Shown here piece after piece: positions 1 to 55,718 of a stretch of 55,718 nucleotides of DNA. The notes beneath the pieces are model-generated. The model did no database searches. It worked only from the letters and a program-made list of their open reading frames with translations, and was not told where the DNA came from. Position 1 is the stretch's first letter. Every line of letters begins with the position of its first letter. Both the position numbers and the translations under genes were made by a program. This DNA comes from Oscillospiraceae bacterium. Its GTDB lineage: Bacteria > Bacillota > Clostridia > Oscillospirales > Oscillospiraceae. Location of the stretch: NCBI GenBank assembly GCA_017545165.1, contig JAFWQQ010000042.1:1-55718 (forward strand). Reading direction: 5' to 3'.

Positions 1-3000
1 CCATTGACGTCCAGAGCGGCCTCGTTGACCTCCACGGCCGCGCCCTTGAGGTAGCGCTGCAGGCGGGTCACGTCCTTGTTGTTCACCTTCCCGTCGCCGT
101 TGATGTCGCCGGGGGTGTGGGATTCGGTCTTGACCTTCTGGTTCAGGTCCAGCTCCATGTAGCCGCCCAGGCCCTCGCTGCCGTTGACCTGCAGGCCCCA
201 GCTCTGCTCCGTGTGGGTGCCGTTGAGCCAGGCGTCCACCAGGATCGGGCAGCCGCTGATGTCCAGCTCCGTCAGATCATTGCCGTAGCATACCAGGCCA
301 GCCAGCGCCGGCTGCTCGCCCAGGATCAGACTGGTCAGCGCGTTGGAGTCGCACTCCAGATAGGTCATCGACGAGGAGGCGGACAGGTCCAGGCTGGTCA
401 GATTGTCGCCTGACACATCCAGATAGCCCAGCTGCGTCAGGCCGCTGAGGTTCAGAACCGCCAGATTCGGGTTGTCGTCGCAGTCCACGTAGGTCAGCGC
501 CGTGTTGGCGCTCAGGTCCAACGCGGTGATCAGGTTGGTACAGCAACACAGCTGACGGAGAGCCGGGTTCTCGCTCAGATCCAGCTCGGTCAGCATATTG
601 TCGTTGCAGTACAGCGTCTCCAGATTGAGGAAGTATTGGACGCCCTGCAGCGAGGCAACGCCCTGGCTGTCCACGTCGATCGCCGTGACCGCGGTGCGCT
701 CGTCCATGCTGAGGGTGCCGCTGCGGTCCGCGTCGAAGCTGGTGTACACATACATGCGGAAGATCGGGTCAGGGAAGTGCTCGGCGTCGATGGGCAGGTC
801 CTCGGCGTCCGCAATGACGACCGTGGTCTCATCCACCGCCAGCACGTGGGTCGTGCTGCCGAGCATGTAGCGGACATAGGACCGGCCGGCAGAGTCGGTC
901 TGGACTGTCCGGGCGCCGGTCTGCAGGGCCTCGAGGAGCAGGGGGCAGGCGCTGATGTCCAGCACCTCGATCTCGGTGTCGTAGCAGTAGAAGCGGTACA
1001 GCGCCGTCAGTCCGCTGAGATCCAGCTCGGTGAGCTCCGTGCCGGTGACGTAGAGCATGGTCAGCCCGCTCAGCCCGCTGAGATTCAGCTGGGCGATCGG
1101 GTTATCGGAGACGGCGAGCGCCTGCAGGGACGTGAGGCCGCCCAGATCCAGCTCGGTCAGGGCGCAGTTGCTGACGTAGAGGTACTGCAGGTAGGTCAGG
1201 CCGTCCACATAGAGCTCGCTCAGGCTGCCGCACTCGAGGTTCACGCTGAGCAGCCCGGTGTTGGCCCGCAGGTCCAGGCTGGTGAGGCTGGTGGCCTTGT
1301 CGAGCACGATGGTGTTCAGCTCCGTCAGGTATTCGATGCCCTGGAGGCTGGCGTAGTCGTTGTCCTGGTCGTTGATCTCCGTGGCGGCGGCGATCTCCGC
1401 GGCGTTGAGGTAGCCGGTGCCGTCGGTGTCGAAGTTCTCCGACACGTAGGTGCGGAACTGGAGGTCGGGGAAGTTCCGCTCGTTGACGGCCAGCTCCTCC
1501 GGGTTGAAGTGGACCTCCCAGGCGCCCCGCAGATAGAGGGCGCTGGTGTTGTCCATGCTGATGTCGGCCCACTGGGCGGAGGTGCCGCCGTAGTACACCG
1601 CGCCGCCCTCGTTTCGCAGCGCCGTGCAGCTGTTGAAGGCACTGTTGATGTTCGTCACCGACACGGGGATGCTGATCATCGCCAGCTTGCTGTCGTTCTC
1701 AAAGCAGTTGTTTGGGATGGAGCTGAGCTGAGCGGACAGCCAGACCCGTTCCAGCTTCCGGCAGTTTCGGAAAGCCCTGTTCCCCAGGGAGGTGACGCTG
1801 TCGGGGAGGCGGATCTCCACAAGGCTGCAGTTCTGGAAGGCGCCGGTGCCGATGGAGCGGATCCCTTCCGGCAGGGTGATCGACGTCAGCGAGCCGTTGT
1901 CCATAAAGGCATAGTCCCCAATATAGGCCACCGTGTCGCTGATCTCCACGGAGCTCAGATTGGTCAGGCTCCGGAGGGAATAAGCGCCGATGCCCGTGAC
2001 ACCGCTCTCGATGCGCACGCTTTTGATGCTGCCGGAATAATAGGGCGGCAAATTGGCGTTGGTGTAGTCGGGGATGTCCAGCTCATCCCCGCTGCCCATG
2101 AGAGAATCATCCACGTAGATCCGGAGCAGTCCGTCGTCGTCCAGGGACCAGGACAGGTCGGCGGTGAGCTGCTGCACCTGGGCGGCGGTGTGGATCGTCG
2201 CGTTCAGCAGCGGTTCGTTGCCGGAGGCGATATGGCTGTACACCAGGGAATTCCACTTGACCTGCAGGTTGTTGTAATACACGTCCTCCAGCGCCGTGCA
2301 GCTGCCGAAGGCCCCGCTCTCCACTTCTGCAAGGCTGCCGGGGAGCTTGACCGTCGTAACGTTGACGCAGTCCGAAAAGGCATCCTCCCAGACGGTGTCG
2401 ATGCCCTCCTGGATTTCGATCTCCTGGATCCGTTCGCCCCACTGCTCCCAGGGCGCGGTGACATGGATCCCGCTGCCGCCGGAGCCGGTGAGCAGCAGCC
2501 GGGCGGTTTCGCCGTCCAGGATCCAGGAAACGTCGGTGCCCGAGATGGTGCCGCTGCGATAGAGGTAGCCTCTGTCGGCGTGCAGCAGCTCATAGTTGCT
2601 GGCGGGGATGTCGATCTGCTCCCACTGGCTGCGGAAGCCGTCGTAGTACACCCAGTTCAGATTGCTGCAGGACAGGAAGGTGTACTGCGAACAGGCCGTC
2701 ACGCTGGCGGGAATGCTGGCCCTGGTCAGATAGGTGCAGCTGTAGAAGGCGAATTTGCCGATCGTTGTGGCGCCGTCGGAGATCACCACCTTCTTGACCT
2801 CGTTGCGGCGGCCGTACCAGGGAGAGGTGCCCTGGTTGAAGTCCCACATGGGGCCGGTGCCGGTGATGGTCAGCACCCCGTCGTCCAGGGTCCAGGTCAG
2901 ATGGTCGCCGCAGCGGTCGGCGTTGACCCGCGTAAGCTCGATTTGAAGCGAATTGACGGGCGTGTAATTGTAGTAGGCGACAACGCGCAGGTAAGCGGCG

Positions 3001-4664
3001 CTGGGCATCAGGCTGTCGTTCAGGTTCCTGTACATCTTCTTGCCCAGGTTGGCGGAGATCGTCACGACATCATAGTAATTGCCTCCGCTCCAGTCCTTTG
3101 CCTGGATCACCACCTTGGAGGGCACGAAGTTGGTCTCCCAGTCGAGCCGGACATTTCCGCCGGTGTTGATCCGCTGCGGGCTTTCGGGATAAGAGAGGAA
3201 CTGCGGAGAATTATGTTTGACCTGGAACTGCGCCGACGAGGCATAGTTCATAAAACTCGTTCCGTCGTGATACGCCCTGATTACCAGTTCATAGGTGTAA
3301 TACAAGGTGGGGAGCTGAGTATAGCTCAGCTCATAGCTCATGCCGGTGCTCAGCTCCTCCGTCACGGTGTCGATCACGTTGAAGCTGTTGTCCCAGGAGG
3401 AGATGTAGCCGATCTCGATCCTGGTGGGCTCAAAGTTGGTCTCCCAGTTCAGCGTGAGCGTATCGCCCGGGTCCATCTCGCCGCCCTCCGGGCTCTGGAG
3501 GAAGACCCGGTTGGTCCGGGTGATGGTGAAGTTGTTGCTGAACTCCACCTTCCCCTCGTCATACCAGGCGGCGATGCACCAGGTGGAGCTGCCCTGGTTC
3601 GCCGTGTTATAGTCCAGGAAAGTCCCCATGTTTTTCGCCAGGCCGCTGGTGATGGTCACCACGGGGTAGAAGGTAGACGACGAGATGGTATAGCCAAGCT
3701 GCACCTTCGTGGGCACGAAGTCGGTGCCCCACTGGACGGGGACGACCCCGTCCGGCTCGATGCTGCAGTCCGCGGGCTGGGTGGTGAACGAGCGCCCGGT
3801 CAGCTGGATGGTGAAGGTGTTGCTGGTGACGGTATCGTACTCGTGGTCGCCGTAATAGGCCACCGCCACCCAGTTTGGCGAGCTTGCCATCTGGTCGTAG
3901 GTGACGACCACGTTCATGGTGCGCTGCAGGATGCCGGGGTTGGTAAAGGTCCGGGCCGTTCGGGCGTCGTTTTCCGTCTCACCTCGGTTCCAGTAGCGCA
4001 GCTCCACCTTGGTGGGTGTAAAGTTGGTGGTCCAGGACAGGGTCCGCTGTCCGCCGGGGTTGATGGTCCCGCCCGACGGCGAGACGGTAAAGGCCCTGCG
4101 GGTATTGTAGATGCGAAACTCCAGGCTGTGGACATAGCCGGTGTCGTAATAGGCGTAGATCAGGTAGTTGTAGTCAGTGCTGGCCTCGCCGTAGTCGAAG
4201 TGGTAGGACATGCTGGTGCTGTAGGGGCCGGGGACCTCCGCGTGCTCGCTGTAGGTGTAGTTGCTCAGCTTCTTCTTCACGACGACGACCCTTTCGGGCG
4301 TGAAGTTGGTCTCCCAGGTGACGTCCACACCGTTGTCCGGGTCCGCGTCCTCGGTCTCCGGCTGGGTGACGAAGTAGTGAGTGCTGTCCTGGGGCTCGTC
4401 GGGATCGGGCTCCGGCTCGGGCGCGGCCTCCGGCTCCTCGGCCGGGTCCTCCTCGGGAAGCGGAACCTCGGGCTCCGGAACCTCGGGCTCCGGGTCCTCG
4501 GGAGCGGGCTCCTCCGCGGGTTCCGTGGTCTCCGCCGGTGGCGCTGGCTCCTCCGCCGGGGTGATCTCCCCCGGCTCCTCCGCCAGGGCGGCAGAGGGGA
4601 ACAGGCTGACGCAGAAGATCAGCGCCAGCAGCAGGCTTAGAAGTCTCTTCGCGTTGTGGTTCAT
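1..4664 (-). CDS. Secreted leucine-rich-repeat protein with dockerin (3' end off the window)
   Basis: This is a probable cell-surface or secreted adhesion protein, of which 1554 residues are visible. The start is set by GGAGGTG upstream of ATG 4664 and by the signal peptide (residues 1-28, cleavage after ALA). A Pro/Glu-rich linker follows to about residue 92. Five repeats of about 100 residues each carry a W-(E/T)-T-N-F-x-P-x-K core near residues 118, 213, 316, 408 and 508. BspA-type leucine-rich repeats start near 578, interrupted by EF-hand-like loops near 1080 (DTDGTGYLNAAE) and 1310 (DADRSGTLSMDE). The visible end (about 1517-1554) is a type I dockerin: one DxNxDG calcium loop with NKDVTRLQRYL and the beginning of a second repeat. 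The same dockerin type ends the protein at 17414-22087. Family functions are known; the partner and ligand are inference. The stop codon lies left of the window. Confidence 0.9.
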   Translation of the reverse strand, partial: MNHNAKRLLSLLLALIFCVSLFPSAALAEEPGEITPAEEPAPPAETTEPAEEPAPEDPEPEVPEPEVPLPEEDPAEEPEAAPEPEPDPDEPQDSTHYFVTQPETEDADPDNGVDVTWETNFTPERVVVVKKKLSNYTYSEHAEVPGPYSTSMSYHFDYGEASTDYNYLIYAYYDTGYVHSLEFRIYNTRRAFTVSPSGGTINPGGQRTLSWTTNFTPTKVELRYWNRGETENDARTARTFTNPGILQRTMNVVVTYDQMASSPNWVAVAYYGDHEYDTVTSNTFTIQLTGRSFTTQPADCSIEPDGVVPVQWGTDFVPTKVQLGYTISSSTFYPVVTITSGLAKNMGTFLDYNTANQGSSTWCIAAWYDEGKVEFSNNFTITRTNRVFLQSPEGGEMDPGDTLTLNWETNFEPTRIEIGYISSWDNSFNVIDTVTEELSTGMSYELSYTQLPTLYYTYELVIRAYHDGTSFMNYASSAQFQVKHNSPQFLSYPESPQRINTGGNVRLDWETNFVPSKVVIQAKDWSGGNYYDVVTISANLGKKMYRNLNDSLMPSAAYLRVVAYYNYTPVNSLQIELTRVNADRCGDHLTWTLDDGVLTITGTGPMWDFNQGTSPWYGRRNEVKKVVISDGATTIGKFAFYSCTYLTRASIPASVTACSQYTFLSCSNLNWVYYDGFRSQWEQIDIPASNYELLHADRGYLYRSGTISGTDVSWILDGETARLLLTGSGGSGIHVTAPWEQWGERIQEIEIQEGIDTVWEDAFSDCVNVTTVKLPGSLAEVESGAFGSCTALEDVYYNNLQVKWNSLVYSHIASGNEPLLNATIHTAAQVQQLTADLSWSLDDDGLLRIYVDDSLMGSGDELDIPDYTNANLPPYYSGSIKSVRIESGVTGIGAYSLRSLTNLSSVEISDTVAYIGDYAFMDNGSLTSITLPEGIRSIGTGAFQNCSLVEIRLPDSVTSLGNRAFRNCRKLERVWLSAQLSSIPNNCFENDSKLAMISIPVSVTNINSAFNSCTALRNEGGAVYYGGTSAQWADISMDNTSALYLRGAWEVHFNPEELAVNERNFPDLQFRTYVSENFDTDGTGYLNAAEIAAATEINDQDNDYASLQGIEYLTELNTIVLDKATSLTSLDLRANTGLLSVNLECGSLSELYVDGLTYLQYLYVSNCALTELDLGGLTSLQALAVSDNPIAQLNLSGLSGLTMLYVTGTELTELDLSGLTALYRFYCYDTEIEVLDISACPLLLEALQTGARTVQTDSAGRSYVRYMLGSTTHVLAVDETTVVIADAEDLPIDAEHFPDPIFRMYVYTSFDADRSGTLSMDERTAVTAIDVDSQGVASLQGVQYFLNLETLYCNDNMLTELDLSENPALRQLCCCTNLITALDLSANTALTYVDCDDNPNLAVLNLSGLTQLGYLDVSGDNLTSLDLSASSSMTYLECDSNALTSLILGEQPALAGLVCYGNDLTELDISGCPILVDAWLNGTHTEQSWGLQVNGSEGLGGYMELDLNQKVKTESHTPGDINGDGKVNNKDVTRLQRYLKGAAVEVNEAALDVN

Positions 4665-5044
4665 ACAAGGCACCTCCGTCATTTTGTTGCAGCGGCAGTT
4701 GGGTTTGATTGCGTACACGATTCCAGGATGGTTTCCGCGCTTTTCGGCACCTGCGCCGAGAAAAGGAGCGCGGCAAAAACGGGCAAGAGATTTGAAGCAT
4801 GAGAGCGCAGAGGGCGGGGGCCGCAGCACCGGGCATTGCCCGGTGTCCCCTCGTTTCGCGTTCCTCTCCTGTTTTTCGCCGAGCGATGCTTGGCGCTGCG
4901 GGGACGTTTGAGCGCGGTCTTCTCCCTCATCACCCCTCCAATGTACGCACTGGAGGGGAGCTTCCCCCGCTGGGGGAAGCACAGTCGGGGACCAAAGGTC
5001 GCCCCTACGGGCGCAGGGCGGAAGCGCAGACAAGCCTCCGTTTC
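4665..5044. repeat. Intergenic palindromic repeats, no gene seen
   Basis: This 380-nt gap holds several short palindromes that recur elsewhere in the window. They are a GCCGGGCA-type hairpin near 4825-4845, a GCCGAGCGATGCTTGGC hairpin followed by GCTGCGG near 4877-4901, a GACC-AAA-GGTC hairpin followed by CGCCCCTACGG near 4986-5010, and a CCCCCGCTGGGGG hairpin near 4965-4978. I see no convincing coding sequence on either strand. Confidence 0.6.
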
Positions 5045-5704
5045 TTATGGGTCGGGCCGGTTTTTCGTCCGGTCGTCCTCATGGACCACCAGGCCCAGGG
5101 CCTTGGCGTTCACCGCCAGGTCCACCCGGCTCTTGTAGCCGGTCTTGGCGAGCATGTTCTCAATGTGGCGCTTTACGGTGCGCGGGGAAATGTTCAGGTC
5201 TTCCGCGATCTCCTCGTTGGTCAGGTTGCGGGTCAGGTCCCGCAGCACTTCCAGTTCCCGTTCCGAAAGATCGTATTTCGAGCCCTCTCCGAAGTCCGGA
5301 TTGGGCGCGATGTCCGGGTAGACCGATTCCCCGTTCATCGTGCGGTCCATGACCTCTGTCAGGGGGATATCGGCGTATTCCTTGAACCAGAAGCTGTCGA
5401 TCCTGGCTTTCTTCGCCTTCTCGATCCATTTGGCCTCCGCCGTGGAGGTGGTCAGGATGATCCGGATCTGGGGGTGATTGTTCTTGATGGTTCTGGCGCA
5501 GGTCAAGCCGTCCAGCCCGTATTTCATCATCACGTCCATGATCACCAGATCCACCGGATGCTCCATACACCAGGCGACGGCCTGCTCCGCGTTGGCCAGA
5601 GAGGCGGCCAGCTCATAGCGCCTGGTCATCTCCACATGGATCTCAAAAAAGCTCCTCGCCACGTACTGGTCGTCTACGACCAGCACTCTGATCTTGCCGC
5701 TCAC
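5045..5704 (-). CDS. NarL/FixJ-family response regulator
   Basis: A two-component response regulator of 219 residues. The N-terminal receiver domain has the acidic pair D11-D12, the expected phospho-acceptor D57 (IMDVMM) and a conserved-type lysine in FWFKE. The C-terminal LuxR-type helix-turn-helix is clear (LSERELEVLRDL, then NEEIAEDLNISPRTVKRHI). The start is GTG 5704, preceded by AGGTGAT. It lies downstream of two histidine-kinase-like genes on the same strand but has its own sigma-A-like promoter at 5770-5798, so it may be transcribed apart from them. Its partner is most likely the kinase at 5863-7152. Targets are unknown. Confidence 0.93.
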   Translation of the reverse strand: MSGKIRVLVVDDQYVARSFFEIHVEMTRRYELAASLANAEQAVAWCMEHPVDLVIMDVMMKYGLDGLTCARTIKNNHPQIRIILTTSTAEAKWIEKAKKARIDSFWFKEYADIPLTEVMDRTMNGESVYPDIAPNPDFGEGSKYDLSERELEVLRDLTRNLTNEEIAEDLNISPRTVKRHIENMLAKTGYKSRVDLAVNAKALGLVVHEDDRTKNRPDP

Positions 5705-5769
5705 ACAGGATCACCTCGCTTTATCGGAAAATGGGTATAAAAACCCCTTCCCCATACTCATACAAGTAT

Positions 5770-5798
5770 ATTATACGAAATGGAGAAGGGTTTGTCAT
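5770..5798 (-). promoter_or_regulatory. Promoter of the response regulator
   Basis: Reading the minus strand, ATGACA (5798-5793) is followed after 17 nt by a perfect TATAAT (5775-5770), ahead of the GTG start at 5704. This is seen directly; activity is inferred. Confidence 0.7.
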
Positions 5799-5820
5799 GG
5801 GCCGAACGGCCCATTTTTTT
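5797..5820 (+). terminator. Intrinsic terminator facing the plus strand
   Basis: The stem ATGGGCC/GGCCCAT closes a GAAC loop and is followed by seven T on the plus strand. No plus-strand gene lies upstream, so it may stop antisense transcription. It partly overlaps the -35 of the minus-strand promoter. Confidence 0.55.
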
Positions 5821-5862
5821 GATGTTTTGGCCGAATCAGATCTTTCGGCTCGCTTCGCTCGC

Positions 5863-7152
5863 TCAGGAGGAAGGAGAAAGGGGCTCGCTTGACACAGGCA
5901 GGCGGATCGTTAGGGTAAAGGCAGGAGCGGCCGCCGTCTGCATCGTCCCCTTCTCTTTTTCCACCAGCGTCCGCAGGGACTTCAGGCCGCCGGTCTCCCG
6001 GATCGGCAGCGCGGGTGCTTCTCCGTTGCTCTGCAAAACATAGGAGATCTCCGCGTCCGTGCTTTGGATCAGGACCGAAAGCGCGTCGCCGTCTGCGTGC
6101 TTGACGGCATTGGAAGCGCATTCGCTGACTGCGGCGGCCAGGATGGCCCGGAAGGGATCCTTTGCCGGGATAAGACCGGTGATGGCCACATCCACGCCGA
6201 TGGCCTCCGCCGTCTCCAGCGCCTCGGCCAGAGGGTCCCTTGCGGTATCGTCCTCCTCGTATTCCCGGAGAAGATAGGTGTTGGTGTTTTTCAGCGCCTG
6301 GAGCAGCTTTTCCTCGTCGAAGGAAGCCGGATCCTGCAGGTAATGCCTGCTCTCCAAAAGCACGTTCCCCACCTCGTTGTGGACGGCCATGCGGGCGGTC
6401 AGCAGCTCCTGGGCGATAACGATCCGGTCCGCCTGCCTGTTGTAAATATCCAGGCGCATGTGGATGTCCCGGAGCTTGGCGTTCTTCTCTTCCAGCCGCC
6501 TTGTGATCGCCGCCTGTTCGGAAATATCCGCGGCAGTGAGCTGGACATACTCCTCGCTGTCCACATCCAGCGTGTCGCTTGTAAGCTGCCACACGGCGGC
6601 GTCGGGCAGGGTGAGCTGCGCTTCCTTCTCCCCCGCCGTGATACCGCGGAACACTTCCAGATCCGTGAACTCTCTCCCCGTCAGCGCGCGGGAGAGGCTG
6701 TTGATGGCAAGATTGCTGAAAACCACCGTCCCGTCCGGCTTTGCGAAGGCGATCCCCACGGGGAGCAGGTCCATGGTCTCCTTGACGCTCTCAAAGCTCG
6801 GGCGGCTTTTCCTGTATCGCATGAAATCCCGGAAAGCGGCGATCAGGGCAAGCGCAAGCAGGAGCTCCAGGAGGAGCATGACGGCAAGGGGCAGCGAGCC
6901 GAAAGCCGCGAGGATCGCGGGACGCGCTTTTTCCCCGTTCGTATCATCATGCGCCCAGCAGATATCCAGCATCAGCAGATAGAAGAAGGCAAAGCCTAAC
7001 GCAAACGGCAGGAAATACAAGGCCTTTATCCTCCCGCTTCTATTATTGCGGAAAGAGGCCAAAATCAGGGCCATCTGCAGGGTCAGGAGCAGCAGACAGA
7101 CTGTCATGAGCGGCTCGCCTGTCGGGGAAAACAGGGCTTCATGGATCGTCAT
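5863..7152 (-). CDS. Membrane sensor histidine kinase
   Basis: The protein has 429 residues. Three hydrophobic segments lie at about 17-35, 43-66 and 80-107, then a PAS-like stretch (about 121-160, LPVGIAFAKPDGTVVFSN), a charged helical linker, a likely phospho-acceptor H258 in AVHNEVGNVL, and a HATPase_c domain with an N-box (ECASNAVKHA, N348) and a glycine box near 387-391. It shares a 4-nt ATGA overlap with the upstream kinase-like gene, so the two are translationally coupled. Its stop codon sits exactly at the edge of a dispersed repeat (TCCTGAGCGAGCGAAG on the coding strand), so the last residues may have been changed by repeat insertion. It probably phosphorylates the regulator at 5045-5704. 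Confidence 0.85.
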   Translation of the reverse strand: MTIHEALFSPTGEPLMTVCLLLLTLQMALILASFRNNRSGRIKALYFLPFALGFAFFYLLMLDICWAHDDTNGEKARPAILAAFGSLPLAVMLLLELLLALALIAAFRDFMRYRKSRPSFESVKETMDLLPVGIAFAKPDGTVVFSNLAINSLSRALTGREFTDLEVFRGITAGEKEAQLTLPDAAVWQLTSDTLDVDSEEYVQLTAADISEQAAITRRLEEKNAKLRDIHMRLDIYNRQADRIVIAQELLTARMAVHNEVGNVLLESRHYLQDPASFDEEKLLQALKNTNTYLLREYEEDDTARDPLAEALETAEAIGVDVAITGLIPAKDPFRAILAAAVSECASNAVKHADGDALSVLIQSTDAEISYVLQSNGEAPALPIRETGGLKSLRTLVEKEKGTMQTAAAPAFTLTIRLPVSSEPLSPSS

Positions 7153-8789
7153 GCCGGTTCGCCGCCCTTTCCCGAAAGGATATCTATATACAGGACATCC
7201 TCGCTCCTGCGGAACCGGACCGGCAGAAGGATTTTAGATGTGTCCGGCTCGTTCTCCGCTTCCGCGGCAAGGCGCAGGCCGTCCCCATACCAGGACACCA
7301 TGAGGGAAGGCGCCCTGCCCCGCACTTGCTCCGCCAGCGCTTCAAAGGCGTCATACAGGGAGAGGAGCACAGCGGGGGGCATCTGCTTTGCTTCCGTTTT
7401 CGCCACCGTCGTCTGAAGCCCGGCCAACGACAGATAATTTGCCGATTCCTGCAGGGCAAGAAACAGCTCGTTCTTGCTCAGCGTTTCGTTTTCGGCAGCC
7501 AGGAGGAGAAGGTTGGTTTTTCTCTTTACATACGCGTTCAGGACAGAGACAAAAGCGATCTTCTGTTTGAAGTCTTCCGCTCCGGGAACTGCTTCGTTCA
7601 GGATCTGCGTGATCTTCTTCTGGCAGGGATACAGCTCTTCGGCGATCTCATGATAGATCCGGTGCCGGGACTGCAGATAGGCGTCCTGCTCCTTCTGCTC
7701 CGTCTCCGCGCGGATCAGGTCGTTTTCCTGTTCGATCATCTCATTGGCTTCCAAAAGCCGTTCCTGCGCCCGGTGCACGGCGCTTTCCTCCTGCACCCAG
7801 AAAGCATAGCCGGCCCGGATCGCCTTCCCGCAGAGCTTCTGATCCGGCGTCAACGAAACAGGCTCCTTTGATGCGGTTTTCAGGAGTTCCGGTTCGACGG
7901 AAAATGTGGCGTCCGTACAGTATACGGGCCGGAAGGCCCGGTCTGTGATAACCGACGGGATCTGCAGCTTTCGGAAGAAGGCTGAATAGTTCTCGTTATA
8001 GGGGATCAGGCGATAGCGGATGCAGATCTCGAAAACGCCCAGCATACAGAAAATGTGGATCTCCGGGTTGTTGTACATGTGAAAACCGCCCGGGAGCCGG
8101 TCAAGGACCAGAAGGTTCAGGAGGATCAGACCGCCCCACAGACCGGCGATGCCCGTAATGAGCCGCAGGGCCTTTTTCGGCATCCGCCCGGAAAAACGGT
8201 AAAGCAGAAAGAGTCCCGATACCGTTGCGCCGATCATCCACGCATTCATGATCCAGAAAGCGGGCCCATAGCGATAGGTGCCCGTATTTAGGATAAACTC
8301 CGAGCGTGGGATCTGGGGAACATAGACCAGCGAATGCATGTCGTTGGTCATTGCCAGCAGAGCCAGGAACCCCGCCGGGATCAGGAGCAGATCCTCATTC
8401 CACCTTCTCTTTTCCTGCCCGCCCCGCCGGATCCGGATGCAGGTCATCAGGAACAGCGCCGGGATCAGCATCTGGGGGATCCAGTAGGCACAGACGGCAT
8501 AGCGCAGGGCGACGACGCTCACCGCAAAGCGGTACTTGAAGATCCGCAGCAGCATATGCAGCAGCATCAGAAACGCCGCGCTGAGGATGCTGGTTCTGGC
8601 AGCGGTGGGAAGAAGCCTGGTCCGGACCGCCTCGATCCAGAACAGCAGAAGACCGATATACGTCAGATAGTTGACGCAGGTCATCAGTGTACTTGTCTCA
8701 GAACCGGGAAGCCGACTGATCAGATTGGCGATCCCCGCCAGAAGCAGGAAGCCGATGAACAGCCAGGTGTTTCTTTTCTGCTTTATCAT
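7149..8789 (-). CDS. Polytopic sensor protein with degenerate kinase domain
   Basis: A 546-residue membrane protein. About seven hydrophobic segments occupy residues 8-255, matching the 7TM sensor architecture of some Clostridia histidine kinases. A coiled-coil-like stretch (about 335-375) leads to a possible phospho-acceptor H380 in RIYHEIAEEL. The C-terminal region that should bind ATP lacks a recognisable N-box (LYDAFEALAEQV occupies that place) and has no clear glycine box, so it may be a pseudokinase. The start ATG 8789 follows a strong AAAGGAGG. It is coupled to the active-looking kinase downstream. It could form a heteromer with that kinase or sense a signal for it; this is inference. 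Confidence 0.75.
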   Translation of the reverse strand: MIKQKRNTWLFIGFLLLAGIANLISRLPGSETSTLMTCVNYLTYIGLLLFWIEAVRTRLLPTAARTSILSAAFLMLLHMLLRIFKYRFAVSVVALRYAVCAYWIPQMLIPALFLMTCIRIRRGGQEKRRWNEDLLLIPAGFLALLAMTNDMHSLVYVPQIPRSEFILNTGTYRYGPAFWIMNAWMIGATVSGLFLLYRFSGRMPKKALRLITGIAGLWGGLILLNLLVLDRLPGGFHMYNNPEIHIFCMLGVFEICIRYRLIPYNENYSAFFRKLQIPSVITDRAFRPVYCTDATFSVEPELLKTASKEPVSLTPDQKLCGKAIRAGYAFWVQEESAVHRAQERLLEANEMIEQENDLIRAETEQKEQDAYLQSRHRIYHEIAEELYPCQKKITQILNEAVPGAEDFKQKIAFVSVLNAYVKRKTNLLLLAAENETLSKNELFLALQESANYLSLAGLQTTVAKTEAKQMPPAVLLSLYDAFEALAEQVRGRAPSLMVSWYGDGLRLAAEAENEPDTSKILLPVRFRRSEDVLYIDILSGKGGEPA

Positions 8790-9103
8790 GATGCGGCCTC
8801 CTTTCCTTCGATCGATCAGGCCGGGTCGGGTCTTGCGGGGCTTGAACAGCCCTCGCAGGCCGGTATTAAAGGAAAACCCGTTTCACTGGGAAACGGATTT
8901 TCCTATGTCTATGTGCGATACTTGGGCAGGTACAAAGGCCGCCCCTGAGAGGAGAAGGAACCCTGGTCAAGCGGCCCCTCTCCGTCGCTTCGCGACACCT
9001 CTCCCCGGCGCGGGGAGAGGCAAGGGCAAAGCGAAAAAGCGGGTATTTTCCGACTGCACTTTTCATGCCAGGTTCAAGGAGCCCATGGCCGGACCGCTCC
9101 GTC
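8790..9103. repeat. Intergenic region with palindromes
   Basis: No gene seen. A strong hairpin lies at 8871-8903 (GGAAAA and CGTTT against AAACG and TTTTCC). Further on, a two-hairpin unit occurs at about 8979-9020: CCGTCGC-TTCG-CGACACC followed by CTCTCCCC-GGCGC-GGGGAGAG, the same layout as the repeat units at 26716-27856. Confidence 0.55.
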
Positions 9104-9661
9104 TTAGTCCTCCACCACCCAGGGCAGGTCTACGAAGGTGGGCTCCCGGCCCAGGGCGGGCAGGATCTTCTCAAAGAGATCCGCCGTGCGGAAGCGCAGG
9201 CTGGAGGTGTTGATGCAGGGGTGACAGCCGAAGTTCTCCTCCCGCAGCAGGTCCCGGTCCACCAGCAGGCGCACGGCCCTGTCATGATCGTTCATCAGGC
9301 CCAGAACGCTGACGGAGCCCGGGGTGATGTCCAGCAGCCTCTCCATGTGCTCCGGTCCCGCGAAGCTCAGCCTTGCCGAGCCGATCTGCTTGGAGAGGAG
9401 CTTGGTCTTGAAGGGTTTCTCCCCCGGCATGATGAGCAGATAAAAGTCCGTCTGCTGGCGGTTCGTCAAAAACAGGTTCTTGCAGATTTGGCAGCCCAGC
9501 AGGCCCTCCACCAGCTCACAGTCGGCAATGGTGTCGGCGTGCTCGTGGTCCACCCGGAAGTATTCGATGTCCAGGCTGTCCAGCAGGTCGTAGCAGCGCG
9601 TCTCCTTGGGGATCCGCTCCCCCTCCGGGCGTCCCCGGTACAGCATATTGTCGATATACAT
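9104..9661 (-). CDS. YbaK/ProX-type aminoacyl-tRNA deacylase
   Basis: The protein has 185 residues and resembles stand-alone ProXp/PrdX-type editing proteins, which hydrolyse mischarged tRNAs such as Ala-tRNA(Pro) in the cytoplasm. Supporting segments are the N-terminal VDHEHADTIADC, the central KNLFLTNRQQTDFYLLIMP, the GSVSVLGLMND segment and the near-C-terminal GCHPCINTSSLRF characteristic of this family. The start ATG 9661 follows AGAGGCG. The small gene at 9675-10004 ends 13 nt upstream on the same strand, suggesting co-transcription. The exact substrate is not readable from sequence alone. Confidence 0.88.
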   Translation of the reverse strand: MYIDNMLYRGRPEGERIPKETRCYDLLDSLDIEYFRVDHEHADTIADCELVEGLLGCQICKNLFLTNRQQTDFYLLIMPGEKPFKTKLLSKQIGSARLSFAGPEHMERLLDITPGSVSVLGLMNDHDRAVRLLVDRDLLREENFGCHPCINTSSLRFRTADLFEKILPALGREPTFVDLPWVVED

Positions 9662-9674
9662 TGGATCGCCTCTT

Positions 9675-10004
9675 TCAGACAGTCTTGGCCAAGAGCCTCG
9701 TAACTATCCCGTTTTCGCCCTGCAGATAAACCAGCGCGTCGGCATTCTGCGCGTCTGCTCGCAGGAGCCCCTGCCGCACGCGCATACTGGGTACGTCGAT
9801 CTGCCCATTCCTCCATACGCACAGCAGCGCAGAGATCGTCCCCTGCTGGGTTGCGAGGAAGCTCTCTTCCCCGGTCTGGCTCAGATCGTTGGCAAAGGCA
9901 CAGATATCGCCGTCTATCGTTTCGGTCACAAGGATCTGGGCAGCGACGTCCTGTTCTTTTCGCGCAGCGCAGGCTGCATCCATCATTCGCTCATATCGGT
10001 CCAT
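9675..10004 (-). CDS. Small uncharacterised protein
   Basis: A 109-residue product that I do not recognise. The ATG at 10004 is chosen over the longer frame because AAAAGGAGAA lies at the right distance before it, and because the upstream extension is built of repeat DNA. The protein has no membrane segment or signal peptide. It begins MDRYERMMDAAC, has an acidic middle part and ends with a beta-rich stretch (ALVYLQGENGIVTRLL). It probably shares a transcript with the deacylase 13 nt downstream. Confidence 0.65.
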   Translation of the reverse strand: MDRYERMMDAACAARKEQDVAAQILVTETIDGDICAFANDLSQTGEESFLATQQGTISALLCVWRNGQIDVPSMRVRQGLLRADAQNADALVYLQGENGIVTRLLAKTV

Positions 10005-10146
10005 CGTTCGTTCTCCTTTTTCAAGCCCCTGTTTTTTCGCCGAGCAAGCAGAGCTTGGATCGTCACGGGCAAGCTTGGATCGTCGCACGCTTCCCGCGCG
10101 TCGCTTTGCTTCCCGAGCATCGGGATGTTCGGCGCTGCGGGTCCGT

Positions 10147-11484
10147 TTATCTCTTGTTGGAGGGCAGCCAGATGTGCTGCTCCTCGGCCCTGCGGATCAG
10201 CTCCTCCCGGAAGTCCGGATGGGCGATGTCGATGAGCCGGGCCGCCCGCTCCCAGGTGCTGCGGCCGGTAAGCTCCGCCGCGCCGTACTCGGTGACGATG
10301 GTGGGCGCCTGGCTGCGAGGCGTGGTGATGATATCACCGCCCATCTGGGGCAGGATCCGGGAGTGGAGCTGACCCTTCTTGTCCATGAAGGTGGAGGTCA
10401 GGCACAAAAAGCCCCGGCCGCCTTTGGACATGGCCGCGCCGGTGACAAAGTCCAGCTGGCCGCCGGTGCCGCTGATCTGGCGGGTGCCGGCGCTCTCGGA
10501 GGCCACCTGGCCGTAGAGATCCACGTTCAGACAGCCGTTGATGGAGATCATCTTCTCGTTCTGAGCGATCACCCAGGGATTGTTCACATAGCTCAGGGGC
10601 GCGCCCATGATGCCGTCGTTCTCGTTGATCCAGTCGAAGAGCTCCTGGGAGCCGATGGCAAGGCCCAGTACCCCTTTCCCGGGGTGCAGGGTCTTTTTCG
10701 CGTTGGTGAGCTTTCCCGCCTTGAAGAGGGCCAAATAGCCGTCGGAGCAGAGCTCGGTGTGCATGCCCAGGTCCTTCAGGTCGGACTCCGCCAGCAGCTC
10801 GCCCAGGGCGTTGGGCATGCCGCCGATGCCCAGCTGGATCACCGCCCCGTCGGGGATCAGGGGCAGCACATGCCCGGCGATCTGCCGGTCCAGCTCCGTG
10901 GGCTCCGGGGACTTCATCTCCCAGAGGGGCAGAGCGCCCGCCTCCACGATGGCGTCCACCCGGCTCAGGGGGATGGAGACGCCCGCGGGGTCGCCCTTCA
11001 CCCGGGGCATGTTCTCGTTGACCTCCACGATGATCTTCTTCGCGGTGTCCGCAATGCCCCGCTCCGCGCCCAGGGCGCCGGAGAGGTTGAAGTTGCCCGC
11101 ATCGTCCATGGGGGCCACGGAGAGCATGGCCACGTCCACCGTCAGGAACTGGTGATAGTAGCGGTCCAGATCCCGGAAGAGCATGGGGGTAAAGAAGGCC
11201 CGCCCCTGGTCGCAGAGCTTGCGCTCATAACCGGAGCAGTGCCAGGTGTTGTAAACGAAATGCTCCTGGCTGGGGTCGCACTCCGCCACGGCCACGGGGC
11301 CCCGCAGCAGATTGCCGCGGACCTTCACGTGGTGAAGCTCGTCCCTTCTCGCGGCCAGGGCCGCGTCCAAGGTGGGAGGGTAGCCGTTGTTGGAGCCGTA
11401 GTCCACCCAATCCCCGTCCTTGACCAGGCGCACCGCCTCTTCGGCGGAGCGGAGCTTGCTGCGATATTCAGACATGTAATCCAT
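10147..11484 (-). CDS. Butyryl-CoA:acetate-type CoA-transferase (acetyl-CoA hydrolase/transferase family)
   Basis: The protein has 445 residues, the usual length for gut butyryl-CoA:acetate and 4-hydroxybutyrate CoA-transferases, which move CoA between acyl groups in the last step of butyrate formation. Supporting segments are DGDWVDYG near residue 24, VEVNENMPR near 153, LGIGGMPNALG near 218, HTE with the likely catalytic E244, DLYGQVASES, GTGGQLDF, and C-terminal TEYGAAELTG with IAHPDFREEL. The start ATG 11484 follows AGAGGTGAT. No other butyrate-pathway gene is adjacent, as is common for this gene. Butyryl versus 4-hydroxybutyryl preference cannot be settled here; the but assignment is favoured by overall similarity. 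Confidence 0.85.
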   Translation of the reverse strand: MDYMSEYRSKLRSAEEAVRLVKDGDWVDYGSNNGYPPTLDAALAARRDELHHVKVRGNLLRGPVAVAECDPSQEHFVYNTWHCSGYERKLCDQGRAFFTPMLFRDLDRYYHQFLTVDVAMLSVAPMDDAGNFNLSGALGAERGIADTAKKIIVEVNENMPRVKGDPAGVSIPLSRVDAIVEAGALPLWEMKSPEPTELDRQIAGHVLPLIPDGAVIQLGIGGMPNALGELLAESDLKDLGMHTELCSDGYLALFKAGKLTNAKKTLHPGKGVLGLAIGSQELFDWINENDGIMGAPLSYVNNPWVIAQNEKMISINGCLNVDLYGQVASESAGTRQISGTGGQLDFVTGAAMSKGGRGFLCLTSTFMDKKGQLHSRILPQMGGDIITTPRSQAPTIVTEYGAAELTGRSTWERAARLIDIAHPDFREELIRRAEEQHIWLPSNKR

Positions 11485-11503
11485 GTTTCATCACCTCTGG
11501 AAG

Positions 11504-11533
11504 ATTATAACATACAGGGCTATCCTTCTACAA
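11504..11533 (-). promoter_or_regulatory. Promoter of the CoA-transferase gene
   Basis: On the minus strand TTGTAG (11533-11528) is followed after 18 nt by TATAAT (11509-11504), about 20 nt upstream of the start codon. Confidence 0.6.
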
Positions 11534-11612
11534 GCCCATGTCGCAAGGTTCCTGCATCCGTTCGGCCGGTCTTTTTCCCCGGGATCCCAAGGTCCCAGGC
11601 TCCGCCGGCTTT

Positions 11613-12845
11613 TCACGATTCCGCCGCCGCGGCCGCGTTTCCGGCCACAAAGCCGGTGCACCAGGCGATCTGCAGATTGAAGCCGCCGGTGTAGGCGTCC
11701 AGGTCCAGGACCTCGCCGGCAAAATACAGGCCGCGAACCAGCTTGGACTCCATGGTTCGCGGGTTTACTTCCCGCGTGCTGACGCCGCCGGCAGTAACGA
11801 TGGCCTCGTCAATGGGCCGGGCGCCGGAAACGCGCACCGGAAAGGCCTTCAGCAGGTGCAGCAGGGCCTGCCGCTGCTCCCGGGTGAGGTCGTGGACCTT
11901 GGTGTCTCCCGGGATCCCCGAGAGCTTGACCAGCACCGGGATCATCGCCCGCCCGGCCAGATCCCCCAGGGCGTTTTGAAATTCCCGGTTGGCATACTTT
12001 TCAAAGTCCCGCAGGAGCCTGGCGTCCAGCTTCTTCTCGTCCAGGGCCGGCTTCAGGTCGATCTCCAGCCGGTAGTCCGCGCTGCCCATGCGCCGCATCT
12101 TGGCGCTGGCCGAGAGCACCAGGGGCCCGGAGACCCCGAAGTGGGTAAAGAGCATCTCCCCCAGCTCCCGGAAGACCAGCTTTCCGTCCTCGTAGGCCGA
12201 GAGCGTCACGTTCCGCAGGGAGAAGCCCTGCATCTCGGCGCAATACGCGTCCGGGCTCTCCAGGGGCACCAGGGAGGGCCGCAGAGGCGTCACCGTATGG
12301 CCCAGCTTTTCGGCGATCCGATAGCCCGTCCCGTCGGAGCCGGTCTTGGGATAGCTGAGGCCGCCGGTGCAGAGGGCCGCCGCCCGGCAGTCGATCCGCC
12401 CCTGGTCGGTGAGAACTGCCGCCACCGCGCCGTTTTCCGTCAGGACCTCCCGGGCGGACGTGCGCAGGGTCCGGACTCCCAGCCGTTTGCACTCTCGCGC
12501 CAGAGCGTCGGCAATGTCGTTGGCGTTGTCGGACACCGGGAAGACCCGGTTGCCCCGCTCCACCTTCAAGGGCACGCCCAGGCTCTCAAAAAAAGCCATG
12601 AGCTCCCGGGTGCCGAAGCGGCTCATGGCGCTGTAGAGAAAGCGCCCGTCCCCGGGGATGTTGGCCATGAACTCCCGGGTATCGCAGGCATTGGTCACGT
12701 TGCAGCGGCCCTTGCCCGTGATGCGCAGCTTGCGCCCCAGCATTTGGTTCCTGTCCAGCAGGGTGACCGAGAGCCCCCGTCCGGCCGCCTGAAGGGCGCA
12801 CATCATCCCGGCGGGACCGCCGCCGATGACCACCAGATCCGTCAC
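11613..12845 (-). CDS. HI0933-family (BaiN-like) flavoprotein
   Basis: The protein has 410 residues of the NAD(P)/FAD-dependent oxidoreductase family typified by HI0933 and BaiN. A Rossmann FAD-binding motif opens the protein (VIGGGPAGMMCA), followed by LGRKLRITGKGRCNVTNA, which is diagnostic of the family, and a C-terminal second FAD-contacting segment (GLYFAGEVLDLDAYTGGFNLQ). The reaction of most members is unknown; BaiN-like members have been linked to bile-acid reduction, which should not be assumed here. Its start overlaps the stop of the pseudouridine synthase by 4 nt (ATGA), so the two are translationally coupled. Confidence 0.9.
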   Translation of the reverse strand: MTDLVVIGGGPAGMMCALQAAGRGLSVTLLDRNQMLGRKLRITGKGRCNVTNACDTREFMANIPGDGRFLYSAMSRFGTRELMAFFESLGVPLKVERGNRVFPVSDNANDIADALARECKRLGVRTLRTSAREVLTENGAVAAVLTDQGRIDCRAAALCTGGLSYPKTGSDGTGYRIAEKLGHTVTPLRPSLVPLESPDAYCAEMQGFSLRNVTLSAYEDGKLVFRELGEMLFTHFGVSGPLVLSASAKMRRMGSADYRLEIDLKPALDEKKLDARLLRDFEKYANREFQNALGDLAGRAMIPVLVKLSGIPGDTKVHDLTREQRQALLHLLKAFPVRVSGARPIDEAIVTAGGVSTREVNPRTMESKLVRGLYFAGEVLDLDAYTGGFNLQIAWCTGFVAGNAAAAAES

Positions 12846-13561
12846 AGGCTCCCCTCCTTCCGCAGGCGCTCCACCTCTGCCGCCGTGAGCTTACGCCACT
12901 GGCCGGACTTCAGATCGCCCAGCCGCAGGCTCCCCTCCCGCACCCGGCACAGCCGGGTGACGCGGAGGCCCGCCTGCTCGCACATCTTGCGGACCTGGCG
13001 GTTGCGCCCCTCGTGAATGGTGACGGAGAGCTTCGCCCCGCCGGGCAGCTCCTCCAGCAGCTCCACCCGGGCCGGGCGGATGGGATGGCCGTCGATCTCC
13101 ATGGGGCAGCGCAGCTTCTCCAGGGCGGCGGGGATCCTCTCCCCCTTCACCCAGGTGAGATAGCACTTTTCCACCTCGTGGGAGGGATGCGTCAGCAGAT
13201 TGGCCCAGTCCCCGTCGTTGGTCATGAGCAGCAGGCCCTCGGAGTCCATGTCCAGCCGGCCCACGGGAAACAGCCGCTCCGGCAGGTCCCGGACCAGCTC
13301 GGTCACATCCCGGCGGCCCTTCTCGTCCCGCAGAGAGCAGACCACGCCCCGGGGCTTGTTCAAGATTATGTAAACCTTTTGCTCCCCGCGCGGCAGCTCC
13401 CTGCCGTCCAGCAGGATCCGGTCTATGTCCCGGTCGGCGCTCTCGCCCAGCCGGGCGACGCGGCCGTTGACCGTGACGCGGCCGGCCTCGATGGCCTCCT
13501 CCGCCTTCCGGCGGGCCATCAGCCCGGAGGCCGCGATGAGCTTCTGCAGTCTCTCCGCCAT
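12842..13561 (-). CDS. RluB/RsuA-family pseudouridine synthase
   Basis: The protein has 239 residues and isomerises uridine to pseudouridine in ribosomal RNA. An N-terminal S4 RNA-binding domain (residues 2-60, RLQKLIAASGLMARRKAEEAI) precedes the catalytic domain with GRLDMDSEGLL, where D104 is the expected catalytic aspartate, and the family motif EGRNRQVRKM near the C-terminus. The start ATG 13561 is chosen because the longer frame runs into the hairpin element at 13591-13754 and because family members begin just before the S4 domain. GGGAAG lies upstream. It overlaps the flavoprotein gene by 4 nt. RluB-type specificity is likely but unproven. Confidence 0.9.
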   Translation of the reverse strand: MAERLQKLIAASGLMARRKAEEAIEAGRVTVNGRVARLGESADRDIDRILLDGRELPRGEQKVYIILNKPRGVVCSLRDEKGRRDVTELVRDLPERLFPVGRLDMDSEGLLLMTNDGDWANLLTHPSHEVEKCYLTWVKGERIPAALEKLRCPMEIDGHPIRPARVELLEELPGGAKLSVTIHEGRNRQVRKMCEQAGLRVTRLCRVREGSLRLGDLKSGQWRKLTAAEVERLRKEGSL

Positions 13562-13590
13562 GTGCTTCTTCCCTTTCCCAAAAACCGCAA

Positions 13591-13754
13591 ATACTGATAC
13601 CTGATAGAAAGGTCGATCAAGATTTCCGAGCAGAATTTGCGCCAGACGAGACGAAGGCCGCAGAGCATAATGGAGATATATGGTCAAGGCCTTCAACGAA
13701 GGTTGGCACGAATTCTGCCGGAAAGATTCCGAGATTTCTATCAGATATCAGTAT
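13591..13754. repeat. Long hairpin element, copy A
   Basis: A 164-bp imperfect inverted repeat that can fold end to end. The outer arms ATACTGATA-(8 nt)-AAA and TTT-(8 nt)-TATCAGTAT match at 19 of 20 positions, the middle arms are CAGAATT/AATTCTG with GCCA/TGGC, and the inner arms GAAGGCC/GGCCTTC. The apex reads GCATAATGGAGATATATGG. A second copy at 34587-34743 has the same layout with different but still paired arm sequences. It lies between gerW and the pseudouridine synthase. It may be a structured RNA or a non-autonomous mobile palindrome. Confidence 0.75.
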
Positions 13755-13785
13755 AAGCACCGCCCAAGAGCCAGGCGGTGCTTAT
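13753..13785 (-). terminator. Hairpin downstream of gerW
   Basis: A 12-bp perfect stem ATAAGCACCGCC/GGCGGTGCTTAT with a 9-nt loop lies 18 nt after the gerW stop codon. The following T-tract is weak, so termination is plausible but not certain. Confidence 0.5.
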
Positions 13786-13803
13786 GGCGGCTTGATCCTC
13801 TTC

Positions 13804-14187
13804 TTACTTGTCCTGCTGTTTGTTGATAAAGGCGTCCACCTTGTCCATCACCTGGGGTACCAGGTCGATGATGCGGTCCACGGTGGTGCTGGCGGGCGGG
13901 GTGATGTTGATCATCCGGACGCTGCCCTCTTTGATCACCAGGAAGCCGATAGGCTCGATCTTCACGCCGGTGGCGTTGCCGCCGCCGTAGGGACGGCTGC
14001 CGGCCTTCTTGGGCGTGAACTCCACGCCGCCGCCGCCGAAGCCCACGCTGATGCGGGAGATGGGGACCAGGGTGATGCCGTCGGGCGTGTAGATGGGTTC
14101 GCCCACAACCTCGTCGACCTTGAGAATGTTCTTGACATTTTCCATGGTGGACTGCATGAGTTCACCGATCGGGTTGATGTTATCCAT
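13804..14187 (-). CDS. gerW: GerW/YtfJ-family sporulation protein
   Basis: The protein has 127 residues, a length typical of the GerW (YtfJ) family, which in Bacillus is made under sporulation control and needed for a germination response. The family's central run is present: YTPDGITLVPISRISVGF, a glycine-rich GFGGGG, and PIGFLVIKEGSVRMI. The start ATG 14187 overlaps the upstream DUF2953 gene by 8 nt, as in the ytfI-ytfJ pair of Bacillus subtilis. It is the last gene of the M50-scpA-scpB-DUF2953-gerW operon. A hairpin follows its stop. Its presence is evidence that the organism forms endospores. Confidence 0.93.
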   Translation of the reverse strand: MDNINPIGELMQSTMENVKNILKVDEVVGEPIYTPDGITLVPISRISVGFGGGGVEFTPKKAGSRPYGGGNATGVKIEPIGFLVIKEGSVRMINITPPASTTVDRIIDLVPQVMDKVDAFINKQQDK

Positions 14188-14953
14188 TTGCTGCCATCCT
14201 TTCCTCTTCCTGTATGTTTTCTGTATTTTCTTTCTGATCTGTTTCGGGAGCGGCCCCGGCCGCCGGAAGCTCTTCCGGAGCGGTCCCTGCCGCCTTCTGG
14301 GCCTTTTTCAGGGTCTTCGCCTCTTTCTTCTTCCTGCGCTTGCTGCGGATCAGGATCCGAAGCGCGCCGAAGGCGAGGCGGTTGACAACCCCGAGGATGC
14401 GCCAGAGCGTGATGGTCATGGCCAGGCCGAACTCCAAAAAGGTCTTGTCCGCCGTGAAATCCACGTCGGTCCAGACGCTGCAGTCCCGCACGTGAAAGCG
14501 CTTATGACACAGCGGCGCCAGGGTGGCCAGCACGCCGTTAAGCTTGCCGTAGGTCATGGCCGTGTCATAGGGATCGTCCCCCGCGGCCACATAGTGGAGC
14601 ACGAAGCGGTCCACATGCCAGGCGCGGCCGAATCTGCCGATGCCCCTGAGGGCCACCCGCGCCAGCTCCAGCAGCTCATCCCGATTGAAGGGCAGGGAGC
14701 GCTTTTTCTTGGGCTTGGGCTCGGGTTCCTCCCCCTCTTCCTCGGCCTGCGCCTTCTTTTTCTTCGTTTTCTTCTTTTCCTTGGGCTTTTTGGGCTTTTT
14801 CCCGGTCTTGGGCAGCAGCTGAATCAGGATGCAGCCGGCCTTGGCCGACAGGTGAAACTGCCCCCCCTCGTTGCCCAGATCCACTCCCAGGGGGAGGAAC
14901 AGGATCAGGGCCAGCAGGGCGAGAAAAACGCCGAGGATGATCCAACCAACCAA
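14180..14953 (-). CDS. DUF2953 (YtfI-like) membrane-associated protein
   Basis: The protein has 257 residues and one N-terminal membrane segment (about 3-24). A long lysine-rich and glutamate-rich low-complexity stretch (about 50-88) follows, then the DUF2953 core with HVDRFVLHYVAAGDDPYDTAMTYG-like sequence near 133-160 and FTADKTFLEFGL near 185, and a second basic tail. The pairing with gerW downstream is conserved in spore formers; the molecular role is unknown. It begins 3 nt after the scpB stop codon and overlaps gerW by 8 nt. Confidence 0.85.
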   Translation of the reverse strand: MVGWIILGVFLALLALILFLPLGVDLGNEGGQFHLSAKAGCILIQLLPKTGKKPKKPKEKKKTKKKKAQAEEEGEEPEPKPKKKRSLPFNRDELLELARVALRGIGRFGRAWHVDRFVLHYVAAGDDPYDTAMTYGKLNGVLATLAPLCHKRFHVRDCSVWTDVDFTADKTFLEFGLAMTITLWRILGVVNRLAFGALRILIRSKRRKKKEAKTLKKAQKAAGTAPEELPAAGAAPETDQKENTENIQEEERMAANG

Positions 14954-14956
14954 ATG

Positions 14957-15571
14957 TCATGCCTCCTTTGCCGGGTCCATGACCTCGCTGATGCGCAGCT
15001 GGTCGTCCCCGGCGGCATTTTGCAGTTCGTCGATGGCTTGCTGGAGCTTGTCCGCGCCCTCGCTCCCCGCCAGATCCGGCAGGGGCGGCAGCTGGGACAG
15101 CTCTGAGACGCCCATGGTGCGCAGGAACACGTCGGTAGTGCGGAAGAGGGCGGGACGGCCCGGAGCCTCCAGCCGACCGGCGACCTCAATGAGGCCCCGC
15201 TCCAGCAGGGAACTCACGGTATAGGAGCTGTCCACCCCCCGGACCCGGTCGATATAGGCCCGGGTCACCGGCTGGAAGTAGGCCACGATGGCCAGGGTCT
15301 CCAGCGCGCTCTGGGAGAGCATGGGGGGCCTGCGCTGCTCCAGGGCCTTGATCACATAGGGGGCGTAGTCCGGGTCGGAGCACATCTGCAGCTTGTCGTC
15401 CAGCCGCAGGATGCGGATGCCCCGTCCCTCCCGCTCATAGCGGTCGGCCAGCTCCGCGGCGATCTGGCCCAGCTCCGTCTCGTCGGTGTCCAGCACCAGG
15501 GACAGCCGGGCCAGGGGCACGCTCTCCCCCGCCGCAAACAGTATAGCCTCAAGGGCGGCAGAAATATCCAT
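14957..15571 (-). CDS. scpB: Segregation and condensation protein B
   Basis: The protein has 204 residues. ScpB is a dimeric winged-helix (kite) subunit of the SMC-ScpAB condensin, which compacts and segregates the chromosome. Seen here are the N-terminal LEAILFAAGESVPLARL, SQSALETLAIVAYFQPVTRAYIDRVRGVDS in the middle, and GLIEVAGRLEAPGRPALFRTT before an acidic tail. It starts 20 nt after scpA ends and lies directly upstream of DUF2953, the standard order in Clostridia. Confidence 0.95.
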   Translation of the reverse strand: MDISAALEAILFAAGESVPLARLSLVLDTDETELGQIAAELADRYEREGRGIRILRLDDKLQMCSDPDYAPYVIKALEQRRPPMLSQSALETLAIVAYFQPVTRAYIDRVRGVDSSYTVSSLLERGLIEVAGRLEAPGRPALFRTTDVFLRTMGVSELSQLPPLPDLAGSEGADKLQQAIDELQNAAGDDQLRISEVMDPAKEA

Positions 15572-15591
15572 ATCCTACACTATCCTCGAAA

Positions 15592-16380
15592 TCAGTCCTC
15601 GATTTTCTCCAGGAGCTCTTCCAGCTCGCCGCCCACGTACTCCAGGCGGTAGCCGGTCTCCTCCCGGTCGATATGCACGCTGCCCATGCTGCACAGCTCC
15701 AGCACCGACAGGAAGGTGGCCACCAGCTCCGAGCGGGTGGCGCAGCGCGCGTACAGCTCCTCCAGCATGGCGGGACCCAGGCGCAGCCGCTCCAGGAGCT
15801 CCCGGCTCTTGCTGCGCACGCTGTAGACGATGCGGCTGGGGATGGCGGCGCTGAGGCGCTCTTCCTCCTCCGGCACGCGCAGACCCCGGGAAAACACGGC
15901 CCGCAGCGCCTTCAGCAGGTCCACCGGATCGTGCCGGTATTCGTACTCCCTGGCGCTTTTCGGCATGGGCTCGGGCAGCTTGGGGAAGTACAGCAGCCCC
16001 CGCTCCGAGGCGGTTTTCAGCGCCGGCAGCACCTGGCGGACGGCGCCCAGGTTGTCCCGGGCCTTGAGCTGCTCCAGGGATTCCATCAGCACCTCCAGCT
16101 CTGAGACCTCTTCCTCGGCGCTGAGGAGCGTGCGGGTCTTGATATACAGCAGATGGGAGGCCATCTGCACGAATTCGCTGGCGATCTCCAGGTCCATGCT
16201 CTGCATCTCGTCCATCCAGGCCAGATACTGGTCCAGGATCAGGGAGATCTGCAGGTCCCGGATCTCGATCTTGTTCTTTTGCAGCAGCTGCAGGATCAGG
16301 CTCAGGGGCCCTTCAAAGTCCTGCAGCTCGTCCTTCTCGTGGACGATGCCCTGCAGATGAAAATTGGGGTTTTCCATCAC
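15592..16380 (-). CDS. scpA: Segregation and condensation protein A
   Basis: The protein has 262 residues. ScpA is the kleisin of the SMC condensin and bridges the SMC heads. The family opening FEGPLSLILQLLQKNKIEI lies near residues 24-42, followed by LDQYLAWMDEM and ASEFVQMASHLLYIKTRTLL. The C-terminal winged helix is intact (VATFLSVLELCSMGSV). Two adjacent Met codons could serve as start. The first overlaps the M50 protease stop by 4 nt (ATGA). Confidence 0.95.
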   Translation of the reverse strand: MMENPNFHLQGIVHEKDELQDFEGPLSLILQLLQKNKIEIRDLQISLILDQYLAWMDEMQSMDLEIASEFVQMASHLLYIKTRTLLSAEEEVSELEVLMESLEQLKARDNLGAVRQVLPALKTASERGLLYFPKLPEPMPKSAREYEYRHDPVDLLKALRAVFSRGLRVPEEEERLSAAIPSRIVYSVRSKSRELLERLRLGPAMLEELYARCATRSELVATFLSVLELCSMGSVHIDREETGYRLEYVGGELEELLEKIED

Positions 16381-17084
16381 GTACCAGCCAAAAAGATCAT
16401 TTTTCCCAGGGACAGGCCCCAGTTCGCCAAAGGAAGAAGCAGTTCCAGGCCATGGGTCACCAGCCAGGTCAGCGGCCTGCTCAGCAGGCCCGTATAGAGC
16501 AGCACCGCCAGAATGATGAAGCCGTAGCGCTCCACCTGCATCAGTTTCAGATAGCCCTCGTCGGACAGGAGGGAAAACAGGACCTTGGACCCGTCCAGCG
16601 GCGGGATGGGCAGGAGATTGAAGACGCCCATGGCCAGGCTCAGGTAATAAGTCGTCTGCAGCATTTCCAGCACGATCTGCGCCGCTTCCCCCTTCCCGTA
16701 AAGGCCAGGCAGAAACAGGCCATAGAGGAAAAGGAAGACCGCCGCGATGACCACGTTGCTCATAGGCCCCGCCAGAGCGGTGACGGCCATGCCCCGCTTG
16801 GGATTGCGGAATTTCATCATGTTCACCGGCACCGGCTTTGCATAGCCGAAGCGGAAGATCACCATCATCAGCAGACCCATGGGGTCCAGATGCTTGATGG
16901 GGTTCAGGGTGAGCCGTCCGGCGTTTTTGGCCGTGTCGTCTCCCAGCGCATAGGCCGTGAAGCCGTGAGCCAGTTCATGCAGTGTGATGCACAGCAGAGA
17001 CGGGATCACGCGAATCAGGATTTCCCGCAAGCCGCTGAAATCAAAGCCGCTCAGAATGTCGTTCCATGCGTTGATGTCCTTCAC
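16377..17084 (-). CDS. M50-family site-2 protease
   Basis: The protein has 235 residues and is an intramembrane zinc metalloprotease-like protein. The zinc motif HELAHGF appears at about 37-43 after the first membrane segment, followed by GRLTLNPIKHLDPMG and the third motif LPIPPLDGSKV. The usual four to six membrane helices are present. The start is GTG 17084, only about 9 nt from the predicted transcription start, so the mRNA may be nearly leaderless. It heads the scpA-scpB-DUF2953-gerW operon, a common arrangement in Clostridia. Its substrate is unknown; it differs from the SpoIVFB-type protein at 53845. Confidence 0.9.
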   Translation of the reverse strand: MKDINAWNDILSGFDFSGLREILIRVIPSLLCITLHELAHGFTAYALGDDTAKNAGRLTLNPIKHLDPMGLLMMVIFRFGYAKPVPVNMMKFRNPKRGMAVTALAGPMSNVVIAAVFLFLYGLFLPGLYGKGEAAQIVLEMLQTTYYLSLAMGVFNLLPIPPLDGSKVLFSLLSDEGYLKLMQVERYGFIILAVLLYTGLLSRPLTWLVTHGLELLLPLANWGLSLGKMIFLAGT

Positions 17085-17099
17085 CCCCAGAATATAGTT

Positions 17100-17128
17100 A
17101 TTTTACCAAACAATACAACAAAATACAA
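17100..17128 (-). promoter_or_regulatory. Promoter of the M50-scpAB-gerW operon
   Basis: On the minus strand TTGTAT (17128-17123) is followed after 17 nt by TAAAAT (17105-17100). The predicted start is about 9 nt from the GTG codon at 17084. Confidence 0.6.
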
Positions 17129-17413
17129 GAGCGATGTGAAAATGCGGCATACGGAACGCGGAATCCGCAGCTGATACGATCAACCAATCGAACAGCTTGA
17201 AATCTTTCGGCCGGAACCCGATCCCGGGATCCTTCGACTCGCCCCTTGGGCTCGCTCAGGATGACAAGCGGAGGAAGTACGCTCGCTGCAGGTGACAAAG
17301 TATTCGCTGCCGCAGTGCCCCCAAAAAACAAGGACGCAGCGAAATCGCTGCGTCCCTGCTCGTTTTGCGTTGTGGTTTCTTTTCGAATTCCGAACTCCGA
17401 ATTCCGGGTTGAC
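17129..17413. repeat. Intergenic region: dispersed repeat
   Basis: A member of the TCCTTCGACTCG...CGCTCAGGATGAC family lies at about 17229-17264; other copies are near 45780-45811 and 51235-51301. No gene is seen. A terminator hairpin lies at 17322-17355. Confidence 0.55.
17322..17355 (-). terminator. Terminator of the cohesin-dockerin gene
   Basis: A 10-bp perfect stem GGACGCAGCG/CGCTGCGTCC with an AAAT loop is followed on the minus strand by TTGTTTTTT. It stands about 58 nt after the stop codon at 17414. Confidence 0.8.
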
Positions 17414-20400
17414 TCAGTAGATCTCCACGTCGCCGTGTTTGAGATAGCGCTGCAGGCGGGTGGCGTCCTTGTTGCTGATCTTGCCGTCGCCGTTCACGTC
17501 CAATGCGGCTTCCACCACTTCCAGGTTCTGCCCCCTGAGATAGCGCTGCAGGCGGGTCAGATCCTTGTTGCTCACGATACCGTCGCCGTTGATATCGCCG
17601 GGGATATAGGTGAAGATCTCGATCTCGCCCGGCACCGTCTGGAAGGGCTGGTTCTCCTCGTCGGCGTTGTAGATATTGTCCTCATCATAGCTGACGGAGA
17701 TCTGGGTCGTGCCGGCAGCCGCGTCATCCTTCACCCGGAAGGTCAGAGTGGCGAAGACGCCGTCCTTGGTCTCGTTCTCTCGCGGATCGTCCGCATACCA
17801 GGTCAGAATCTCGCCGGCCTCTCCCAGGAAGGTGCCGCCGTATTCACCGGCCGTCACCGCCGTCCACTCCAGCACCGTCTCGTCATAATGCACGCTGATC
17901 TCAATGGAAACCACGCCAGGGTTCTCCTCGATCCGGACGGGGACTTGGATCTCCTGGCCGACGCGGACCCTGCCGCTGCCGACCACGAGCTTGGAGTCCG
18001 TCTCCGGCATGTTCTGCTCCCAGACCGCATACAGAGTCACATTGTCGGTGGGGGTGTAGCTGCCTGTTGTGCCGCTGGTGGCGCTGGCGCTGGTGGCCCA
18101 GCCCTTGAAGGTAAAGCCCTCGCGGGTGGGCGTGGGCAGCGTCACCGCCGCCGTTGTCGTGCTGCTGTTCCACTGGGCGTACAGCGTGGCCGCCGCGTTG
18201 GCCGTATAGCTGGCACCGGAGGCATAGGTCGTGCCGCTGCCGTTGGCCGCCGTGTTCCAGTTGTTGAACGTGTAGCTGGTAGTCCGTGCCGCCGTCAGGG
18301 TGTCCTGGCTCACGCTGCCGCCATTCGGGTCCAGAAGCACCGTATAGCTGCCTGCGGTTTCGTCGGCCCGGGTGGGCTGGATCGTCGACAGGGTCAGAGC
18401 CACGTCATGGGTCTTGGTCTGCGCCGCAGGAGCGCCGGTGCCGCCGTTGGCGTCGTAGGTGATCGCATAGCTGTTCGCTTCCCAGATAGCATACATGGTA
18501 AAGCTGCACGGACCGTCGATCCCTTCGGTCCATGATGTGTTGAACTCGAAGGAAAGGTCTTCGGGATATACTGTTGCCGTGATCCCGGCAGAATCGAGCT
18601 CCGCCTGCGTGAACCAGCCCTCAAATTCAACCGCATACTTAGCGTCGTTTTCCCGATATCCCAGCCAGCCGCGGAGACTGTAGCCATCCCTTGAAAACTG
18701 GCTTCCCGGGAATGTGATTTGGTCACCGAGAATGACCTGAACCGGATCAGCGCTACCGGCGCCGCCGTTGGGGTTAAAGCTGAACGTGGAGGTGTAAGAC
18801 TGCCAAATGGCATAGATGGTAAACGAATCGATCACGACACCGGATGCTTGACTCAGCCAGGAAGAGTCCACAGTCATTGTGAGATTCGGTGTGTAGATCT
18901 GTTTGACATAACCGTTTGCCGAAATCTCTGCCTCAGTAAACCAGCCAACATTCACCCAATTGCTGTCTGCCGCATACCACTTTTGATCTGCGGGGCGGAA
19001 CAGATGCCATCCCTGCAGGTAATATCCCGCTCTGTATACATAATTGGGCGAAATACTATATGTTCCGTTAAAGGCCGCCTGGAAAGACGATGTACTGGAT
19101 GTTCCTCCGTTTGCATTGATGTTGATCGTATAGGTGTTGGCCTGCCAGATGGCATACAGAGTTACGTTGCCGCTGGGCGTGTAACTTCCCGTCGTGCCGC
19201 TGGTCGCGCTGCTGCTGGTAGCCCACCCCTTGAAGGTGTATCCCGTTCTGGTAGGTGTGGGTAGGGTCACCGCCGCCGTGCTGGTGCTGCTGTTCCACTG
19301 AGCGTAGAGCGTCGCTGAGGCATTCACCGTGTAGCTGGCTCCCGGGGCGTAACTGAGACCGCTCCCATTGGATGACGTGTTCCAATTCTTGAAGCTGTAA
19401 CTGGTAGTCCTTGCTGCCGTCAGGCTCGTCGTGCTAACACTTCCGCCGTTAGCGTTCAGCGTCACGGTGTAGCTCCCTGCGGAGGAGCTTGCGCGAGAAG
19501 GTGTGGTGGAGGAGAGGGTCAGGGCCGTCGCATGGGCCTTGGTCTGTGTACTGGGGGCCCCTGTACCACCCGTTGCATTGTAGGAGATGCTACAGGAATA
19601 TGCTTCGCCGTTAATACTGTCCCAGTTATCTGAGGTGAGGAGAGACAAGGTCCCACGTGTTTGTCCGCCATAGGTCTGTCGGGCCGCGAGTTCTTGGAAA
19701 GTCAGTTCTCTCAAACCGACATAGTACTCCGGATCTGCTGTCCAGTTGCATTCATAGACTTCAAGCCCGGTCGGCGTGAGACTATATATTACCATACTGT
19801 GCTGTCGAACGTCTGTTCCCTTGTTGAATTGGAGGATATCTCCCGGCCTTGCGCTTTTCAGCAGGTCTTTGACGTTGGCTTCAGTACAGGTGGCGACCTG
19901 GCCGACTGTCACCATGCCGCTTTCGCTCTCGCCTGCGTAGTTCCACCAGCGATACGTTTTTCCCGAGACGGTAGAATTGCCGAAAACGCGGTAGATAACC
20001 ATGCCAGCGAACCCGTAACTCTTGACAGCGTCATCAAAGCTGTCTGTCCAGTAAGTACCGCTGGGGAATTCGGCAGCGACCTGGCTGAGCTTCTCCGTTA
20101 CCGAGGCTGATGTCGGAGTGGAAGACGTTGTATAATTCGGCCTTCCGACCCAATAGATATAATGCGAGGATTCGTCCTTGTCAATTCCGGTCGAGCGATA
20201 GTACAAGTTCCAAGTGACCCGGTCATTATCATTCCCTTCAACAGTATAAATATAGTTGCTATCGACCGCGTAAACAATACCAACATGGTCATATCCGTAA
20301 TCGCCGCCGTTCGTTTTTCCGTTGTTTTCGATAAATACGATATCGCCTTTTTGTGGGGTTACCGCGGTAAGGCGATAACTGGGGATACCGAAACCATCTG

Positions 20401-22087
20401 GATCAGCGACAGCATACTTTTTCACGATGGAGGTCGGGATCCCAGCCTGATTTGCACACCATGACACAAAGATTGCGCACCAGGCCGCGGATGTATCGGA
20501 GCCGTAGTACCAGTAGTTATACTTGCAATGGTTCTGGTCGTCGGAAGAGTAAGCGGCTTCGGTGTACCCGATCTGAGTGTAGGCGACCTCTGCGATGTCT
20601 GTTGCCTGGTTCCCTGTATTTGTCCAGGTGTTAGGATAGTTCGTCGGGAAAGATGACGAAGCCCAAACAGCATACAGAGTTTCATTTGCGTTATTGCTGT
20701 ATAGATCTCCAGGTTGGTATTGCGCAGTGGTAGCATCATTGACTGTCGACCAACCGACAAATGAATAACCCGAACGAGTCGGAATAACTGAACTTAAGCA
20801 GAGATCGACATCGTGCGTTTTGGTTTGACTGGCAGGGCTGCCGACCCCGCCGTTAGCGTCATAGGTTATGGTGTATTGGACATTTCCTACACTAAACCAA
20901 GACGATAAGGACACCTGCTTTCCAGAGGAATCCGTTGCTTCAACAAAATAATTGTAGAACCCAGCGCTGAGTTGCCCGAAGAGAAAATCATCATTCAGTC
21001 CATCACTCTGAATATTATACGTTGTTTTATTCCAACTTTTGTTGTAAGAAAAATAGCTTTGTCCATTACTATCTTTGATATATGCATTTACCGATACTAT
21101 TGTATTGGGGGAGGAGAAGATTCCTCTTAAGCCAAAATGAGATAGAGCATCATAATGACCATTAGGATAAACAGCCCCGGAGAGGGTTAGCTCTGTTGCC
21201 TGAACTTCAGTTTCGAGTGTGTACCCTTTAATGGGTGCGCCCCAGCCTCGATATGTATATCCGTTCGAATTAACAGAAGATATCGTGCTGACTTTAATCG
21301 AACTAAAAGCGTGGATCACTTTTCCATCACCGATAGAAAGACCCACGTGACCTGCGCTGTTGTAGGGATCCGAGGATTTATACCAGAATACCAACGCGCC
21401 TCTCGGGGGATCTGAATCAACATGTGTAATGAGCGCATCGCCCATCTGCCGTGCGGTCGCATATGATGAGTTGCCGATCCCCGCTCCTTTGTTGTATGCG
21501 GCCCATACGAAGGCTGCACAATATCCTTTCCAGTAATTCGGTCTGGTCTCCCGTTCATTGTATGCGTAAGCAATAGCTTCTTCTATATCTACAGATGAAA
21601 TGGTACCACCTTTGGCTGCGCCTAGATCGTTCTGTGGAGTTTCTAACCAGGAATAGTACGATTCCCACCCCTCATCAATAACGGATGGTGAACTGGTATC
21701 TGCAAGACTAAGATTGATTGAGAGGGTGAATGCTTCATTCTCCGGAGATGACTCGACAACAAAGCCTCTATTTGTGATAGAGATATACCCCTCGCGTTCC
21801 GCATCATACAGGTATTCTCCCGGCCAGAGGAGGTAGCTGCCATCCTCCTCCGGGTCGATGATCTCGGGTTCGCCGTTTTCGTCCAGATTCATCGGACTAT
21901 AAACCGTAATCACGGCATCTGCCGGGTCGCAGATGAACTCTACCCGGACCAGTCCGTCGCAGTCATCCTCCTCCGGGAGCGGGGCGGGCTCTTCCGCGTC
22001 CTCCGCCAGCGCGGCGGCGGGGAAGAAGCTCAGCACCAGCACCAGGCAGAGCAGCAGCGACAGCAGTTTCTTGGCTGTGTTCTTCAT
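17414..22087 (-). CDS. Multidomain secreted protein: three NlpC/CHAP-like domains, InlB repeats, cohesin, dockerin
   Basis: The protein has 1557 residues. The start ATG 22087 is fixed by AAGGAG and a signal peptide (residues 1-28). A first NlpC/P60-like domain (about 165-290) has candidate catalytic C190 and H247. An InlB/Listeria-Bacteroides repeat (about 403-476) precedes a second CHAP-like domain (about 490-650, C537 and H601). A third amidase-like domain (about 660-820) keeps H763 but seems to have Ser at the cysteine position. More InlB repeats follow. A cohesin-like domain occupies about 1364-1491 and a complete two-repeat type I dockerin 1494-1557 (GDINGDG, NKDLTRLQRYL, NGDGKISNKDATRLQRYL). 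It may cut peptidoglycan and scaffold other secreted proteins. Domain families are recognised; the assembly role is inferred. Confidence 0.9.
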   Translation of the reverse strand: MKNTAKKLLSLLLCLVLVLSFFPAAALAEDAEEPAPLPEEDDCDGLVRVEFICDPADAVITVYSPMNLDENGEPEIIDPEEDGSYLLWPGEYLYDAEREGYISITNRGFVVESSPENEAFTLSINLSLADTSSPSVIDEGWESYYSWLETPQNDLGAAKGGTISSVDIEEAIAYAYNERETRPNYWKGYCAAFVWAAYNKGAGIGNSSYATARQMGDALITHVDSDPPRGALVFWYKSSDPYNSAGHVGLSIGDGKVIHAFSSIKVSTISSVNSNGYTYRGWGAPIKGYTLETEVQATELTLSGAVYPNGHYDALSHFGLRGIFSSPNTIVSVNAYIKDSNGQSYFSYNKSWNKTTYNIQSDGLNDDFLFGQLSAGFYNYFVEATDSSGKQVSLSSWFSVGNVQYTITYDANGGVGSPASQTKTHDVDLCLSSVIPTRSGYSFVGWSTVNDATTAQYQPGDLYSNNANETLYAVWASSSFPTNYPNTWTNTGNQATDIAEVAYTQIGYTEAAYSSDDQNHCKYNYWYYGSDTSAAWCAIFVSWCANQAGIPTSIVKKYAVADPDGFGIPSYRLTAVTPQKGDIVFIENNGKTNGGDYGYDHVGIVYAVDSNYIYTVEGNDNDRVTWNLYYRSTGIDKDESSHYIYWVGRPNYTTSSTPTSASVTEKLSQVAAEFPSGTYWTDSFDDAVKSYGFAGMVIYRVFGNSTVSGKTYRWWNYAGESESGMVTVGQVATCTEANVKDLLKSARPGDILQFNKGTDVRQHSMVIYSLTPTGLEVYECNWTADPEYYVGLRELTFQELAARQTYGGQTRGTLSLLTSDNWDSINGEAYSCSISYNATGGTGAPSTQTKAHATALTLSSTTPSRASSSAGSYTVTLNANGGSVSTTSLTAARTTSYSFKNWNTSSNGSGLSYAPGASYTVNASATLYAQWNSSTSTAAVTLPTPTRTGYTFKGWATSSSATSGTTGSYTPSGNVTLYAIWQANTYTININANGGTSSTSSFQAAFNGTYSISPNYVYRAGYYLQGWHLFRPADQKWYAADSNWVNVGWFTEAEISANGYVKQIYTPNLTMTVDSSWLSQASGVVIDSFTIYAIWQSYTSTFSFNPNGGAGSADPVQVILGDQITFPGSQFSRDGYSLRGWLGYRENDAKYAVEFEGWFTQAELDSAGITATVYPEDLSFEFNTSWTEGIDGPCSFTMYAIWEANSYAITYDANGGTGAPAAQTKTHDVALTLSTIQPTRADETAGSYTVLLDPNGGSVSQDTLTAARTTSYTFNNWNTAANGSGTTYASGASYTANAAATLYAQWNSSTTTAAVTLPTPTREGFTFKGWATSASATSGTTGSYTPTDNVTLYAVWEQNMPETDSKLVVGSGRVRVGQEIQVPVRIEENPGVVSIEISVHYDETVLEWTAVTAGEYGGTFLGEAGEILTWYADDPRENETKDGVFATLTFRVKDDAAAGTTQISVSYDEDNIYNADEENQPFQTVPGEIEIFTYIPGDINGDGIVSNKDLTRLQRYLRGQNLEVVEAALDVNGDGKISNKDATRLQRYLKHGDVEIY

Positions 22088-22134
22088 ACGCTTCTCCTTC
22101 AAAATCATATTCTGGGCTGCACCAAGCTGTTTTG

Positions 22135-22162
22135 ACTTTAACACCTGTGCAATTTCTGTCAA
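22135..22162 (-). promoter_or_regulatory. Promoter of the cohesin-dockerin gene
   Basis: On the minus strand a perfect TTGACA (22162-22157) is followed after 16 nt by TAAAGT (22140-22135), giving a leader of about 40 nt before ATG 22087. Confidence 0.6.
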
Positions 22163-22273
22163 GTTACAGCTATACACTTTATATTATAATTTGTTATGCG
22201 ATCCATGGCAAGTGGTTTTTCTGCTTAATTCCTTTTTTGCGCGATCCGGGTACAATATAGCAGGGTGATGCAC

Positions 22274-22525
22274 ATGAAGAGCGCAAAGGAAGCCGATTTC
22301 GATCACAGGCAGAAGTATATCGAGCTGGGTTACAACATCTCCTACTATCGCAAGCACGCGGGCCTGACCCAGGAAAAGCTGGCCGAGAAGGTGGGTATCA
22401 GCCGCCCCCACATGGGTGCCATCGAAGCGCCCAACCTGTGCCGCCCCATCTCGCTGGACCTGCTCTTTTCCTTTGCCGACGCCCTGGGCGTGGAACCCTA
22501 CAAGCTGCTGGTCTTTCGGGAGTGA
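22274..22525 (+). CDS. XRE-family helix-turn-helix regulator
   Basis: A small Cro/C1-type DNA-binding protein of 83 residues. The helix-turn-helix runs through ISYYRKHAGLTQEKLAEKVGISRPHMGAIE, and the segment after it (SLDLLFSFADALGVEPYKLL) is the usual end of the domain. ATG 22274 is preferred because GGGTG lies 6 nt before it; GTG 22265 or ATG 22268 are possible. A TACAAT -10 element lies at 22251-22256. It is divergent from the cohesin-dockerin gene and could control it; this is inference. Confidence 0.85.
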   Translation: MKSAKEADFDHRQKYIELGYNISYYRKHAGLTQEKLAEKVGISRPHMGAIEAPNLCRPISLDLLFSFADALGVEPYKLLVFRE

Positions 22526-22645
22526 AGGCCACCGCTTGCGCATATGAGAATCGAACACGCCGTCCCTCTCGGAAACACCGAAAGAGGCGGCGCGATTGTT
22601 ATTTCTTGTATTCGGCGCGGGAGGCGGGAAAGGCAAAGGCGGGCA

Positions 22646-22735
22646 CGACCTGATGCGCCCCTATGGTGGGGACGGACGCGGAACATAGAGACCTCATCCG
22701 TCATCCGCCTCGCGGGGGATCGGCGGATGCCACCT
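22646..22735 (+). repeat. 90-bp direct repeat, copy 1
   Basis: This block is identical over 90 bp to 22882-22971, starting CGACCTGATGCG and ending ATGCCACCT. It contains the palindrome CATCCGCC-TCGCGGGGGATC-GGCGGATG. Confidence 0.85.
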
Positions 22736-22881
22736 GTCCGCCTTGCGGTACCCGAAAAAACCTTCGGGCTTGCGCTGATCCTCGGTTTTTTCGACCGCTG
22801 CGGTAAAAGCAAACCGCCTTCTTCTGCCGCTGGCAGCGGCGGCTTGCTTTTCCCCGTGCGCGGGGAAGGCAAAGGCGTGCG

Positions 22882-22971
22882 CGACCTGATGCGCCCCTAT
22901 GGTGGGGACGGACGCGGAACATAGAGACCTCATCCGTCATCCGCCTCGCGGGGGATCGGCGGATGCCACCT
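22882..22971 (+). repeat. 90-bp direct repeat, copy 2
   Basis: The second copy of the block at 22646-22735, starting 236 bp further on. It is followed directly by a different hairpin (TTCCCCGTGCGCGGGGAA), showing that only part of the unit is shared. Confidence 0.85.
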
Positions 22972-23306
22972 TCCCCGTGCGCGGGGAAGGCAAAGGCGTG
23001 CGTGGGGAAGGCAAAGGCGTGCGCGACCCGCAGCGCCGAGCATCGCTCGGCGAAACCCTCTTTGGACAACGCCGGGCAATGCCCGGCGCTACGGATGCGT
23101 ATTCGGCGGGCGATTCGTGAATCGCCCCTACGGCAGGGGTGAGGGACGGGGCGTCGGCGGAGAACCCCTTCCGTCATCCGGCTTGCGGGGAACGCCGGAT
23201 GACACCTCCCCCGGTGGGGGAGGCAAGGCGGCGTGGGGAAGGCAAAAGGCCAGGGGGGCGACGGTCGGTCGCCCCCCCGGGAAAAAGCTATGGCTGCAGC
23301 GGTGGA

Positions 23307-24089
23307 TCAGGGCTCGGCGGGCAGCTCCGCGTTGGCCGGGGTCTGGGGCAGCAGATAGAAGTCCACGGGCCCGGCGGCCTCGCCGTCGGTCTCCAGGCTC
23401 AGGCGCAGGACGCCGTCCATCTGCAGGCGAAGCGTCAGCACGGCCTTCGTCTCGCCCTCGTCCAGGCGGGCGACCATGGCCCCGTCCTCAAAGGCGAAGA
23501 CCAGGGGGATGTCCCCGAATACGCCGCCCAGGGCCACGTTCTCCCCCTCAATATAGAGGAGGGTGTCCTCCCCCAGGGCCTCCGCCTCCATAACCACGCC
23601 GCCGGCGCCCACATAGCGGCAGCGCCAGAGGCCGTCCGGATCGCCGGGCGTCAGTTCATAAAATTCCTCCGTCGGCCTGAAGGTCTCGGGCATTTCCCGG
23701 GTGAAGCGCAGCCCAACGGCTTCCCAGAGCAGGCTGTCGTCCAGCACCAAAAGCGGCTCGGTGTCGGTGCCGTTCAGATAGAGGCAGTTGCCCTCCACCA
23801 GCCATGTGCCCCGGATGGGCTCCAGGGGAGACCCGGAGACGGCGAGGGTGAAGCTCCCGTCCTCCTGGAAGCTGAGGCAGAAGAGCAGGCCATGATGCAG
23901 GCCGTACCAGTCCCCGGGGACGCGGGCCTCCGCGGGGAGAAGAGGCTCCTCCAAGGTTGGATATTCGATGGGTGGAATGGGGGGTTCCGTGCCCGTCCCG
24001 TCCTCGGCGAGAGCGGCGGGCTGGGCAAGGCTCAGGCAGCCCACGGACAGCAGAACCAGACTCAGCAGGATCGCCAGCATTTTTTTCAT
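23307..24089 (-). CDS. Secreted protein of unknown function
   Basis: A 260-residue product. The start ATG 24089 follows AAAGGAG and opens a signal peptide (MKKMLAILLSLVLLSVG, cleaved near residues 29-30 after PAALA). The mature part has no cysteine cluster and reads as a series of beta strands in two similar halves: DWYGLHHGLLFCLSFQEDGSFTL near 58-80 with GTWLVEGNCLYLNG, then GLWRCRYVGAGGVVMEAEAL with DTLLYIEGENVAL. This resembles lipocalin-like or DUF-type beta-sheet domains of gut Clostridia, but I do not recognise the family. It follows the gene at 24131 by 41 nt on the same strand and is probably co-transcribed. Confidence 0.75.
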   Translation of the reverse strand: MKKMLAILLSLVLLSVGCLSLAQPAALAEDGTGTEPPIPPIEYPTLEEPLLPAEARVPGDWYGLHHGLLFCLSFQEDGSFTLAVSGSPLEPIRGTWLVEGNCLYLNGTDTEPLLVLDDSLLWEAVGLRFTREMPETFRPTEEFYELTPGDPDGLWRCRYVGAGGVVMEAEALGEDTLLYIEGENVALGGVFGDIPLVFAFEDGAMVARLDEGETKAVLTLRLQMDGVLRLSLETDGEAAGPVDFYLLPQTPANAELPAEP

Positions 24090-24130
24090 AGCGAAAACTC
24101 CTTTCGGATGATGGATCATAGCTTTGCGTA

Positions 24131-26689
24131 TCATCTATCTTGATAATACCACACGCCATAATAGTTGGTATACTGGCCAAGGGCGTCCATGACGTCAATG
24201 CGGTAATGGCTGAACTGTCGCGAATATTTTAGCATCATTCCGCCATTATCAGTTTTCGTCCAATAACAATAATCGTGCATGGGGTCAAGGCGATAGAAAT
24301 CCACGTAAGATTTCATGACATTTTCTTCTGATCTATACAGGATATACTCCGTATCGTAGATGTCGTAGGGATTGGTTTCCCATTCTGAGTAGACGCTCAC
24401 CTTATAAGGAGGCGTTCCGCCCTCAAATTCACAGCATATGTTGAAGGCTTCAAAAGATCCAAAGCGCGTTATCCCTGTGATCTCCATCTTGACATCCACC
24501 TTGGCGATCCGGCTGTCGGTGCTCTTGCCGGTGGCGGTGTCTGTCACCTTGCAGTAGTAATATCCGCAGTCCCAGTCGGGCGAGGATCCGCTGCTGGGGT
24601 AGCTGACGACCCGGATCTTTTTGTCCCTGCCCCCGCTCACCCTGGAGAAGTCGCTATCTTCGGGGAATCTGTAATACCACTCAAAGATCAGATCCTCCGC
24701 GTTCCCGCCCTTGCCGGGGATGGCGTCGCAGATGAGGCCCCAAGCCTGGCTCTCCTCGGAGTATTCAAAATAGACGTCGTTGGGCTGCAGGGTGATGAGG
24801 GGCGCGTCTCCGTCATAGCTCACGGGGATGAAGTGACTGTCGATCCAATGGTCTTCGGCGTCCTTCACGCGGCAGTAATACTTGCCCGGCGTCCTCGCCC
24901 CTATCGTATTGCTGTTAGACCCTGTCTCATACCAGCCCGCGTCATGGAGAATCTCCGCGTCCTTATAGACGAACCAGTAGTAGGTATAGGGTTTGCTGCC
25001 GCCCTCCACGGTCACCGAGAGATTCACGCCCCGATTGGGGTCGGTGATCTCGGCGCTCTCGGTCTGATCCGTCATGCGGAGCACGTCGTCCCTCACGACG
25101 GCGTAGTTGGAGAGTGCGGAATGGCTGGGGTGGGCGTGCTCGTAAACGCCGATGTTGTACATGCCGGTCTCATCGACCTGGAAGACGCCGGTGTTGTTCT
25201 CCTGGAGCACGGTGCGGTCTGCATTGCGGATCAGCAGATAGCGGTAGTCGCCGCTCTCCGCCATCTCGATGGAGAGCTCCGCGGAGCCGCCGGCGGGCAG
25301 ATAGCAGCTCTCCGGCTGTCTGGCGATGGCGAGCTCCCGATATACGGCGCGGACGATGATGCCGGCAGTCTGTCCCATCGCATCCGTGACGTCGCAGTCA
25401 TACCGTTCATAGTCCTCCACGGTGAGGGTGAAATAGGGCGTGTCGCTGTCCTCCGCCTTGACGGTCTCGCCGCCGCAGGTCCACTCGCAGTGGTAGGGGG
25501 GCGTGCCGCCCTCGAACCTGACGAAAAGCTCCAGACTGTCCTCCGGCCACTTGCGCGTGTCCTTCAGCCAGTCCACCGGCACCAGGTCCTCCGCCTCGTA
25601 GACCGCGGCGGGCTGGGACTCCACCGTTTCCTCCCCGTCGGAGACGACGCAGTAGTAGTCCCCGGTCTCCGTGACGGTGAAGTGCCCGGGCTCCTTGGAC
25701 GTGCCCTCGGCGGTGCCGCCGTCCGCCTTCATCCAGGTATAGGTATAGTTCCCCGTGCCGTCCGCGGCCTGGCAGATCAGCTCCGCCTCTCCGCCGGCGG
25801 GCAGGTTCGTATTCTTCGGCTGGGTGCGGATGCTCAGCCGGTACTCCACCCGGACGGTGTTGGAGGTGGCGTGGTGCCCGGCGCTGTCCCAGACCACGCA
25901 GTAGTAGCCGCAGTTGCCCATGGTGGCGGTATAGCTGGGCTCCTTGCAGTCGACGGTGCCGCTTTCCCGCCAGCCCAGGAGATCCGGGCCCGGGTCCACC
26001 GAGGGGGAGACGGTCGACATCCAGTCGCCGTGCCCCTGGCTCTCCAGCAGCGGGCCCACAGCCGCGTAGAAATCGGCCATGGCGGAGCTGTAGTCGGTCT
26101 TCGACCCGTTTATGGTGGCCATGAGGCTCGTGTCCATGGCGTTGCCGTTCACGGCGCCGCCGTTGTCCGTGTAGTGCCACACATAGGTATAGTCGCCCTC
26201 GCCGCCCTCGGCGGCCACGGTCATGGTGTGGCCCTCCTCAAAGCCCCGGGCGATCCTGCCGCCCTCGGGCTGCTGGGTGATGCGCAGGGTGTTGGAAAAG
26301 AAGGTGGGCGGCGCGAAGCCCAGAAGAGGCGGGAAGAGGAAAGGCACGGGGTTGATCTCCCGGACCTCGGTGTGGGAGGCGTCCCGCTTGCAGGTGTAGG
26401 TGATCTCCGCGGGCGTGAAGCCCTCGGCGGGCCGGGTCACCGTGCCGTTGTCCCAGTCGTGGCCCAGGGCGGGGGGATACTCCGAGTAGTTCTTGCCGCA
26501 GAGAGAACAGGTCCAGACGATAATGCCGTCCTCTTCGCAGCTTGGCTGCCGCTGATAGGTGATCTGCCAGCTGTGCTTGTGTGTGGCCTCTCCGTCCTCC
26601 GGCGGATCGGCCATTGCCGCCGCCGGGTACAGGGCCAGGCCCAGCACCAGGATCAGCAGCAGCGCCAGGATACGTTTTGCTTGTCTCAT
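24131..26689 (-). CDS. Secreted protein with repeated Ig-like domains
   Basis: The protein has 852 residues. The start ATG 26689 follows AAAGGAGG, and the signal peptide ends after AMA near residue 28. The first mature module has a C-x8-12-C-x2-C pattern (HSWQITYQRQPSCEEDG, WTCSLCGKNY, then ALGHDWDNG) seen in many gut Clostridia surface proteins. About five to six Ig-like repeats follow, each with a Q-P start and a DYYC or YYCVV core near its end (for example ETGDYYCVVSDGEE, CGYYCVVWDS, GKYYCRVKDAEDH). The architecture suggests an adhesin or surface ligand-binding protein. No anchor or dockerin is seen, so it is probably released or held by other proteins. Confidence 0.82.
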   Translation of the reverse strand: MRQAKRILALLLILVLGLALYPAAAMADPPEDGEATHKHSWQITYQRQPSCEEDGIIVWTCSLCGKNYSEYPPALGHDWDNGTVTRPAEGFTPAEITYTCKRDASHTEVREINPVPFLFPPLLGFAPPTFFSNTLRITQQPEGGRIARGFEEGHTMTVAAEGGEGDYTYVWHYTDNGGAVNGNAMDTSLMATINGSKTDYSSAMADFYAAVGPLLESQGHGDWMSTVSPSVDPGPDLLGWRESGTVDCKEPSYTATMGNCGYYCVVWDSAGHHATSNTVRVEYRLSIRTQPKNTNLPAGGEAELICQAADGTGNYTYTWMKADGGTAEGTSKEPGHFTVTETGDYYCVVSDGEETVESQPAAVYEAEDLVPVDWLKDTRKWPEDSLELFVRFEGGTPPYHCEWTCGGETVKAEDSDTPYFTLTVEDYERYDCDVTDAMGQTAGIIVRAVYRELAIARQPESCYLPAGGSAELSIEMAESGDYRYLLIRNADRTVLQENNTGVFQVDETGMYNIGVYEHAHPSHSALSNYAVVRDDVLRMTDQTESAEITDPNRGVNLSVTVEGGSKPYTYYWFVYKDAEILHDAGWYETGSNSNTIGARTPGKYYCRVKDAEDHWIDSHFIPVSYDGDAPLITLQPNDVYFEYSEESQAWGLICDAIPGKGGNAEDLIFEWYYRFPEDSDFSRVSGGRDKKIRVVSYPSSGSSPDWDCGYYYCKVTDTATGKSTDSRIAKVDVKMEITGITRFGSFEAFNICCEFEGGTPPYKVSVYSEWETNPYDIYDTEYILYRSEENVMKSYVDFYRLDPMHDYCYWTKTDNGGMMLKYSRQFSHYRIDVMDALGQYTNYYGVWYYQDR

Positions 26690-26715
26690 AGGGGTCCCTC
26701 CTTTTCTATGTTGCA

Positions 26716-26935
26716 CCGTCACCCGGTTTTCGTGAAACGCCGGGCGACACCTCCCCTAAGGGGGAGGCAATAACTCCTTCCGTCATCCGGCTTGCGTGAG
26801 ACGCCGGATGCCACACCCAAGACCCTCTGAGAGGGAGGCAGAGAACTCCCGACCTCACGGCGCTTGCGGGGGACGCGCTTTGGCTCCCTCTCCGAGGGAG
26901 CTGCCCCAGTGCGCACACTGGGGCTGAGGGAGTCC
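26716..26935 (+). repeat. Three palindromic repeat units
   Basis: Units start at 26716, 26780 and about 26851. Each has a hairpin opened by CCGTCA-type sequence (for example CATCCGGC/GCCGGATG around TTGCGTGAGAC) and then a second purine/pyrimidine hairpin (CCTCCCC/GGGGAGG or CCCTCTGAGAGGG). The last unit adds GCCCCAGTGCGCACACTGGGGC. They flank one side of the DUF559 gene. Confidence 0.8.
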
Positions 26936-26949
26936 GACCAGCGCCGCGG

Positions 26950-27306
26950 TCATAGTCTTGCCTTGACTGTGCTGTCGATTAGCTCGCACACTGCGGCGAA
27001 ATGCAAATTGATGTCCCGGTTGGAGAAGCGCAGAACTTCCAGCCCGTATTTTTGCAGGACCTCCGTTCGTTTTTCGTCGTGCGCCTGGCCGCGGGGTTCA
27101 TAGTGCTGGGAGCCGTCGATCTCGATGACAAGCTTTGCGGCGTGACAGAAAAAGTCTGCTATATACGAATCAATAGCCTTTTGCCTTTGGAACCGCACAG
27201 GATAACTGCGCAGAAAATCATACCATAAATGGTTTTCCTGCGGCGTGGCCTGTTTGCGCAGCTTTTTCGCTCGGAGAATAAGATCGGAGTTGTAAGGTAA
27301 AGACAT
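26950..27306 (-). CDS. DUF559 (Vsr-like) endonuclease-domain protein
   Basis: The protein has 118 residues, the full length of small DUF559 proteins, which share the PD-(D/E)xK nuclease fold of Vsr-type repair enzymes. Visible features are the N-terminal basic RAKKLRKQATPQENHLWYDFLR and the catalytic-type core IADFFCHAAKLVIEIDGSQHY (D then E-x-D-G), followed by GLEVLRFSNRDI. It sits between two groups of palindromic repeat units, and the AAGGAG ribosome binding site (27321-27316) comes from the edge of the neighbouring repeat unit. No partner gene adjoins. DNA repair, or movement of the repeats, are possible roles; neither is shown. Confidence 0.88.
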   Translation of the reverse strand: MSLPYNSDLILRAKKLRKQATPQENHLWYDFLRSYPVRFQRQKAIDSYIADFFCHAAKLVIEIDGSQHYEPRGQAHDEKRTEVLQKYGLEVLRFSNRDINLHFAAVCELIDSTVKARL

Positions 27307-27321
27307 AACGATGAACTCCTT

Positions 27322-27856
27322 CCGTCACGGCGCTTGCGGGGGATGCGCCGCGCCACCTCCCTCTGAGAGGGAGGCAGAGAACTCCTTCCGTCATCCGGCT
27401 TGCGTGAGACGCCGGATGCCACACCCAAGACCCTCTGAGAGGGAGGCAGAGAACTCCTTCCGTCACGGCGCTTGCGTGAGACGCGCCGTGCCACCTCCCT
27501 CAAAGAGGGAGGCAGAGAACTCCTTTCGTCACGGCGCTTGCGGGGAACGCGCCGCGCCACCTCCCTCAAAGAGGGAGGCAAGGACTCCTTCCGTCACGGC
27601 GCTTGCGGGGGACGCGCCGCGCCACCTCCCTCAAAGAGGGAGGCAAGGACTCCTTTCGTCACGGCACTTGCGGGGGATGCGCCGTGCCACACCCAAGGCC
27701 CTCTGAGAGGGAGGCGGAGAACTCCTTTCGTCACGGCGCTTGCGTGAGACGCGCCGCGCCACACCCAAGACCCTCTGAGAGGGAGGCAGAGAACTCCTTT
27801 CGTCACGGCGCTTGCGGGGGACGCGCCGTGCCATCTCCCTCAAAGAGGGAGGCAAG
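27322..27856 (+). repeat. Tandem array of eight two-hairpin units
   Basis: Unit starts are 27322, 27388, 27460, 27526, 27591, 27656, 27728 and 27800, so the period is 65-66 or 72 bp. Each unit has hairpin 1 (arms CACGGCGC/GCGCCGTG or CATCCGGC/GCCGGATG around TTGCG-GAC), hairpin 2 (CCTCCCTC/GAGGGAGG or CCCTC/GAGGG) and a tail AACTCCTT or GACTCCTT. The 72-bp form carries ACCCAAGACC between the hairpins. It is not a CRISPR, because there are no unrelated spacers. Confidence 0.9.
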
Positions 27857-27884
27857 ATCACGTCCGCCACTCTGGGGCGGAGAA

Positions 27885-27987
27885 CAAAAAACGCACGACT
27901 TGTGCCCAAGCCGTGCCGAAACAGACCGCGGAGATGCCAGCCGGTCCCGACCGCTGTTGACAAGTCCATTCGATGTTATATCCTTCC
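27885..27987 (-). ncRNA. Candidate small RNA of about 100 nt
   Basis: A self-contained transcription unit lies between engB and the repeat array. A promoter at 28022-27994 is followed about 100 nt later by a strong intrinsic terminator: stem GCACGGCTTG/CAAGTCGTGC with a GGCA loop, then GTTTTTTG on the minus strand. An internal GACCG/CGGTC stem is possible. A 43-codon frame starts just after the -10 but has no ribosome binding site, so an RNA product is favoured. I do not match it to a known RNA family. Confidence 0.5.
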
Positions 27988-27993
27988 ATTTTC

Positions 27994-28022
27994 AGTATAC
28001 CCGAGGCCGCGGGAAAAAGCAA
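27994..28022 (-). promoter_or_regulatory. Promoter of the candidate small RNA
   Basis: On the minus strand TTGCTT (28022-28017) and TATACT (27999-27994) are separated by exactly 17 nt, with no recognised gene downstream. Confidence 0.55.
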
Positions 28023-28058
28023 GAGCATCTTGCGCCCCCGCGGGAGGAGAAACAGAAC

Positions 28059-28089
28059 GATCCCCCGCTTCCCATCGGAAGGGGGGATC
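28059..28089 (-). terminator. Terminator after engB
   Basis: The stem GATCCCCC and TTCC against GGAA and GGGGGATC (with one-base bulges) around a GATG-type loop is followed on the minus strand by TTCTGTTTCTCC. It lies just after the engB stop codon at 28098. Confidence 0.65.
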
Positions 28090-28097
28090 CCTGTCGA

Positions 28098-28688
28098 TCA
28101 CAGCATTTTCATGAGCTCCGCCAGGAGCTGCTCCCGGCCCTGGCCCTTCTCCGCGGAAAAGGGGATCAGGGGCACACTCTCCGGCAGGGCGAGCGTCTCG
28201 CGGATCAGGGCCAGATTCGGCTCGATCTCGCTCTTTTTCAGCTTGTCCAGCTTGTTGGCTACCACCACGAAGGCCTTGCCGCTGTCCAGGAACCACTTCG
28301 CCATGGTGCCGTCGTCCGCCGTGGGCTTGTGCCGGGCGTCCACGATCAGCACCCCCAGGTCAAAGCTCCCGGCATCGGCAAAGAAGTCCTCCATCAGCTT
28401 GCCCCAGCGGTCCCGCTCCGCCTGGGAGACCTTGGCAAAGCCGTAGCCCGGCAGGTCCACCAGATAGAGCTTCCCGTCGAGGAAGAAATAGTTCACATGG
28501 ACGGTCTTCCCCGGCTGGGCGCCCACCCGGGCGAAGTTTTTCCGGTTCAGCAGGCGGTTGATCACCGAGGACTTGCCCACGTTGGATTTCCCCGCGAAAG
28601 CGGCCTTGGGCACGCTGCTGCGGATGAACTGGCTGGGCGCGGCGGCGGATTTCACGAACTCCGCCTTGTTCACATTCAGCGTCGCCAT
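28098..28688 (-). CDS. engB: Ribosome-biogenesis GTPase EngB/YsxC
   Basis: The protein has 196 residues. EngB is an essential GTPase that acts in assembly of the large ribosomal subunit. The P-loop AGKSNVGKSS lies near residues 31-40, the G3 motif is DLPGYGFAKV, and the G4 motif NKLDKLKK is near 140. It begins 3 nt after lon ends, the same lon-ysxC order as in Bacillus subtilis, and is the last gene of the lon unit, followed by a hairpin terminator. Confidence 0.95.
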   Translation of the reverse strand: MATLNVNKAEFVKSAAAPSQFIRSSVPKAAFAGKSNVGKSSVINRLLNRKNFARVGAQPGKTVHVNYFFLDGKLYLVDLPGYGFAKVSQAERDRWGKLMEDFFADAGSFDLGVLIVDARHKPTADDGTMAKWFLDSGKAFVVVANKLDKLKKSEIEPNLALIRETLALPESVPLIPFSAEKGQGREQLLAELMKML

Positions 28689-28691
28689 GGC

Positions 28692-31091
28692 TCACACCCG
28701 GATGGCTTTCCGGCTCTTGGGCGCGGGGACGGGAGAAGGCAGCGGCATGGTCTCGTGCAGCTCGCCCCGCAGCAGGGCCACGTCCAGGGCCGCGTCCGCA
28801 TGGTCCACCGGCACGAAGTGCAGCGCTGCGCGGACGGTCTGGTCGATCTCCTTCAGGTCCGGCTCGTTCTCCGCGGGGATGATGACGGTCTTGACCCCCG
28901 CCCGGAGGGCGGCCATGGTCTTCTCCCGCAGGCCGCCGATGGGCAGGATCCGCCCCCGCAGGGTGATTTCGCCGGTCATGGCCACGTCGCCGCGCACCGG
29001 GGCGCCGGTGAGGGCGGAGATCAGGGCCATGGTCACGGTGATGCCGGCGGAGGGGCCGTCCTTGGGGACCGCGCCCTCGGGGAAGTGGATATGGATGTCG
29101 CAATTCTTGTAGAAGTCCGGGTCGATGCCCAGGGCGTCCACCCGGGAGCGGATGTAGCTCACGGCAGCCCGGGCGGATTCCTTCATCACGTCGCCCAGGT
29201 TGCCGGTGAGCTCCAGCTTGCCGCTGCCGGGCAGCACGGCCACCTCCACGTCCAGCACCTCGCCGCCCACCTCGGTGTAGGCCAGGCCCCGGACCAGGCC
29301 CACCTCGGGCCGGGTGCGCAGAGCGTCGGGCTTGAACTTTGCCGGGCCCAGCAGCTCCTCCAGCCCTCCGGCCTTCACGCTGAGGGACTTGTATTTGCCC
29401 TCGGCGATGCCGGAGGCCGCCTTGCGGCAGACCGCGGCCAGCTGACGCTCCAGCACCCGCACGCCGGATTCCCGGGTGTAGCTGCGGATGATCTCCCGGA
29501 CGGCGGCGTCCTCCAGCTTCAGCTGCACGGCCTTGAGTCCGTGCTTTTTCCGCTGCTTGGGGATCAGATGGCGCCTGGCGATCTGCAGCTTTTCCTCGTC
29601 GGTGTAGCTGGGCAGCTCGATGACCTCCATCCGGTCCAGCAGGGCCCGGGGGATCGTCGAGGTGGTGTTGGCGGTGGTGATGAAGAAGACCTGGGACAGG
29701 TCAAAGGGCAGCTCCAGGAAGTGGTCCCGGAACGTGGCGTTCTGCTCCGGGTCCAGGGCCTCCAGCAGGGCGGCGCTGGGGTCGCCCCGGTAGTCGGAGC
29801 CCAGCTTGTCGATCTCGTCCAGCACCATCAGGGGGTTGCAGCTGCCCGCCTGCTGGATGCCGGCGATGATGCGCCCGGGCATGGAGCCGATGTAGGTCTT
29901 GCGGTGGCCCCGGATCTCGGCCTCGTCGTGGATGCCGCCCAGGGACACCCGCACCAGCTTGCGCCCGGTGGCGTGGGCCACGCTCATGGCGATGCTTGTC
30001 TTGCCGGTGCCCGGAGGTCCCACCAGGCACAGCAGGCCGCCCTTGACCTCGGGCGAGAGCTGCTTGACGGCCAGGTACTCCAGGATGCGCTCCTTCACCT
30101 TCTCCAGGCCGAAGTGCTCCTCGTCCAGGATCTTGCGGGCCTTGGCGATGTCCACGGTCTCCTGGGTCTTCTTGCCCCAGGGCAGCTCCAGGCAGGTGTC
30201 CAGATAGCTGCGGATCACCGCGGCCTCGGCGGAGCCGAAGGGCTGCTTCTGCAGGCGGCCCAGCTCTTTGTTCAGCTTCCTGGTGACCTCCTCGGGGCAG
30301 CTGAGGGCCGCGATCTTCTGGCGCAGCTCCTCATAGTCGTCGGAATAGCCGTCCTCGCCCAGCTCGGCCTGGATGATCTTCATCTCTTCCCGCAGGAAGT
30401 ACTCCCGCTGGCTGCGGTTCATGGCCTCCTGGGTCTGGTCGTTGAGCTCCTTCTCGATGCTCAGGACGTTCAGCTCCTTGTTCATCAGCCGCACCAGCAG
30501 GGCCAGGCGGCGGGACGGGGAGCTCTCCTCCAGGAGCATCTGCTTGTCTTCCAGGTGCAGGTGCACGTTCTGGGCAATGTAGTCGGACACATAGGCCGGG
30601 TTGGGATTGGCCAGCACGTTCAGGATCTGCTCCCCCGGCATCTCCGGGTTCAGCTGCAGATACTCCTGAAAGAGAGACACGCAGCTGCGCAGCAGGGCCT
30701 CGGTGCGGGGCGTGCCGCTCTTCTCCTCCTTGTCCGGCCGGGGCCGCAGGAGGGCCGTATGTCCCTTGGGATCCATGTGCAGCGCCTGGGTCTCGGCCCG
30801 GTACAGGCCCTCCACCATCACGCGGCAGGCGCCGCCCTGGCTCTGGCGCAGCATCTGCCGGATCCGGCAGACGGTGCCCACGCCGTAGAGATCCGCCGCC
30901 TCGGGCAGATCCACGGTCAGATCCTTCTGGGGCACCAGATAGATCATTTGATTGCGCTTTTCCGCGGCGCTCAGGGCCCCCAGAGAGGCGCTGCGCTCCA
31001 CATCGAAGGTCAGCAGCATCCCGGGGAACACGTTCAGGCCACGCAGGGCCAGCAGCGGCAGGCGCAGGGTTTCGTTGTTCTGTTCGCTCAT
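28692..31091 (-). CDS. lon: ATP-dependent protease Lon
   Basis: The protein has 799 residues, the full length of bacterial LonA, a cytoplasmic AAA+ protease that degrades damaged and regulatory proteins. Visible are the N-terminal substrate domain (LPLLALRGLNVFPGMLL), the Walker A motif GPPGTGKTS, a Walker B segment (NPLMVLDEIDKLG) and the C-terminal serine-lysine dyad S681 (DGPSAGIT) and K724 (GGLREK). It lies 33 nt downstream of clpX and 3 nt upstream of engB. No CtsR-type or CIRCE-type operator was recognised nearby. Confidence 0.97.
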   Translation of the reverse strand: MSEQNNETLRLPLLALRGLNVFPGMLLTFDVERSASLGALSAAEKRNQMIYLVPQKDLTVDLPEAADLYGVGTVCRIRQMLRQSQGGACRVMVEGLYRAETQALHMDPKGHTALLRPRPDKEEKSGTPRTEALLRSCVSLFQEYLQLNPEMPGEQILNVLANPNPAYVSDYIAQNVHLHLEDKQMLLEESSPSRRLALLVRLMNKELNVLSIEKELNDQTQEAMNRSQREYFLREEMKIIQAELGEDGYSDDYEELRQKIAALSCPEEVTRKLNKELGRLQKQPFGSAEAAVIRSYLDTCLELPWGKKTQETVDIAKARKILDEEHFGLEKVKERILEYLAVKQLSPEVKGGLLCLVGPPGTGKTSIAMSVAHATGRKLVRVSLGGIHDEAEIRGHRKTYIGSMPGRIIAGIQQAGSCNPLMVLDEIDKLGSDYRGDPSAALLEALDPEQNATFRDHFLELPFDLSQVFFITTANTTSTIPRALLDRMEVIELPSYTDEEKLQIARRHLIPKQRKKHGLKAVQLKLEDAAVREIIRSYTRESGVRVLERQLAAVCRKAASGIAEGKYKSLSVKAGGLEELLGPAKFKPDALRTRPEVGLVRGLAYTEVGGEVLDVEVAVLPGSGKLELTGNLGDVMKESARAAVSYIRSRVDALGIDPDFYKNCDIHIHFPEGAVPKDGPSAGITVTMALISALTGAPVRGDVAMTGEITLRGRILPIGGLREKTMAALRAGVKTVIIPAENEPDLKEIDQTVRAALHFVPVDHADAALDVALLRGELHETMPLPSPVPAPKSRKAIRV

Positions 31092-31124
31092 AGCTTCCTC
31101 CTTTCCGGAGAGACGGCGCTTGGC

Positions 31125-32384
31125 TTATTCTTCCTGCTCTCTGCGCAGGATGGTGGGCTCGGCCTCCCCCTTGACGCAGGCGGCGGTGATGATCACCTTT
31201 TCCACCGTGGGGTCGGAGGGGATCTCGTACATCAGCTCGGTCATGACGCTCTCCATCACGCTGCGCAGGCCCCGGGCGCCGATCTTGCGCTCGATGGCCC
31301 TGTCGGCGATGGCCTCCAGGGCGGCGGGCTCATACTCCAGCTCCACCCCGTCGTAGCGCAGCAGAGTCTGATACTGCTTGGTCATGGCGTTCTTTGGCTC
31401 CTGCAGGATGCGCACCAGATCGTCCCGGGTCAGGGAATCCAGGGAGGCCACCACGGGCAGCCGCCCGATGAGCTCGGGGATAATGCCGAATTTCAGCAGG
31501 TCGTGCTGCTGGACCTGGGAGAGGATCTGGCCCACGTCCCGCTCCGCGCTGCTCTTGATCTCGGCACCGAAGCCCATGGTCTTCTTGTCGGTGCGCTTCT
31601 CGATGATCTTGTCCAGACCGTCGAAGGCGCCGCCGCAGATGAAAAGGATGTTGGAGGTGTCCACGTGGATGAACTCCTGCTGGGGGTGCTTGCGCCCGCC
31701 CTGGGGCGGGACGTTGGCAATGGTGCCCTCCAGCAACTTCAGCAGCGCCTGCTGCACGCCCTCGCCGGACACGTCCCGGGTGATGGAGGTGTTCTCGCTC
31801 TTGCGGGCGATCTTGTCGATCTCGTCGATGTAGATGATGCCCCTCTGGGCCCGCTCCACGTCGAAATCCGCCGCCTGCAGCAGCTTCAGGATCACGTTCT
31901 CCACGTCCTCGCCCACATAGCCGGCCTCGGTGAGGGTGGTGGCGTCGGCAATGGCGAAGGGAACGTCCAGCATCTTCGCCATGGTCTGGGCAAAGAGAGT
32001 CTTGCCGCTGCCGGTGGGACCGATGAGCAGGATGTTGCTCTTCTGCAGCTCCACATTGTCCTTCCCGCCGTGGAGGATGCGCTTGTAGTGGTTGTAGACC
32101 GCCACGCTCAGCACGATCTTGGCCCGCTCCTGGCCGATGACGTAATCGTCCAGATTCGCCTTGATCTCCTTGGGCCGGGGCAGCTTGTCAAGCACCAGAG
32201 GCCGGCCGTTTTTCCCTGTGACGGCGGCCGCGGAGGGAGCCAGCCGGTCTACGATGCTCATGCACATGCGCACGCACTCGTCGCAGATATAGCTGCCGTT
32301 GCCGGCGATGAGCCGGTTCACCTGGCCCTGGGGCTTGCCGCAGAAGGAGCAGCGGATGCTTTTTCTCGTATCGTCAGATGCCAT
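31125..32384 (-). CDS. clpX: ClpX, ATPase subunit of the Clp protease
   Basis: The protein has 419 residues. ClpX unfolds substrates and feeds them to ClpP. The N-terminal zinc-binding domain has C12, C15, C34 and C37. The AAA+ module has Walker A GPTGSGKT near residue 120, Walker [12 protein letters not shown], and a ClpP-contacting loop region followed by the sensor and C-terminal domain ([13 protein letters not shown]). It stands 71 nt downstream of clpP, the usual partner, and upstream of lon. Confidence 0.97.
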
Positions 32385-32455
32385 TTTCTTCTCCTAACTC
32401 TGGGATGGAAACGCGGGACGGACTGACGCCCGCCCCGTTTCGATCGTTCTGTATT

Positions 32456-33037
32456 TCAGCGCTTGTAGATCACCTTGTCGATGAGGCCGTATTCCCGGGC
32501 CTCCTCGGCAGTGAGCCAGCGGTCCCGCTCGGAGTCGGCCTTGACCTCTTCGGGCGTCTTGCCGGTGTTCCCGGCCAGGATCTTGTTGAGGCGCTCCTTG
32601 ATCTTCAGGAAGTGCTCCACGTCGATCTCCATGTCCGTGACCTTGCCCTGGGTGCCGGCGGAGGGCTGGTGGATCATGATCTCCGCGTTGGGCAGGGCGA
32701 TGCGCTTGCCCTTGGCGCCGGAGGACAGCAGGAAGGCGCCCATGGAGGCGGCCATGCCCACGCAGATGGTGGAGACGTCAGGCTTGATGTACTGCATGGT
32801 GTCATAGATGGCCATGCCGGCGCTGACGCTGCCGCCGGGGCTGTTGATATAAAACTGAATGTCCTTGTCGGGGTCCTGGGCCTCCAGGTACAGAAGCTGG
32901 GCCACGATCAGGCTTGCGGTGGTGTCGTTGACCTCCTCCGACAGCATGACGATGCGGTCGTTCAGCAGGCGGGAAAAAATATCGTAGGACCGCTCGCCGC
33001 GGCTGGTCTGTTCGACAACATAGGGGACTAAACTCAT
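32456..33037 (-). CDS. clpP: ClpP, proteolytic subunit of the Clp protease
   Basis: The protein has 193 residues. It is a serine peptidase that forms a two-ring tetradecamer. The start ATG 33037 ([19 protein letters not shown]) follows GAAAGGAG and matches the family; an upstream in-frame Met lacks such a site. The catalytic triad is S98 (GMAASMGAF), H123 (IMIHQPSAG) and D172 (ERDRWLT). It sits between tig and clpX in the conserved order. Confidence 0.97.
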
Positions 33038-33105
33038 TGGTAAAACTCTCCTTTCCTGGTCAAAAACGCGCTTATCCAAGAGAGCATATCCGCTTGGGGA
33101 ATTCT

Positions 33106-34431
33106 TTATTCCTCGGTCTCCTCGGCGGGGGCCTCGGCGGGAGTCTCCGGCTCGCCGATCTCGGCGGAGTTCATGATGATCTCGGTGGCCTTCTCCTTCA
33201 GATACTCGTTGCGGATGGTGTCCAGGCCGAAGTACTCCTTGATCTCCTCGGGCTTGGCGTTGACGCCCTCGGCGACCTTCTTGAGGTACTCCTCGGTCTC
33301 CTCCTCGGTGAGCTCGAGGTTCTCCGCCTTGGCGACAGCCTCCAGCAACAGCTCCGTGCGGACCTGGTACTGGGCGGAGGGCAGGATGCTCTGGTTCATG
33401 GTCTCCGCGTCGATGCCCATCATGCGCACCAGCTTCTCCAGCTCCACGTTCCGGTCGGTGAGGCCAAAGTTGGCGGCGTAGTTGCGGATGATCTCCTCGG
33501 CCTTTTCGTGGATCATGGCGTCGGGCACGTCGCAGCTCATGTTGTCGGCCGCCTGCTTCATAATGAGGCTGCGGAAAGCGGTCTCGGCCTGCTGCTCGTA
33601 CTTCTCCTGCAGCTTCTTGCGGATGTCGGCCTTGTACTCGTCCAGGGTGTCGAAGCCCTGGTCGCCGGCGAACTCATCGTCCAGCTCGGGCAGCTCGGGG
33701 AAGGTGATGGAATTGAGCTTGACCTTGAAGACCACGGCCTTGCCGGCCAGATTCTCCACATAGCTCTCGGGGAAGGTAATGTCCAGATCCTTCTCCTCGC
33801 CGATCTGCATGCCGGCCACCTGCTCCTCGAAGCCGGGCACGAAGGAATTGGAGCCCAGCTCCAGATCGTAGCCCTCGGCCTTGCCGCCGTCGAAGCGCTC
33901 GCCGTTGAGGAAGCCGTCAAAGTCGATGTTGACGGTGTCGCCCATCTGGGCGGGGCGGTCGTCCACGGAGACCTTGCGGGCGTTCTGCTTGCGGGCTTTC
34001 TCCAGCTCCTCAGCCACTTCCTCGTCGGAGGCCTCGGTCACGTCCTTGGGGGCCTTCAGGCCCTTGTACTGCCCCAGGGTCACCTCGGGATAGAGGGAGA
34101 CGGAGAAGGTGTAGCGCACGGTGCGCTCGTCGGTGACTTCCACGTTGTTGATCGCGGGCTGGCCGACGATCTTCAGCTCACCCTCGCTGACGCCCTGCTC
34201 AAAGGCCTTGGGGGCCAGCTCGTCCATGGCGTCCTGGTAGAAGACTTCCTTGCCGTAGAAATTCTCCACAATGGCGCGGGAGACATGGCCCTTGCGGAAG
34301 CCGGGGATATTGATGTTTTTCTTATTCTTCAGGTAGGCGCCCTGGACAGCCTCCTCGAACTCGGCGGCGTCGGACTCCACCATGAACAGAGCGGTGTTGT
34401 TTTCTTTCTTTTCCACATTCTTGAGAATCAT
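33106..34431 (-). CDS. tig: Trigger factor
   Basis: The protein has 441 residues. It is a ribosome-bound chaperone with peptidyl-prolyl isomerase activity. The ribosome-contact motif GFRKGH lies in the N-terminal domain ([15 protein letters not shown], near residues 44-58), the FKBP-like middle domain includes [16 protein letters not shown], and the long alpha-helical C-terminal domain ends in a Glu/Pro/Ala-rich tail. ATG 34431 is preferred over the longer frame because AGGAGGA precedes it. It heads the tig-clpP-clpX cluster and has a promoter at 34521-34549. Confidence 0.96.
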
Positions 34432-34520
34432 GCTTGCTTTCCTCCTATATTTGATCACGAATCATACAAAAAAAGCGTTTCCTTTTCGCTTTCTATTCCG
34501 TGACTGACAGACAGCGTCTT

Positions 34521-34549
34521 ATAATATCAGAATCCCGCGACAAAATCAA
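34521..34549 (-). promoter_or_regulatory. Promoter of the tig-clp cluster
   Basis: On the minus strand TTGATT (34549-34544) is followed after 17 nt by TATTAT (34526-34521). The leader of about 80 nt contains a small hairpin AAAGCG/CGCTTT followed by a T-run at about 34468-34492, which might act as an attenuator. Confidence 0.6.
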
Positions 34550-34586
34550 TGTCTTTTTCTTGAATATTCCGGCATTTTCCCTTATG

Positions 34587-34743
34587 CTATTCACCGATAA
34601 AAAGCTTTAGATTATTACCGAGTCAGAATCGTGTCATGCGAGGCGGCGGGCGCAGGGCATAATGGACATATATGGCCAAGGCCGCCAACGAAGCATGGCG
34701 CGATTCTGGCCGGTAAAAAATGAAGGGTTTTATCGGTGGATAG
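34587..34743. repeat. Long hairpin element, copy B
   Basis: A 157-bp imperfect inverted repeat. The outer arms CTATTCACCGATAAAA and TTTTATCGGTGGATAG match at 15 of 16 positions, the middle arms are CAGAATCG/CGATTCTG with CATGC/GCATG, and the inner arms GGCGGC/GCCGCC. The apex GCATAATGGACATATATGG and the AACGAAG on the 3' side are shared with copy A at 13591-13754, while the stems differ. It starts 2 bp after the stop codon of the phosphoesterase gene and lies upstream of the tig promoter. Confidence 0.75.
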
Positions 34744-34745
34744 TA

Positions 34746-35435
34746 TCAGTCCAGAAGCTTGACGGGCGCAAAGTCCACCGCGTCCGCCGAGAGGAGCTTG
34801 AATTTCGTGCAGCCCCGCCATCCGTTGAAGGCGGAGGCAATGCCCTTGCCGTGGATGTGGCCGTAGCAGCAGAGGCCCACCCGATACCGCTCCAGCAGCT
34901 CCAGGATCTCCGGGCACTCATACTTCTGGAAGATGGGCGGGTAGTGGAGAAAGACCAGCTTCTCCCGCTCCCCCGCCGCCTGCAGCGAGGCCTCCAGCCG
35001 CAGGATCTCCCGGCGCATGATCTTCTTGTCGTGCTCCCCGCCGGTCTCCTCCTCGTAAAACCAGCCCCGGGTGCCGCAGAGGGCATAGTCCCCGTAGACA
35101 AAGCAGTTGTTGTGGAGGATCTGCAGGCTGTCGAAGCCCTTTTCCCCAAAGAAGCGGTAGGCCTTGGCGGCGGTGCTCCACCAGTAGTCGTGGTTGCCCT
35201 TGAGCAGGAGCTTTTTCCCGGGCAGCTCGTGGATGAAGCGAAAGTCCTCCTCCGCCTCCGCCAGGCTCATGGCCCAGCTCAGATCCCCGCAGAGCACCGT
35301 CAGGTCCTCCGTGCCCACGCAGGCAAAGCCCTTTTTCAGTTTTTGGGCGTGATCCTGCCACTGTTCTCCAAACACGTCCATGGGCTTGTCGCTGCCGAGA
35401 GACAGGTGCAGGTCGCCGATGGCAAAGAGAGCCAT
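34746..35435 (-). CDS. Calcineurin-like metallophosphoesterase
   Basis: The protein has 229 residues. Metal-binding motifs of the family are present in order: IGDLHLS near residue 6, LCGDLSWA near 48, LKGNHDYWWS near 75, and HYPP then GHIHGKG near the C-terminus. ATG 35435 is chosen because GGAGG lies 6 nt before it and because IGDLH follows at once, as in relatives. It is a predicted soluble phosphohydrolase; the substrate is unknown. It is divergent from the DUF1540 gene, and its stop codon is followed by hairpin element B. Confidence 0.88.
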   Translation of the reverse strand: MALFAIGDLHLSLGSDKPMDVFGEQWQDHAQKLKKGFACVGTEDLTVLCGDLSWAMSLAEAEEDFRFIHELPGKKLLLKGNHDYWWSTAAKAYRFFGEKGFDSLQILHNNCFVYGDYALCGTRGWFYEEETGGEHDKKIMRREILRLEASLQAAGEREKLVFLHYPPIFQKYECPEILELLERYRVGLCCYGHIHGKGIASAFNGWRGCTKFKLLSADAVDFAPVKLLD

Positions 35436-35504
35436 AGGGAACCTCCGCATAAGAAAGGCAAAGCTGCCAAATACTAAACGTACAAACGAAAAGGAGGTAC
35501 TCCG

Positions 35505-35678
35505 ATGAATACCAGGGAAAAAGAATGCAATCCCGGCGTGGGCTGCGACGTCACCGCCTGCAAGTACAACACCGTGGACTATCACTGCAGCGCCGAACAG
35601 ATCAAGGTGAAAAACGAGCGGGCCCTCACCAAGGGCGAGACCTACTGCGGCACCTTTACCCCCCGCGGCAGTTGGTAA
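35505..35678 (+). CDS. DUF1540 small cysteine-rich protein
   Basis: A 57-residue product preceded by an ideal AAGGAGG. It has the DUF1540 spacing of cysteines: C8, C13 and C18 followed by YNT, then C27 and C49 (GVGCDVTACKYN, DYHCSAEQIKV, TYCGTF). Proteins of this family are small, probably metal-binding, and common in spore-forming Clostridia; the function is not established. It is a stand-alone plus-strand gene. Confidence 0.85.
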   Translation: MNTREKECNPGVGCDVTACKYNTVDYHCSAEQIKVKNERALTKGETYCGTFTPRGSW

Positions 35679-35683
35679 GGCGA

Positions 35684-35752
35684 GAGAGTGTTCAGATTTC
35701 AGGATTCAGGCTTCGTTCTCTGAAAACTGTATCCTGAATGCTGAAAACTCTC
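35684..35752. repeat. Hairpin after the DUF1540 gene
   Basis: The arms GAGAGTGTTCAG-TTTCAGGAT and ATCCTGAATG-CTGAAAACTCTC pair at 18 of 22 positions around a 25-nt loop. It lies directly after the stop codon. No clear T-run follows, so it may be a dispersed repeat rather than a terminator. Confidence 0.55.
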
Positions 35753-35809
35753 TTACATAAACGCGTTTTCCATGCGGCCGATCCTCCCCGGACCAATCCG
35801 CCGCCCCGG

Positions 35810-37354
35810 TCAGTCTCCTGCCGGCTGCTCCGGATAGCGGATGACGACGGAATCCGGGATCCCGTAATAGCTCCTGTAATACCCCTCGTGGAATTTGGAC
35901 AGCGGAGGCGAACCCCAGCCGTACAGGAACGCATCGTATGGCCGCAGGACAAGCTCGGAGACCTGGCCCTCCGCGGCCTTCTCCGCCGCTTGCCGGATCT
36001 CCAGCTGCACGGCCCGGTTTTCCCGATAGCCCAGCACCTCGTCGAGCAGGCCGACCGGCACCGCGGCCAGCAGCAGGATCGCCAGCACCGCCGCAGTCCC
36101 CCGCTTCCGGAGCCGGCACACGCAGCAAAGGGCCAGCGCGAACAGGCCAAACAGCGGCTGCATGGCCAGGCAAAGCAGGCAGGCCGCCTCCATTCCCTCC
36201 TCCGGTGTTTGCAGCTGACTCAGCCAGACCAGAAGAAACAGGATCAGGATCAGCACCCAGCAGAAGGAGGTCCGGAAGCCCCAGAGCTCCGAGCTCACCA
36301 GCATGATCTGAGAGCCCAGGCCGATGACCGTCAGCGTGATCAGGTAGAGGGAGCCGCAGCGCCGGAAGATCGCGATCAGCGCCGGAACGACGGTCAGGAA
36401 CGTGACCAGCAGGCTCACGGACACATAGGAAAAGCGGGCGTGCAGAACGGCGTTGCGGAAGGCCAGCAGCAGCAGGGCGTTCGCCGCCGACAGCACGGCA
36501 GGGATCCATTTCCCTGCCCGCAGGAACCGAAGGGCACAGAGCCCCGTCAGGACGAACAGGAAGGCGGTGGACACCATGGAATAATAGTCGTAGCAAATCA
36601 GATCGTTGATCTTGAAAATCACGGGAGCCCAGCATTCCCGGGCAGAGTAGAGCCTCCAAAAATTCCCGGGCGCGAACAGGACAGACGCCAGGGCCGCCGC
36701 CGACAGCAGCAGGATCAGCAAAAGACGCTTGGGGACGCTCCTTTCGCGCAGCCAGGCGACGCCCCAGATCAGCAGCATCCAGCCGAAGGCCATCAGGCTA
36801 TACTGCTCCATGGTCACGCAGGACAGCACGCACAGGGTCCCGTACCGGAAAAGAGACCTTTTGCTCAGATCCTTTTCCCGCAGGCGCAGCGCCGCGATCA
36901 TCCCCGCCAGGAGGAACAGGGCGGGGATCAGATAATTCATCGCCCCGGTGATCCAATAGATGCACTCCCGGGACATCTGGATATCGACAAGGGCCAGGAG
37001 CGCCAGGCTGAAGCCGAACAGCGCCGGCTTTCGGGTATCGGTCATCAGGCAGACCAGCCGGTAGAGCAGCCAGCCCAGGAGCAGCAGCAGCCAGGGCGTC
37101 AGTGCCAGAAAGGGGATCCGGCCGAAGCGCAGCTGCAGGGCGTCGAGAAGATTGATCAGCCACCTGCCGTTGCCGGTGAGATAGTAGGAGAACACCGGGG
37201 CAAAGACCCCCTCCCGGCCAAAGCTGCCGTACATAAAATCGTCTCCCATGGGAAAGACATTCCAGCAGATGAGGTACTGCATCCCGAGAAACAGAGTACA
37301 GAGCAGCCAGATCCATTTGGGCGCAGCGCGAAGTGACTTGATGATCCTGGACAT
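35810..37354 (-). CDS. Polytopic membrane protein, DUF6056-like
   Basis: A 514-residue protein with about 12 or more hydrophobic segments and a C-terminal soluble tail. Near the N-terminus it has FPMGDDFMYGSFGREG in the first loop after helix 1, the acidic loop motif that recurs in DUF6056 and GT-C-like membrane glycosyltransferases. The start ATG 37354 follows AAAGGAAAAGGAAA. A role in transferring sugars to surface polymers is possible by analogy with GT-C enzymes, but not shown. It is followed by the plus-strand DUF1540 gene on its 3' side. Confidence 0.75.
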   Translation of the reverse strand: MSRIIKSLRAAPKWIWLLCTLFLGMQYLICWNVFPMGDDFMYGSFGREGVFAPVFSYYLTGNGRWLINLLDALQLRFGRIPFLALTPWLLLLLGWLLYRLVCLMTDTRKPALFGFSLALLALVDIQMSRECIYWITGAMNYLIPALFLLAGMIAALRLREKDLSKRSLFRYGTLCVLSCVTMEQYSLMAFGWMLLIWGVAWLRERSVPKRLLLILLLSAAALASVLFAPGNFWRLYSARECWAPVIFKINDLICYDYYSMVSTAFLFVLTGLCALRFLRAGKWIPAVLSAANALLLLAFRNAVLHARFSYVSVSLLVTFLTVVPALIAIFRRCGSLYLITLTVIGLGSQIMLVSSELWGFRTSFCWVLILILFLLVWLSQLQTPEEGMEAACLLCLAMQPLFGLFALALCCVCRLRKRGTAAVLAILLLAAVPVGLLDEVLGYRENRAVQLEIRQAAEKAAEGQVSELVLRPYDAFLYGWGSPPLSKFHEGYYRSYYGIPDSVVIRYPEQPAGD

Positions 37355-37440
37355 TTTCCTTTTCCTTTCGCGGCAGATCCATGCCGCCTTATCGCTTGTA
37401 ACGCCGCAGGGGCGCGGAGTGACCACTCCGGACTTTGAAT

Positions 37441-37800
37441 TCACATAAAAGCGTTTTCGATATGGTTGATTATGACCGGCCCATCCCGCCCCGCCGGGGC
37501 ATAGACCTCGATGACATCGAAGCGGGGCTGCAGGGCCGTCTCGTGCTGGCTGAGCCAGAATTCCGCCGCGGCCAGCACCCGCTGCTGCTTTCGGGCGGTG
37601 ACGAACTCACGGGCCTCGCCGTGGCTGTCGTCCCGCCGGAGCTTGACCTCCACAAAGGCCACGAAGCCGCCCCGCCGGGCGATCAGGTCGATCTCCCCGA
37701 AGCGGCAGCGGAAATTGCGCTCCAGGATCGTATAAAAACGGCGGCGCAGATAGCGTGCCGCCTGTTCTTCCCCAAATTGTCCCAGACTCTGTTTTTCCAT
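37441..37800 (-). CDS. YraN/UPF0102-family protein
   Basis: The protein has 119 residues, the usual length of YraN, a small nuclease-fold protein that probably binds DNA. The family line is visible: GEEQAARYLRRRFYTILERNFRCRFGEIDLIARRGGFVAFVEVK-type sequence, with the ExD..VEVK core at about 36-54. Its ATG overlaps the rnhB stop by 1 nt (TGATG), so it is translationally coupled to rnhB, the standard neighbour. Confidence 0.93.
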   Translation of the reverse strand: MEKQSLGQFGEEQAARYLRRRFYTILERNFRCRFGEIDLIARRGGFVAFVEVKLRRDDSHGEAREFVTARKQQRVLAAAEFWLSQHETALQPRFDVIEVYAPAGRDGPVIINHIENAFM

Positions 37801-38399
37801 CAGTGCATTTTCCTCAAAAAGCTGGGGCGGTGCACCGGGCTGGGGCCGAACTGACGCAGGGCTTCATAGTGCTGCGCCGTGCCGTAGCCCTTGTGCTGCT
37901 CGAAATGGTATTCCGGATACTGCTCGGCCAACTGGAGCATCACCCGGTCCCGGCTCACCTTGGCCAGGATGGAGGCCGCCGCGATGTCGGCGCAGCAGGC
38001 GTCCCCCTTGACGATGCAGCGGGACGGGCTCTCGATGCCCTTGTTCCGGTTTCCGTCGATGAGGGCCAGGTCCGGCCGGAGCTTCAAGCCGGTAATGGCC
38101 CGGTTCATGGCCAGCATGGTGGCCCCCAGGATGTTGCGCTCTTCGATCTCCTCCACCGTGGCGAAGGCGATGGCATAGTCCAAAGCCTGCTCACAGATCC
38201 GGTCGAACAGCGCTTCCCGCTTCTTTTCCGTGAGCTTCTTGGAGTCGTCCAGCCCTGGGATCACCAGGCCCCGGGGCAGGATCACCGCAGCGGCATAGAC
38301 CGGTCCCGCCAGAGGACCCCGGCCCGCCTCGTCCACGCCGCAGAGCTTTTCAAAGCCCTCGGCGAAGATCTCATTCTCCTTTTCCCACAGATCCTTCAT
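37800..38399 (-). CDS. rnhB: Ribonuclease HII
   Basis: The protein has 199 residues. It removes ribonucleotides from DNA-RNA hybrids. The first catalytic motif CGVDEAGRGPLAGPV is near residues 20-34, DDSKKLTEKKRE is near 51, and further acidic residues appear in ALIDGN and in KGDACCADIAAASILAKV. It overlaps rbgA by 29 nt and yraN by 1 nt within the lepB-rbgA-rnhB-yraN cluster. Confidence 0.96.
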   Translation of the reverse strand: MKDLWEKENEIFAEGFEKLCGVDEAGRGPLAGPVYAAAVILPRGLVIPGLDDSKKLTEKKREALFDRICEQALDYAIAFATVEEIEERNILGATMLAMNRAITGLKLRPDLALIDGNRNKGIESPSRCIVKGDACCADIAAASILAKVSRDRVMLQLAEQYPEYHFEQHKGYGTAQHYEALRQFGPSPVHRPSFLRKMH

Positions 38400-39270
38400 C
38401 CGGCTGCTCCAGACTCAGACGGCCCAGCTTGCCGTCGTGGTATTCTCCCAACAGCGTATTTGCCATGCGCAGGAGATCGTATTCTCCCCTGCTCACCAGA
38501 AAGCCCCGCTTTTTCGCCGCCGCTTCCAGCAGCTCAAAGCCGTTGGCCTCGGGATCGGGACTGAATTTGTAGCGCTCGGCCAGGGCCTGGGGATAATAGT
38601 CCCGCAGGCGCAGCATGAAGTTGGCGCCCAGGGTCTCCTTGTCCAGCACGTCGGCCTTGATGGCGTTGGTAATGGCCAGCAGCTCCCCCACCTCCTGGCT
38701 CTCGAACTTGGGCCAGAGGATGCCCGGGGTGTCCAGCAGATCCAGGCCCCGGTCGATGCTGATCCACTGCTTTCCCCGGGTGACGCCGGGCTTGTCCCCG
38801 GCGACGGCGGCCTTGCGTCCCGCCACCTTGTTGATGAAGGTGGACTTCCCCACGTTGGGGATGCCCAGGATCATCACCCGCAGAGGGCGGCCCGCCTGGC
38901 CCTTGGCCTCATAGTCCGCCAGCTTGTCCTGAAGCAGCCTCCGCACGGCGGGCACGAAGTCCTTCACGCCCTTGCCGCTTCTGGCGTCCGTCTCCAAAAC
39001 CGCGTGGCCCTGCGCTTCAAAGAAGCGCCGCCAGCGGGCAGTGACCGCCGGGTCCGCCAGGTCGATCCGGTTGAGGATCAGGAGCCTGGGCTTGTCCCCG
39101 GCCAGTCTGTCGATATCCGGGTTCCGGCTGGAGCGGGGGATGCGGGCGTCCAAAAGCTCGCACACCGCGTCCACCAGCTTCAGATCCTGCTCGATCTGCC
39201 GCTGGGCCTTGGTCATGTGGCCGGGGAACCACTGGATGTTCATTTTCTCGTAGGCCTGGTCCCCCATCAT
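38371..39270 (-). CDS. rbgA: Ribosome-assembly GTPase RbgA/YlqF
   Basis: A circularly permuted GTPase that acts late in 50S assembly. The family opening IQWFPGHMTKAQRQI is clear, followed by the permuted order of motifs: NRIDLAD (G4), GIPNVGKSTFIN (G1) and DTPGILWP (G3). Three starts are possible. ATG 39279 has no clear ribosome site. ATG 39270 gives a 4-nt ATGA overlap with lepB and is used here. ATG 39243 matches the start of Bacillus RbgA. It continues into rnhB with a 29-nt overlap. Confidence 0.93.
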   Translation of the reverse strand: MMGDQAYEKMNIQWFPGHMTKAQRQIEQDLKLVDAVCELLDARIPRSSRNPDIDRLAGDKPRLLILNRIDLADPAVTARWRRFFEAQGHAVLETDARSGKGVKDFVPAVRRLLQDKLADYEAKGQAGRPLRVMILGIPNVGKSTFINKVAGRKAAVAGDKPGVTRGKQWISIDRGLDLLDTPGILWPKFESQEVGELLAITNAIKADVLDKETLGANFMLRLRDYYPQALAERYKFSPDPEANGFELLEAAAKKRGFLVSRGEYDLLRMANTLLGEYHDGKLGRLSLEQPDEGSVGKGE

Positions 39271-39860
39271 TTCACCCATTTGATGGCGTCCAGGGGATAG
39301 ACCACCGCGTAGACCTTGCCGATGATCAGCCGCTCGTCCACCATGCCGATGCTGCTGGCCCGGCTGTCCCGGGAGGAATTGCGGTTGTCGCCCAGGACGA
39401 AGACGCAGCCCTCCGGCACGGTCTTGGGGCCGATGAAGTCCAGCTTGTTGCGGATGGGCTCCGCCACATAGTCCTCCTCCAGGGGCTGCCCGTCCACATA
39501 GACCAGGCCGTGCTCGAAGTCGATATTGACCTCCTGTCCCTCGGTGGCGACGACCCGCTTGACCAGGGCCTTCTCCTCCTTGTTCTCCCCCACATTCTTG
39601 AACACCACGATGTCCCCGGCCTTGGGCTTATAGAACAGGTCGGACACCAGCATCTTGTTCCCATCATAGAGGGTGGGGTTCATGGACGGGCCGCTGACGT
39701 TGATGAGCCGCAGGACGAAGGAGAACAGGATCACGCAGAAGATCAGAGCCACCATCAGGCTCTGGATCCAGTCGTACAGCTCCCGCCGGACGCGCTCTCC
39801 CGGGCTGAGGGCTTCCCGCTCCGCTTTTTCCTCGGCTTTTGTCTTTTTCCTTGTGCTCAT
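39267..39860 (-). CDS. lepB: Signal peptidase I
   Basis: The protein has 197 residues. It is a membrane-bound serine-lysine peptidase that removes signal peptides of secreted proteins. A basic cytoplasmic tail precedes one membrane helix (about 33-54), then the catalytic S59 (SGPSMNPTL) and K101 (ALVKRVVATEG), and the late box GDNRNSSRDSR. It normally follows rplS; here it has its own promoter at 39917-39945, and rplS lies 9.3 kb away. It probably processes the secreted proteins encoded in this window. Confidence 0.96.
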   Translation of the reverse strand: MSTRKKTKAEEKAEREALSPGERVRRELYDWIQSLMVALIFCVILFSFVLRLINVSGPSMNPTLYDGNKMLVSDLFYKPKAGDIVVFKNVGENKEEKALVKRVVATEGQEVNIDFEHGLVYVDGQPLEEDYVAEPIRNKLDFIGPKTVPEGCVFVLGDNRNSSRDSRASSIGMVDERLIIGKVYAVVYPLDAIKWVK

Positions 39861-39916
39861 AGCTTTCTCCTCTATACGGAGCCCGCCGAAGGCGGGTCGG
39901 ATTTGCTTTACAGGGT

Positions 39917-39945
39917 ATTATACCCCAAAGCCTCGCCGGGGGCAA
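39917..39945 (-). promoter_or_regulatory. Promoter of the lepB cluster
   Basis: On the minus strand TTGCCC (39945-39940) is followed after 17 nt by TATAAT (39922-39917). The leader contains the hairpin GCCCGCC/GGCGGGT. Confidence 0.65.
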
Positions 39946-39958
39946 GTCTTTTCTGCGC

Positions 39959-39987
39959 TTGCAAGGCGCTGTTCCCTATGATACAAT
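39959..39987 (+). promoter_or_regulatory. Promoter of the glycosyltransferase gene
   Basis: TTGCAA (39959-39964) is followed after 17 nt by TACAAT (39982-39987), about 30 nt before the ATG at 40018. It is back to back with the lepB promoter. Confidence 0.6.
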
Positions 39988-40017
39988 AAAATGGAAAGTA
40001 TGCGGAGGTGAACAGCC

Positions 40018-41010
40018 ATGCGCAGGCTCAGCGTCGTGATCCCCATTTACAAGGTGGAGCAGTATCTGCCGAAGTGCCTGGACTCGGTCCTGCTGCCCGG
40101 GCGGGAGGACTATGAGATCCTCTGCGTGGACGACGGGTCCCCGGACCGCTCCGGCCAGATCGCTGAAGAATACGCCCGGCGTTTCCCCGGGCTGATCCGG
40201 GTGATCCACCAGGCCAACGGCGGCCTGGGTGCGGCCCGCAACACCGGCCTGGAGGCGGCGGAGGGCGAATTCCTGCTCTTCCTGGACAGTGACGACAGTC
40301 TGGCCCCCGGCGCTCTGGAGGAGATGCTGGCGCTGGATCTGAGCGGCGCGGACGTCTGCGTCTTTGGCTTTCTGAAGGTAGACGAGGAGGACCGGACCCT
40401 CGAAGAGCTCAAGGGCTCCAGCCGCGTGGGGCGCTTCACGCTGGCCGAGGCGCCGGAGCTGCTGCTGGATCCCCCCAACGCCTGGAACAAGCTCTGGCGG
40501 CGCAGCCTCTTTCTCGAGAGCGGCATCCGTTATCCCGCCCGGCTATGGTATGAGGACCTTGCCACCTCCCCCGGGCTCTATCTGCAGGCGGGGACCATCC
40601 TGGCCGTGGATCGCCCCTGGATCCGCTACCTGATGCGGGGCGGCTCCATCACCAACTCCAAAAACCTCGCCCGCAATGCGGAAATCATTCCTGCGGTGGA
40701 CTCCGCTCTGGACTTTTTCCGCAAAACCGGCCGCTTCGAGGAATTCGCCCCGGCCCTGGAGGCCATGAGCGTCTATCACCAGCTTTTGACCGCCACCGTG
40801 CGCGTCAACGCCATCGACCCCAAATCTCCCCTCCAGCGGGAGCTGCAGGAGGATCTGGAGCGGAAGTTCCCGCGCTGGCGGGAGAACTCCTATGTGAAGG
40901 CCTTCCCCAAAAAGCACCGCCTGCTGCTGCAGCTGATGGACAGGCACGCCTATTCCGCCGTCCACGTCCTCATGCGGGCCAACAGTCTGGTCAGGGGGAA
41001 GCGGGTTTAG
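40018..41010 (+). CDS. Family 2 glycosyltransferase
   Basis: A 330-residue GT-A fold enzyme that probably transfers a sugar to a surface polysaccharide. Seen are the N-terminal LSVVIPIYKVEQYLPKCLDSVL, CVDDGSPDRSG, the region NGGLGAARNTGLEAA and the metal-binding FLDSDDS near residue 92. The start ATG 40018 follows GGAGGTGAA. A strong terminator follows at 41083-41107, so it is a single-gene unit. It resembles the glycosyltransferase at 46754-47686. Confidence 0.92.
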   Translation: MRRLSVVIPIYKVEQYLPKCLDSVLLPGREDYEILCVDDGSPDRSGQIAEEYARRFPGLIRVIHQANGGLGAARNTGLEAAEGEFLLFLDSDDSLAPGALEEMLALDLSGADVCVFGFLKVDEEDRTLEELKGSSRVGRFTLAEAPELLLDPPNAWNKLWRRSLFLESGIRYPARLWYEDLATSPGLYLQAGTILAVDRPWIRYLMRGGSITNSKNLARNAEIIPAVDSALDFFRKTGRFEEFAPALEAMSVYHQLLTATVRVNAIDPKSPLQRELQEDLERKFPRWRENSYVKAFPKKHRLLLQLMDRHAYSAVHVLMRANSLVRGKRV

Positions 41011-41076
41011 TTCGTAGTTCGTAGTTCGTAGTCTCTTTCTCCTGTTCTCTGTTCATTGTTCACTGTTCACTGTTCT
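41011..41076 (+). repeat. Heptanucleotide repeats after the glycosyltransferase
   Basis: Three exact tandem copies of TTCGTAG (41011-41031) start directly after the stop codon. After a short gap follow GTTCATT, GTTCACT and GTTCACT (41051-41071). These are simple tandem repeats and are not coding. Confidence 0.85.
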
Positions 41077-41082
41077 CTCTCT

Positions 41083-41107
41083 TCTCCCCTTTCGGGGAGA
41101 TTTTTTT
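41083..41107 (+). terminator. Terminator of the glycosyltransferase gene
   Basis: The perfect stem TCTCCCC/GGGGAGA with a TTTC loop is followed by seven T. Confidence 0.9.
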
Positions 41108-41143
41108 GTTCACTGATATTTCACAAAAAAACGCGAATACCTC

Positions 41144-41173
41144 TTGACACATAATACTATGCGTTGTATAGTA
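41144..41173 (+). promoter_or_regulatory. PadR-operon promoter with overlapping palindromic operator
   Basis: TTGACA (41144-41149) is followed after 17 nt by TATAGT (41167-41172). The palindrome TACTAT-N7-ATAGTA (41155-41160 and 41168-41173) covers the -10 element, as expected for an autoregulated PadR-type repressor. Binding is inferred. Confidence 0.7.
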
Positions 41174-41194
41174 CTGCGCGAAGGGAGGTATCGT

Positions 41195-41509
41195 ATGGAC
41201 ATTCAACTGAAACGCGGCATGCTGGACGCCTGCGTCCTGGCGGCGATCCAGGACGGCGAATCCTACGGCTACCAGATGCTCAAGGACATGAAGCCCTATG
41301 TGGAGCTGTCCGAATCCACCCTGTACCCCATCCTCCGGCGGCTGGAGGCGGCCAGGTGCCTCACCGTGCGCACAGCGGAGCACAACGGGAGGCTGCGAAA
41401 ATACTACGCCATCACCCCGCTGGGCCTTGCCCGGCTGGAGGACTTCAAGCGGGAGTGGAAAGAGCTCCTATCCATCTATCGTTTCGTTACGAAGGAGGGA
41501 CACGAATGA
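41195..41509 (+). CDS. PadR-family transcriptional regulator
   Basis: The protein has 104 residues, the short PadR form. The winged helix begins at once (MDIQLKRGMLDACVLAAIQDGESYGYQMLKDM) and continues with SESTLYPILRRLEAARCLTV and YYAITPLGLARLEDF. ATG 41195 is chosen because AAGGGAGG precedes it; the longer frame would start inside the promoter. Its stop overlaps the DUF1700 start by ATGA. It probably represses its own operon through the palindrome at 41155-41173. Confidence 0.94.
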   Translation: MDIQLKRGMLDACVLAAIQDGESYGYQMLKDMKPYVELSESTLYPILRRLEAARCLTVRTAEHNGRLRKYYAITPLGLARLEDFKREWKELLSIYRFVTKEGHE

Positions 41510-42105
41510 ATAAAGAAAGCTACCTGGCACAGATCCGTCAGCTGCTGCAGAACCTGCCGGAGGAGGACCGGGAGCGCTCCCTGGCCTTCTATGCCGAGAG
41601 CATCGACGACCGGATGGAGGACGGCATGAGCGAGGAGGAGGCCGTGGCCTCTCTGGAGAGTCCGGAGGAGGCGGCCAAAAGCATTTTGATGGACACGCCG
41701 CTGCCCGCGCTGGTGAAGGCCCGGGTGAAGCAGAGGCACATGGGCGCGCTGGAGATCCTGCTGCTGGTGCTGGGCTTTCCCCTGTGGTTCCCGCTGCTGC
41801 TCACCCTCCTCATCCTGGAGCTGACCGTCTATCTGGTGGCCTGGACGCTGGTGCTGTCCCTTGGCGCGGTGGTCCTGGCTCTGGGCCTGTCCGCCGTGGC
41901 CTGCATCATCGCCGCCGTCTACTGCATTTTCAAGGGCGGGCTTGGCCTGACCCTGCTGGGCCTGGGCGCCTGCCTGGTTTTGACGGGGCTCACGATCCTG
42001 CTGGGCTTTGCCGCGGCGGGGGCAGGCCGCCTGGCGATCCGGCTGGGCAAGGCCCTGGTGCGGGGGCTGAAGTCCCTGCTCATTCGGAAGGAGGACAAAG
42101 CATGA
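41506..42105 (+). CDS. DUF1700 membrane protein
   Basis: The protein has 199 residues. The N-terminal part is the HAAS-type helical domain (MNKESYLAQIRQLLQNLPEEDRERSLAFYAE, then MSEEEAVASLESPEEAAKSI), followed by about four hydrophobic segments between 85 and 178 and a basic tail. DUF1700, PadR and DUF4097 genes commonly occur together in Bacillota and are thought to act in envelope stress or membrane sensing, though the mechanism is not known. It overlaps both neighbours by 4 nt. Confidence 0.9.
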   Translation: MNKESYLAQIRQLLQNLPEEDRERSLAFYAESIDDRMEDGMSEEEAVASLESPEEAAKSILMDTPLPALVKARVKQRHMGALEILLLVLGFPLWFPLLLTLLILELTVYLVAWTLVLSLGAVVLALGLSAVACIIAAVYCIFKGGLGLTLLGLGACLVLTGLTILLGFAAAGAGRLAIRLGKALVRGLKSLLIRKEDKA

Positions 42106-43079
42106 AAGGCAAAAAGCTTTTGATTTTCTCGATCCTGTGCATCGCGGCAGGCCTTCTCTGCCTGCTCTTCTCCGGCGTCCGCAGCAGCGACGATCTGTGG
42201 CTGGCCATGGACCGCATCGGCGCGGTGGAGCGGCAGGAGAAAAAGACCGTGGAGGTCTCGGAGCCCTTCACGAGCCTCCGGGTGCAGGAGGGCAGCGCCG
42301 ACGTGCAGCTGCTCCCCTCGGAGGACGGCGGCTGCCGGGTGGTCTACGGCGAAGGCAAGTACTCCCGCTGCCGGGTGAGCGTGGAAAACGGGACCCTGAC
42401 CGTGGTGCGGGAGAAGGAAGAACACAGCCGCTCCGGCCTGCTCTCCTTTGAGGACACGCTGCCGGTGTGCATTTACCTGCCCGCAGGCGACTATGAAACG
42501 CTCTCGGTCAGCTCCGCCAGCGGCGACGTGAAGACTTCGGCCGGGCTCGGCTTCCAGGAGGCCGAGATCGAGACCTCCAGCGGCGATATCCGGCTGGAGA
42601 GTCTTGAGGCGGAGACCCTGTCCGCCAAGACCGACAGCGGGAAAGTCAAGCTGCGCGGCTGCAGCGCCGCTTCTCTCACGCTGGAGAGCGGCAGCGGAGA
42701 CCAGACCGTGAAGGAGACCGCCTGCTCCGGGGACGGCAAGCTCCACTCCGGCAGCGGCGATATCGAGCTGGAGGACTCCTCCTTCCGCGCTCTGGACCTC
42801 TCCACCACCAGCGGCAAGACGACCCTCTCCAAGACCGTCTGCAGCGGCAGCGTCAAGGCCGAGAGCGGCAGCGGCGACATCCGCCTGCGCAAGGCTTCGG
42901 CCGCGAGCTTCGATTTCCGCAGCACCAGCGGAAACGTGAAGGGCAGCGTCGTCGGCAGCGTGGACTTCATCGTGGAGAGCAGCAGCGGCAGCGTCCGCAC
43001 CCGGGGCGGCGTCAGAGGCGCGGCGGCATGCAGGGTCAGGACCGGCAGCGGCGACGTGGACCTGGAAATTGACGGCTGA
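42102..43079 (+). CDS. DUF4097 beta-repeat protein
   Basis: The protein has 325 residues. An N-terminal membrane segment (about 5-25) is followed by an extracytoplasmic domain of short repeated beta strands in which S-(G/A)-S-G-D recurs (SASGDVKT, TSSGDIRL, TDSGKVKL, SGSGDIEL, SGSGDIRL, SSSGSVRT, TGSGDVDL). This is the typical DUF4097 beta-helix-like repeat. It starts with a 4-nt ATGA overlap after AAGGAGG, so it is the third gene of the PadR operon and is probably membrane-anchored facing outside. Confidence 0.92.
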   Translation: MKGKKLLIFSILCIAAGLLCLLFSGVRSSDDLWLAMDRIGAVERQEKKTVEVSEPFTSLRVQEGSADVQLLPSEDGGCRVVYGEGKYSRCRVSVENGTLTVVREKEEHSRSGLLSFEDTLPVCIYLPAGDYETLSVSSASGDVKTSAGLGFQEAEIETSSGDIRLESLEAETLSAKTDSGKVKLRGCSAASLTLESGSGDQTVKETACSGDGKLHSGSGDIELEDSSFRALDLSTTSGKTTLSKTVCSGSVKAESGSGDIRLRKASAASFDFRSTSGNVKGSVVGSVDFIVESSSGSVRTRGGVRGAAACRVRTGSGDVDLEIDG

Positions 43080-43080
43080 C

Positions 43081-43109
43081 TTGGCAAACACGGCGTTTTG
43101 TGCTATGCT
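43081..43109 (+). promoter_or_regulatory. Promoter of the esterase gene
   Basis: TTGGCA (43081-43086) is followed after 17 nt by TATGCT (43104-43109). It begins one base after the DUF4097 stop codon. Confidence 0.55.
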
Positions 43110-43140
43110 GTCTCCATCCTGCTGAAAGGAATCGCTTGAC

Positions 43141-44943
43141 ATGAATACGAAAGCAAGGAAAAAGCTGCATCCGGTTTTCTGGATCTTCACCGTCCTGACG
43201 GCTCTGGTCTGGTTCTTTTATCTGGAGATCAACAAGAACAGCCTCTCCGGCTGGATCCAGAGTCTGGTCGTCTTTTTGGTTTACATAACGATCAGCATCA
43301 AGCTTCTGTGGGACAAGAGAGGCTTCTGGCGTCTGGGAGCCTTCCTGCTCCTGCTGGTGCTGCTCTGGGCCATCGGCCAGGGCACCCTGGGGCCATACAA
43401 GGCCAGGCCCGCCGTGTCGGAGGACGCGAAGCCCACCGAGATCGTCACGGTACGGGACGGGCAGCTCACCGGCGTGTATACCCCGGACGGGGCGGTAGAG
43501 GTCTATACCGGTATCCCCTACGCCAAGCCCCCGGTGGGCGAGCTGCGCTGGCGGGAGCCCCAGGACCCGGAGCCCTGGAAGGGCGTGCTGGCGGCGGACC
43601 ATTTCGCCCCCATGTCCATGCAGCCCCAGGCCCCTGCCTGGTACAACTCCATGGCCCAGATCATCGGCTATCACGACTATGAGATCCGCCTGGACGACAA
43701 CTTCCGGGATCTCAACAGCGAGGACGCCCTGTATCTGAACATCTGGAAGCCCGCCGGCGCGCAGGAGGATCTGCCGGTGCTGGTGTACATCCACGGCGGC
43801 TCCCTGCAGACCGGCCAGCCCTGGTATGCCGACTACAGCGGCGAGGGCCTGGCCCGCAAGGGCGTGATCGTGGTGAACATGGGCTACCGCCTGGGCGTCT
43901 TCGGTTTTCTGGCGGACGAGGAGCTGGCGGCGGAGTCCCCCAACGGCACCACCGGCAACTATGGCCTGCTGGACCAGATCAAAGCCCTGGAATGGGTGCG
44001 GGACAATATCGCTGCCTTCGGCGGCGATCCCGACAACGTGACCCTGGCGGGCGAATCCGCGGGCGCGGCCTGCGTCAGCGCCCTGTGCGTCTCGCCGCTG
44101 GCAAAGGGGCTCTTCCGCCGGGCCATCATGGAAAGCTCCACGGTAAACGCCCCGGAGCCCGCCCACTCCTTCCGCAGTCTGGAGGAAGCTCTGGAAACCG
44201 GTCGCCAGACCCGGGAGCGCTTCGGCGTCTCCAGCCTTGCCGAGCTTCGGCAGCTGGACGCCCGGACCCTGGCGGAGGCCACGGATGAAAACCATCACAT
44301 GACGGTGGACGGCTATGTGCTGACCGAGACCCCCTATGAGAGCAGCCGGAAGGGCGTCCACAACGAGGAGGCCGTGCTCCACGGCTTCAACGCCGACGAG
44401 GCCGACGCTTTCCTGGTCTTTGACCGGATCACCGTGTACAACTACGAGAGCAGGTTGGAGGCCATGTTCGGCGAGCTGGCGCCGGAGGCGCTCTCCCTCT
44501 TCCCCGCCGCCAGCGACGGGGAGGCTTCCGCCAACTGGAGGGCCATGTACTCCGCCTATTTCTTCGGCTACGGCCACTACTGCCGGACCCGGCAAGCGGC
44601 GGAGCAGGGCGTCCCCTGCTATGAGTACCTGTTCAGCAAGACCAACGGCCGCCTGGGCCCCTGGCACAGCGGCGAGGAGGTCTACTGCTACGGCAATATC
44701 CCGGCGGGATCGAAGCTCTATGACGACAGCGACCGGGCCCTGGCGGAGCTCTTCTCCTCCTACTTCGCAAACTTCTGCAAAACCGGCGACCCCAACGGCC
44801 CGGGTCTCCCCCGCTGGGAGCCCGCCTCCGACGGGAGGACGCTGCTGGAGCTGGGAGAGCAGGTGGCCCCCGTCGGCGACCCCTATCTGTCCATTTATGA
44901 ACTTTTTGATAAGAAATACGCGGATTGGGAACGAATGGATTGA
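43141..44943 (+). CDS. Membrane-anchored type B carboxylesterase
   Basis: The protein has 600 residues. Residues 1-90 carry three hydrophobic segments (about 10-28, 38-56, 64-82), so the enzyme is probably tethered with its catalytic domain outside. The alpha/beta-hydrolase domain follows: YTGIPYAKPPVGELRW near 122, SEDALYLNIWKP near 193, the oxyanion motif HGG at 218-220, GESAG at 304-308 with nucleophile S306, and a candidate catalytic histidine in GPWHSGEE. The membrane N-terminus is unusual for the family. The natural substrate is unknown. AAAGGA precedes the start. Confidence 0.92.
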   Translation: MNTKARKKLHPVFWIFTVLTALVWFFYLEINKNSLSGWIQSLVVFLVYITISIKLLWDKRGFWRLGAFLLLLVLLWAIGQGTLGPYKARPAVSEDAKPTEIVTVRDGQLTGVYTPDGAVEVYTGIPYAKPPVGELRWREPQDPEPWKGVLAADHFAPMSMQPQAPAWYNSMAQIIGYHDYEIRLDDNFRDLNSEDALYLNIWKPAGAQEDLPVLVYIHGGSLQTGQPWYADYSGEGLARKGVIVVNMGYRLGVFGFLADEELAAESPNGTTGNYGLLDQIKALEWVRDNIAAFGGDPDNVTLAGESAGAACVSALCVSPLAKGLFRRAIMESSTVNAPEPAHSFRSLEEALETGRQTRERFGVSSLAELRQLDARTLAEATDENHHMTVDGYVLTETPYESSRKGVHNEEAVLHGFNADEADAFLVFDRITVYNYESRLEAMFGELAPEALSLFPAASDGEASANWRAMYSAYFFGYGHYCRTRQAAEQGVPCYEYLFSKTNGRLGPWHSGEEVYCYGNIPAGSKLYDDSDRALAELFSSYFANFCKTGDPNGPGLPRWEPASDGRTLLELGEQVAPVGDPYLSIYELFDKKYADWERMD

Positions 44944-44968
44944 TAATGCGTCCTAGAGCGTGTACAAT
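44940..44968 (+). promoter_or_regulatory. Promoter of the DUF4342 gene
   Basis: TTGATA (44940-44945) and TACAAT (44963-44968) are separated by 17 nt. The -35 overlaps the end of the esterase gene. Confidence 0.6.
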
Positions 44969-45016
44969 ATAAACCAAGCAAGGCAGTTTCCCGAAGGAAA
45001 CAGAAAGGAGCATAAC

Positions 45017-45439
45017 ATGGAAGTCAAAGCTGTGATCGAAAAGGTCAAGGAGCTGGTCAAGAAGGGCAACGTGTCCAAGGTCATCGTCCGCCGCAAGGGC
45101 GAAGTGCTGCTGAGCATCCCCGTGAATGTGGGCGTGGTCGGCGCTGTCGTGGGCCTGGCCGCCGCCAAGTGGGCCGTTCTGGCGGCCGTGCTGGGCACGG
45201 TGGGCTTCGGCTGCTCGGTGGAGATCCTGAAGGACGACGGGGAAGTCGTCAACGTCGTCACCGAGGAGGACACCCAGAAGGCCAAGGATACCGCCGCCGG
45301 CGTGTTCCACGACGTGAAGGACGCCGCCGCCAAGGTGGTCAGCCAGGTCAAGGAGGGCTACGAGGAGGCCGTCAAGGAGGAGAAGACGGAGGACGCCGAT
45401 TTCGAGTCCGTGGTGGACGAGTCCGAGCCCAAGGACTGA
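45017..45439 (+). CDS. DUF4342 protein
   Basis: A 140-residue product. The start ATG 45017 follows AAAGGAG. The N-terminal half matches DUF4342: VIEKVKELVKKGNVSKVIVRRKGEVLLSIPVNVGVVGAVVG, ending in a hydrophobic segment (about 38-65). The second half is a charged, helical, Lys/Glu-rich tail (AKDTAAGVFHDVKDAAAKVVSQV) resembling stress-type amphipathic repeats. The function is unknown, perhaps membrane-associated. It is a single-gene unit with its own promoter and a strong terminator. Confidence 0.85.
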   Translation: MEVKAVIEKVKELVKKGNVSKVIVRRKGEVLLSIPVNVGVVGAVVGLAAAKWAVLAAVLGTVGFGCSVEILKDDGEVVNVVTEEDTQKAKDTAAGVFHDVKDAAAKVVSQVKEGYEEAVKEEKTEDADFESVVDESEPKD

Positions 45440-45503
45440 GTATCCCCGATCCCAGCGGGAGCTGAACTCCCGCGTCCCACCCAGACAAGTATCAGGCACC
45501 CGA

Positions 45504-45542
45504 ACAGGGCCTGCGGAGATGTTCCGCAGGCCCTGTGTTTTC
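45504..45542 (+). terminator. Terminator of the DUF4342 gene
   Basis: A 14-bp perfect stem ACAGGGCCTGCGGA/TCCGCAGGCCCTGT with a 5-nt loop is followed by GTTTTC. Confidence 0.85.
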
Positions 45543-45825
45543 GTTGATTTGGTTAACATAATATTATTTTTTATCAATTATGGTCACTTTTCTCATGGAA
45601 GAGATCCCTCTTTTGTTTACATAATGTTTATTTATACTGTTATTGTTTACTTGATGGCTTCTCGTCCCGTCCTCCCCTGCTCCGTCATCAGGTGCGGCGC
45701 GCAACGCCCGGGATGACAGCCTGAGCGGAGCGCAGCGGCAAGTCGGAGGTTTCAGAATGAAGAAGCGATGGGAAAAAGATCCTTCGACTCGCTTCGCTCG
45801 CTCAGGATGACAGCGCGGTGGAGCG
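45543..45825. other. AT-rich stretch and dispersed repeats, no gene seen
   Basis: About 45543-45660 is markedly AT-rich against its GC-rich surroundings and holds two related segments (TTAACATAATATTATTT and TTTACATAATGTTTATTT). Dispersed repeats follow (a GATGACAGCCTGAGCGGAG form near 45711 and an ATCCTTCGACTCG form near 45779-45811). Confidence 0.5.
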
Positions 45826-46523
45826 GCGGGAGGGGCAAGCCCCTCCCCTACGGCAGAGAATTGACGTTGGCGCGAATTGCGGGCCGCCGAGGGCGTCGGC
45901 CCCTTCGGTGAGGACGGACGTTGACGCAGATCCGCGGGCGACCGAAGGTCGCCCCTACGGCGTGGACGTGACGTCGGCGTGAGACGGCGGGAGGGGCAAG
46001 CCCCTCCCCTACGGCGGAGGACGGGACGCAGGTGCGGATCGGCGGGCGACCAAAGGTCGCCCCTACGGGGTGGGCGGGACGGCGGCATGGGACGGGACGA
46101 CGCCGGGCAATGCCCGGCGCTGCGGGACGCGGGGTGCGACGGCGGGCGACCAAAGGTCGCCCCTACGGGCGCGGGCCGGCCGGCGGCTCAAAATGGGGAT
46201 TGCCGGATAATAGCCCCCCGTGCAAGGGGAAGTGTCACGGCGCGTCTCACGCAAGAGCCGTGACGGAGGGGATGTACTGGGTTCGTTGGGGCGGGGCGGC
46301 GGGTCGCCGAGGAGCCCGTGGCCGGGCCCCTACGGGCGCGGGGCGGACATCGGCGCGGGTGGCGGGCCGCCGAGGGCGTCGGCCCCTACAGAGAAGGACG
46401 GGGCGTCGGAGGGGGACTACGGTTTGCCTCCCTCCTAGAGGGAGGTGTCGCGGCGCGTCCCCCGCAAGCGCCGTGACGGAGGGAGTTCCCGCGGATCAGC
46501 GGGAGGGGCAAGCGCCCCTACGG
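45826..46523 (+). repeat. Cluster of about ten palindromes with CTACGG/CTGCGG tails
   Basis: Short hairpins of different arm sequence recur at about 45826, 45886, 45935, 45989, 46043, 46101, 46143, 46293, 46363 and 46499. Arms include GGGAGGGGC/GCCCCTCCC, GGGCGACC/GGTCGCCC and GCCGGGC/GCCCGGC. Nearly every one is followed directly by CTACGG, CCTACGG or CTGCGG. Inverted copies of the CACGGCGC hairpin of 27322-27856 occur near 46236-46262 and 46447-46480. No gene is seen here. Confidence 0.75.
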
Positions 46524-46640
46524 CGGGGGGCGAGGCGTCGGAGGGGGACGGAGGACCCCTTCCGTCATCCGGCTTGCGTGAGACGCCGGATGCCACCTCC
46601 CCCGGCGGGGGAGGCAAGACGCGCCGTCCTGAACGTATGA

Positions 46641-46690
46641 GAAGGAGCTCCCTTCGAAAGGCGTCAAAACCTTTCAAAGAGAGCTCCTTC
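46641..46690. repeat. 50-bp hairpin
   Basis: The outer arms GAAGGAGCTC/GAGCTCCTTC are perfect, the inner arms CTT-GAAAGG/CCTTTC-AAG pair with small bulges, and the loop is CGTCAAAA. It lies 63 nt after the stop codon of the minus-strand glycosyltransferase but lacks a T-run. It may be a 3' end or a dispersed repeat. Confidence 0.6.
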
Positions 46691-46753
46691 ATCCCTTCGC
46701 TCCTCGGGAGGACAAAGCGAACAGCGTCTTAAGACAGCCGCTTGGGGAACGAT

Positions 46754-47686
46754 CTATTTTGTTTTCAGCCCCAACAGGGCCGCCGAGAGCTTGTCCCGGC
46801 CGTGGTAATTCAGCCACATAATGAGCCGGCGCTTTGCGCTCTCCGCCCGGAAAGCGGCGCAGCAGCCCAGGCTGGGGATCTGTTGGTTAACATAATCTCT
46901 TATTTCTTGGATTACGTTCTCCTTATCTGTCCCGTTCTGCCGCCGGAGCCGGTTGATGCCATCCAGCAGGGCGTGGTTCAGCACCAGAGACTCGAAGTCC
47001 TCCCGCTTGCCGGCGGCCTCCATGGGGCCTCGCAGCAGGTCCAGCACCGCCAGAAGGTCCAGGTTTTTCCTGGCGTTGTCATTGTGCATGGTGGAGGGGT
47101 GGCCGATCCGGTAGCAGTACAGGGCCTCGGGGAAGCGCGCCAGCTTCTCCGTCCGGCTCAGGGCCAGGGCGGAAAAGGCGAAGTCCTCGTACCAGAGCCC
47201 CTCGGGAAAGCGCAGCTCGCCGACGAGGCTGCGGCGAAAGACCTTGTCGCAGCTGGAGCCCGCGGCGGCCAGGGCGCTGCCCTCCCGCCAGGCCCGCAGG
47301 ACCTGGACGGAGCCGTCCTCGAAGCACTGCAGCGTGTCGCAGACGGCCACGTCGGCCCCCTCCTTTTCGGCGGCGGCGATCAGCTTTTCGTACATCTCCG
47401 GCAGCACCCAGTCGTCGCTGTCCACAAAGCCCAGCCAGTCGCCCCGGGCCATGTCGATGCCGAAGTTCCGGGCCCGGCCCTGGCCTCCGTTCTCCACGGT
47501 CTTCGTGCGCACGGTTTCCGGGAAGCGGGCGGCGTAGTCGTCCAGAATAGCCTGGCAGCCGTCGGGGGAGCCGTCGTTGATCAGGATGACTTCCAGATCG
47601 CCGAGAGTCTGGGCCAGCAGGGAGTCCACGCATTTTCGCAGGGTCTTCTCCGCCTTGTAGACGGGCACGATGACGCTCAGCTTCAT
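46754..47686 (-). CDS. Family 2 glycosyltransferase
   Basis: The protein has 310 residues. It has the GT2 pattern LSVIVPVYKAEKTLRKCVDSLL, LINDGSPDGC, NGGQGRARNFGIDMA and the metal-binding FVDSDDW near residue 95, then a GLWYEDFAFS acceptor-side segment shared with the plus-strand glycosyltransferase at 40018. It probably adds a sugar to a surface polysaccharide. Its start overlaps the stop of the ligase-like gene by 4 nt (ATGA), so the two act in one pathway. Confidence 0.92.
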   Translation of the reverse strand: MKLSVIVPVYKAEKTLRKCVDSLLAQTLGDLEVILINDGSPDGCQAILDDYAARFPETVRTKTVENGGQGRARNFGIDMARGDWLGFVDSDDWVLPEMYEKLIAAAEKEGADVAVCDTLQCFEDGSVQVLRAWREGSALAAAGSSCDKVFRRSLVGELRFPEGLWYEDFAFSALALSRTEKLARFPEALYCYRIGHPSTMHNDNARKNLDLLAVLDLLRGPMEAAGKREDFESLVLNHALLDGINRLRRQNGTDKENVIQEIRDYVNQQIPSLGCCAAFRAESAKRRLIMWLNYHGRDKLSAALLGLKTK

Positions 47687-49113
47687 GCCGCTTCCTCCTT
47701 CCGGGTCTGGTGCCAGATCAGGGCCAGGATCAGCGCGAAGTAGATCGACACGTTGGGCCGCCGCACCAGGGCGCCGGAAAACTGGGCCAGGCCCAGCTGC
47801 AGCACCAGCACCAGGGCAAGGGTAAAATTCTCTGCAGTCAGGCTGCCCTTGAAGTCCTCCCGCAGACGGCGGGCGATCCGGAACAGGAAGAAGAGCACGA
47901 AGCCCACATAGAGCGCGAAGCCCACATAGCCGTAGTAGAAGAACAGGGCGGGCCAGTCGTTTTCCATGTCGTACTTGCCGTCGGTGCCCACCTGGGCCGC
48001 CTCAAAGCCCACGAGCTTGGTGAGGCCGTCCGTCTCCACCTGCCAGATGAGCCGGGCGTAGCTGCGCTCGATGACCCGGGTGTCGATGAGCCGTCCCACG
48101 TCGGTGGTCATGCGGTAGAGCCGCAGCACCCGGTCCATGCCGAAGCGGTCAATGAGATCGGGCATGCCGCCCATGTACTGCCAGTAGTAGTACTCGAAGA
48201 CCTCCCGGACCACCGGATTGTTGTAGCGCTCCTCGAAGCTCATGTCCGTGATGTCGATGCCCTTTTCCAGCAGGGTGGCCTCGATCTCACCCTGGGTGTT
48301 CTTCTTCGCCATCTCCTGGTTGACCCGGCAGCGGGGCGTCCAGGGGTAGATGACCACGGAGAAGATCATCAGCACGACCAGCAGGATCAGCAGCAGGGTT
48401 CTGAGCTTTCGCTTCAGCAGCAGCTTCTCCGCCGCCAGATACAGCGCGTAGGCGCCGAAGATGGCGAAGATGGAAAAGTAGCAGGCCTTGGTGCCGTTGG
48501 TGAGGAAAAGCGCGGCGATGACGCAGGGGACCGCCAGCGCCAGGCATTTGCGCTCTGTCTTCACGGCCCAGCCCATGGCAAAGCCGGCCAGGGTCACCAG
48601 CAGGATACTGTTGGCGCAGCGGTTGTCGTCGATGACCCATCCGCTGTAGCCCAGGCCCTCGCCATAGGTCACGTTGCCGGTGCCGGTGACGAAAGCCGCG
48701 AGCACGGAGACGGCCATGATCGCCGCCGCCGTCAGCACGCCGCGGAAAGCCTGCTCCCGGGTCTTGGCCTGTTGGAGGTACCAGATGAAGCTGATAGCCA
48801 GTACCGGCGTCTGGACCACGCCGAGCATGTAGCGGAGGTCGTAGGCCATGTTCCGGTAGCCCACGCGGAAACCGTTGAGCACATGCAGCAGGCAGAAGGC
48901 GCCGATGACAGCAAAGCCCAGGAAATAGGGCTTTTTCCGCTCCGCCTTGACGAGCACGAGCAGCGGCAGGATCAGCAGCAGGGCCAGCCGGATATAGCCG
49001 GAGACGGTGCCGTTTTTGTTTTGGGTAAAGTAGGCCAGGGTGTCCAGCAAAGGCTGCGCCGCGATCAGAAGCACCAGCCACTTGTCCCCCAGCCGGGAGT
49101 TTTGCTTGTTCAT
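47683..49113 (-). CDS. O-antigen-ligase/polymerase-like membrane protein
   Basis: The protein has 476 residues. ATG 49113 is chosen because GGAGG precedes it and because the frame upstream of it encodes the reverse of rplS. About ten to eleven hydrophobic segments surround one large external loop (about 250-365, which contains RVNQEMAKKN and RYNNPVVREVFEYYYW). This layout is typical of the WaaL/Wzy-type O-antigen ligase family, which joins or polymerises polysaccharide units outside the membrane. The coupling to a GT2 downstream supports this. The exact reaction is not readable. Confidence 0.82.
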   Translation of the reverse strand: MNKQNSRLGDKWLVLLIAAQPLLDTLAYFTQNKNGTVSGYIRLALLLILPLLVLVKAERKKPYFLGFAVIGAFCLLHVLNGFRVGYRNMAYDLRYMLGVVQTPVLAISFIWYLQQAKTREQAFRGVLTAAAIMAVSVLAAFVTGTGNVTYGEGLGYSGWVIDDNRCANSILLVTLAGFAMGWAVKTERKCLALAVPCVIAALFLTNGTKACYFSIFAIFGAYALYLAAEKLLLKRKLRTLLLILLVVLMIFSVVIYPWTPRCRVNQEMAKKNTQGEIEATLLEKGIDITDMSFEERYNNPVVREVFEYYYWQYMGGMPDLIDRFGMDRVLRLYRMTTDVGRLIDTRVIERSYARLIWQVETDGLTKLVGFEAAQVGTDGKYDMENDWPALFFYYGYVGFALYVGFVLFFLFRIARRLREDFKGSLTAENFTLALVLVLQLGLAQFSGALVRRPNVSIYFALILALIWHQTRKEEAA

Positions 49114-49177
49114 GAAAGGGCCTCCATAAGTTTTATGGCGCCTTCCGACGGAAGACGCCATAAAACATGAGCACAAA

Positions 49178-49519
49178 TTACAGCCGCTCCTTGACCTTGG
49201 CCTTCTTGCCCACGCGGTCGCGCAGGTAGTACAGCTTGGCTCTGCGCACCTTGCCCTTGCGGACGGTGGTGACGGAGACGATGGAGGGAGAGTGCACCGG
49301 GAAGACCTTCTCGCAGCCGACGCCGTAGGAGATGCGGCGGACGGTGATGGTCTCGTTGATGCCGCCATGCTTCTTGGCAATGATGGTGCCTTCGAAAGCC
49401 TGGGTACGCTCACGGTTGCCTTCCTTGACGCGCACGAGGACACGCACGGTGTCGCCCACGTTCATCTCGGAGAGCTCGGGCTTCATGTAGCGCTCACTGA
49501 GAATTTTGACCAGATCCAT
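49178..49519 (-). CDS. rplS: Ribosomal protein bL19
   Basis: The protein has 113 residues, the normal length of L19, which sits at the subunit interface. The family line [48 protein letters not shown] and [20 protein letters not shown] is present. ATG 49519 follows AGAGGA. It is preceded by a structured leader and promoter (49520-49663). In most relatives rplS adjoins lepB; here polysaccharide and other genes stand between them. Confidence 0.97.
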
Positions 49520-49663
49520 AGTTCGATCCTCTTTCATCTAGACGTTCAATACCGGAGGCTCTGGTTCTCAACCCAGGCGCGGCAGCGGACCGCCTTTCTA
49601 TGCGCGCAGGGATACTACCCGCGCAAGCTGTAGTATTGTAGCACAGCTTTTGGGGGATTGCAA
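49520..49663 (-). promoter_or_regulatory. rplS promoter and structured leader
   Basis: On the minus strand TTGCAA (49663-49658) and TACAAT (49640-49635) are 17 nt apart. The leader of about 109 nt can form hairpins GCGCGGG/CCCTGCGC and GGTT-GAGA-ACC before the ribosome binding site. An L19 autoregulatory leader is plausible; I cannot assign it to a known leader family. Confidence 0.5.
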
Positions 49664-50061
49664 GTGTTTTTTCAAGAAACTTACGCTTATCTTCCGGGGG
49701 AAATGAAGACGCTTTGCGAATGAAGAAATGAAGCTCGGCTGCGCCTAATGAAGGAATGAAGAAATTGCGGTGTCGCTGCGCGACAGATTGAAATTCCCCC
49801 TATTCCCCAGTGTGCGCACTGGGGACTTCCCCCCAAGGGGGAAGCAAGGCCGCTCTTGGCTCCCCTCGTGGGAAGCGAGGCCACTCTTGGCTCCCCCTAT
49901 GGGGAATTGCGGACTCGCGCTGCCGGTGGCAGATGAAGCGAGTCCGGAATTTCCGCAGCGGTTGAAAAATGCAAGGAAGAGCGTAAGCCCGCAGCATTTT
50001 TCGGGCACCGCAAGGCGGACAGCTGTCGAACGAGCGAAGCGAGCGAGACTGAAGGGGTTAT
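49664..50061. repeat. Intergenic palindromes, no gene seen
   Basis: Contains CCCCAGTGTGCGCACTGGGG (about 49804-49823), CTTCCCCC/GGGGGAAG (about 49826-49844), and partial copies of the GAATGAAG repeat near 49706-49760. No gene is recognised. Confidence 0.5.
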
Positions 50062-50143
50062 CATTCCTTCATTCCTTCATTCCTTCATTTCTTCATTCCT
50101 TCATTTCTTCATTCCTTCATTCCTTCATTCCTTCATTCCTTCA
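50062..50143 (+). repeat. Octanucleotide tandem repeat ATTCCTTC
   Basis: About ten copies of ATTCCTTC, a few with ATTTCTTC, run to 50143. The stop codon of the glycosyltransferase at 50141 lies at the array edge, so the array is entirely in its 3' flank. Confidence 0.85.
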
Positions 50144-51217
50144 CTCTCCCGCCAGCTCTCCGATCCGCCGCAGGATCTCTCCGTTGTAGGCGGCCAGATC
50201 GTCGGGGCGCTTTTCCGTCTTTTGGGCCGCGATCAGGGCCGGGACCAGGTCCTCGTAGCCCCGCAGGCCCTCGGTGTACTGCTCCAGGTTCTTGGCGCAG
50301 CAGAGGGGCAGGCCCACGGCCATGGCCTCCATGATGTTCAGGGGCTGGCCCTCATAGCGGGAAGTGGAGAGGAAGGCGTCCATCCGGGCCATGTAGCGGT
50401 AGGGGTTGGGCTGATTGCCCAGGAAATGCACCTTTCCGGTGAGGTTCAGGCGCTCCCGCTGCTCCTCCAGGGCCTGCCGGTCCGGCCCGTCGCCGATGAT
50501 GTAGAGCCGCAGATCCGGCCGTTGCTTCACCGCTTGGGCGAAGATGTCCAGCATCAGGTCATAGCCCTTCTGGTGGCACAGCCGCCCCAGGGCAACGAGG
50601 TTCAGGCAATTGTCATCGATCTCCAGATCCGGGCAGTCCTCGGTCATTTTCCGGTGGATCTCCCCCACGTCGATGAAGTTTTGGATCACTGTGAATGGTT
50701 TGTCCTCCACACCGGACATGGCGCGGAAGGGCTCCTCCAGGGCCTTGGACACGGGCACGAAGCCGTCGTAATACTTGAACTTCCCCCGGAAGGCCTTCCA
50801 GAGCACCCGGTACTTCCATTCGTTCTGCAATTTGATGCGCACGTCGTTGTGGATCCACATGACCCGCTTTTTGGCGGGCACCGTCAGGGCTCCCACGGCG
50901 CAGGAGAACTGGTAGGAGTTGAAGTCCACAGCCAGATCGTAGTCCAGACCCGCCGGGAAGCATTCCCGGAATTTGGGATCGGCCTCCACCCGTTTTTTCC
51001 CGAGATCAAAGGGCAGAAAAGACCAGATCCGGGGCAGCGGCTTCAGATAGCGGATGTTCAGCTCCTTGGGGAAATCATCGGTCCAGAACGCCGTCCTGTC
51101 GGAGAGATAGAGATCCACGGAAAAGCGGGTATAGTCCAGATTCCGCAGCAGGTTCACGATGGACTTCTGGATCCCGCCCACCCCCAGGTCGTTCTGAAAA
51201 AACGCGATTCGTTTCAT
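50141..51217 (-). CDS. Family 4 glycosyltransferase
   Basis: The protein has 358 residues with a GT-B fold. It has the N-terminal donor loop GVGGIQKSIVNLLRNL near 12-27 and the C-terminal nucleotide-sugar motif E-G-Q-P-L-N-I-M-E-A-M-A-V-G with two spaced Glu. In the middle, NLVALGRLCHQKGYDLMLD and LYIIGDGPDRQALEE are typical. It probably builds a surface polysaccharide. The gene ends at an octanucleotide array and is preceded by a large palindromic repeat (51235-51301). Confidence 0.93.
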   Translation of the reverse strand: MKRIAFFQNDLGVGGIQKSIVNLLRNLDYTRFSVDLYLSDRTAFWTDDFPKELNIRYLKPLPRIWSFLPFDLGKKRVEADPKFRECFPAGLDYDLAVDFNSYQFSCAVGALTVPAKKRVMWIHNDVRIKLQNEWKYRVLWKAFRGKFKYYDGFVPVSKALEEPFRAMSGVEDKPFTVIQNFIDVGEIHRKMTEDCPDLEIDDNCLNLVALGRLCHQKGYDLMLDIFAQAVKQRPDLRLYIIGDGPDRQALEEQRERLNLTGKVHFLGNQPNPYRYMARMDAFLSTSRYEGQPLNIMEAMAVGLPLCCAKNLEQYTEGLRGYEDLVPALIAAQKTEKRPDDLAAYNGEILRRIGELAGE

Positions 51218-51234
51218 GATTAACCTCTTTTTCC

Positions 51235-51301
51235 GTCATTCTGAGCGGAGCGAAGAATCTCTTTTCGATACCATGAGATCCTTCGCTGCGCTCAGGATGA
51301 C
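51235..51301. repeat. 67-bp palindromic repeat
   Basis: The arms GTCATTCTGAGCGGAGCGAAG-AATCT and AGATC-CTTCGCTGCGCTCAGGATGAC pair almost along their full length. Related half-elements lie near 17229-17264, 45779-45811 and 5841-5865. It fills the gap between the glycosyltransferase start and the stop of the radical-SAM-associated gene. Confidence 0.8.
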
Positions 51302-51305
51302 ACGA

Positions 51306-51974
51306 TTACCGATACACCTTTCCGTCCGTATCATAGGTCTCGATCCGGGTGAATTTGGCGAAGTCCGGGGCCAGGTCCGGGCGCAGCTGCCGCAGGGCCT
51401 CGGCCAGCAGCTCCGGGTTGATGGTGGGCTCCTGGGCGGAAAGGATTGTTGTTATGTTAACCAGCTTGTCCCCTGCCTCGAAGCGGATCTCCCGGATGCC
51501 CGGGCGGATGTCCGTCTGGCCCAGGCCCCGCTTGGTCTTCTTGGTGATGACCACCGGGTCCCCGGCGTAGAAGGCCGTAAGCTTCGCGGCCATCTCAGCA
51601 GGGTCCCGCTCGTCGTACTCGAAGACGCCTCGGACCTCCAGCCACTTGAGCTCGGCGACCTTGCGGGTGAATTCGTAGGCCTCAGTGACCCGGATCCCCT
51701 CGGGCAGCGCGGCGTTGAGCCGCTCCGGGAGCGCCGCCAGGTCCGGGGTCTCCTCCGCCTTCAGCTTGAAGTCCATGATCTCGCAGAGGCTCCCCGTCCC
51801 CACGGAGAGGGGCAGGGCGATGGCGATCTGGGGATGGGGGTTGAAGCCCTCGGAGTATTTCAGCGGCAGCCCCGCCCGGTTGAAGGAGCGCTGCAGGGTC
51901 CGCATCAGGTCCAGGTGGGAGATGTACACCGCCCGCCCGGTCTTTTCAAAACGCAGTCTCAGCTTATCGCTCAT
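51306..51974 (-). CDS. TIGR03936/DUF2344 radical-SAM-linked protein
   Basis: The protein has 222 residues. The family opening is clear: LRLRFEKTGRAVYISHLDLMRTLQRSFNRAGLPLKYSEGFNPHP, with LPLSVGTGSLCEIMDFKL after it. It is always found with the radical SAM protein encoded just upstream, which overlaps it by 11 nt, and the pair may act on tRNA or rRNA or another substrate; this is not known. ATG 51974 is chosen since the longer frame is the reverse of the neighbour. The usual rng-rplU-rpmA genes do not follow; a glycosyltransferase does. Confidence 0.93.
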   Translation of the reverse strand: MSDKLRLRFEKTGRAVYISHLDLMRTLQRSFNRAGLPLKYSEGFNPHPQIAIALPLSVGTGSLCEIMDFKLKAEETPDLAALPERLNAALPEGIRVTEAYEFTRKVAELKWLEVRGVFEYDERDPAEMAAKLTAFYAGDPVVITKKTKRGLGQTDIRPGIREIRFEAGDKLVNITTILSAQEPTINPELLAEALRQLRPDLAPDFAKFTRIETYDTDGKVYR

Positions 51975-53805
51975 CGCAGGTGAACCCCCTTTCCAGGAGC
52001 CTGGCCGCCCCGCAGGCGGCGCATTGGTGCCGGCAGTCCGGCGAGAGCTCCGAGCGGTAGCACTTTTCCCGCTCGCTCCAGAGGTGGGCCTTGCGCACGC
52101 CCACGTCGATGTGATCCCAGGGCAGGACCTCGTCCTTCCCCGCCTCCCGGTGGGCGTAGAAATCCACGTCCAGGCCGCATTTTTCAAAGGCGGCCATCCA
52201 GCGCTCAAAGGAGAAATAGTCCGTCCAGGCGTCCAGCCGCCCGCCCTGCTGCCAGACCTCCTCGATGGCGTCCGCCACCCGGCGGTCCCCCTTGGAGAGC
52301 ACCGCCTCGATGAGGCTGGTCTCGGCGTCGTGCCAGTTGTAGGTCACGTTTTTCGCGGTGATGGAGGCGCGCAGCAGGTTCACCCGGCGCAGATACTCCT
52401 CGAGGGGGATCTGGGCCTCCCACTGGAAGGGGCTCTGGGGCTTGGGGATGAAGCAGGAGGTGGAGACGGTGATGCGCACCCCCCGGTTTTTGTTCTTGGC
52501 GTTCACCCGCCAGCAGTGGAGGATCTGGCTGGCCATCTCGGCGATGCCCAGGATGTCCTCGTCGGTCTCGGTGGGCAGGCCCAGCATGTAATAGAGCTTC
52601 ACCGTGTTCCAGCCGCCGGCGAAGGCGATGGAGCAGGTGTGCAGCACGTCCTCCTCGGTGACGTTTTTGTTCACCGCGTCCCGGAGCCGCTGGCTGCCGC
52701 CCTCCACGGCGAAGGTCAGGCCGCTCTTGCGCACCTTCTGGATCCGCTCCATGATCTCCATGGAGAAGTTGTCCGCCCGAAGAGAAGGCAGGGACAGGCC
52801 GATGCTCCGGGGCTCGCAGTACTCCAGCAGCCCGTCGCAGAGGGCGGGGAGCTGCCTGTAGTCGCTGGTGGAGAGGCTGAGGAGGGTCACCTCCTCGTCC
52901 CCGGTGTTTTCCAGGGACTCGATGCCCTGGCGGATCAGGGTCTCCGGCTTTTTGGCCCGGAGGGGGCGGTACACGTGCCCCGCCTGGCAGAAGCGGCAGC
53001 CCCGGGGGCAGCCCCGGAAGAGCTCCAGGCTCACCCGGTCGTGGACCACCTCGGTGCTGGGCACGATGGGCTTCGTGGGGAAGGGCGCGGCGTCCAGATC
53101 CGAGACGATGCGCTTGGTCACCCTGGCCGGGGCCCCGTCCCTCGGCGTCACCGCGGCCACGGTGCCGTCCGGGTTATAAGACACGTCGTAGAGGCTGGGC
53201 ACGTAGACGCCGCCGATCTGCGCGGCCTTTGTGAGGAACTCGTGCTTCGACCAGCCCTCCTGCTTGGCCTGCCGCAGGAGGGTCAGCACCTCGTTGTCCG
53301 CCTCTTCCCCCTCGCCCACCACGAAGAGGTCGATGAAGGGGGCCATGGGCTCGGCGTTCACCGCCGCGGTGCCGCCGGCCCAGATCAGGGGCAGCAGGCC
53401 CGGCCGGTCCGCGGTCCGCAGGGGGATGCCGGCCATGTCCAGCATGTCCAGAACCGTGGTATAGGCCATCTCGTATCCGATGGAGAAGGCCAGAGAGTCA
53501 AAGTCCCCGATGGGGTCGCCGCTCTCCAGGGCGTAGAGGGGGATCCCGGCCTTTTTCATCTCCTCATACATGTCCCCCCAGGGGGCGAAGACCCGCTCGC
53601 ACCACACAAAGGGCAGGCTGTTCATGGTCTCGTAGAGGATGCTCATGCCCAGGTTGGACATGCCGATCTCATAGGTGTCCGGAAAGCAGAAGGCCAGGCG
53701 GAGATCCACCTCGTCCTTGTTTTTGATGATCTGGTTGTATTCGCCGCCGGTATAGCGGGCGGGCTTTTGCACCCGGGGAAGGATGCGTTCCAGTCGTTTG
53801 TCCAT
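51964..53805 (-). CDS. TIGR03960 B12-binding radical SAM protein
   Basis: The protein has 613 residues. The N-terminal cobalamin-binding-like domain contains SNLGMSILYETMNSLPFVWCERVFAPWGDM. The radical SAM cluster motif C266-x3-C270-x2-C273 (LFRGCPRGCRFC) follows, then a TIM-barrel segment (SLPSLRADNFS) and a C-terminal cysteine group (CRHQCAACGA). It overlaps the TIGR03936 partner, and upstream lies the SpoIVFB-type gene, the conserved order in Clostridia. The reaction is not established. Confidence 0.95.
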   Translation of the reverse strand: MDKRLERILPRVQKPARYTGGEYNQIIKNKDEVDLRLAFCFPDTYEIGMSNLGMSILYETMNSLPFVWCERVFAPWGDMYEEMKKAGIPLYALESGDPIGDFDSLAFSIGYEMAYTTVLDMLDMAGIPLRTADRPGLLPLIWAGGTAAVNAEPMAPFIDLFVVGEGEEADNEVLTLLRQAKQEGWSKHEFLTKAAQIGGVYVPSLYDVSYNPDGTVAAVTPRDGAPARVTKRIVSDLDAAPFPTKPIVPSTEVVHDRVSLELFRGCPRGCRFCQAGHVYRPLRAKKPETLIRQGIESLENTGDEEVTLLSLSTSDYRQLPALCDGLLEYCEPRSIGLSLPSLRADNFSMEIMERIQKVRKSGLTFAVEGGSQRLRDAVNKNVTEEDVLHTCSIAFAGGWNTVKLYYMLGLPTETDEDILGIAEMASQILHCWRVNAKNKNRGVRITVSTSCFIPKPQSPFQWEAQIPLEEYLRRVNLLRASITAKNVTYNWHDAETSLIEAVLSKGDRRVADAIEEVWQQGGRLDAWTDYFSFERWMAAFEKCGLDVDFYAHREAGKDEVLPWDHIDVGVRKAHLWSEREKCYRSELSPDCRHQCAACGAARLLERGFTCDER

Positions 53806-53844
53806 AGTGTGCTCCCCTGATTTAATTATTCTTATGTTTCTAGT

Positions 53845-54453
53845 TTACCGTACTTTTCCGTTTTTTACAAGTCCTTCCCCCTCCGGAAAGCTGTGAAAGA
53901 GGAGGTTTGCCCCGATCAGCGCCGCGGCCGCGCCCTTCCCCCGCAGAATCAGCGCGATCCCCAGGGCCAGCAGCACGCAGCCGGTCCCCAGGCCAAGCAC
54001 CCGGCAGGCCCGCTCTCCCCTTTGGGAGCCCAGGGCGGCCTCCGCCAGAGCGGCGCAGAGCTGGCCCCCGTCCAGAGGCCGGGACGGAAGCAGATTGATC
54101 AGGCTCAGCAGCAGGCTCAGACCCGCCGAGAGGCACAGCCAGTCCCAGCCCCAGCTCCGTCCCAGCCGGGCGGCCAGCAGCGCATAGAAGAGCCCCGCCA
54201 AAGGCCCGGCCAAAGCAATCAGCGCCCGCCCGCCGGGCCCGGCGCCGCCGCAGTAGTCCAGGCGCAGGCCTCCCAGCTCCGCCCGGATCCCCGTCACCCG
54301 CTGCCCCAGAAGCAGGATCGCCGCCCCGTGGCCCAGCTCGTGGACCAGCACCGCGATCAGCAGCGCCGTCAGCTCCTCCCCCCGCAGCAGGGCCAGCAGC
54401 AGGGCCCCGGCCAGGACCGCCCCGGGGCTCGCGCTCCAGCTTGCCCCCTTCAC
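53845..54453 (-). CDS. SpoIVFB-type M50 metalloprotease
   Basis: A 202-residue intramembrane protease-like product. Starting at GTG 54453, the zinc motif HELGH lies at residues 38-42 after the first helix, and PLDGGQL near 136 is the third motif. About five to six membrane helices are seen. GTG is used because the frame upstream belongs to the overlapping small gene, whose TGA shares GTGA with this start. Its place before TIGR03960 matches the SpoIVFB locus, where the enzyme cleaves pro-sigma-K during sporulation. That role is inferred from position and motif. Confidence 0.85.
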   Translation of the reverse strand: MKGASWSASPGAVLAGALLLALLRGEELTALLIAVLVHELGHGAAILLLGQRVTGIRAELGGLRLDYCGGAGPGGRALIALAGPLAGLFYALLAARLGRSWGWDWLCLSAGLSLLLSLINLLPSRPLDGGQLCAALAEAALGSQRGERACRVLGLGTGCVLLALGIALILRGKGAAAALIGANLLFHSFPEGEGLVKNGKVR

Positions 54454-54656
54454 GGGCCAGACCCCCGGCGCAGGGCGGCGACCCGGGGACTCTCCTCCCC
54501 CAGCGCCCTGCCCCAGACCGCCACGGTCTCGCTCCCCGCCGGCCAAAACACCGCCTCCGCCCGCTCCCGCAGCTTGCGGGCAGCCGTCGGAAACAGCAGC
54601 CGCCACAGCAGCAGGAGCAGCAGTCCGGCAACAAGCAGCCTCTTCCGATTTCCCAC
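54450..54656 (-). CDS. Small SpoIVFA-like membrane protein
   Basis: A 68-residue product. GTG 54656 follows AAGGGGGG at a good distance. One membrane segment (about 6-19, LLVAGLLLLLLW) is followed by KLRERAEAVFWPAGSETVAVWGRALGEE, which resembles the region just after the membrane helix in SpoIVFA/M23-type proteins. No peptidase domain follows. It overlaps the SpoIVFB-type gene by GTGA. It may be a shortened SpoIVFA that anchors or inhibits the protease; the similarity is short, so this is tentative. Confidence 0.6.
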   Translation of the reverse strand: MGNRKRLLVAGLLLLLLWRLLFPTAARKLRERAEAVFWPAGSETVAVWGRALGEESPRVAALRRGSGP

Positions 54657-54725
54657 GCCGATCCCCCCTTCGGGAAGTCTATGCACAAGCACTCTCCCGG
54701 ATTCCAGGAGAGACTGCTCAGGCTC

Positions 54726-54761
54726 AAAAAAAACAGCGGACGCAGCTTGCTTCTGCGTCCG
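54726..54761 (-). terminator. Terminator of the small XRE gene
   Basis: The stem CGGACGCAG/CTGCGTCCG with a 7-nt loop is followed on the minus strand by eight T. It starts 6 nt after the stop codon at 54767. Confidence 0.85.
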
Positions 54762-54766
54762 TTTCT

Positions 54767-54967
54767 TCAAGGATTCTTCTTATGCTCCAGGATGTCCTTC
54801 ACGTCACAATCCAGCAGCTCGCACAGCGCGTCGATGGTCTGGGTCGAGATGTGTTTTCCTCTTTTGATCGAATGATAGGTCGTCATGGGAAAGCCCATCT
54901 TTCCCAATCGATAGGACGTGATGCCTTTCCTCTCCAGGGTCTTGAAAAAGGGTTCATAGCTGATCAT
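54767..54967 (-). CDS. Small Cro/XRE-type regulator
   Basis: The protein has 66 residues. The helix-turn-helix pattern is ISYEPFFKTLERKGITSYRLGKMGFPMTTYHSIKRGKHISTQTIDALCELLDCDVKDIL, the Cro/C1 YozG-like form, where the recognition helix is near 28-40. It has its own terminator and reads away from the gene at 55063. Boxes of the type ATACCG/CGGTAT in the shared upstream region, one overlapping its start codon, may be its operators. Confidence 0.85.
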   Translation of the reverse strand: MISYEPFFKTLERKGITSYRLGKMGFPMTTYHSIKRGKHISTQTIDALCELLDCDVKDILEHKKNP

Positions 54968-55039
54968 ACCGCAACGCCTCCCTACGCATCATAAAAGGAG
55001 CCTTCCATCTTGCGTAGATGCGGTATTTCGTATATACCG
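54966..55039. promoter_or_regulatory. Candidate operator region between divergent small genes
   Basis: Half-sites ATACCG (54966-54971), CGGTAT (55021-55026) and ATACCG (55034-55039) are present. The last two form CGGTAT-N7-ATACCG. A further pair CTACGCA (54982-54988) and TGCGTAG (55011-55017) is inverted. The regulator at 54767 is the likely binder; this is inference. Confidence 0.45.
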
Positions 55040-55062
55040 TAATGCGTATTGGAGGGATGACA

Positions 55063-55371
55063 ATGTCCAAGCGCGCTTATGCTTTTTTTGTGAAGAGGCC
55101 CCGGAGGATCGAAGACCTCATGGTCCCCCACCTGCTGGAACAGGAGTATCCGTATGAGATCGTCAAGGTCGTCACGCTCCCGGCCATCGATTATGATAAC
55201 TTCATAACGGATTTTCTGGCTGACCGACAGTTTCTGGAAGACTATGCCCCGCTCTGCGGCAAGGGCAGCCGCATCCGCTGTCTCTGCGTCAGGCGCCGCG
55301 GCGGAACGGACGCTGTTCTGGTGCTTCCCAACCAGGCCTGGGTGGACCTGGCTGCCCTCCTCTGCCAATGA
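55063..55371 (+). CDS. Small uncharacterised protein
   Basis: A 102-residue product. ATG 55063 follows GGAGGG at 6 nt. It begins SKRAYAFFVKRPRRIEDLMVPHLLEQEYPYEI and ends with LVLPNQAWVDLAALL; two cysteines lie in SRIRCLCVRRRGG. I believe I have seen related small proteins in gut Clostridia but cannot name the family. No membrane segment is seen. It is divergent from the small XRE regulator and may be controlled by it. Confidence 0.75.
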   Translation: MSKRAYAFFVKRPRRIEDLMVPHLLEQEYPYEIVKVVTLPAIDYDNFITDFLADRQFLEDYAPLCGKGSRIRCLCVRRRGGTDAVLVLPNQAWVDLAALLCQ

Positions 55372-55427
55372 TCAAAAGCCTCGTGGCCTTCCTGTAAGAC
55401 TCACGGAAAACCCACGCAACTTTTCTC

Positions 55428-55456
55428 TTGACATTTCCGGGCACGGTCATTATAAT
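55428..55456 (+). promoter_or_regulatory. Promoter of tRNA-Pro
   Basis: A consensus TTGACA (55428-55433) and TATAAT (55451-55456) are separated by 17 nt, ending 12 nt before the tRNA. Confidence 0.85.
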
Positions 55457-55467
55457 AAACAGGCTTT

Positions 55468-55543
55468 CGGGGTGTAGCGCAGCTGGTAGCGCGCATGGTT
55501 CGGGACCATGAGGCCGCGAGTTCAAGTCTCGCCACTCCGACCA
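55468..55543 (+). tRNA. tRNA-Pro (anticodon CGG)
   Basis: A 76-nt cloverleaf. The acceptor is CGGGGTG/CACTCCG (one G-U), the D stem GCGC/GCGC, the anticodon stem CATGG/CCATG around TTCGGGA (anticodon CGG), the T stem GCGAG/CTCGC around TTCAAGT, and CCA is encoded. Confidence 0.96.
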
Positions 55544-55547
55544 GAAA

Positions 55548-55579
55548 GAGGCAGCCCGCCGGGTCCGGCGGGCTGCCTC
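55548..55579 (+). terminator. Hairpin after tRNA-Pro
   Basis: A 13-bp perfect stem GAGGCAGCCCGCC/GGCGGGCTGCCTC with a GGGTCC loop. The T-tract is weak (ATACTATTCTT). Confidence 0.7.
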
Positions 55580-55589
55580 ATACTATTCT

Positions 55590-55718
55590 TCAATTAAAAC
55601 AATTGATAATCCAGGAGCGGCCGGTAATGCTCCGAATGGTATCCGCAGAAAGATCACAAATCGTATCACAGAGCCTGAGAACCACTTTTTCCAAAGTCGC
55701 GAAGACCTCGTTGCGAAA
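55590..55718 (-). CDS. C-terminal part of a probable transposase (5' end off the window)
   Basis: On the minus strand an open frame enters from the right edge and ends at TGA 55592-55590. The visible 42 residues read FRNEVFATLEKVVLRLCDTIC, then DLSADTIRSITGRSWIINCFN. This tail resembles the end of IS630-type transposases (short helix then SITGR-W-I). The catalytic region lies outside the window. The frame lies next to a tRNA, a common insertion place. The identity is tentative. Confidence 0.45.
   Translation of the reverse strand, partial: FRNEVFATLEKVVLRLCDTICDLSADTIRSITGRSWIINCFN

Follow-up and report, generated by a model that had tools for sequence, protein, structure and literature searches.

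Genomic context

Here, we describe two long hairpins in a 55,718-nt stretch of DNA from an Oscillospiraceae bacterium (assembly GCA_017545165.1, contig JAFWQQ010000042.1, positions 1 to 55,718, hereafter the window). One hairpin lies between genes for an S4-domain pseudouridine synthase and the sporulation protein YtfJ, and the other between those for trigger factor and a metallophosphoesterase. The minus strand holds all four flanking genes, as called with an in-house gene caller (seeded with lon and neighbouring genes) and matched by Pfam in that frame. The features below were placed using a covariance model of the full element (R1), a Bacillota-only covariance model of its core (R3), an apex pattern and sequence comparison.

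12842..13561, minus strand: S4-domain pseudouridine synthase, neighbour (gene call; Pfam)
13592..13753, plus strand: MITE copy 1, 162 nt, TACTGATACC...GATATCAGTA (R1 E 4.5e-37; fold z -9.5)
13633..13715, plus strand: structured core of copy 1 (R3 66.2 bits, E 6.6e-16)
13665..13683, plus strand: apex GCATAATGGAGATATATGG of copy 1 (apex pattern match)
13694..13701, plus strand: internal loop 1, 3' strand CAACGAAG, copy 1 (sequence; family loop covariation)
13754..13756, plus strand: TAA flank of copy 1; the opposite flank (13589-13591) is AAA and the duplication is not intact
13804..14187, minus strand: sporulation protein YtfJ, neighbour (gene call; Pfam)
28689..28694, minus strand: empty orthologous site (352/405 identities across the junction; Pfam of both genes)
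33106..34431, minus strand: trigger factor, neighbour (gene call; Pfam)
34585..34745, plus strand: MITE copy 2, 161 nt, TGCTATTCACC...GGTGGATAGTA (R1 E 8.6e-40; fold z -9.9)
34625..34707, plus strand: structured core of copy 2 (R3 75.9 bits, E 1.2e-18, with same-subfamily copy L054 contributing a model row)
34657..34675, plus strand: apex GCATAATGGACATATATGG of copy 2 (apex pattern match)
34686..34693, plus strand: internal loop 1, 3' strand CAACGAAG, copy 2 (sequence; family loop covariation)
34746..34748, minus strand: TCA flank of copy 2, which is also the TGA stop codon of the metallophosphoesterase gene; the opposite flank (34582-34584) is TTA and the duplication is not intact
34746..35435, minus strand: metallophosphoesterase, neighbour (gene call; Pfam)

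The initial annotation, made from the sequence alone, had reported hairpins at these two places, and R1 matches whole elements at both on the plus strand. Folded with short flanks, the plus strand reaches -81.4 kcal/mol in copy 1 and -94.2 kcal/mol in copy 2 (z -9.5 and -9.9), and the minus strand -84.6 and -64.4 kcal/mol (z -7.3 and -4.7), with 0 of 200 shuffles attaining the native stability in each of the four folds (two copies, two strands). For copy 1 with its flanks, the minus-strand fold is slightly the more stable of the two. A blastn search of copy 2 against plasmids and phages gave no match.

A dispersed element with marks of mobility

Both hairpins are copies of one dispersed element of about 161 nt, a MITE. 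The apex pattern, allowing up to 3 mismatches, matched twice in the window and not at all in 100 shuffles, and 55 times in the bacterium's own genome, where the pattern reversed has 0 matches. A covariance-model search of the genome and its relatives, as the initial annotation had proposed, recovered dispersed copies, with R1 matches present in 25 of 37 genomes of the host genus (uncultured Oscillospiraceae; the host is a gut bacterium) and ranging from none to at least 49 per genome, in a survey that scored 49 candidates in each. At 161 nt the element has no room for a transposase gene, and it is present in many copies, both as expected of a MITE. Copies are nearly uniform inside each subfamily.

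The termini, TACTA...TAGTA, are terminal inverted repeats, and the target duplication is a 3-bp TNA. Equal 3-mers flank 19 of 40 copies against 7.06 expected, a count reached in 0 of 20000 shuffles (13 of 53 elements having been excluded beforehand), and 50 of 87 copies in a larger set, from which 24 of 111 with unclear ends were excluded; the flanks are unequal in 37 of the 87, including both window copies and the copy at the empty site described below. One nested insertion has TCA on either side. Duplication of TA was considered on account of IS630 and discarded for the host genus on the strength of this nested insertion and the statistics of the N position. Of 10 copies in G363, a genome from a different genus, 8 are flanked by TA/TA.

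Local BLAST of the fetched loci yielded one clear empty site for the 87 copies. In the window this is positions 28689-28694, of which 28692-28694 are the stop codon of lon and the other 3 bases precede the start of a ysxC-like GTPase gene; an element with flanks TAA/TCA occupies this lon/ysxC-like site in a relative (L205). Stop codons of neighbouring genes are the target in 31 of 86 copies, where 12% would be expected, and most copies placed directly on a stop codon run antisense to the gene it ends. Once the flanks are joined, 3 of the 86 junctions (L059, L236 and L271) are located within predicted genes.

Ends shared with IS630-type insertion sequences

The termini of the element match those of IS630-family insertion sequences from the same genome. 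One insertion sequence copy (C52) combines TACTA ends with TTA/TTA flanks and IS630/DDE_3 open reading frames, the second of which scores 133.3 bits against NF033545 and the first 61.7, below the cut-off of 100. Three DDE_3 loci were found in this genome, each with at least one TACTA end, and the insertion sequence ends agree with the best-matching MITE arms listed at up to 14/14 and 27/30 positions. The element resembles IS630-family insertion sequences and MITEs derived from them, such as RUP of pneumococcus, in having terminal inverted repeats in common with a same-genome IS630-type transposase locus. Duplication of TA is typical of IS630, whereas this element has a 3-bp TNA; the C52 insertion sequence is itself flanked by TTA/TTA.

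The transposase is detected more sparsely than the element. DDE_3 was detected in 5 of 41 genomes of the genus, above the cut-off in 3, and in the four DDE_3-bearing genomes other than the host's these loci had no TACTA end nearby. Neither G020 nor G016 yielded DDE_3 despite 43 and 27 R1 matches, respectively; draft assemblies lose repeated insertion sequences, which may have happened here. For other genera, DDE_3 was not found in 7 of 8 genomes tried, and end-motif searches of G363 and G373, read by eye, gave no obvious pair at insertion sequence spacing. Two Y1_Tnp loci, both weak, are present in the genome with no convincing element end nearby: one is without a TACTA-type end and the other shows a match with 2 mismatches.

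The initial annotation had suggested, as one option, a mobile palindrome with the apex as its recognition site. Mobility is borne out; recognition at the apex is unsupported, because the ends are IS630-like, TNA duplications flank them and the apex varies. Described there as nearly unchanged, the apex is constant within subfamilies only: GAATAATGGAGATATATTT is another common apex in this genome, and the apex differs in other genera. A coding role for the apex (an SD-like GGAG followed by ATG) was also considered and set aside, since neither the GAATAATGGAGATATATTT subfamily nor other genera have the ATG.

A covarying core, probably folded by one strand

The inner 80 nt or so form a core consisting of a hairpin with two conserved internal loops and covarying stems. 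Compensatory change, as initially proposed from the two window copies, extends across the family: for 29 of 57 predicted pairs, one or more of 10 copies has both bases changed with pairing preserved, and 21 of 27 core pairs covary in 19 rows. When 31 rows were fitted to the structure, double changes were seen in 27/27 core pairs (19.5 expected). In the core alignment, 91.0% of cells were paired, compared to 70.4% when shuffled and at most 42.6% when slid. Inner stems covary across genera with unrelated arms. A match to insertion sequence ends, which the initial annotation had said would count against its reading, exists for the outer arms; the covariation of the inner core survives it, and is not accounted for by the fit of a transposase to the ends.

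One pair within an internal loop covaries without Watson-Crick pairing (G.A 39, A.C 35, A.A 4 and G.C 1; n=86), and in 31 distant rows the same pair is A.C in 13, A.A in 8 and G.A in 6, with no motif in 4; internal-loop covariation is chiefly a within-genus signal. In the stems, G.T wobbles outnumber A.C (225 vs 90), which suggests that one strand folds, probably as RNA. The plus strand is more stable than the minus strand in 86 of 87 copies, and DNA folding parameters give the same bias in 87 of 87. At the variable pair 16-146, A.C is ahead of G.T (29 vs 11).

The core in other bacteria and known families

R3 matches the core in 36 of 398 Bacillota genomes, where arms of several unrelated types carry it; model matches occur in 29 of 271 sampled Bacillota genera. 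Outside this phylum, R3 matches the Correia repeat of Neisseria (33.0 and 30.9 bits, E 2e-7), with correct position and strand in both copies tried, and finds there a core of ACAAGGCG - stem - CGCAG - apex - CAAGG - stem - CAACG. Another core model (R2), run with default filters on 106 kb, did not bring the single Correia copy given to E 0.01. Like the element described here, Correia (also CREE or NEMIS) is a short hairpin repeat with mobile-element traits. Its host is of a different phylum, and its ends, TATAGTGGATTAA (matched at 99%) with TA, differ from TACTA and TNA. TA at Correia termini is listed in a table of PMC2229807; according to PMC2649163, longer CREE carry an IHF site, RNase III binds the CREE stem-loop in mRNA, which is then cut or protected, and the mobilising mechanism was not settled in 2009.

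R3 also matches a repeat on the megaplasmid of Cupriavidus metallidurans CH34 (42.4 bits, E 3.9e-10), found by blastn at 16 places in that record, with arms that differ from the TACTA ends. ERIC of enterobacteria is likewise a long hairpin repeat, with an AAGGC / AACGCA-like loop by eye; neither R2 nor R3 matches the ERIC element in the one copy tried (L140). At gathering scores, 4227 Rfam families gave nothing in the window apart from a tRNA. On the element itself every family stayed well short of gathering, and permissive matches were weak (best MIR2933 on L107, 30.4 bits against a gathering score of 70). The 'skipping-rope' RNA was also considered and found no support. A literature search, mostly of open-access papers, returned no description of the element and no Correia-Bacillota link among the matches listed. 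The initial annotation, which recognised no described family, is upheld for the element as an Rfam family and amended for the core by the match to Correia/NEMIS.

Interpretation

We favour, with a probability of about 70%, a MITE built in two layers, with IS630-type ends moved in trans and a conserved core folded by the plus strand as RNA. Each of the two readings first proposed is partly right: the element is mobile, and its core carries the marks of selection for a fold of one strand. In the outer layer, the arms act as terminal inverted repeats resembling those of same-genome IS630-family insertion sequences; an IS630-type transposase acting in trans would recognise both ends, insert the element at TNA and duplicate 3 bp, and the arms would covary because both must fit one transposase. 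The inner layer would be the 80-nt core, with fixed internal loops, freely covarying stems and a plus-strand fold, most likely of RNA. By analogy with Correia, we infer that a sense transcript forms double-stranded RNA, which RNase III, or a host factor equivalent to it, would bind or cut. The mRNA around a sense-oriented copy may then change in stability, which would explain why stop-codon copies are mostly antisense to the gene. Evidence pulling the other way comprises the few genus genomes with DDE_3, the unequal flanks of 37 of 87 copies, TNA in place of TA and, for a one-strand RNA fold, pair 16-146, the minus-strand fold of copy 1, the equal bias under DNA parameters and the mixed loop pairs of the distant rows.

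The most serious competitor is an IS630 MITE of the usual kind that does nothing as RNA, its arms matched through transposase binding and its inner palindrome carried along as a passenger. It would also have IS630 ends, palindromes are common among MITEs, and intergenic placement needs no function. It is nonetheless unlikely, as it does not anticipate stems that covary among unrelated arms in several genera, unpaired loops that are conserved and show G.A/A.C covariation within the genus, a one-strand bias, or the same core in Correia. The strand bias under DNA parameters and the two weak Y1_Tnp loci would suit a single-stranded DNA hairpin (REP/RAYT, IS200/IS605 or attC-like) whose fold is recognised by the tyrosine enzyme moving it. 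We consider this improbable, given inverted-repeat ends common to DDE insertion sequences, 3-bp duplications, and Y1 loci with either no such end or a mismatched one.

Covariation could in principle be mutational, with template switching between arms during replication copying changes across in the absence of selection. Long near-perfect arms would favour such switching and subfamilies are near-uniform, but correction of this kind should erase G.T pairs and mismatched loops, both of which persist over many genera, and we give it a similarly small chance. Least probable of all is a family of stable ncRNA genes that do not move, for example sRNAs or cis-regulators: the conserved covarying fold and nearby housekeeping genes are in keeping with one, whereas copy numbers from none to at least 49 within one genus, duplications, an empty site, a nested insertion and Rfam scores far from gathering are not.

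Beyond the two-layer MITE, we tentatively suggest, at somewhat less than even odds, that the core is a portable RNA module in at least two phyla, kept for a transposase-independent, one-strand role in MITEs with unrelated ends. The end types around it comprise TACTA/TNA, CTAG-TGCCCTGT, TA-GGGCGTGTCTGA and Correia. If true, such a module might, for example, recruit a conserved host factor, RNase III or another, and insertions within transcripts would be tolerated or kept in check as a result. The core would so far have been noticed only locally, as 'the Correia core'. In the literature covered here, Correia, ERIC and similar repeats are treated one family at a time; a core with model matches in 29 of 271 sampled Bacillota genera and two Betaproteobacteria would unite many such repeats as one testable class. 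The element described here supplies a candidate kind of transposase and a precise fold to mutate, and its 86 insertions, 31 of them on stop codons, provide a natural experiment in placing a mobile hairpin beside bacterial transcription units.

Description

The window holds two copies of a hairpin element and one site where it is absent:
13592-13753, + strand, copy 1 of the element
28689-28694, uninterrupted (empty) insertion site
34585-34745, + strand, copy 2 of the element

The element is real, mobile and structured, and its general type, a MITE, is a known one. As the initial annotation described, both copies fold end to end: with short flanks the + strands reach -81.4 (copy 1) and -94.2 kcal/mol (copy 2), with 0 of 200 shuffles as stable, and the minus strands -84.6 and -64.4 kcal/mol, the minus strand of copy 1 being slightly the more stable. 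The 2.40-Mb draft host genome contains 55 apex pattern matches, and a covariance-model search of the kind suggested in that annotation gave 95 matches to R1 (a model of the full element) among 150 scored candidates, a figure that also counts lower-scoring hits to the reverse strand of copies already matched. Many copies lie at contig ends, as expected because repeats break short-read assemblies. Among relatives, R1 matched 25/37 genomes in the genus (uncultured Oscillospiraceae) and 4/23 from elsewhere in the order; 49 candidates were scored per genome, which makes large counts minimum values. Scanning named genomes with a pattern found at least 112 matching stretches; among the matches listed, all 80 titles name uncultured Clostridia, Clostridiales, Eubacteriales, Ruminococcaceae or Oscillospiraceae. 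Ruminants are the source of many of these samples, with RGIG titles naming goat and roe deer stomachs and RUG standing for 'rumen uncultured genome'.

Across all fetched loci, 111 apex matches had sufficient flanking sequence for end calling, and ends were clear in 87, of which 78 are 161 or 162 nt long; this length is common to at least five sequence subfamilies that differ in their stems. Elements end in TACTA...TAGTA with TNA on the flanks, a target duplication unusual for the transposase family. Flanking 3-mers are identical in 19/40 copies (shuffle mean 7.06; 19 reached by 0/20000 shuffles) and the next 3-mers outward in 0/40; 13 of 53 elements had been set aside before counting (locus L138 and 12 in distant genomes). 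The larger set has equal 3-mers in 50/87 copies and the same N in 49 of the 68 with TNA on both flanks, end calling being biased to T and A in the outermost positions and not to equal N. Unequal flanks in the other 37, including both window copies (AAA/TAA in copy 1, TTA/TCA in copy 2), possibly come from recombination, misassembly at repeats or age. Movement is seen in a nested insertion of one copy inside another at G000:C56:16200-16796 (L042; G000 is the host genome), with TCA on both sides in the host repeat by comparison with uninterrupted relatives, and in one clear empty site: at locus L205 a copy flanked by TAA and TCA separates the stop codon of lon from the start of a ysxC-like gene (genes by Pfam), and window 28689-28694 is uninterrupted, with 352/405 identities across the junction.

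An end-motif search revealed a candidate transposase partner, an insertion sequence (IS) in contig C52 with TACTA-type ends ~1.1 kb apart, flanked at each end by TTA, and a pair of overlapping ORFs carrying HTH_33/HTH_29 (first) and DDE_3 (second), which score 61.7 and 133.3 bits, respectively, with NCBIfam IS630 (cut-off 100). The host genome has three DDE_3 loci, each with at least one TACTA end, two of them running off a contig end. IS ends agree with the best MITE arm at 14/14 (C52 with L011) and 27/30 positions (C72 with L247 and L220), as the best of 174 arms without chance control, and the best arms differ from one IS end to another. A second IS type, whose protein begins differently, has ends at loci L173 and L174, the starts of host contigs C72 and C112; the one in C72 is that with 27/30 nt in common with arms of some MITE copies, and the remainder of this IS is absent from both contigs. 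Against this partner, DDE_3 was detected in only 5/41 genus genomes (3 above cut-off) and in neither G020 nor G016, which have 43 and 27 R1 matches, and the four DDE_3 loci of other genus genomes have no TACTA-type end. Seven core-bearing genomes beyond the genus gave no DDE_3 match. Two weak Y1_Tnp (PF01797) loci lie in the host genome at G000:C27:59113-59412 (L332) and G000:C106:238-471 (L333).

The initial annotation had set a match to an insertion sequence end against a selected fold, and the outer arms do match such ends; their covariation can be ascribed to a single transposase having to fit both. This requirement cannot explain covariation in the inner 80 nt, where the proposed covarying stems held up: in 19 core sequences 91.0% of cells are standard pairs, versus 70.4% (sd 1.3) after partner shuffling and no more than 42.6% after sliding, and 21/27 core pairs have double-sided changes versus 14.3 shuffled. 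Further pair types are the weakest measure, equalled in 9/500 shuffles. In 31 Bacillota rows, aligned to the model and so fitted to structure, double-sided changes occur in 27/27 core pairs versus 19.5 shuffled, the covariation score is 0.706 versus 0.214 shuffled and at most 0.129 slid, and the stem between the two loops is paired in 75.1% of cells (other stems ~90%). The conserved unpaired parts are 5' AAGGC opposite 3' AACGMA and 5' CGCAG opposite 3' CAAGG. One loop position pair covaries without Watson-Crick pairing, clearly within the genus, whose copies share ancestry (86 copies: G.A 39, A.C 35, A.A 4, G.C 1, others 2, motif unmatched 5), and weakly beyond it (31 rows: A.C 13, A.A 8, G.A 6, G.C 0, no motif 4).

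The folded strand is probably RNA. Opposed positions in the 63 copies of 161 nt hold G.T 225 times versus A.C 90, one position pair being reversed (A.C 29 versus G.T 11), and the + strand is more stable in 86/87 copies (mean margin 13.7 kcal/mol). The same holds for 19 of the 23 distant elements folded, out of 27 listed, a count that is partly circular because the model chose the strand. DNA folding parameters also favour the + strand in 87/87 copies, so single-stranded DNA is still a candidate, with RNA the simpler reading.

Placement was scored for 86 copies (one of 87 dropped as a duplicate) on our own gene predictions from codon usage, and its p-values are rough because copies are related and genomes overlap. 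With flanks joined, the junction falls inside a predicted gene in 3/86, and in 7/86 a neighbouring reading frame extends into the element. TNA is a neighbour's stop codon in 31/86 copies versus 379/3247 (11.7%) of intergenic TNA sites in the same loci (binomial p 4e-9); since a TAA or TGA duplication keeps the stop codon, such insertions leave the protein whole. Copies lie between convergent genes in 38/84 cases versus 78/582 neighbouring gene pairs. Stop-codon copies are antisense to that gene in 22 cases, the kind to which copy 2 of the window belongs, and sense in 9 (p 0.03). The median distance to the gene end is 71.5 nt on the sense side and 7 nt on the antisense side (p 0.008), which may reflect a cost of carrying the + hairpin within an mRNA, such as an RNase III substrate could impose.

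Models of the inner ~80-nt core reach further: R2 matched 15/299 genomes sampled over the phylum, and R3, built from the 31 Bacillota rows, 36/398 genomes in 29/271 genera, 23 of the 36 having contributed no row. Arms of these elements are unlike TACTA ends (CTAGTGCCCTGTCAACC, TAGGGCGTGTCTGA and others), and genome G363 has TA on both sides in 8/10 copies. In genome G080, core hairpins form inverted pairs ~34 bases apart at C4:138364-138555, C9:95865-96056 and C9:31786-31975. About 300 bases from a distant hairpin copy, L101 1962-2084 matches xerDC RNA (RF03062) at 64.1 bits, short of the 72.5-bit gathering score.

The core links the MITE to the Correia repeat of Neisseria (CREE, NEMIS), chosen for comparison post hoc, which the arrangement of its parts resembles. 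The Correia consensus used here has 99% identity with one copy in a record of N. gonorrhoeae. R2 gave this copy 20.7 bits and a second copy 22.2 bits, and in a 106-kb search with default filters the Correia copy given missed E 0.01. R3, which contains no proteobacterial sequence, gave 33.0 (E 1.8e-7) and 30.9 bits (E 7e-7) on the two copies and 42.4 bits (E 3.9e-10) on a Cupriavidus metallidurans repeat, all on the element and with rough calibration; an ERIC copy had no R3 match on the element. The likeness between Bacillota core and Correia may be homology or convergence. According to PMC2649163, the CREE stem-loop in mRNA is an RNase III binding site, with cleavage or protection set by its ends, and the mobilising mechanism is given as not determined at that date; the 46-bp central NEMIS core recovered in PMC2267715 agrees with a conserved centre. 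By blastn, replicons of Eleftheria and Paraburkholderia carry relatives of the Cupriavidus repeat (NZ_CP106952.1, NZ_CP024940.1, NZ_AP023183.1 and others). Two N. gonorrhoeae records of ~2.17 Mb, L302 and L304 (NZ_CP119140.1, NZ_CP119142.1), are filed as plasmids and are chromosome-like in size and repeat content.
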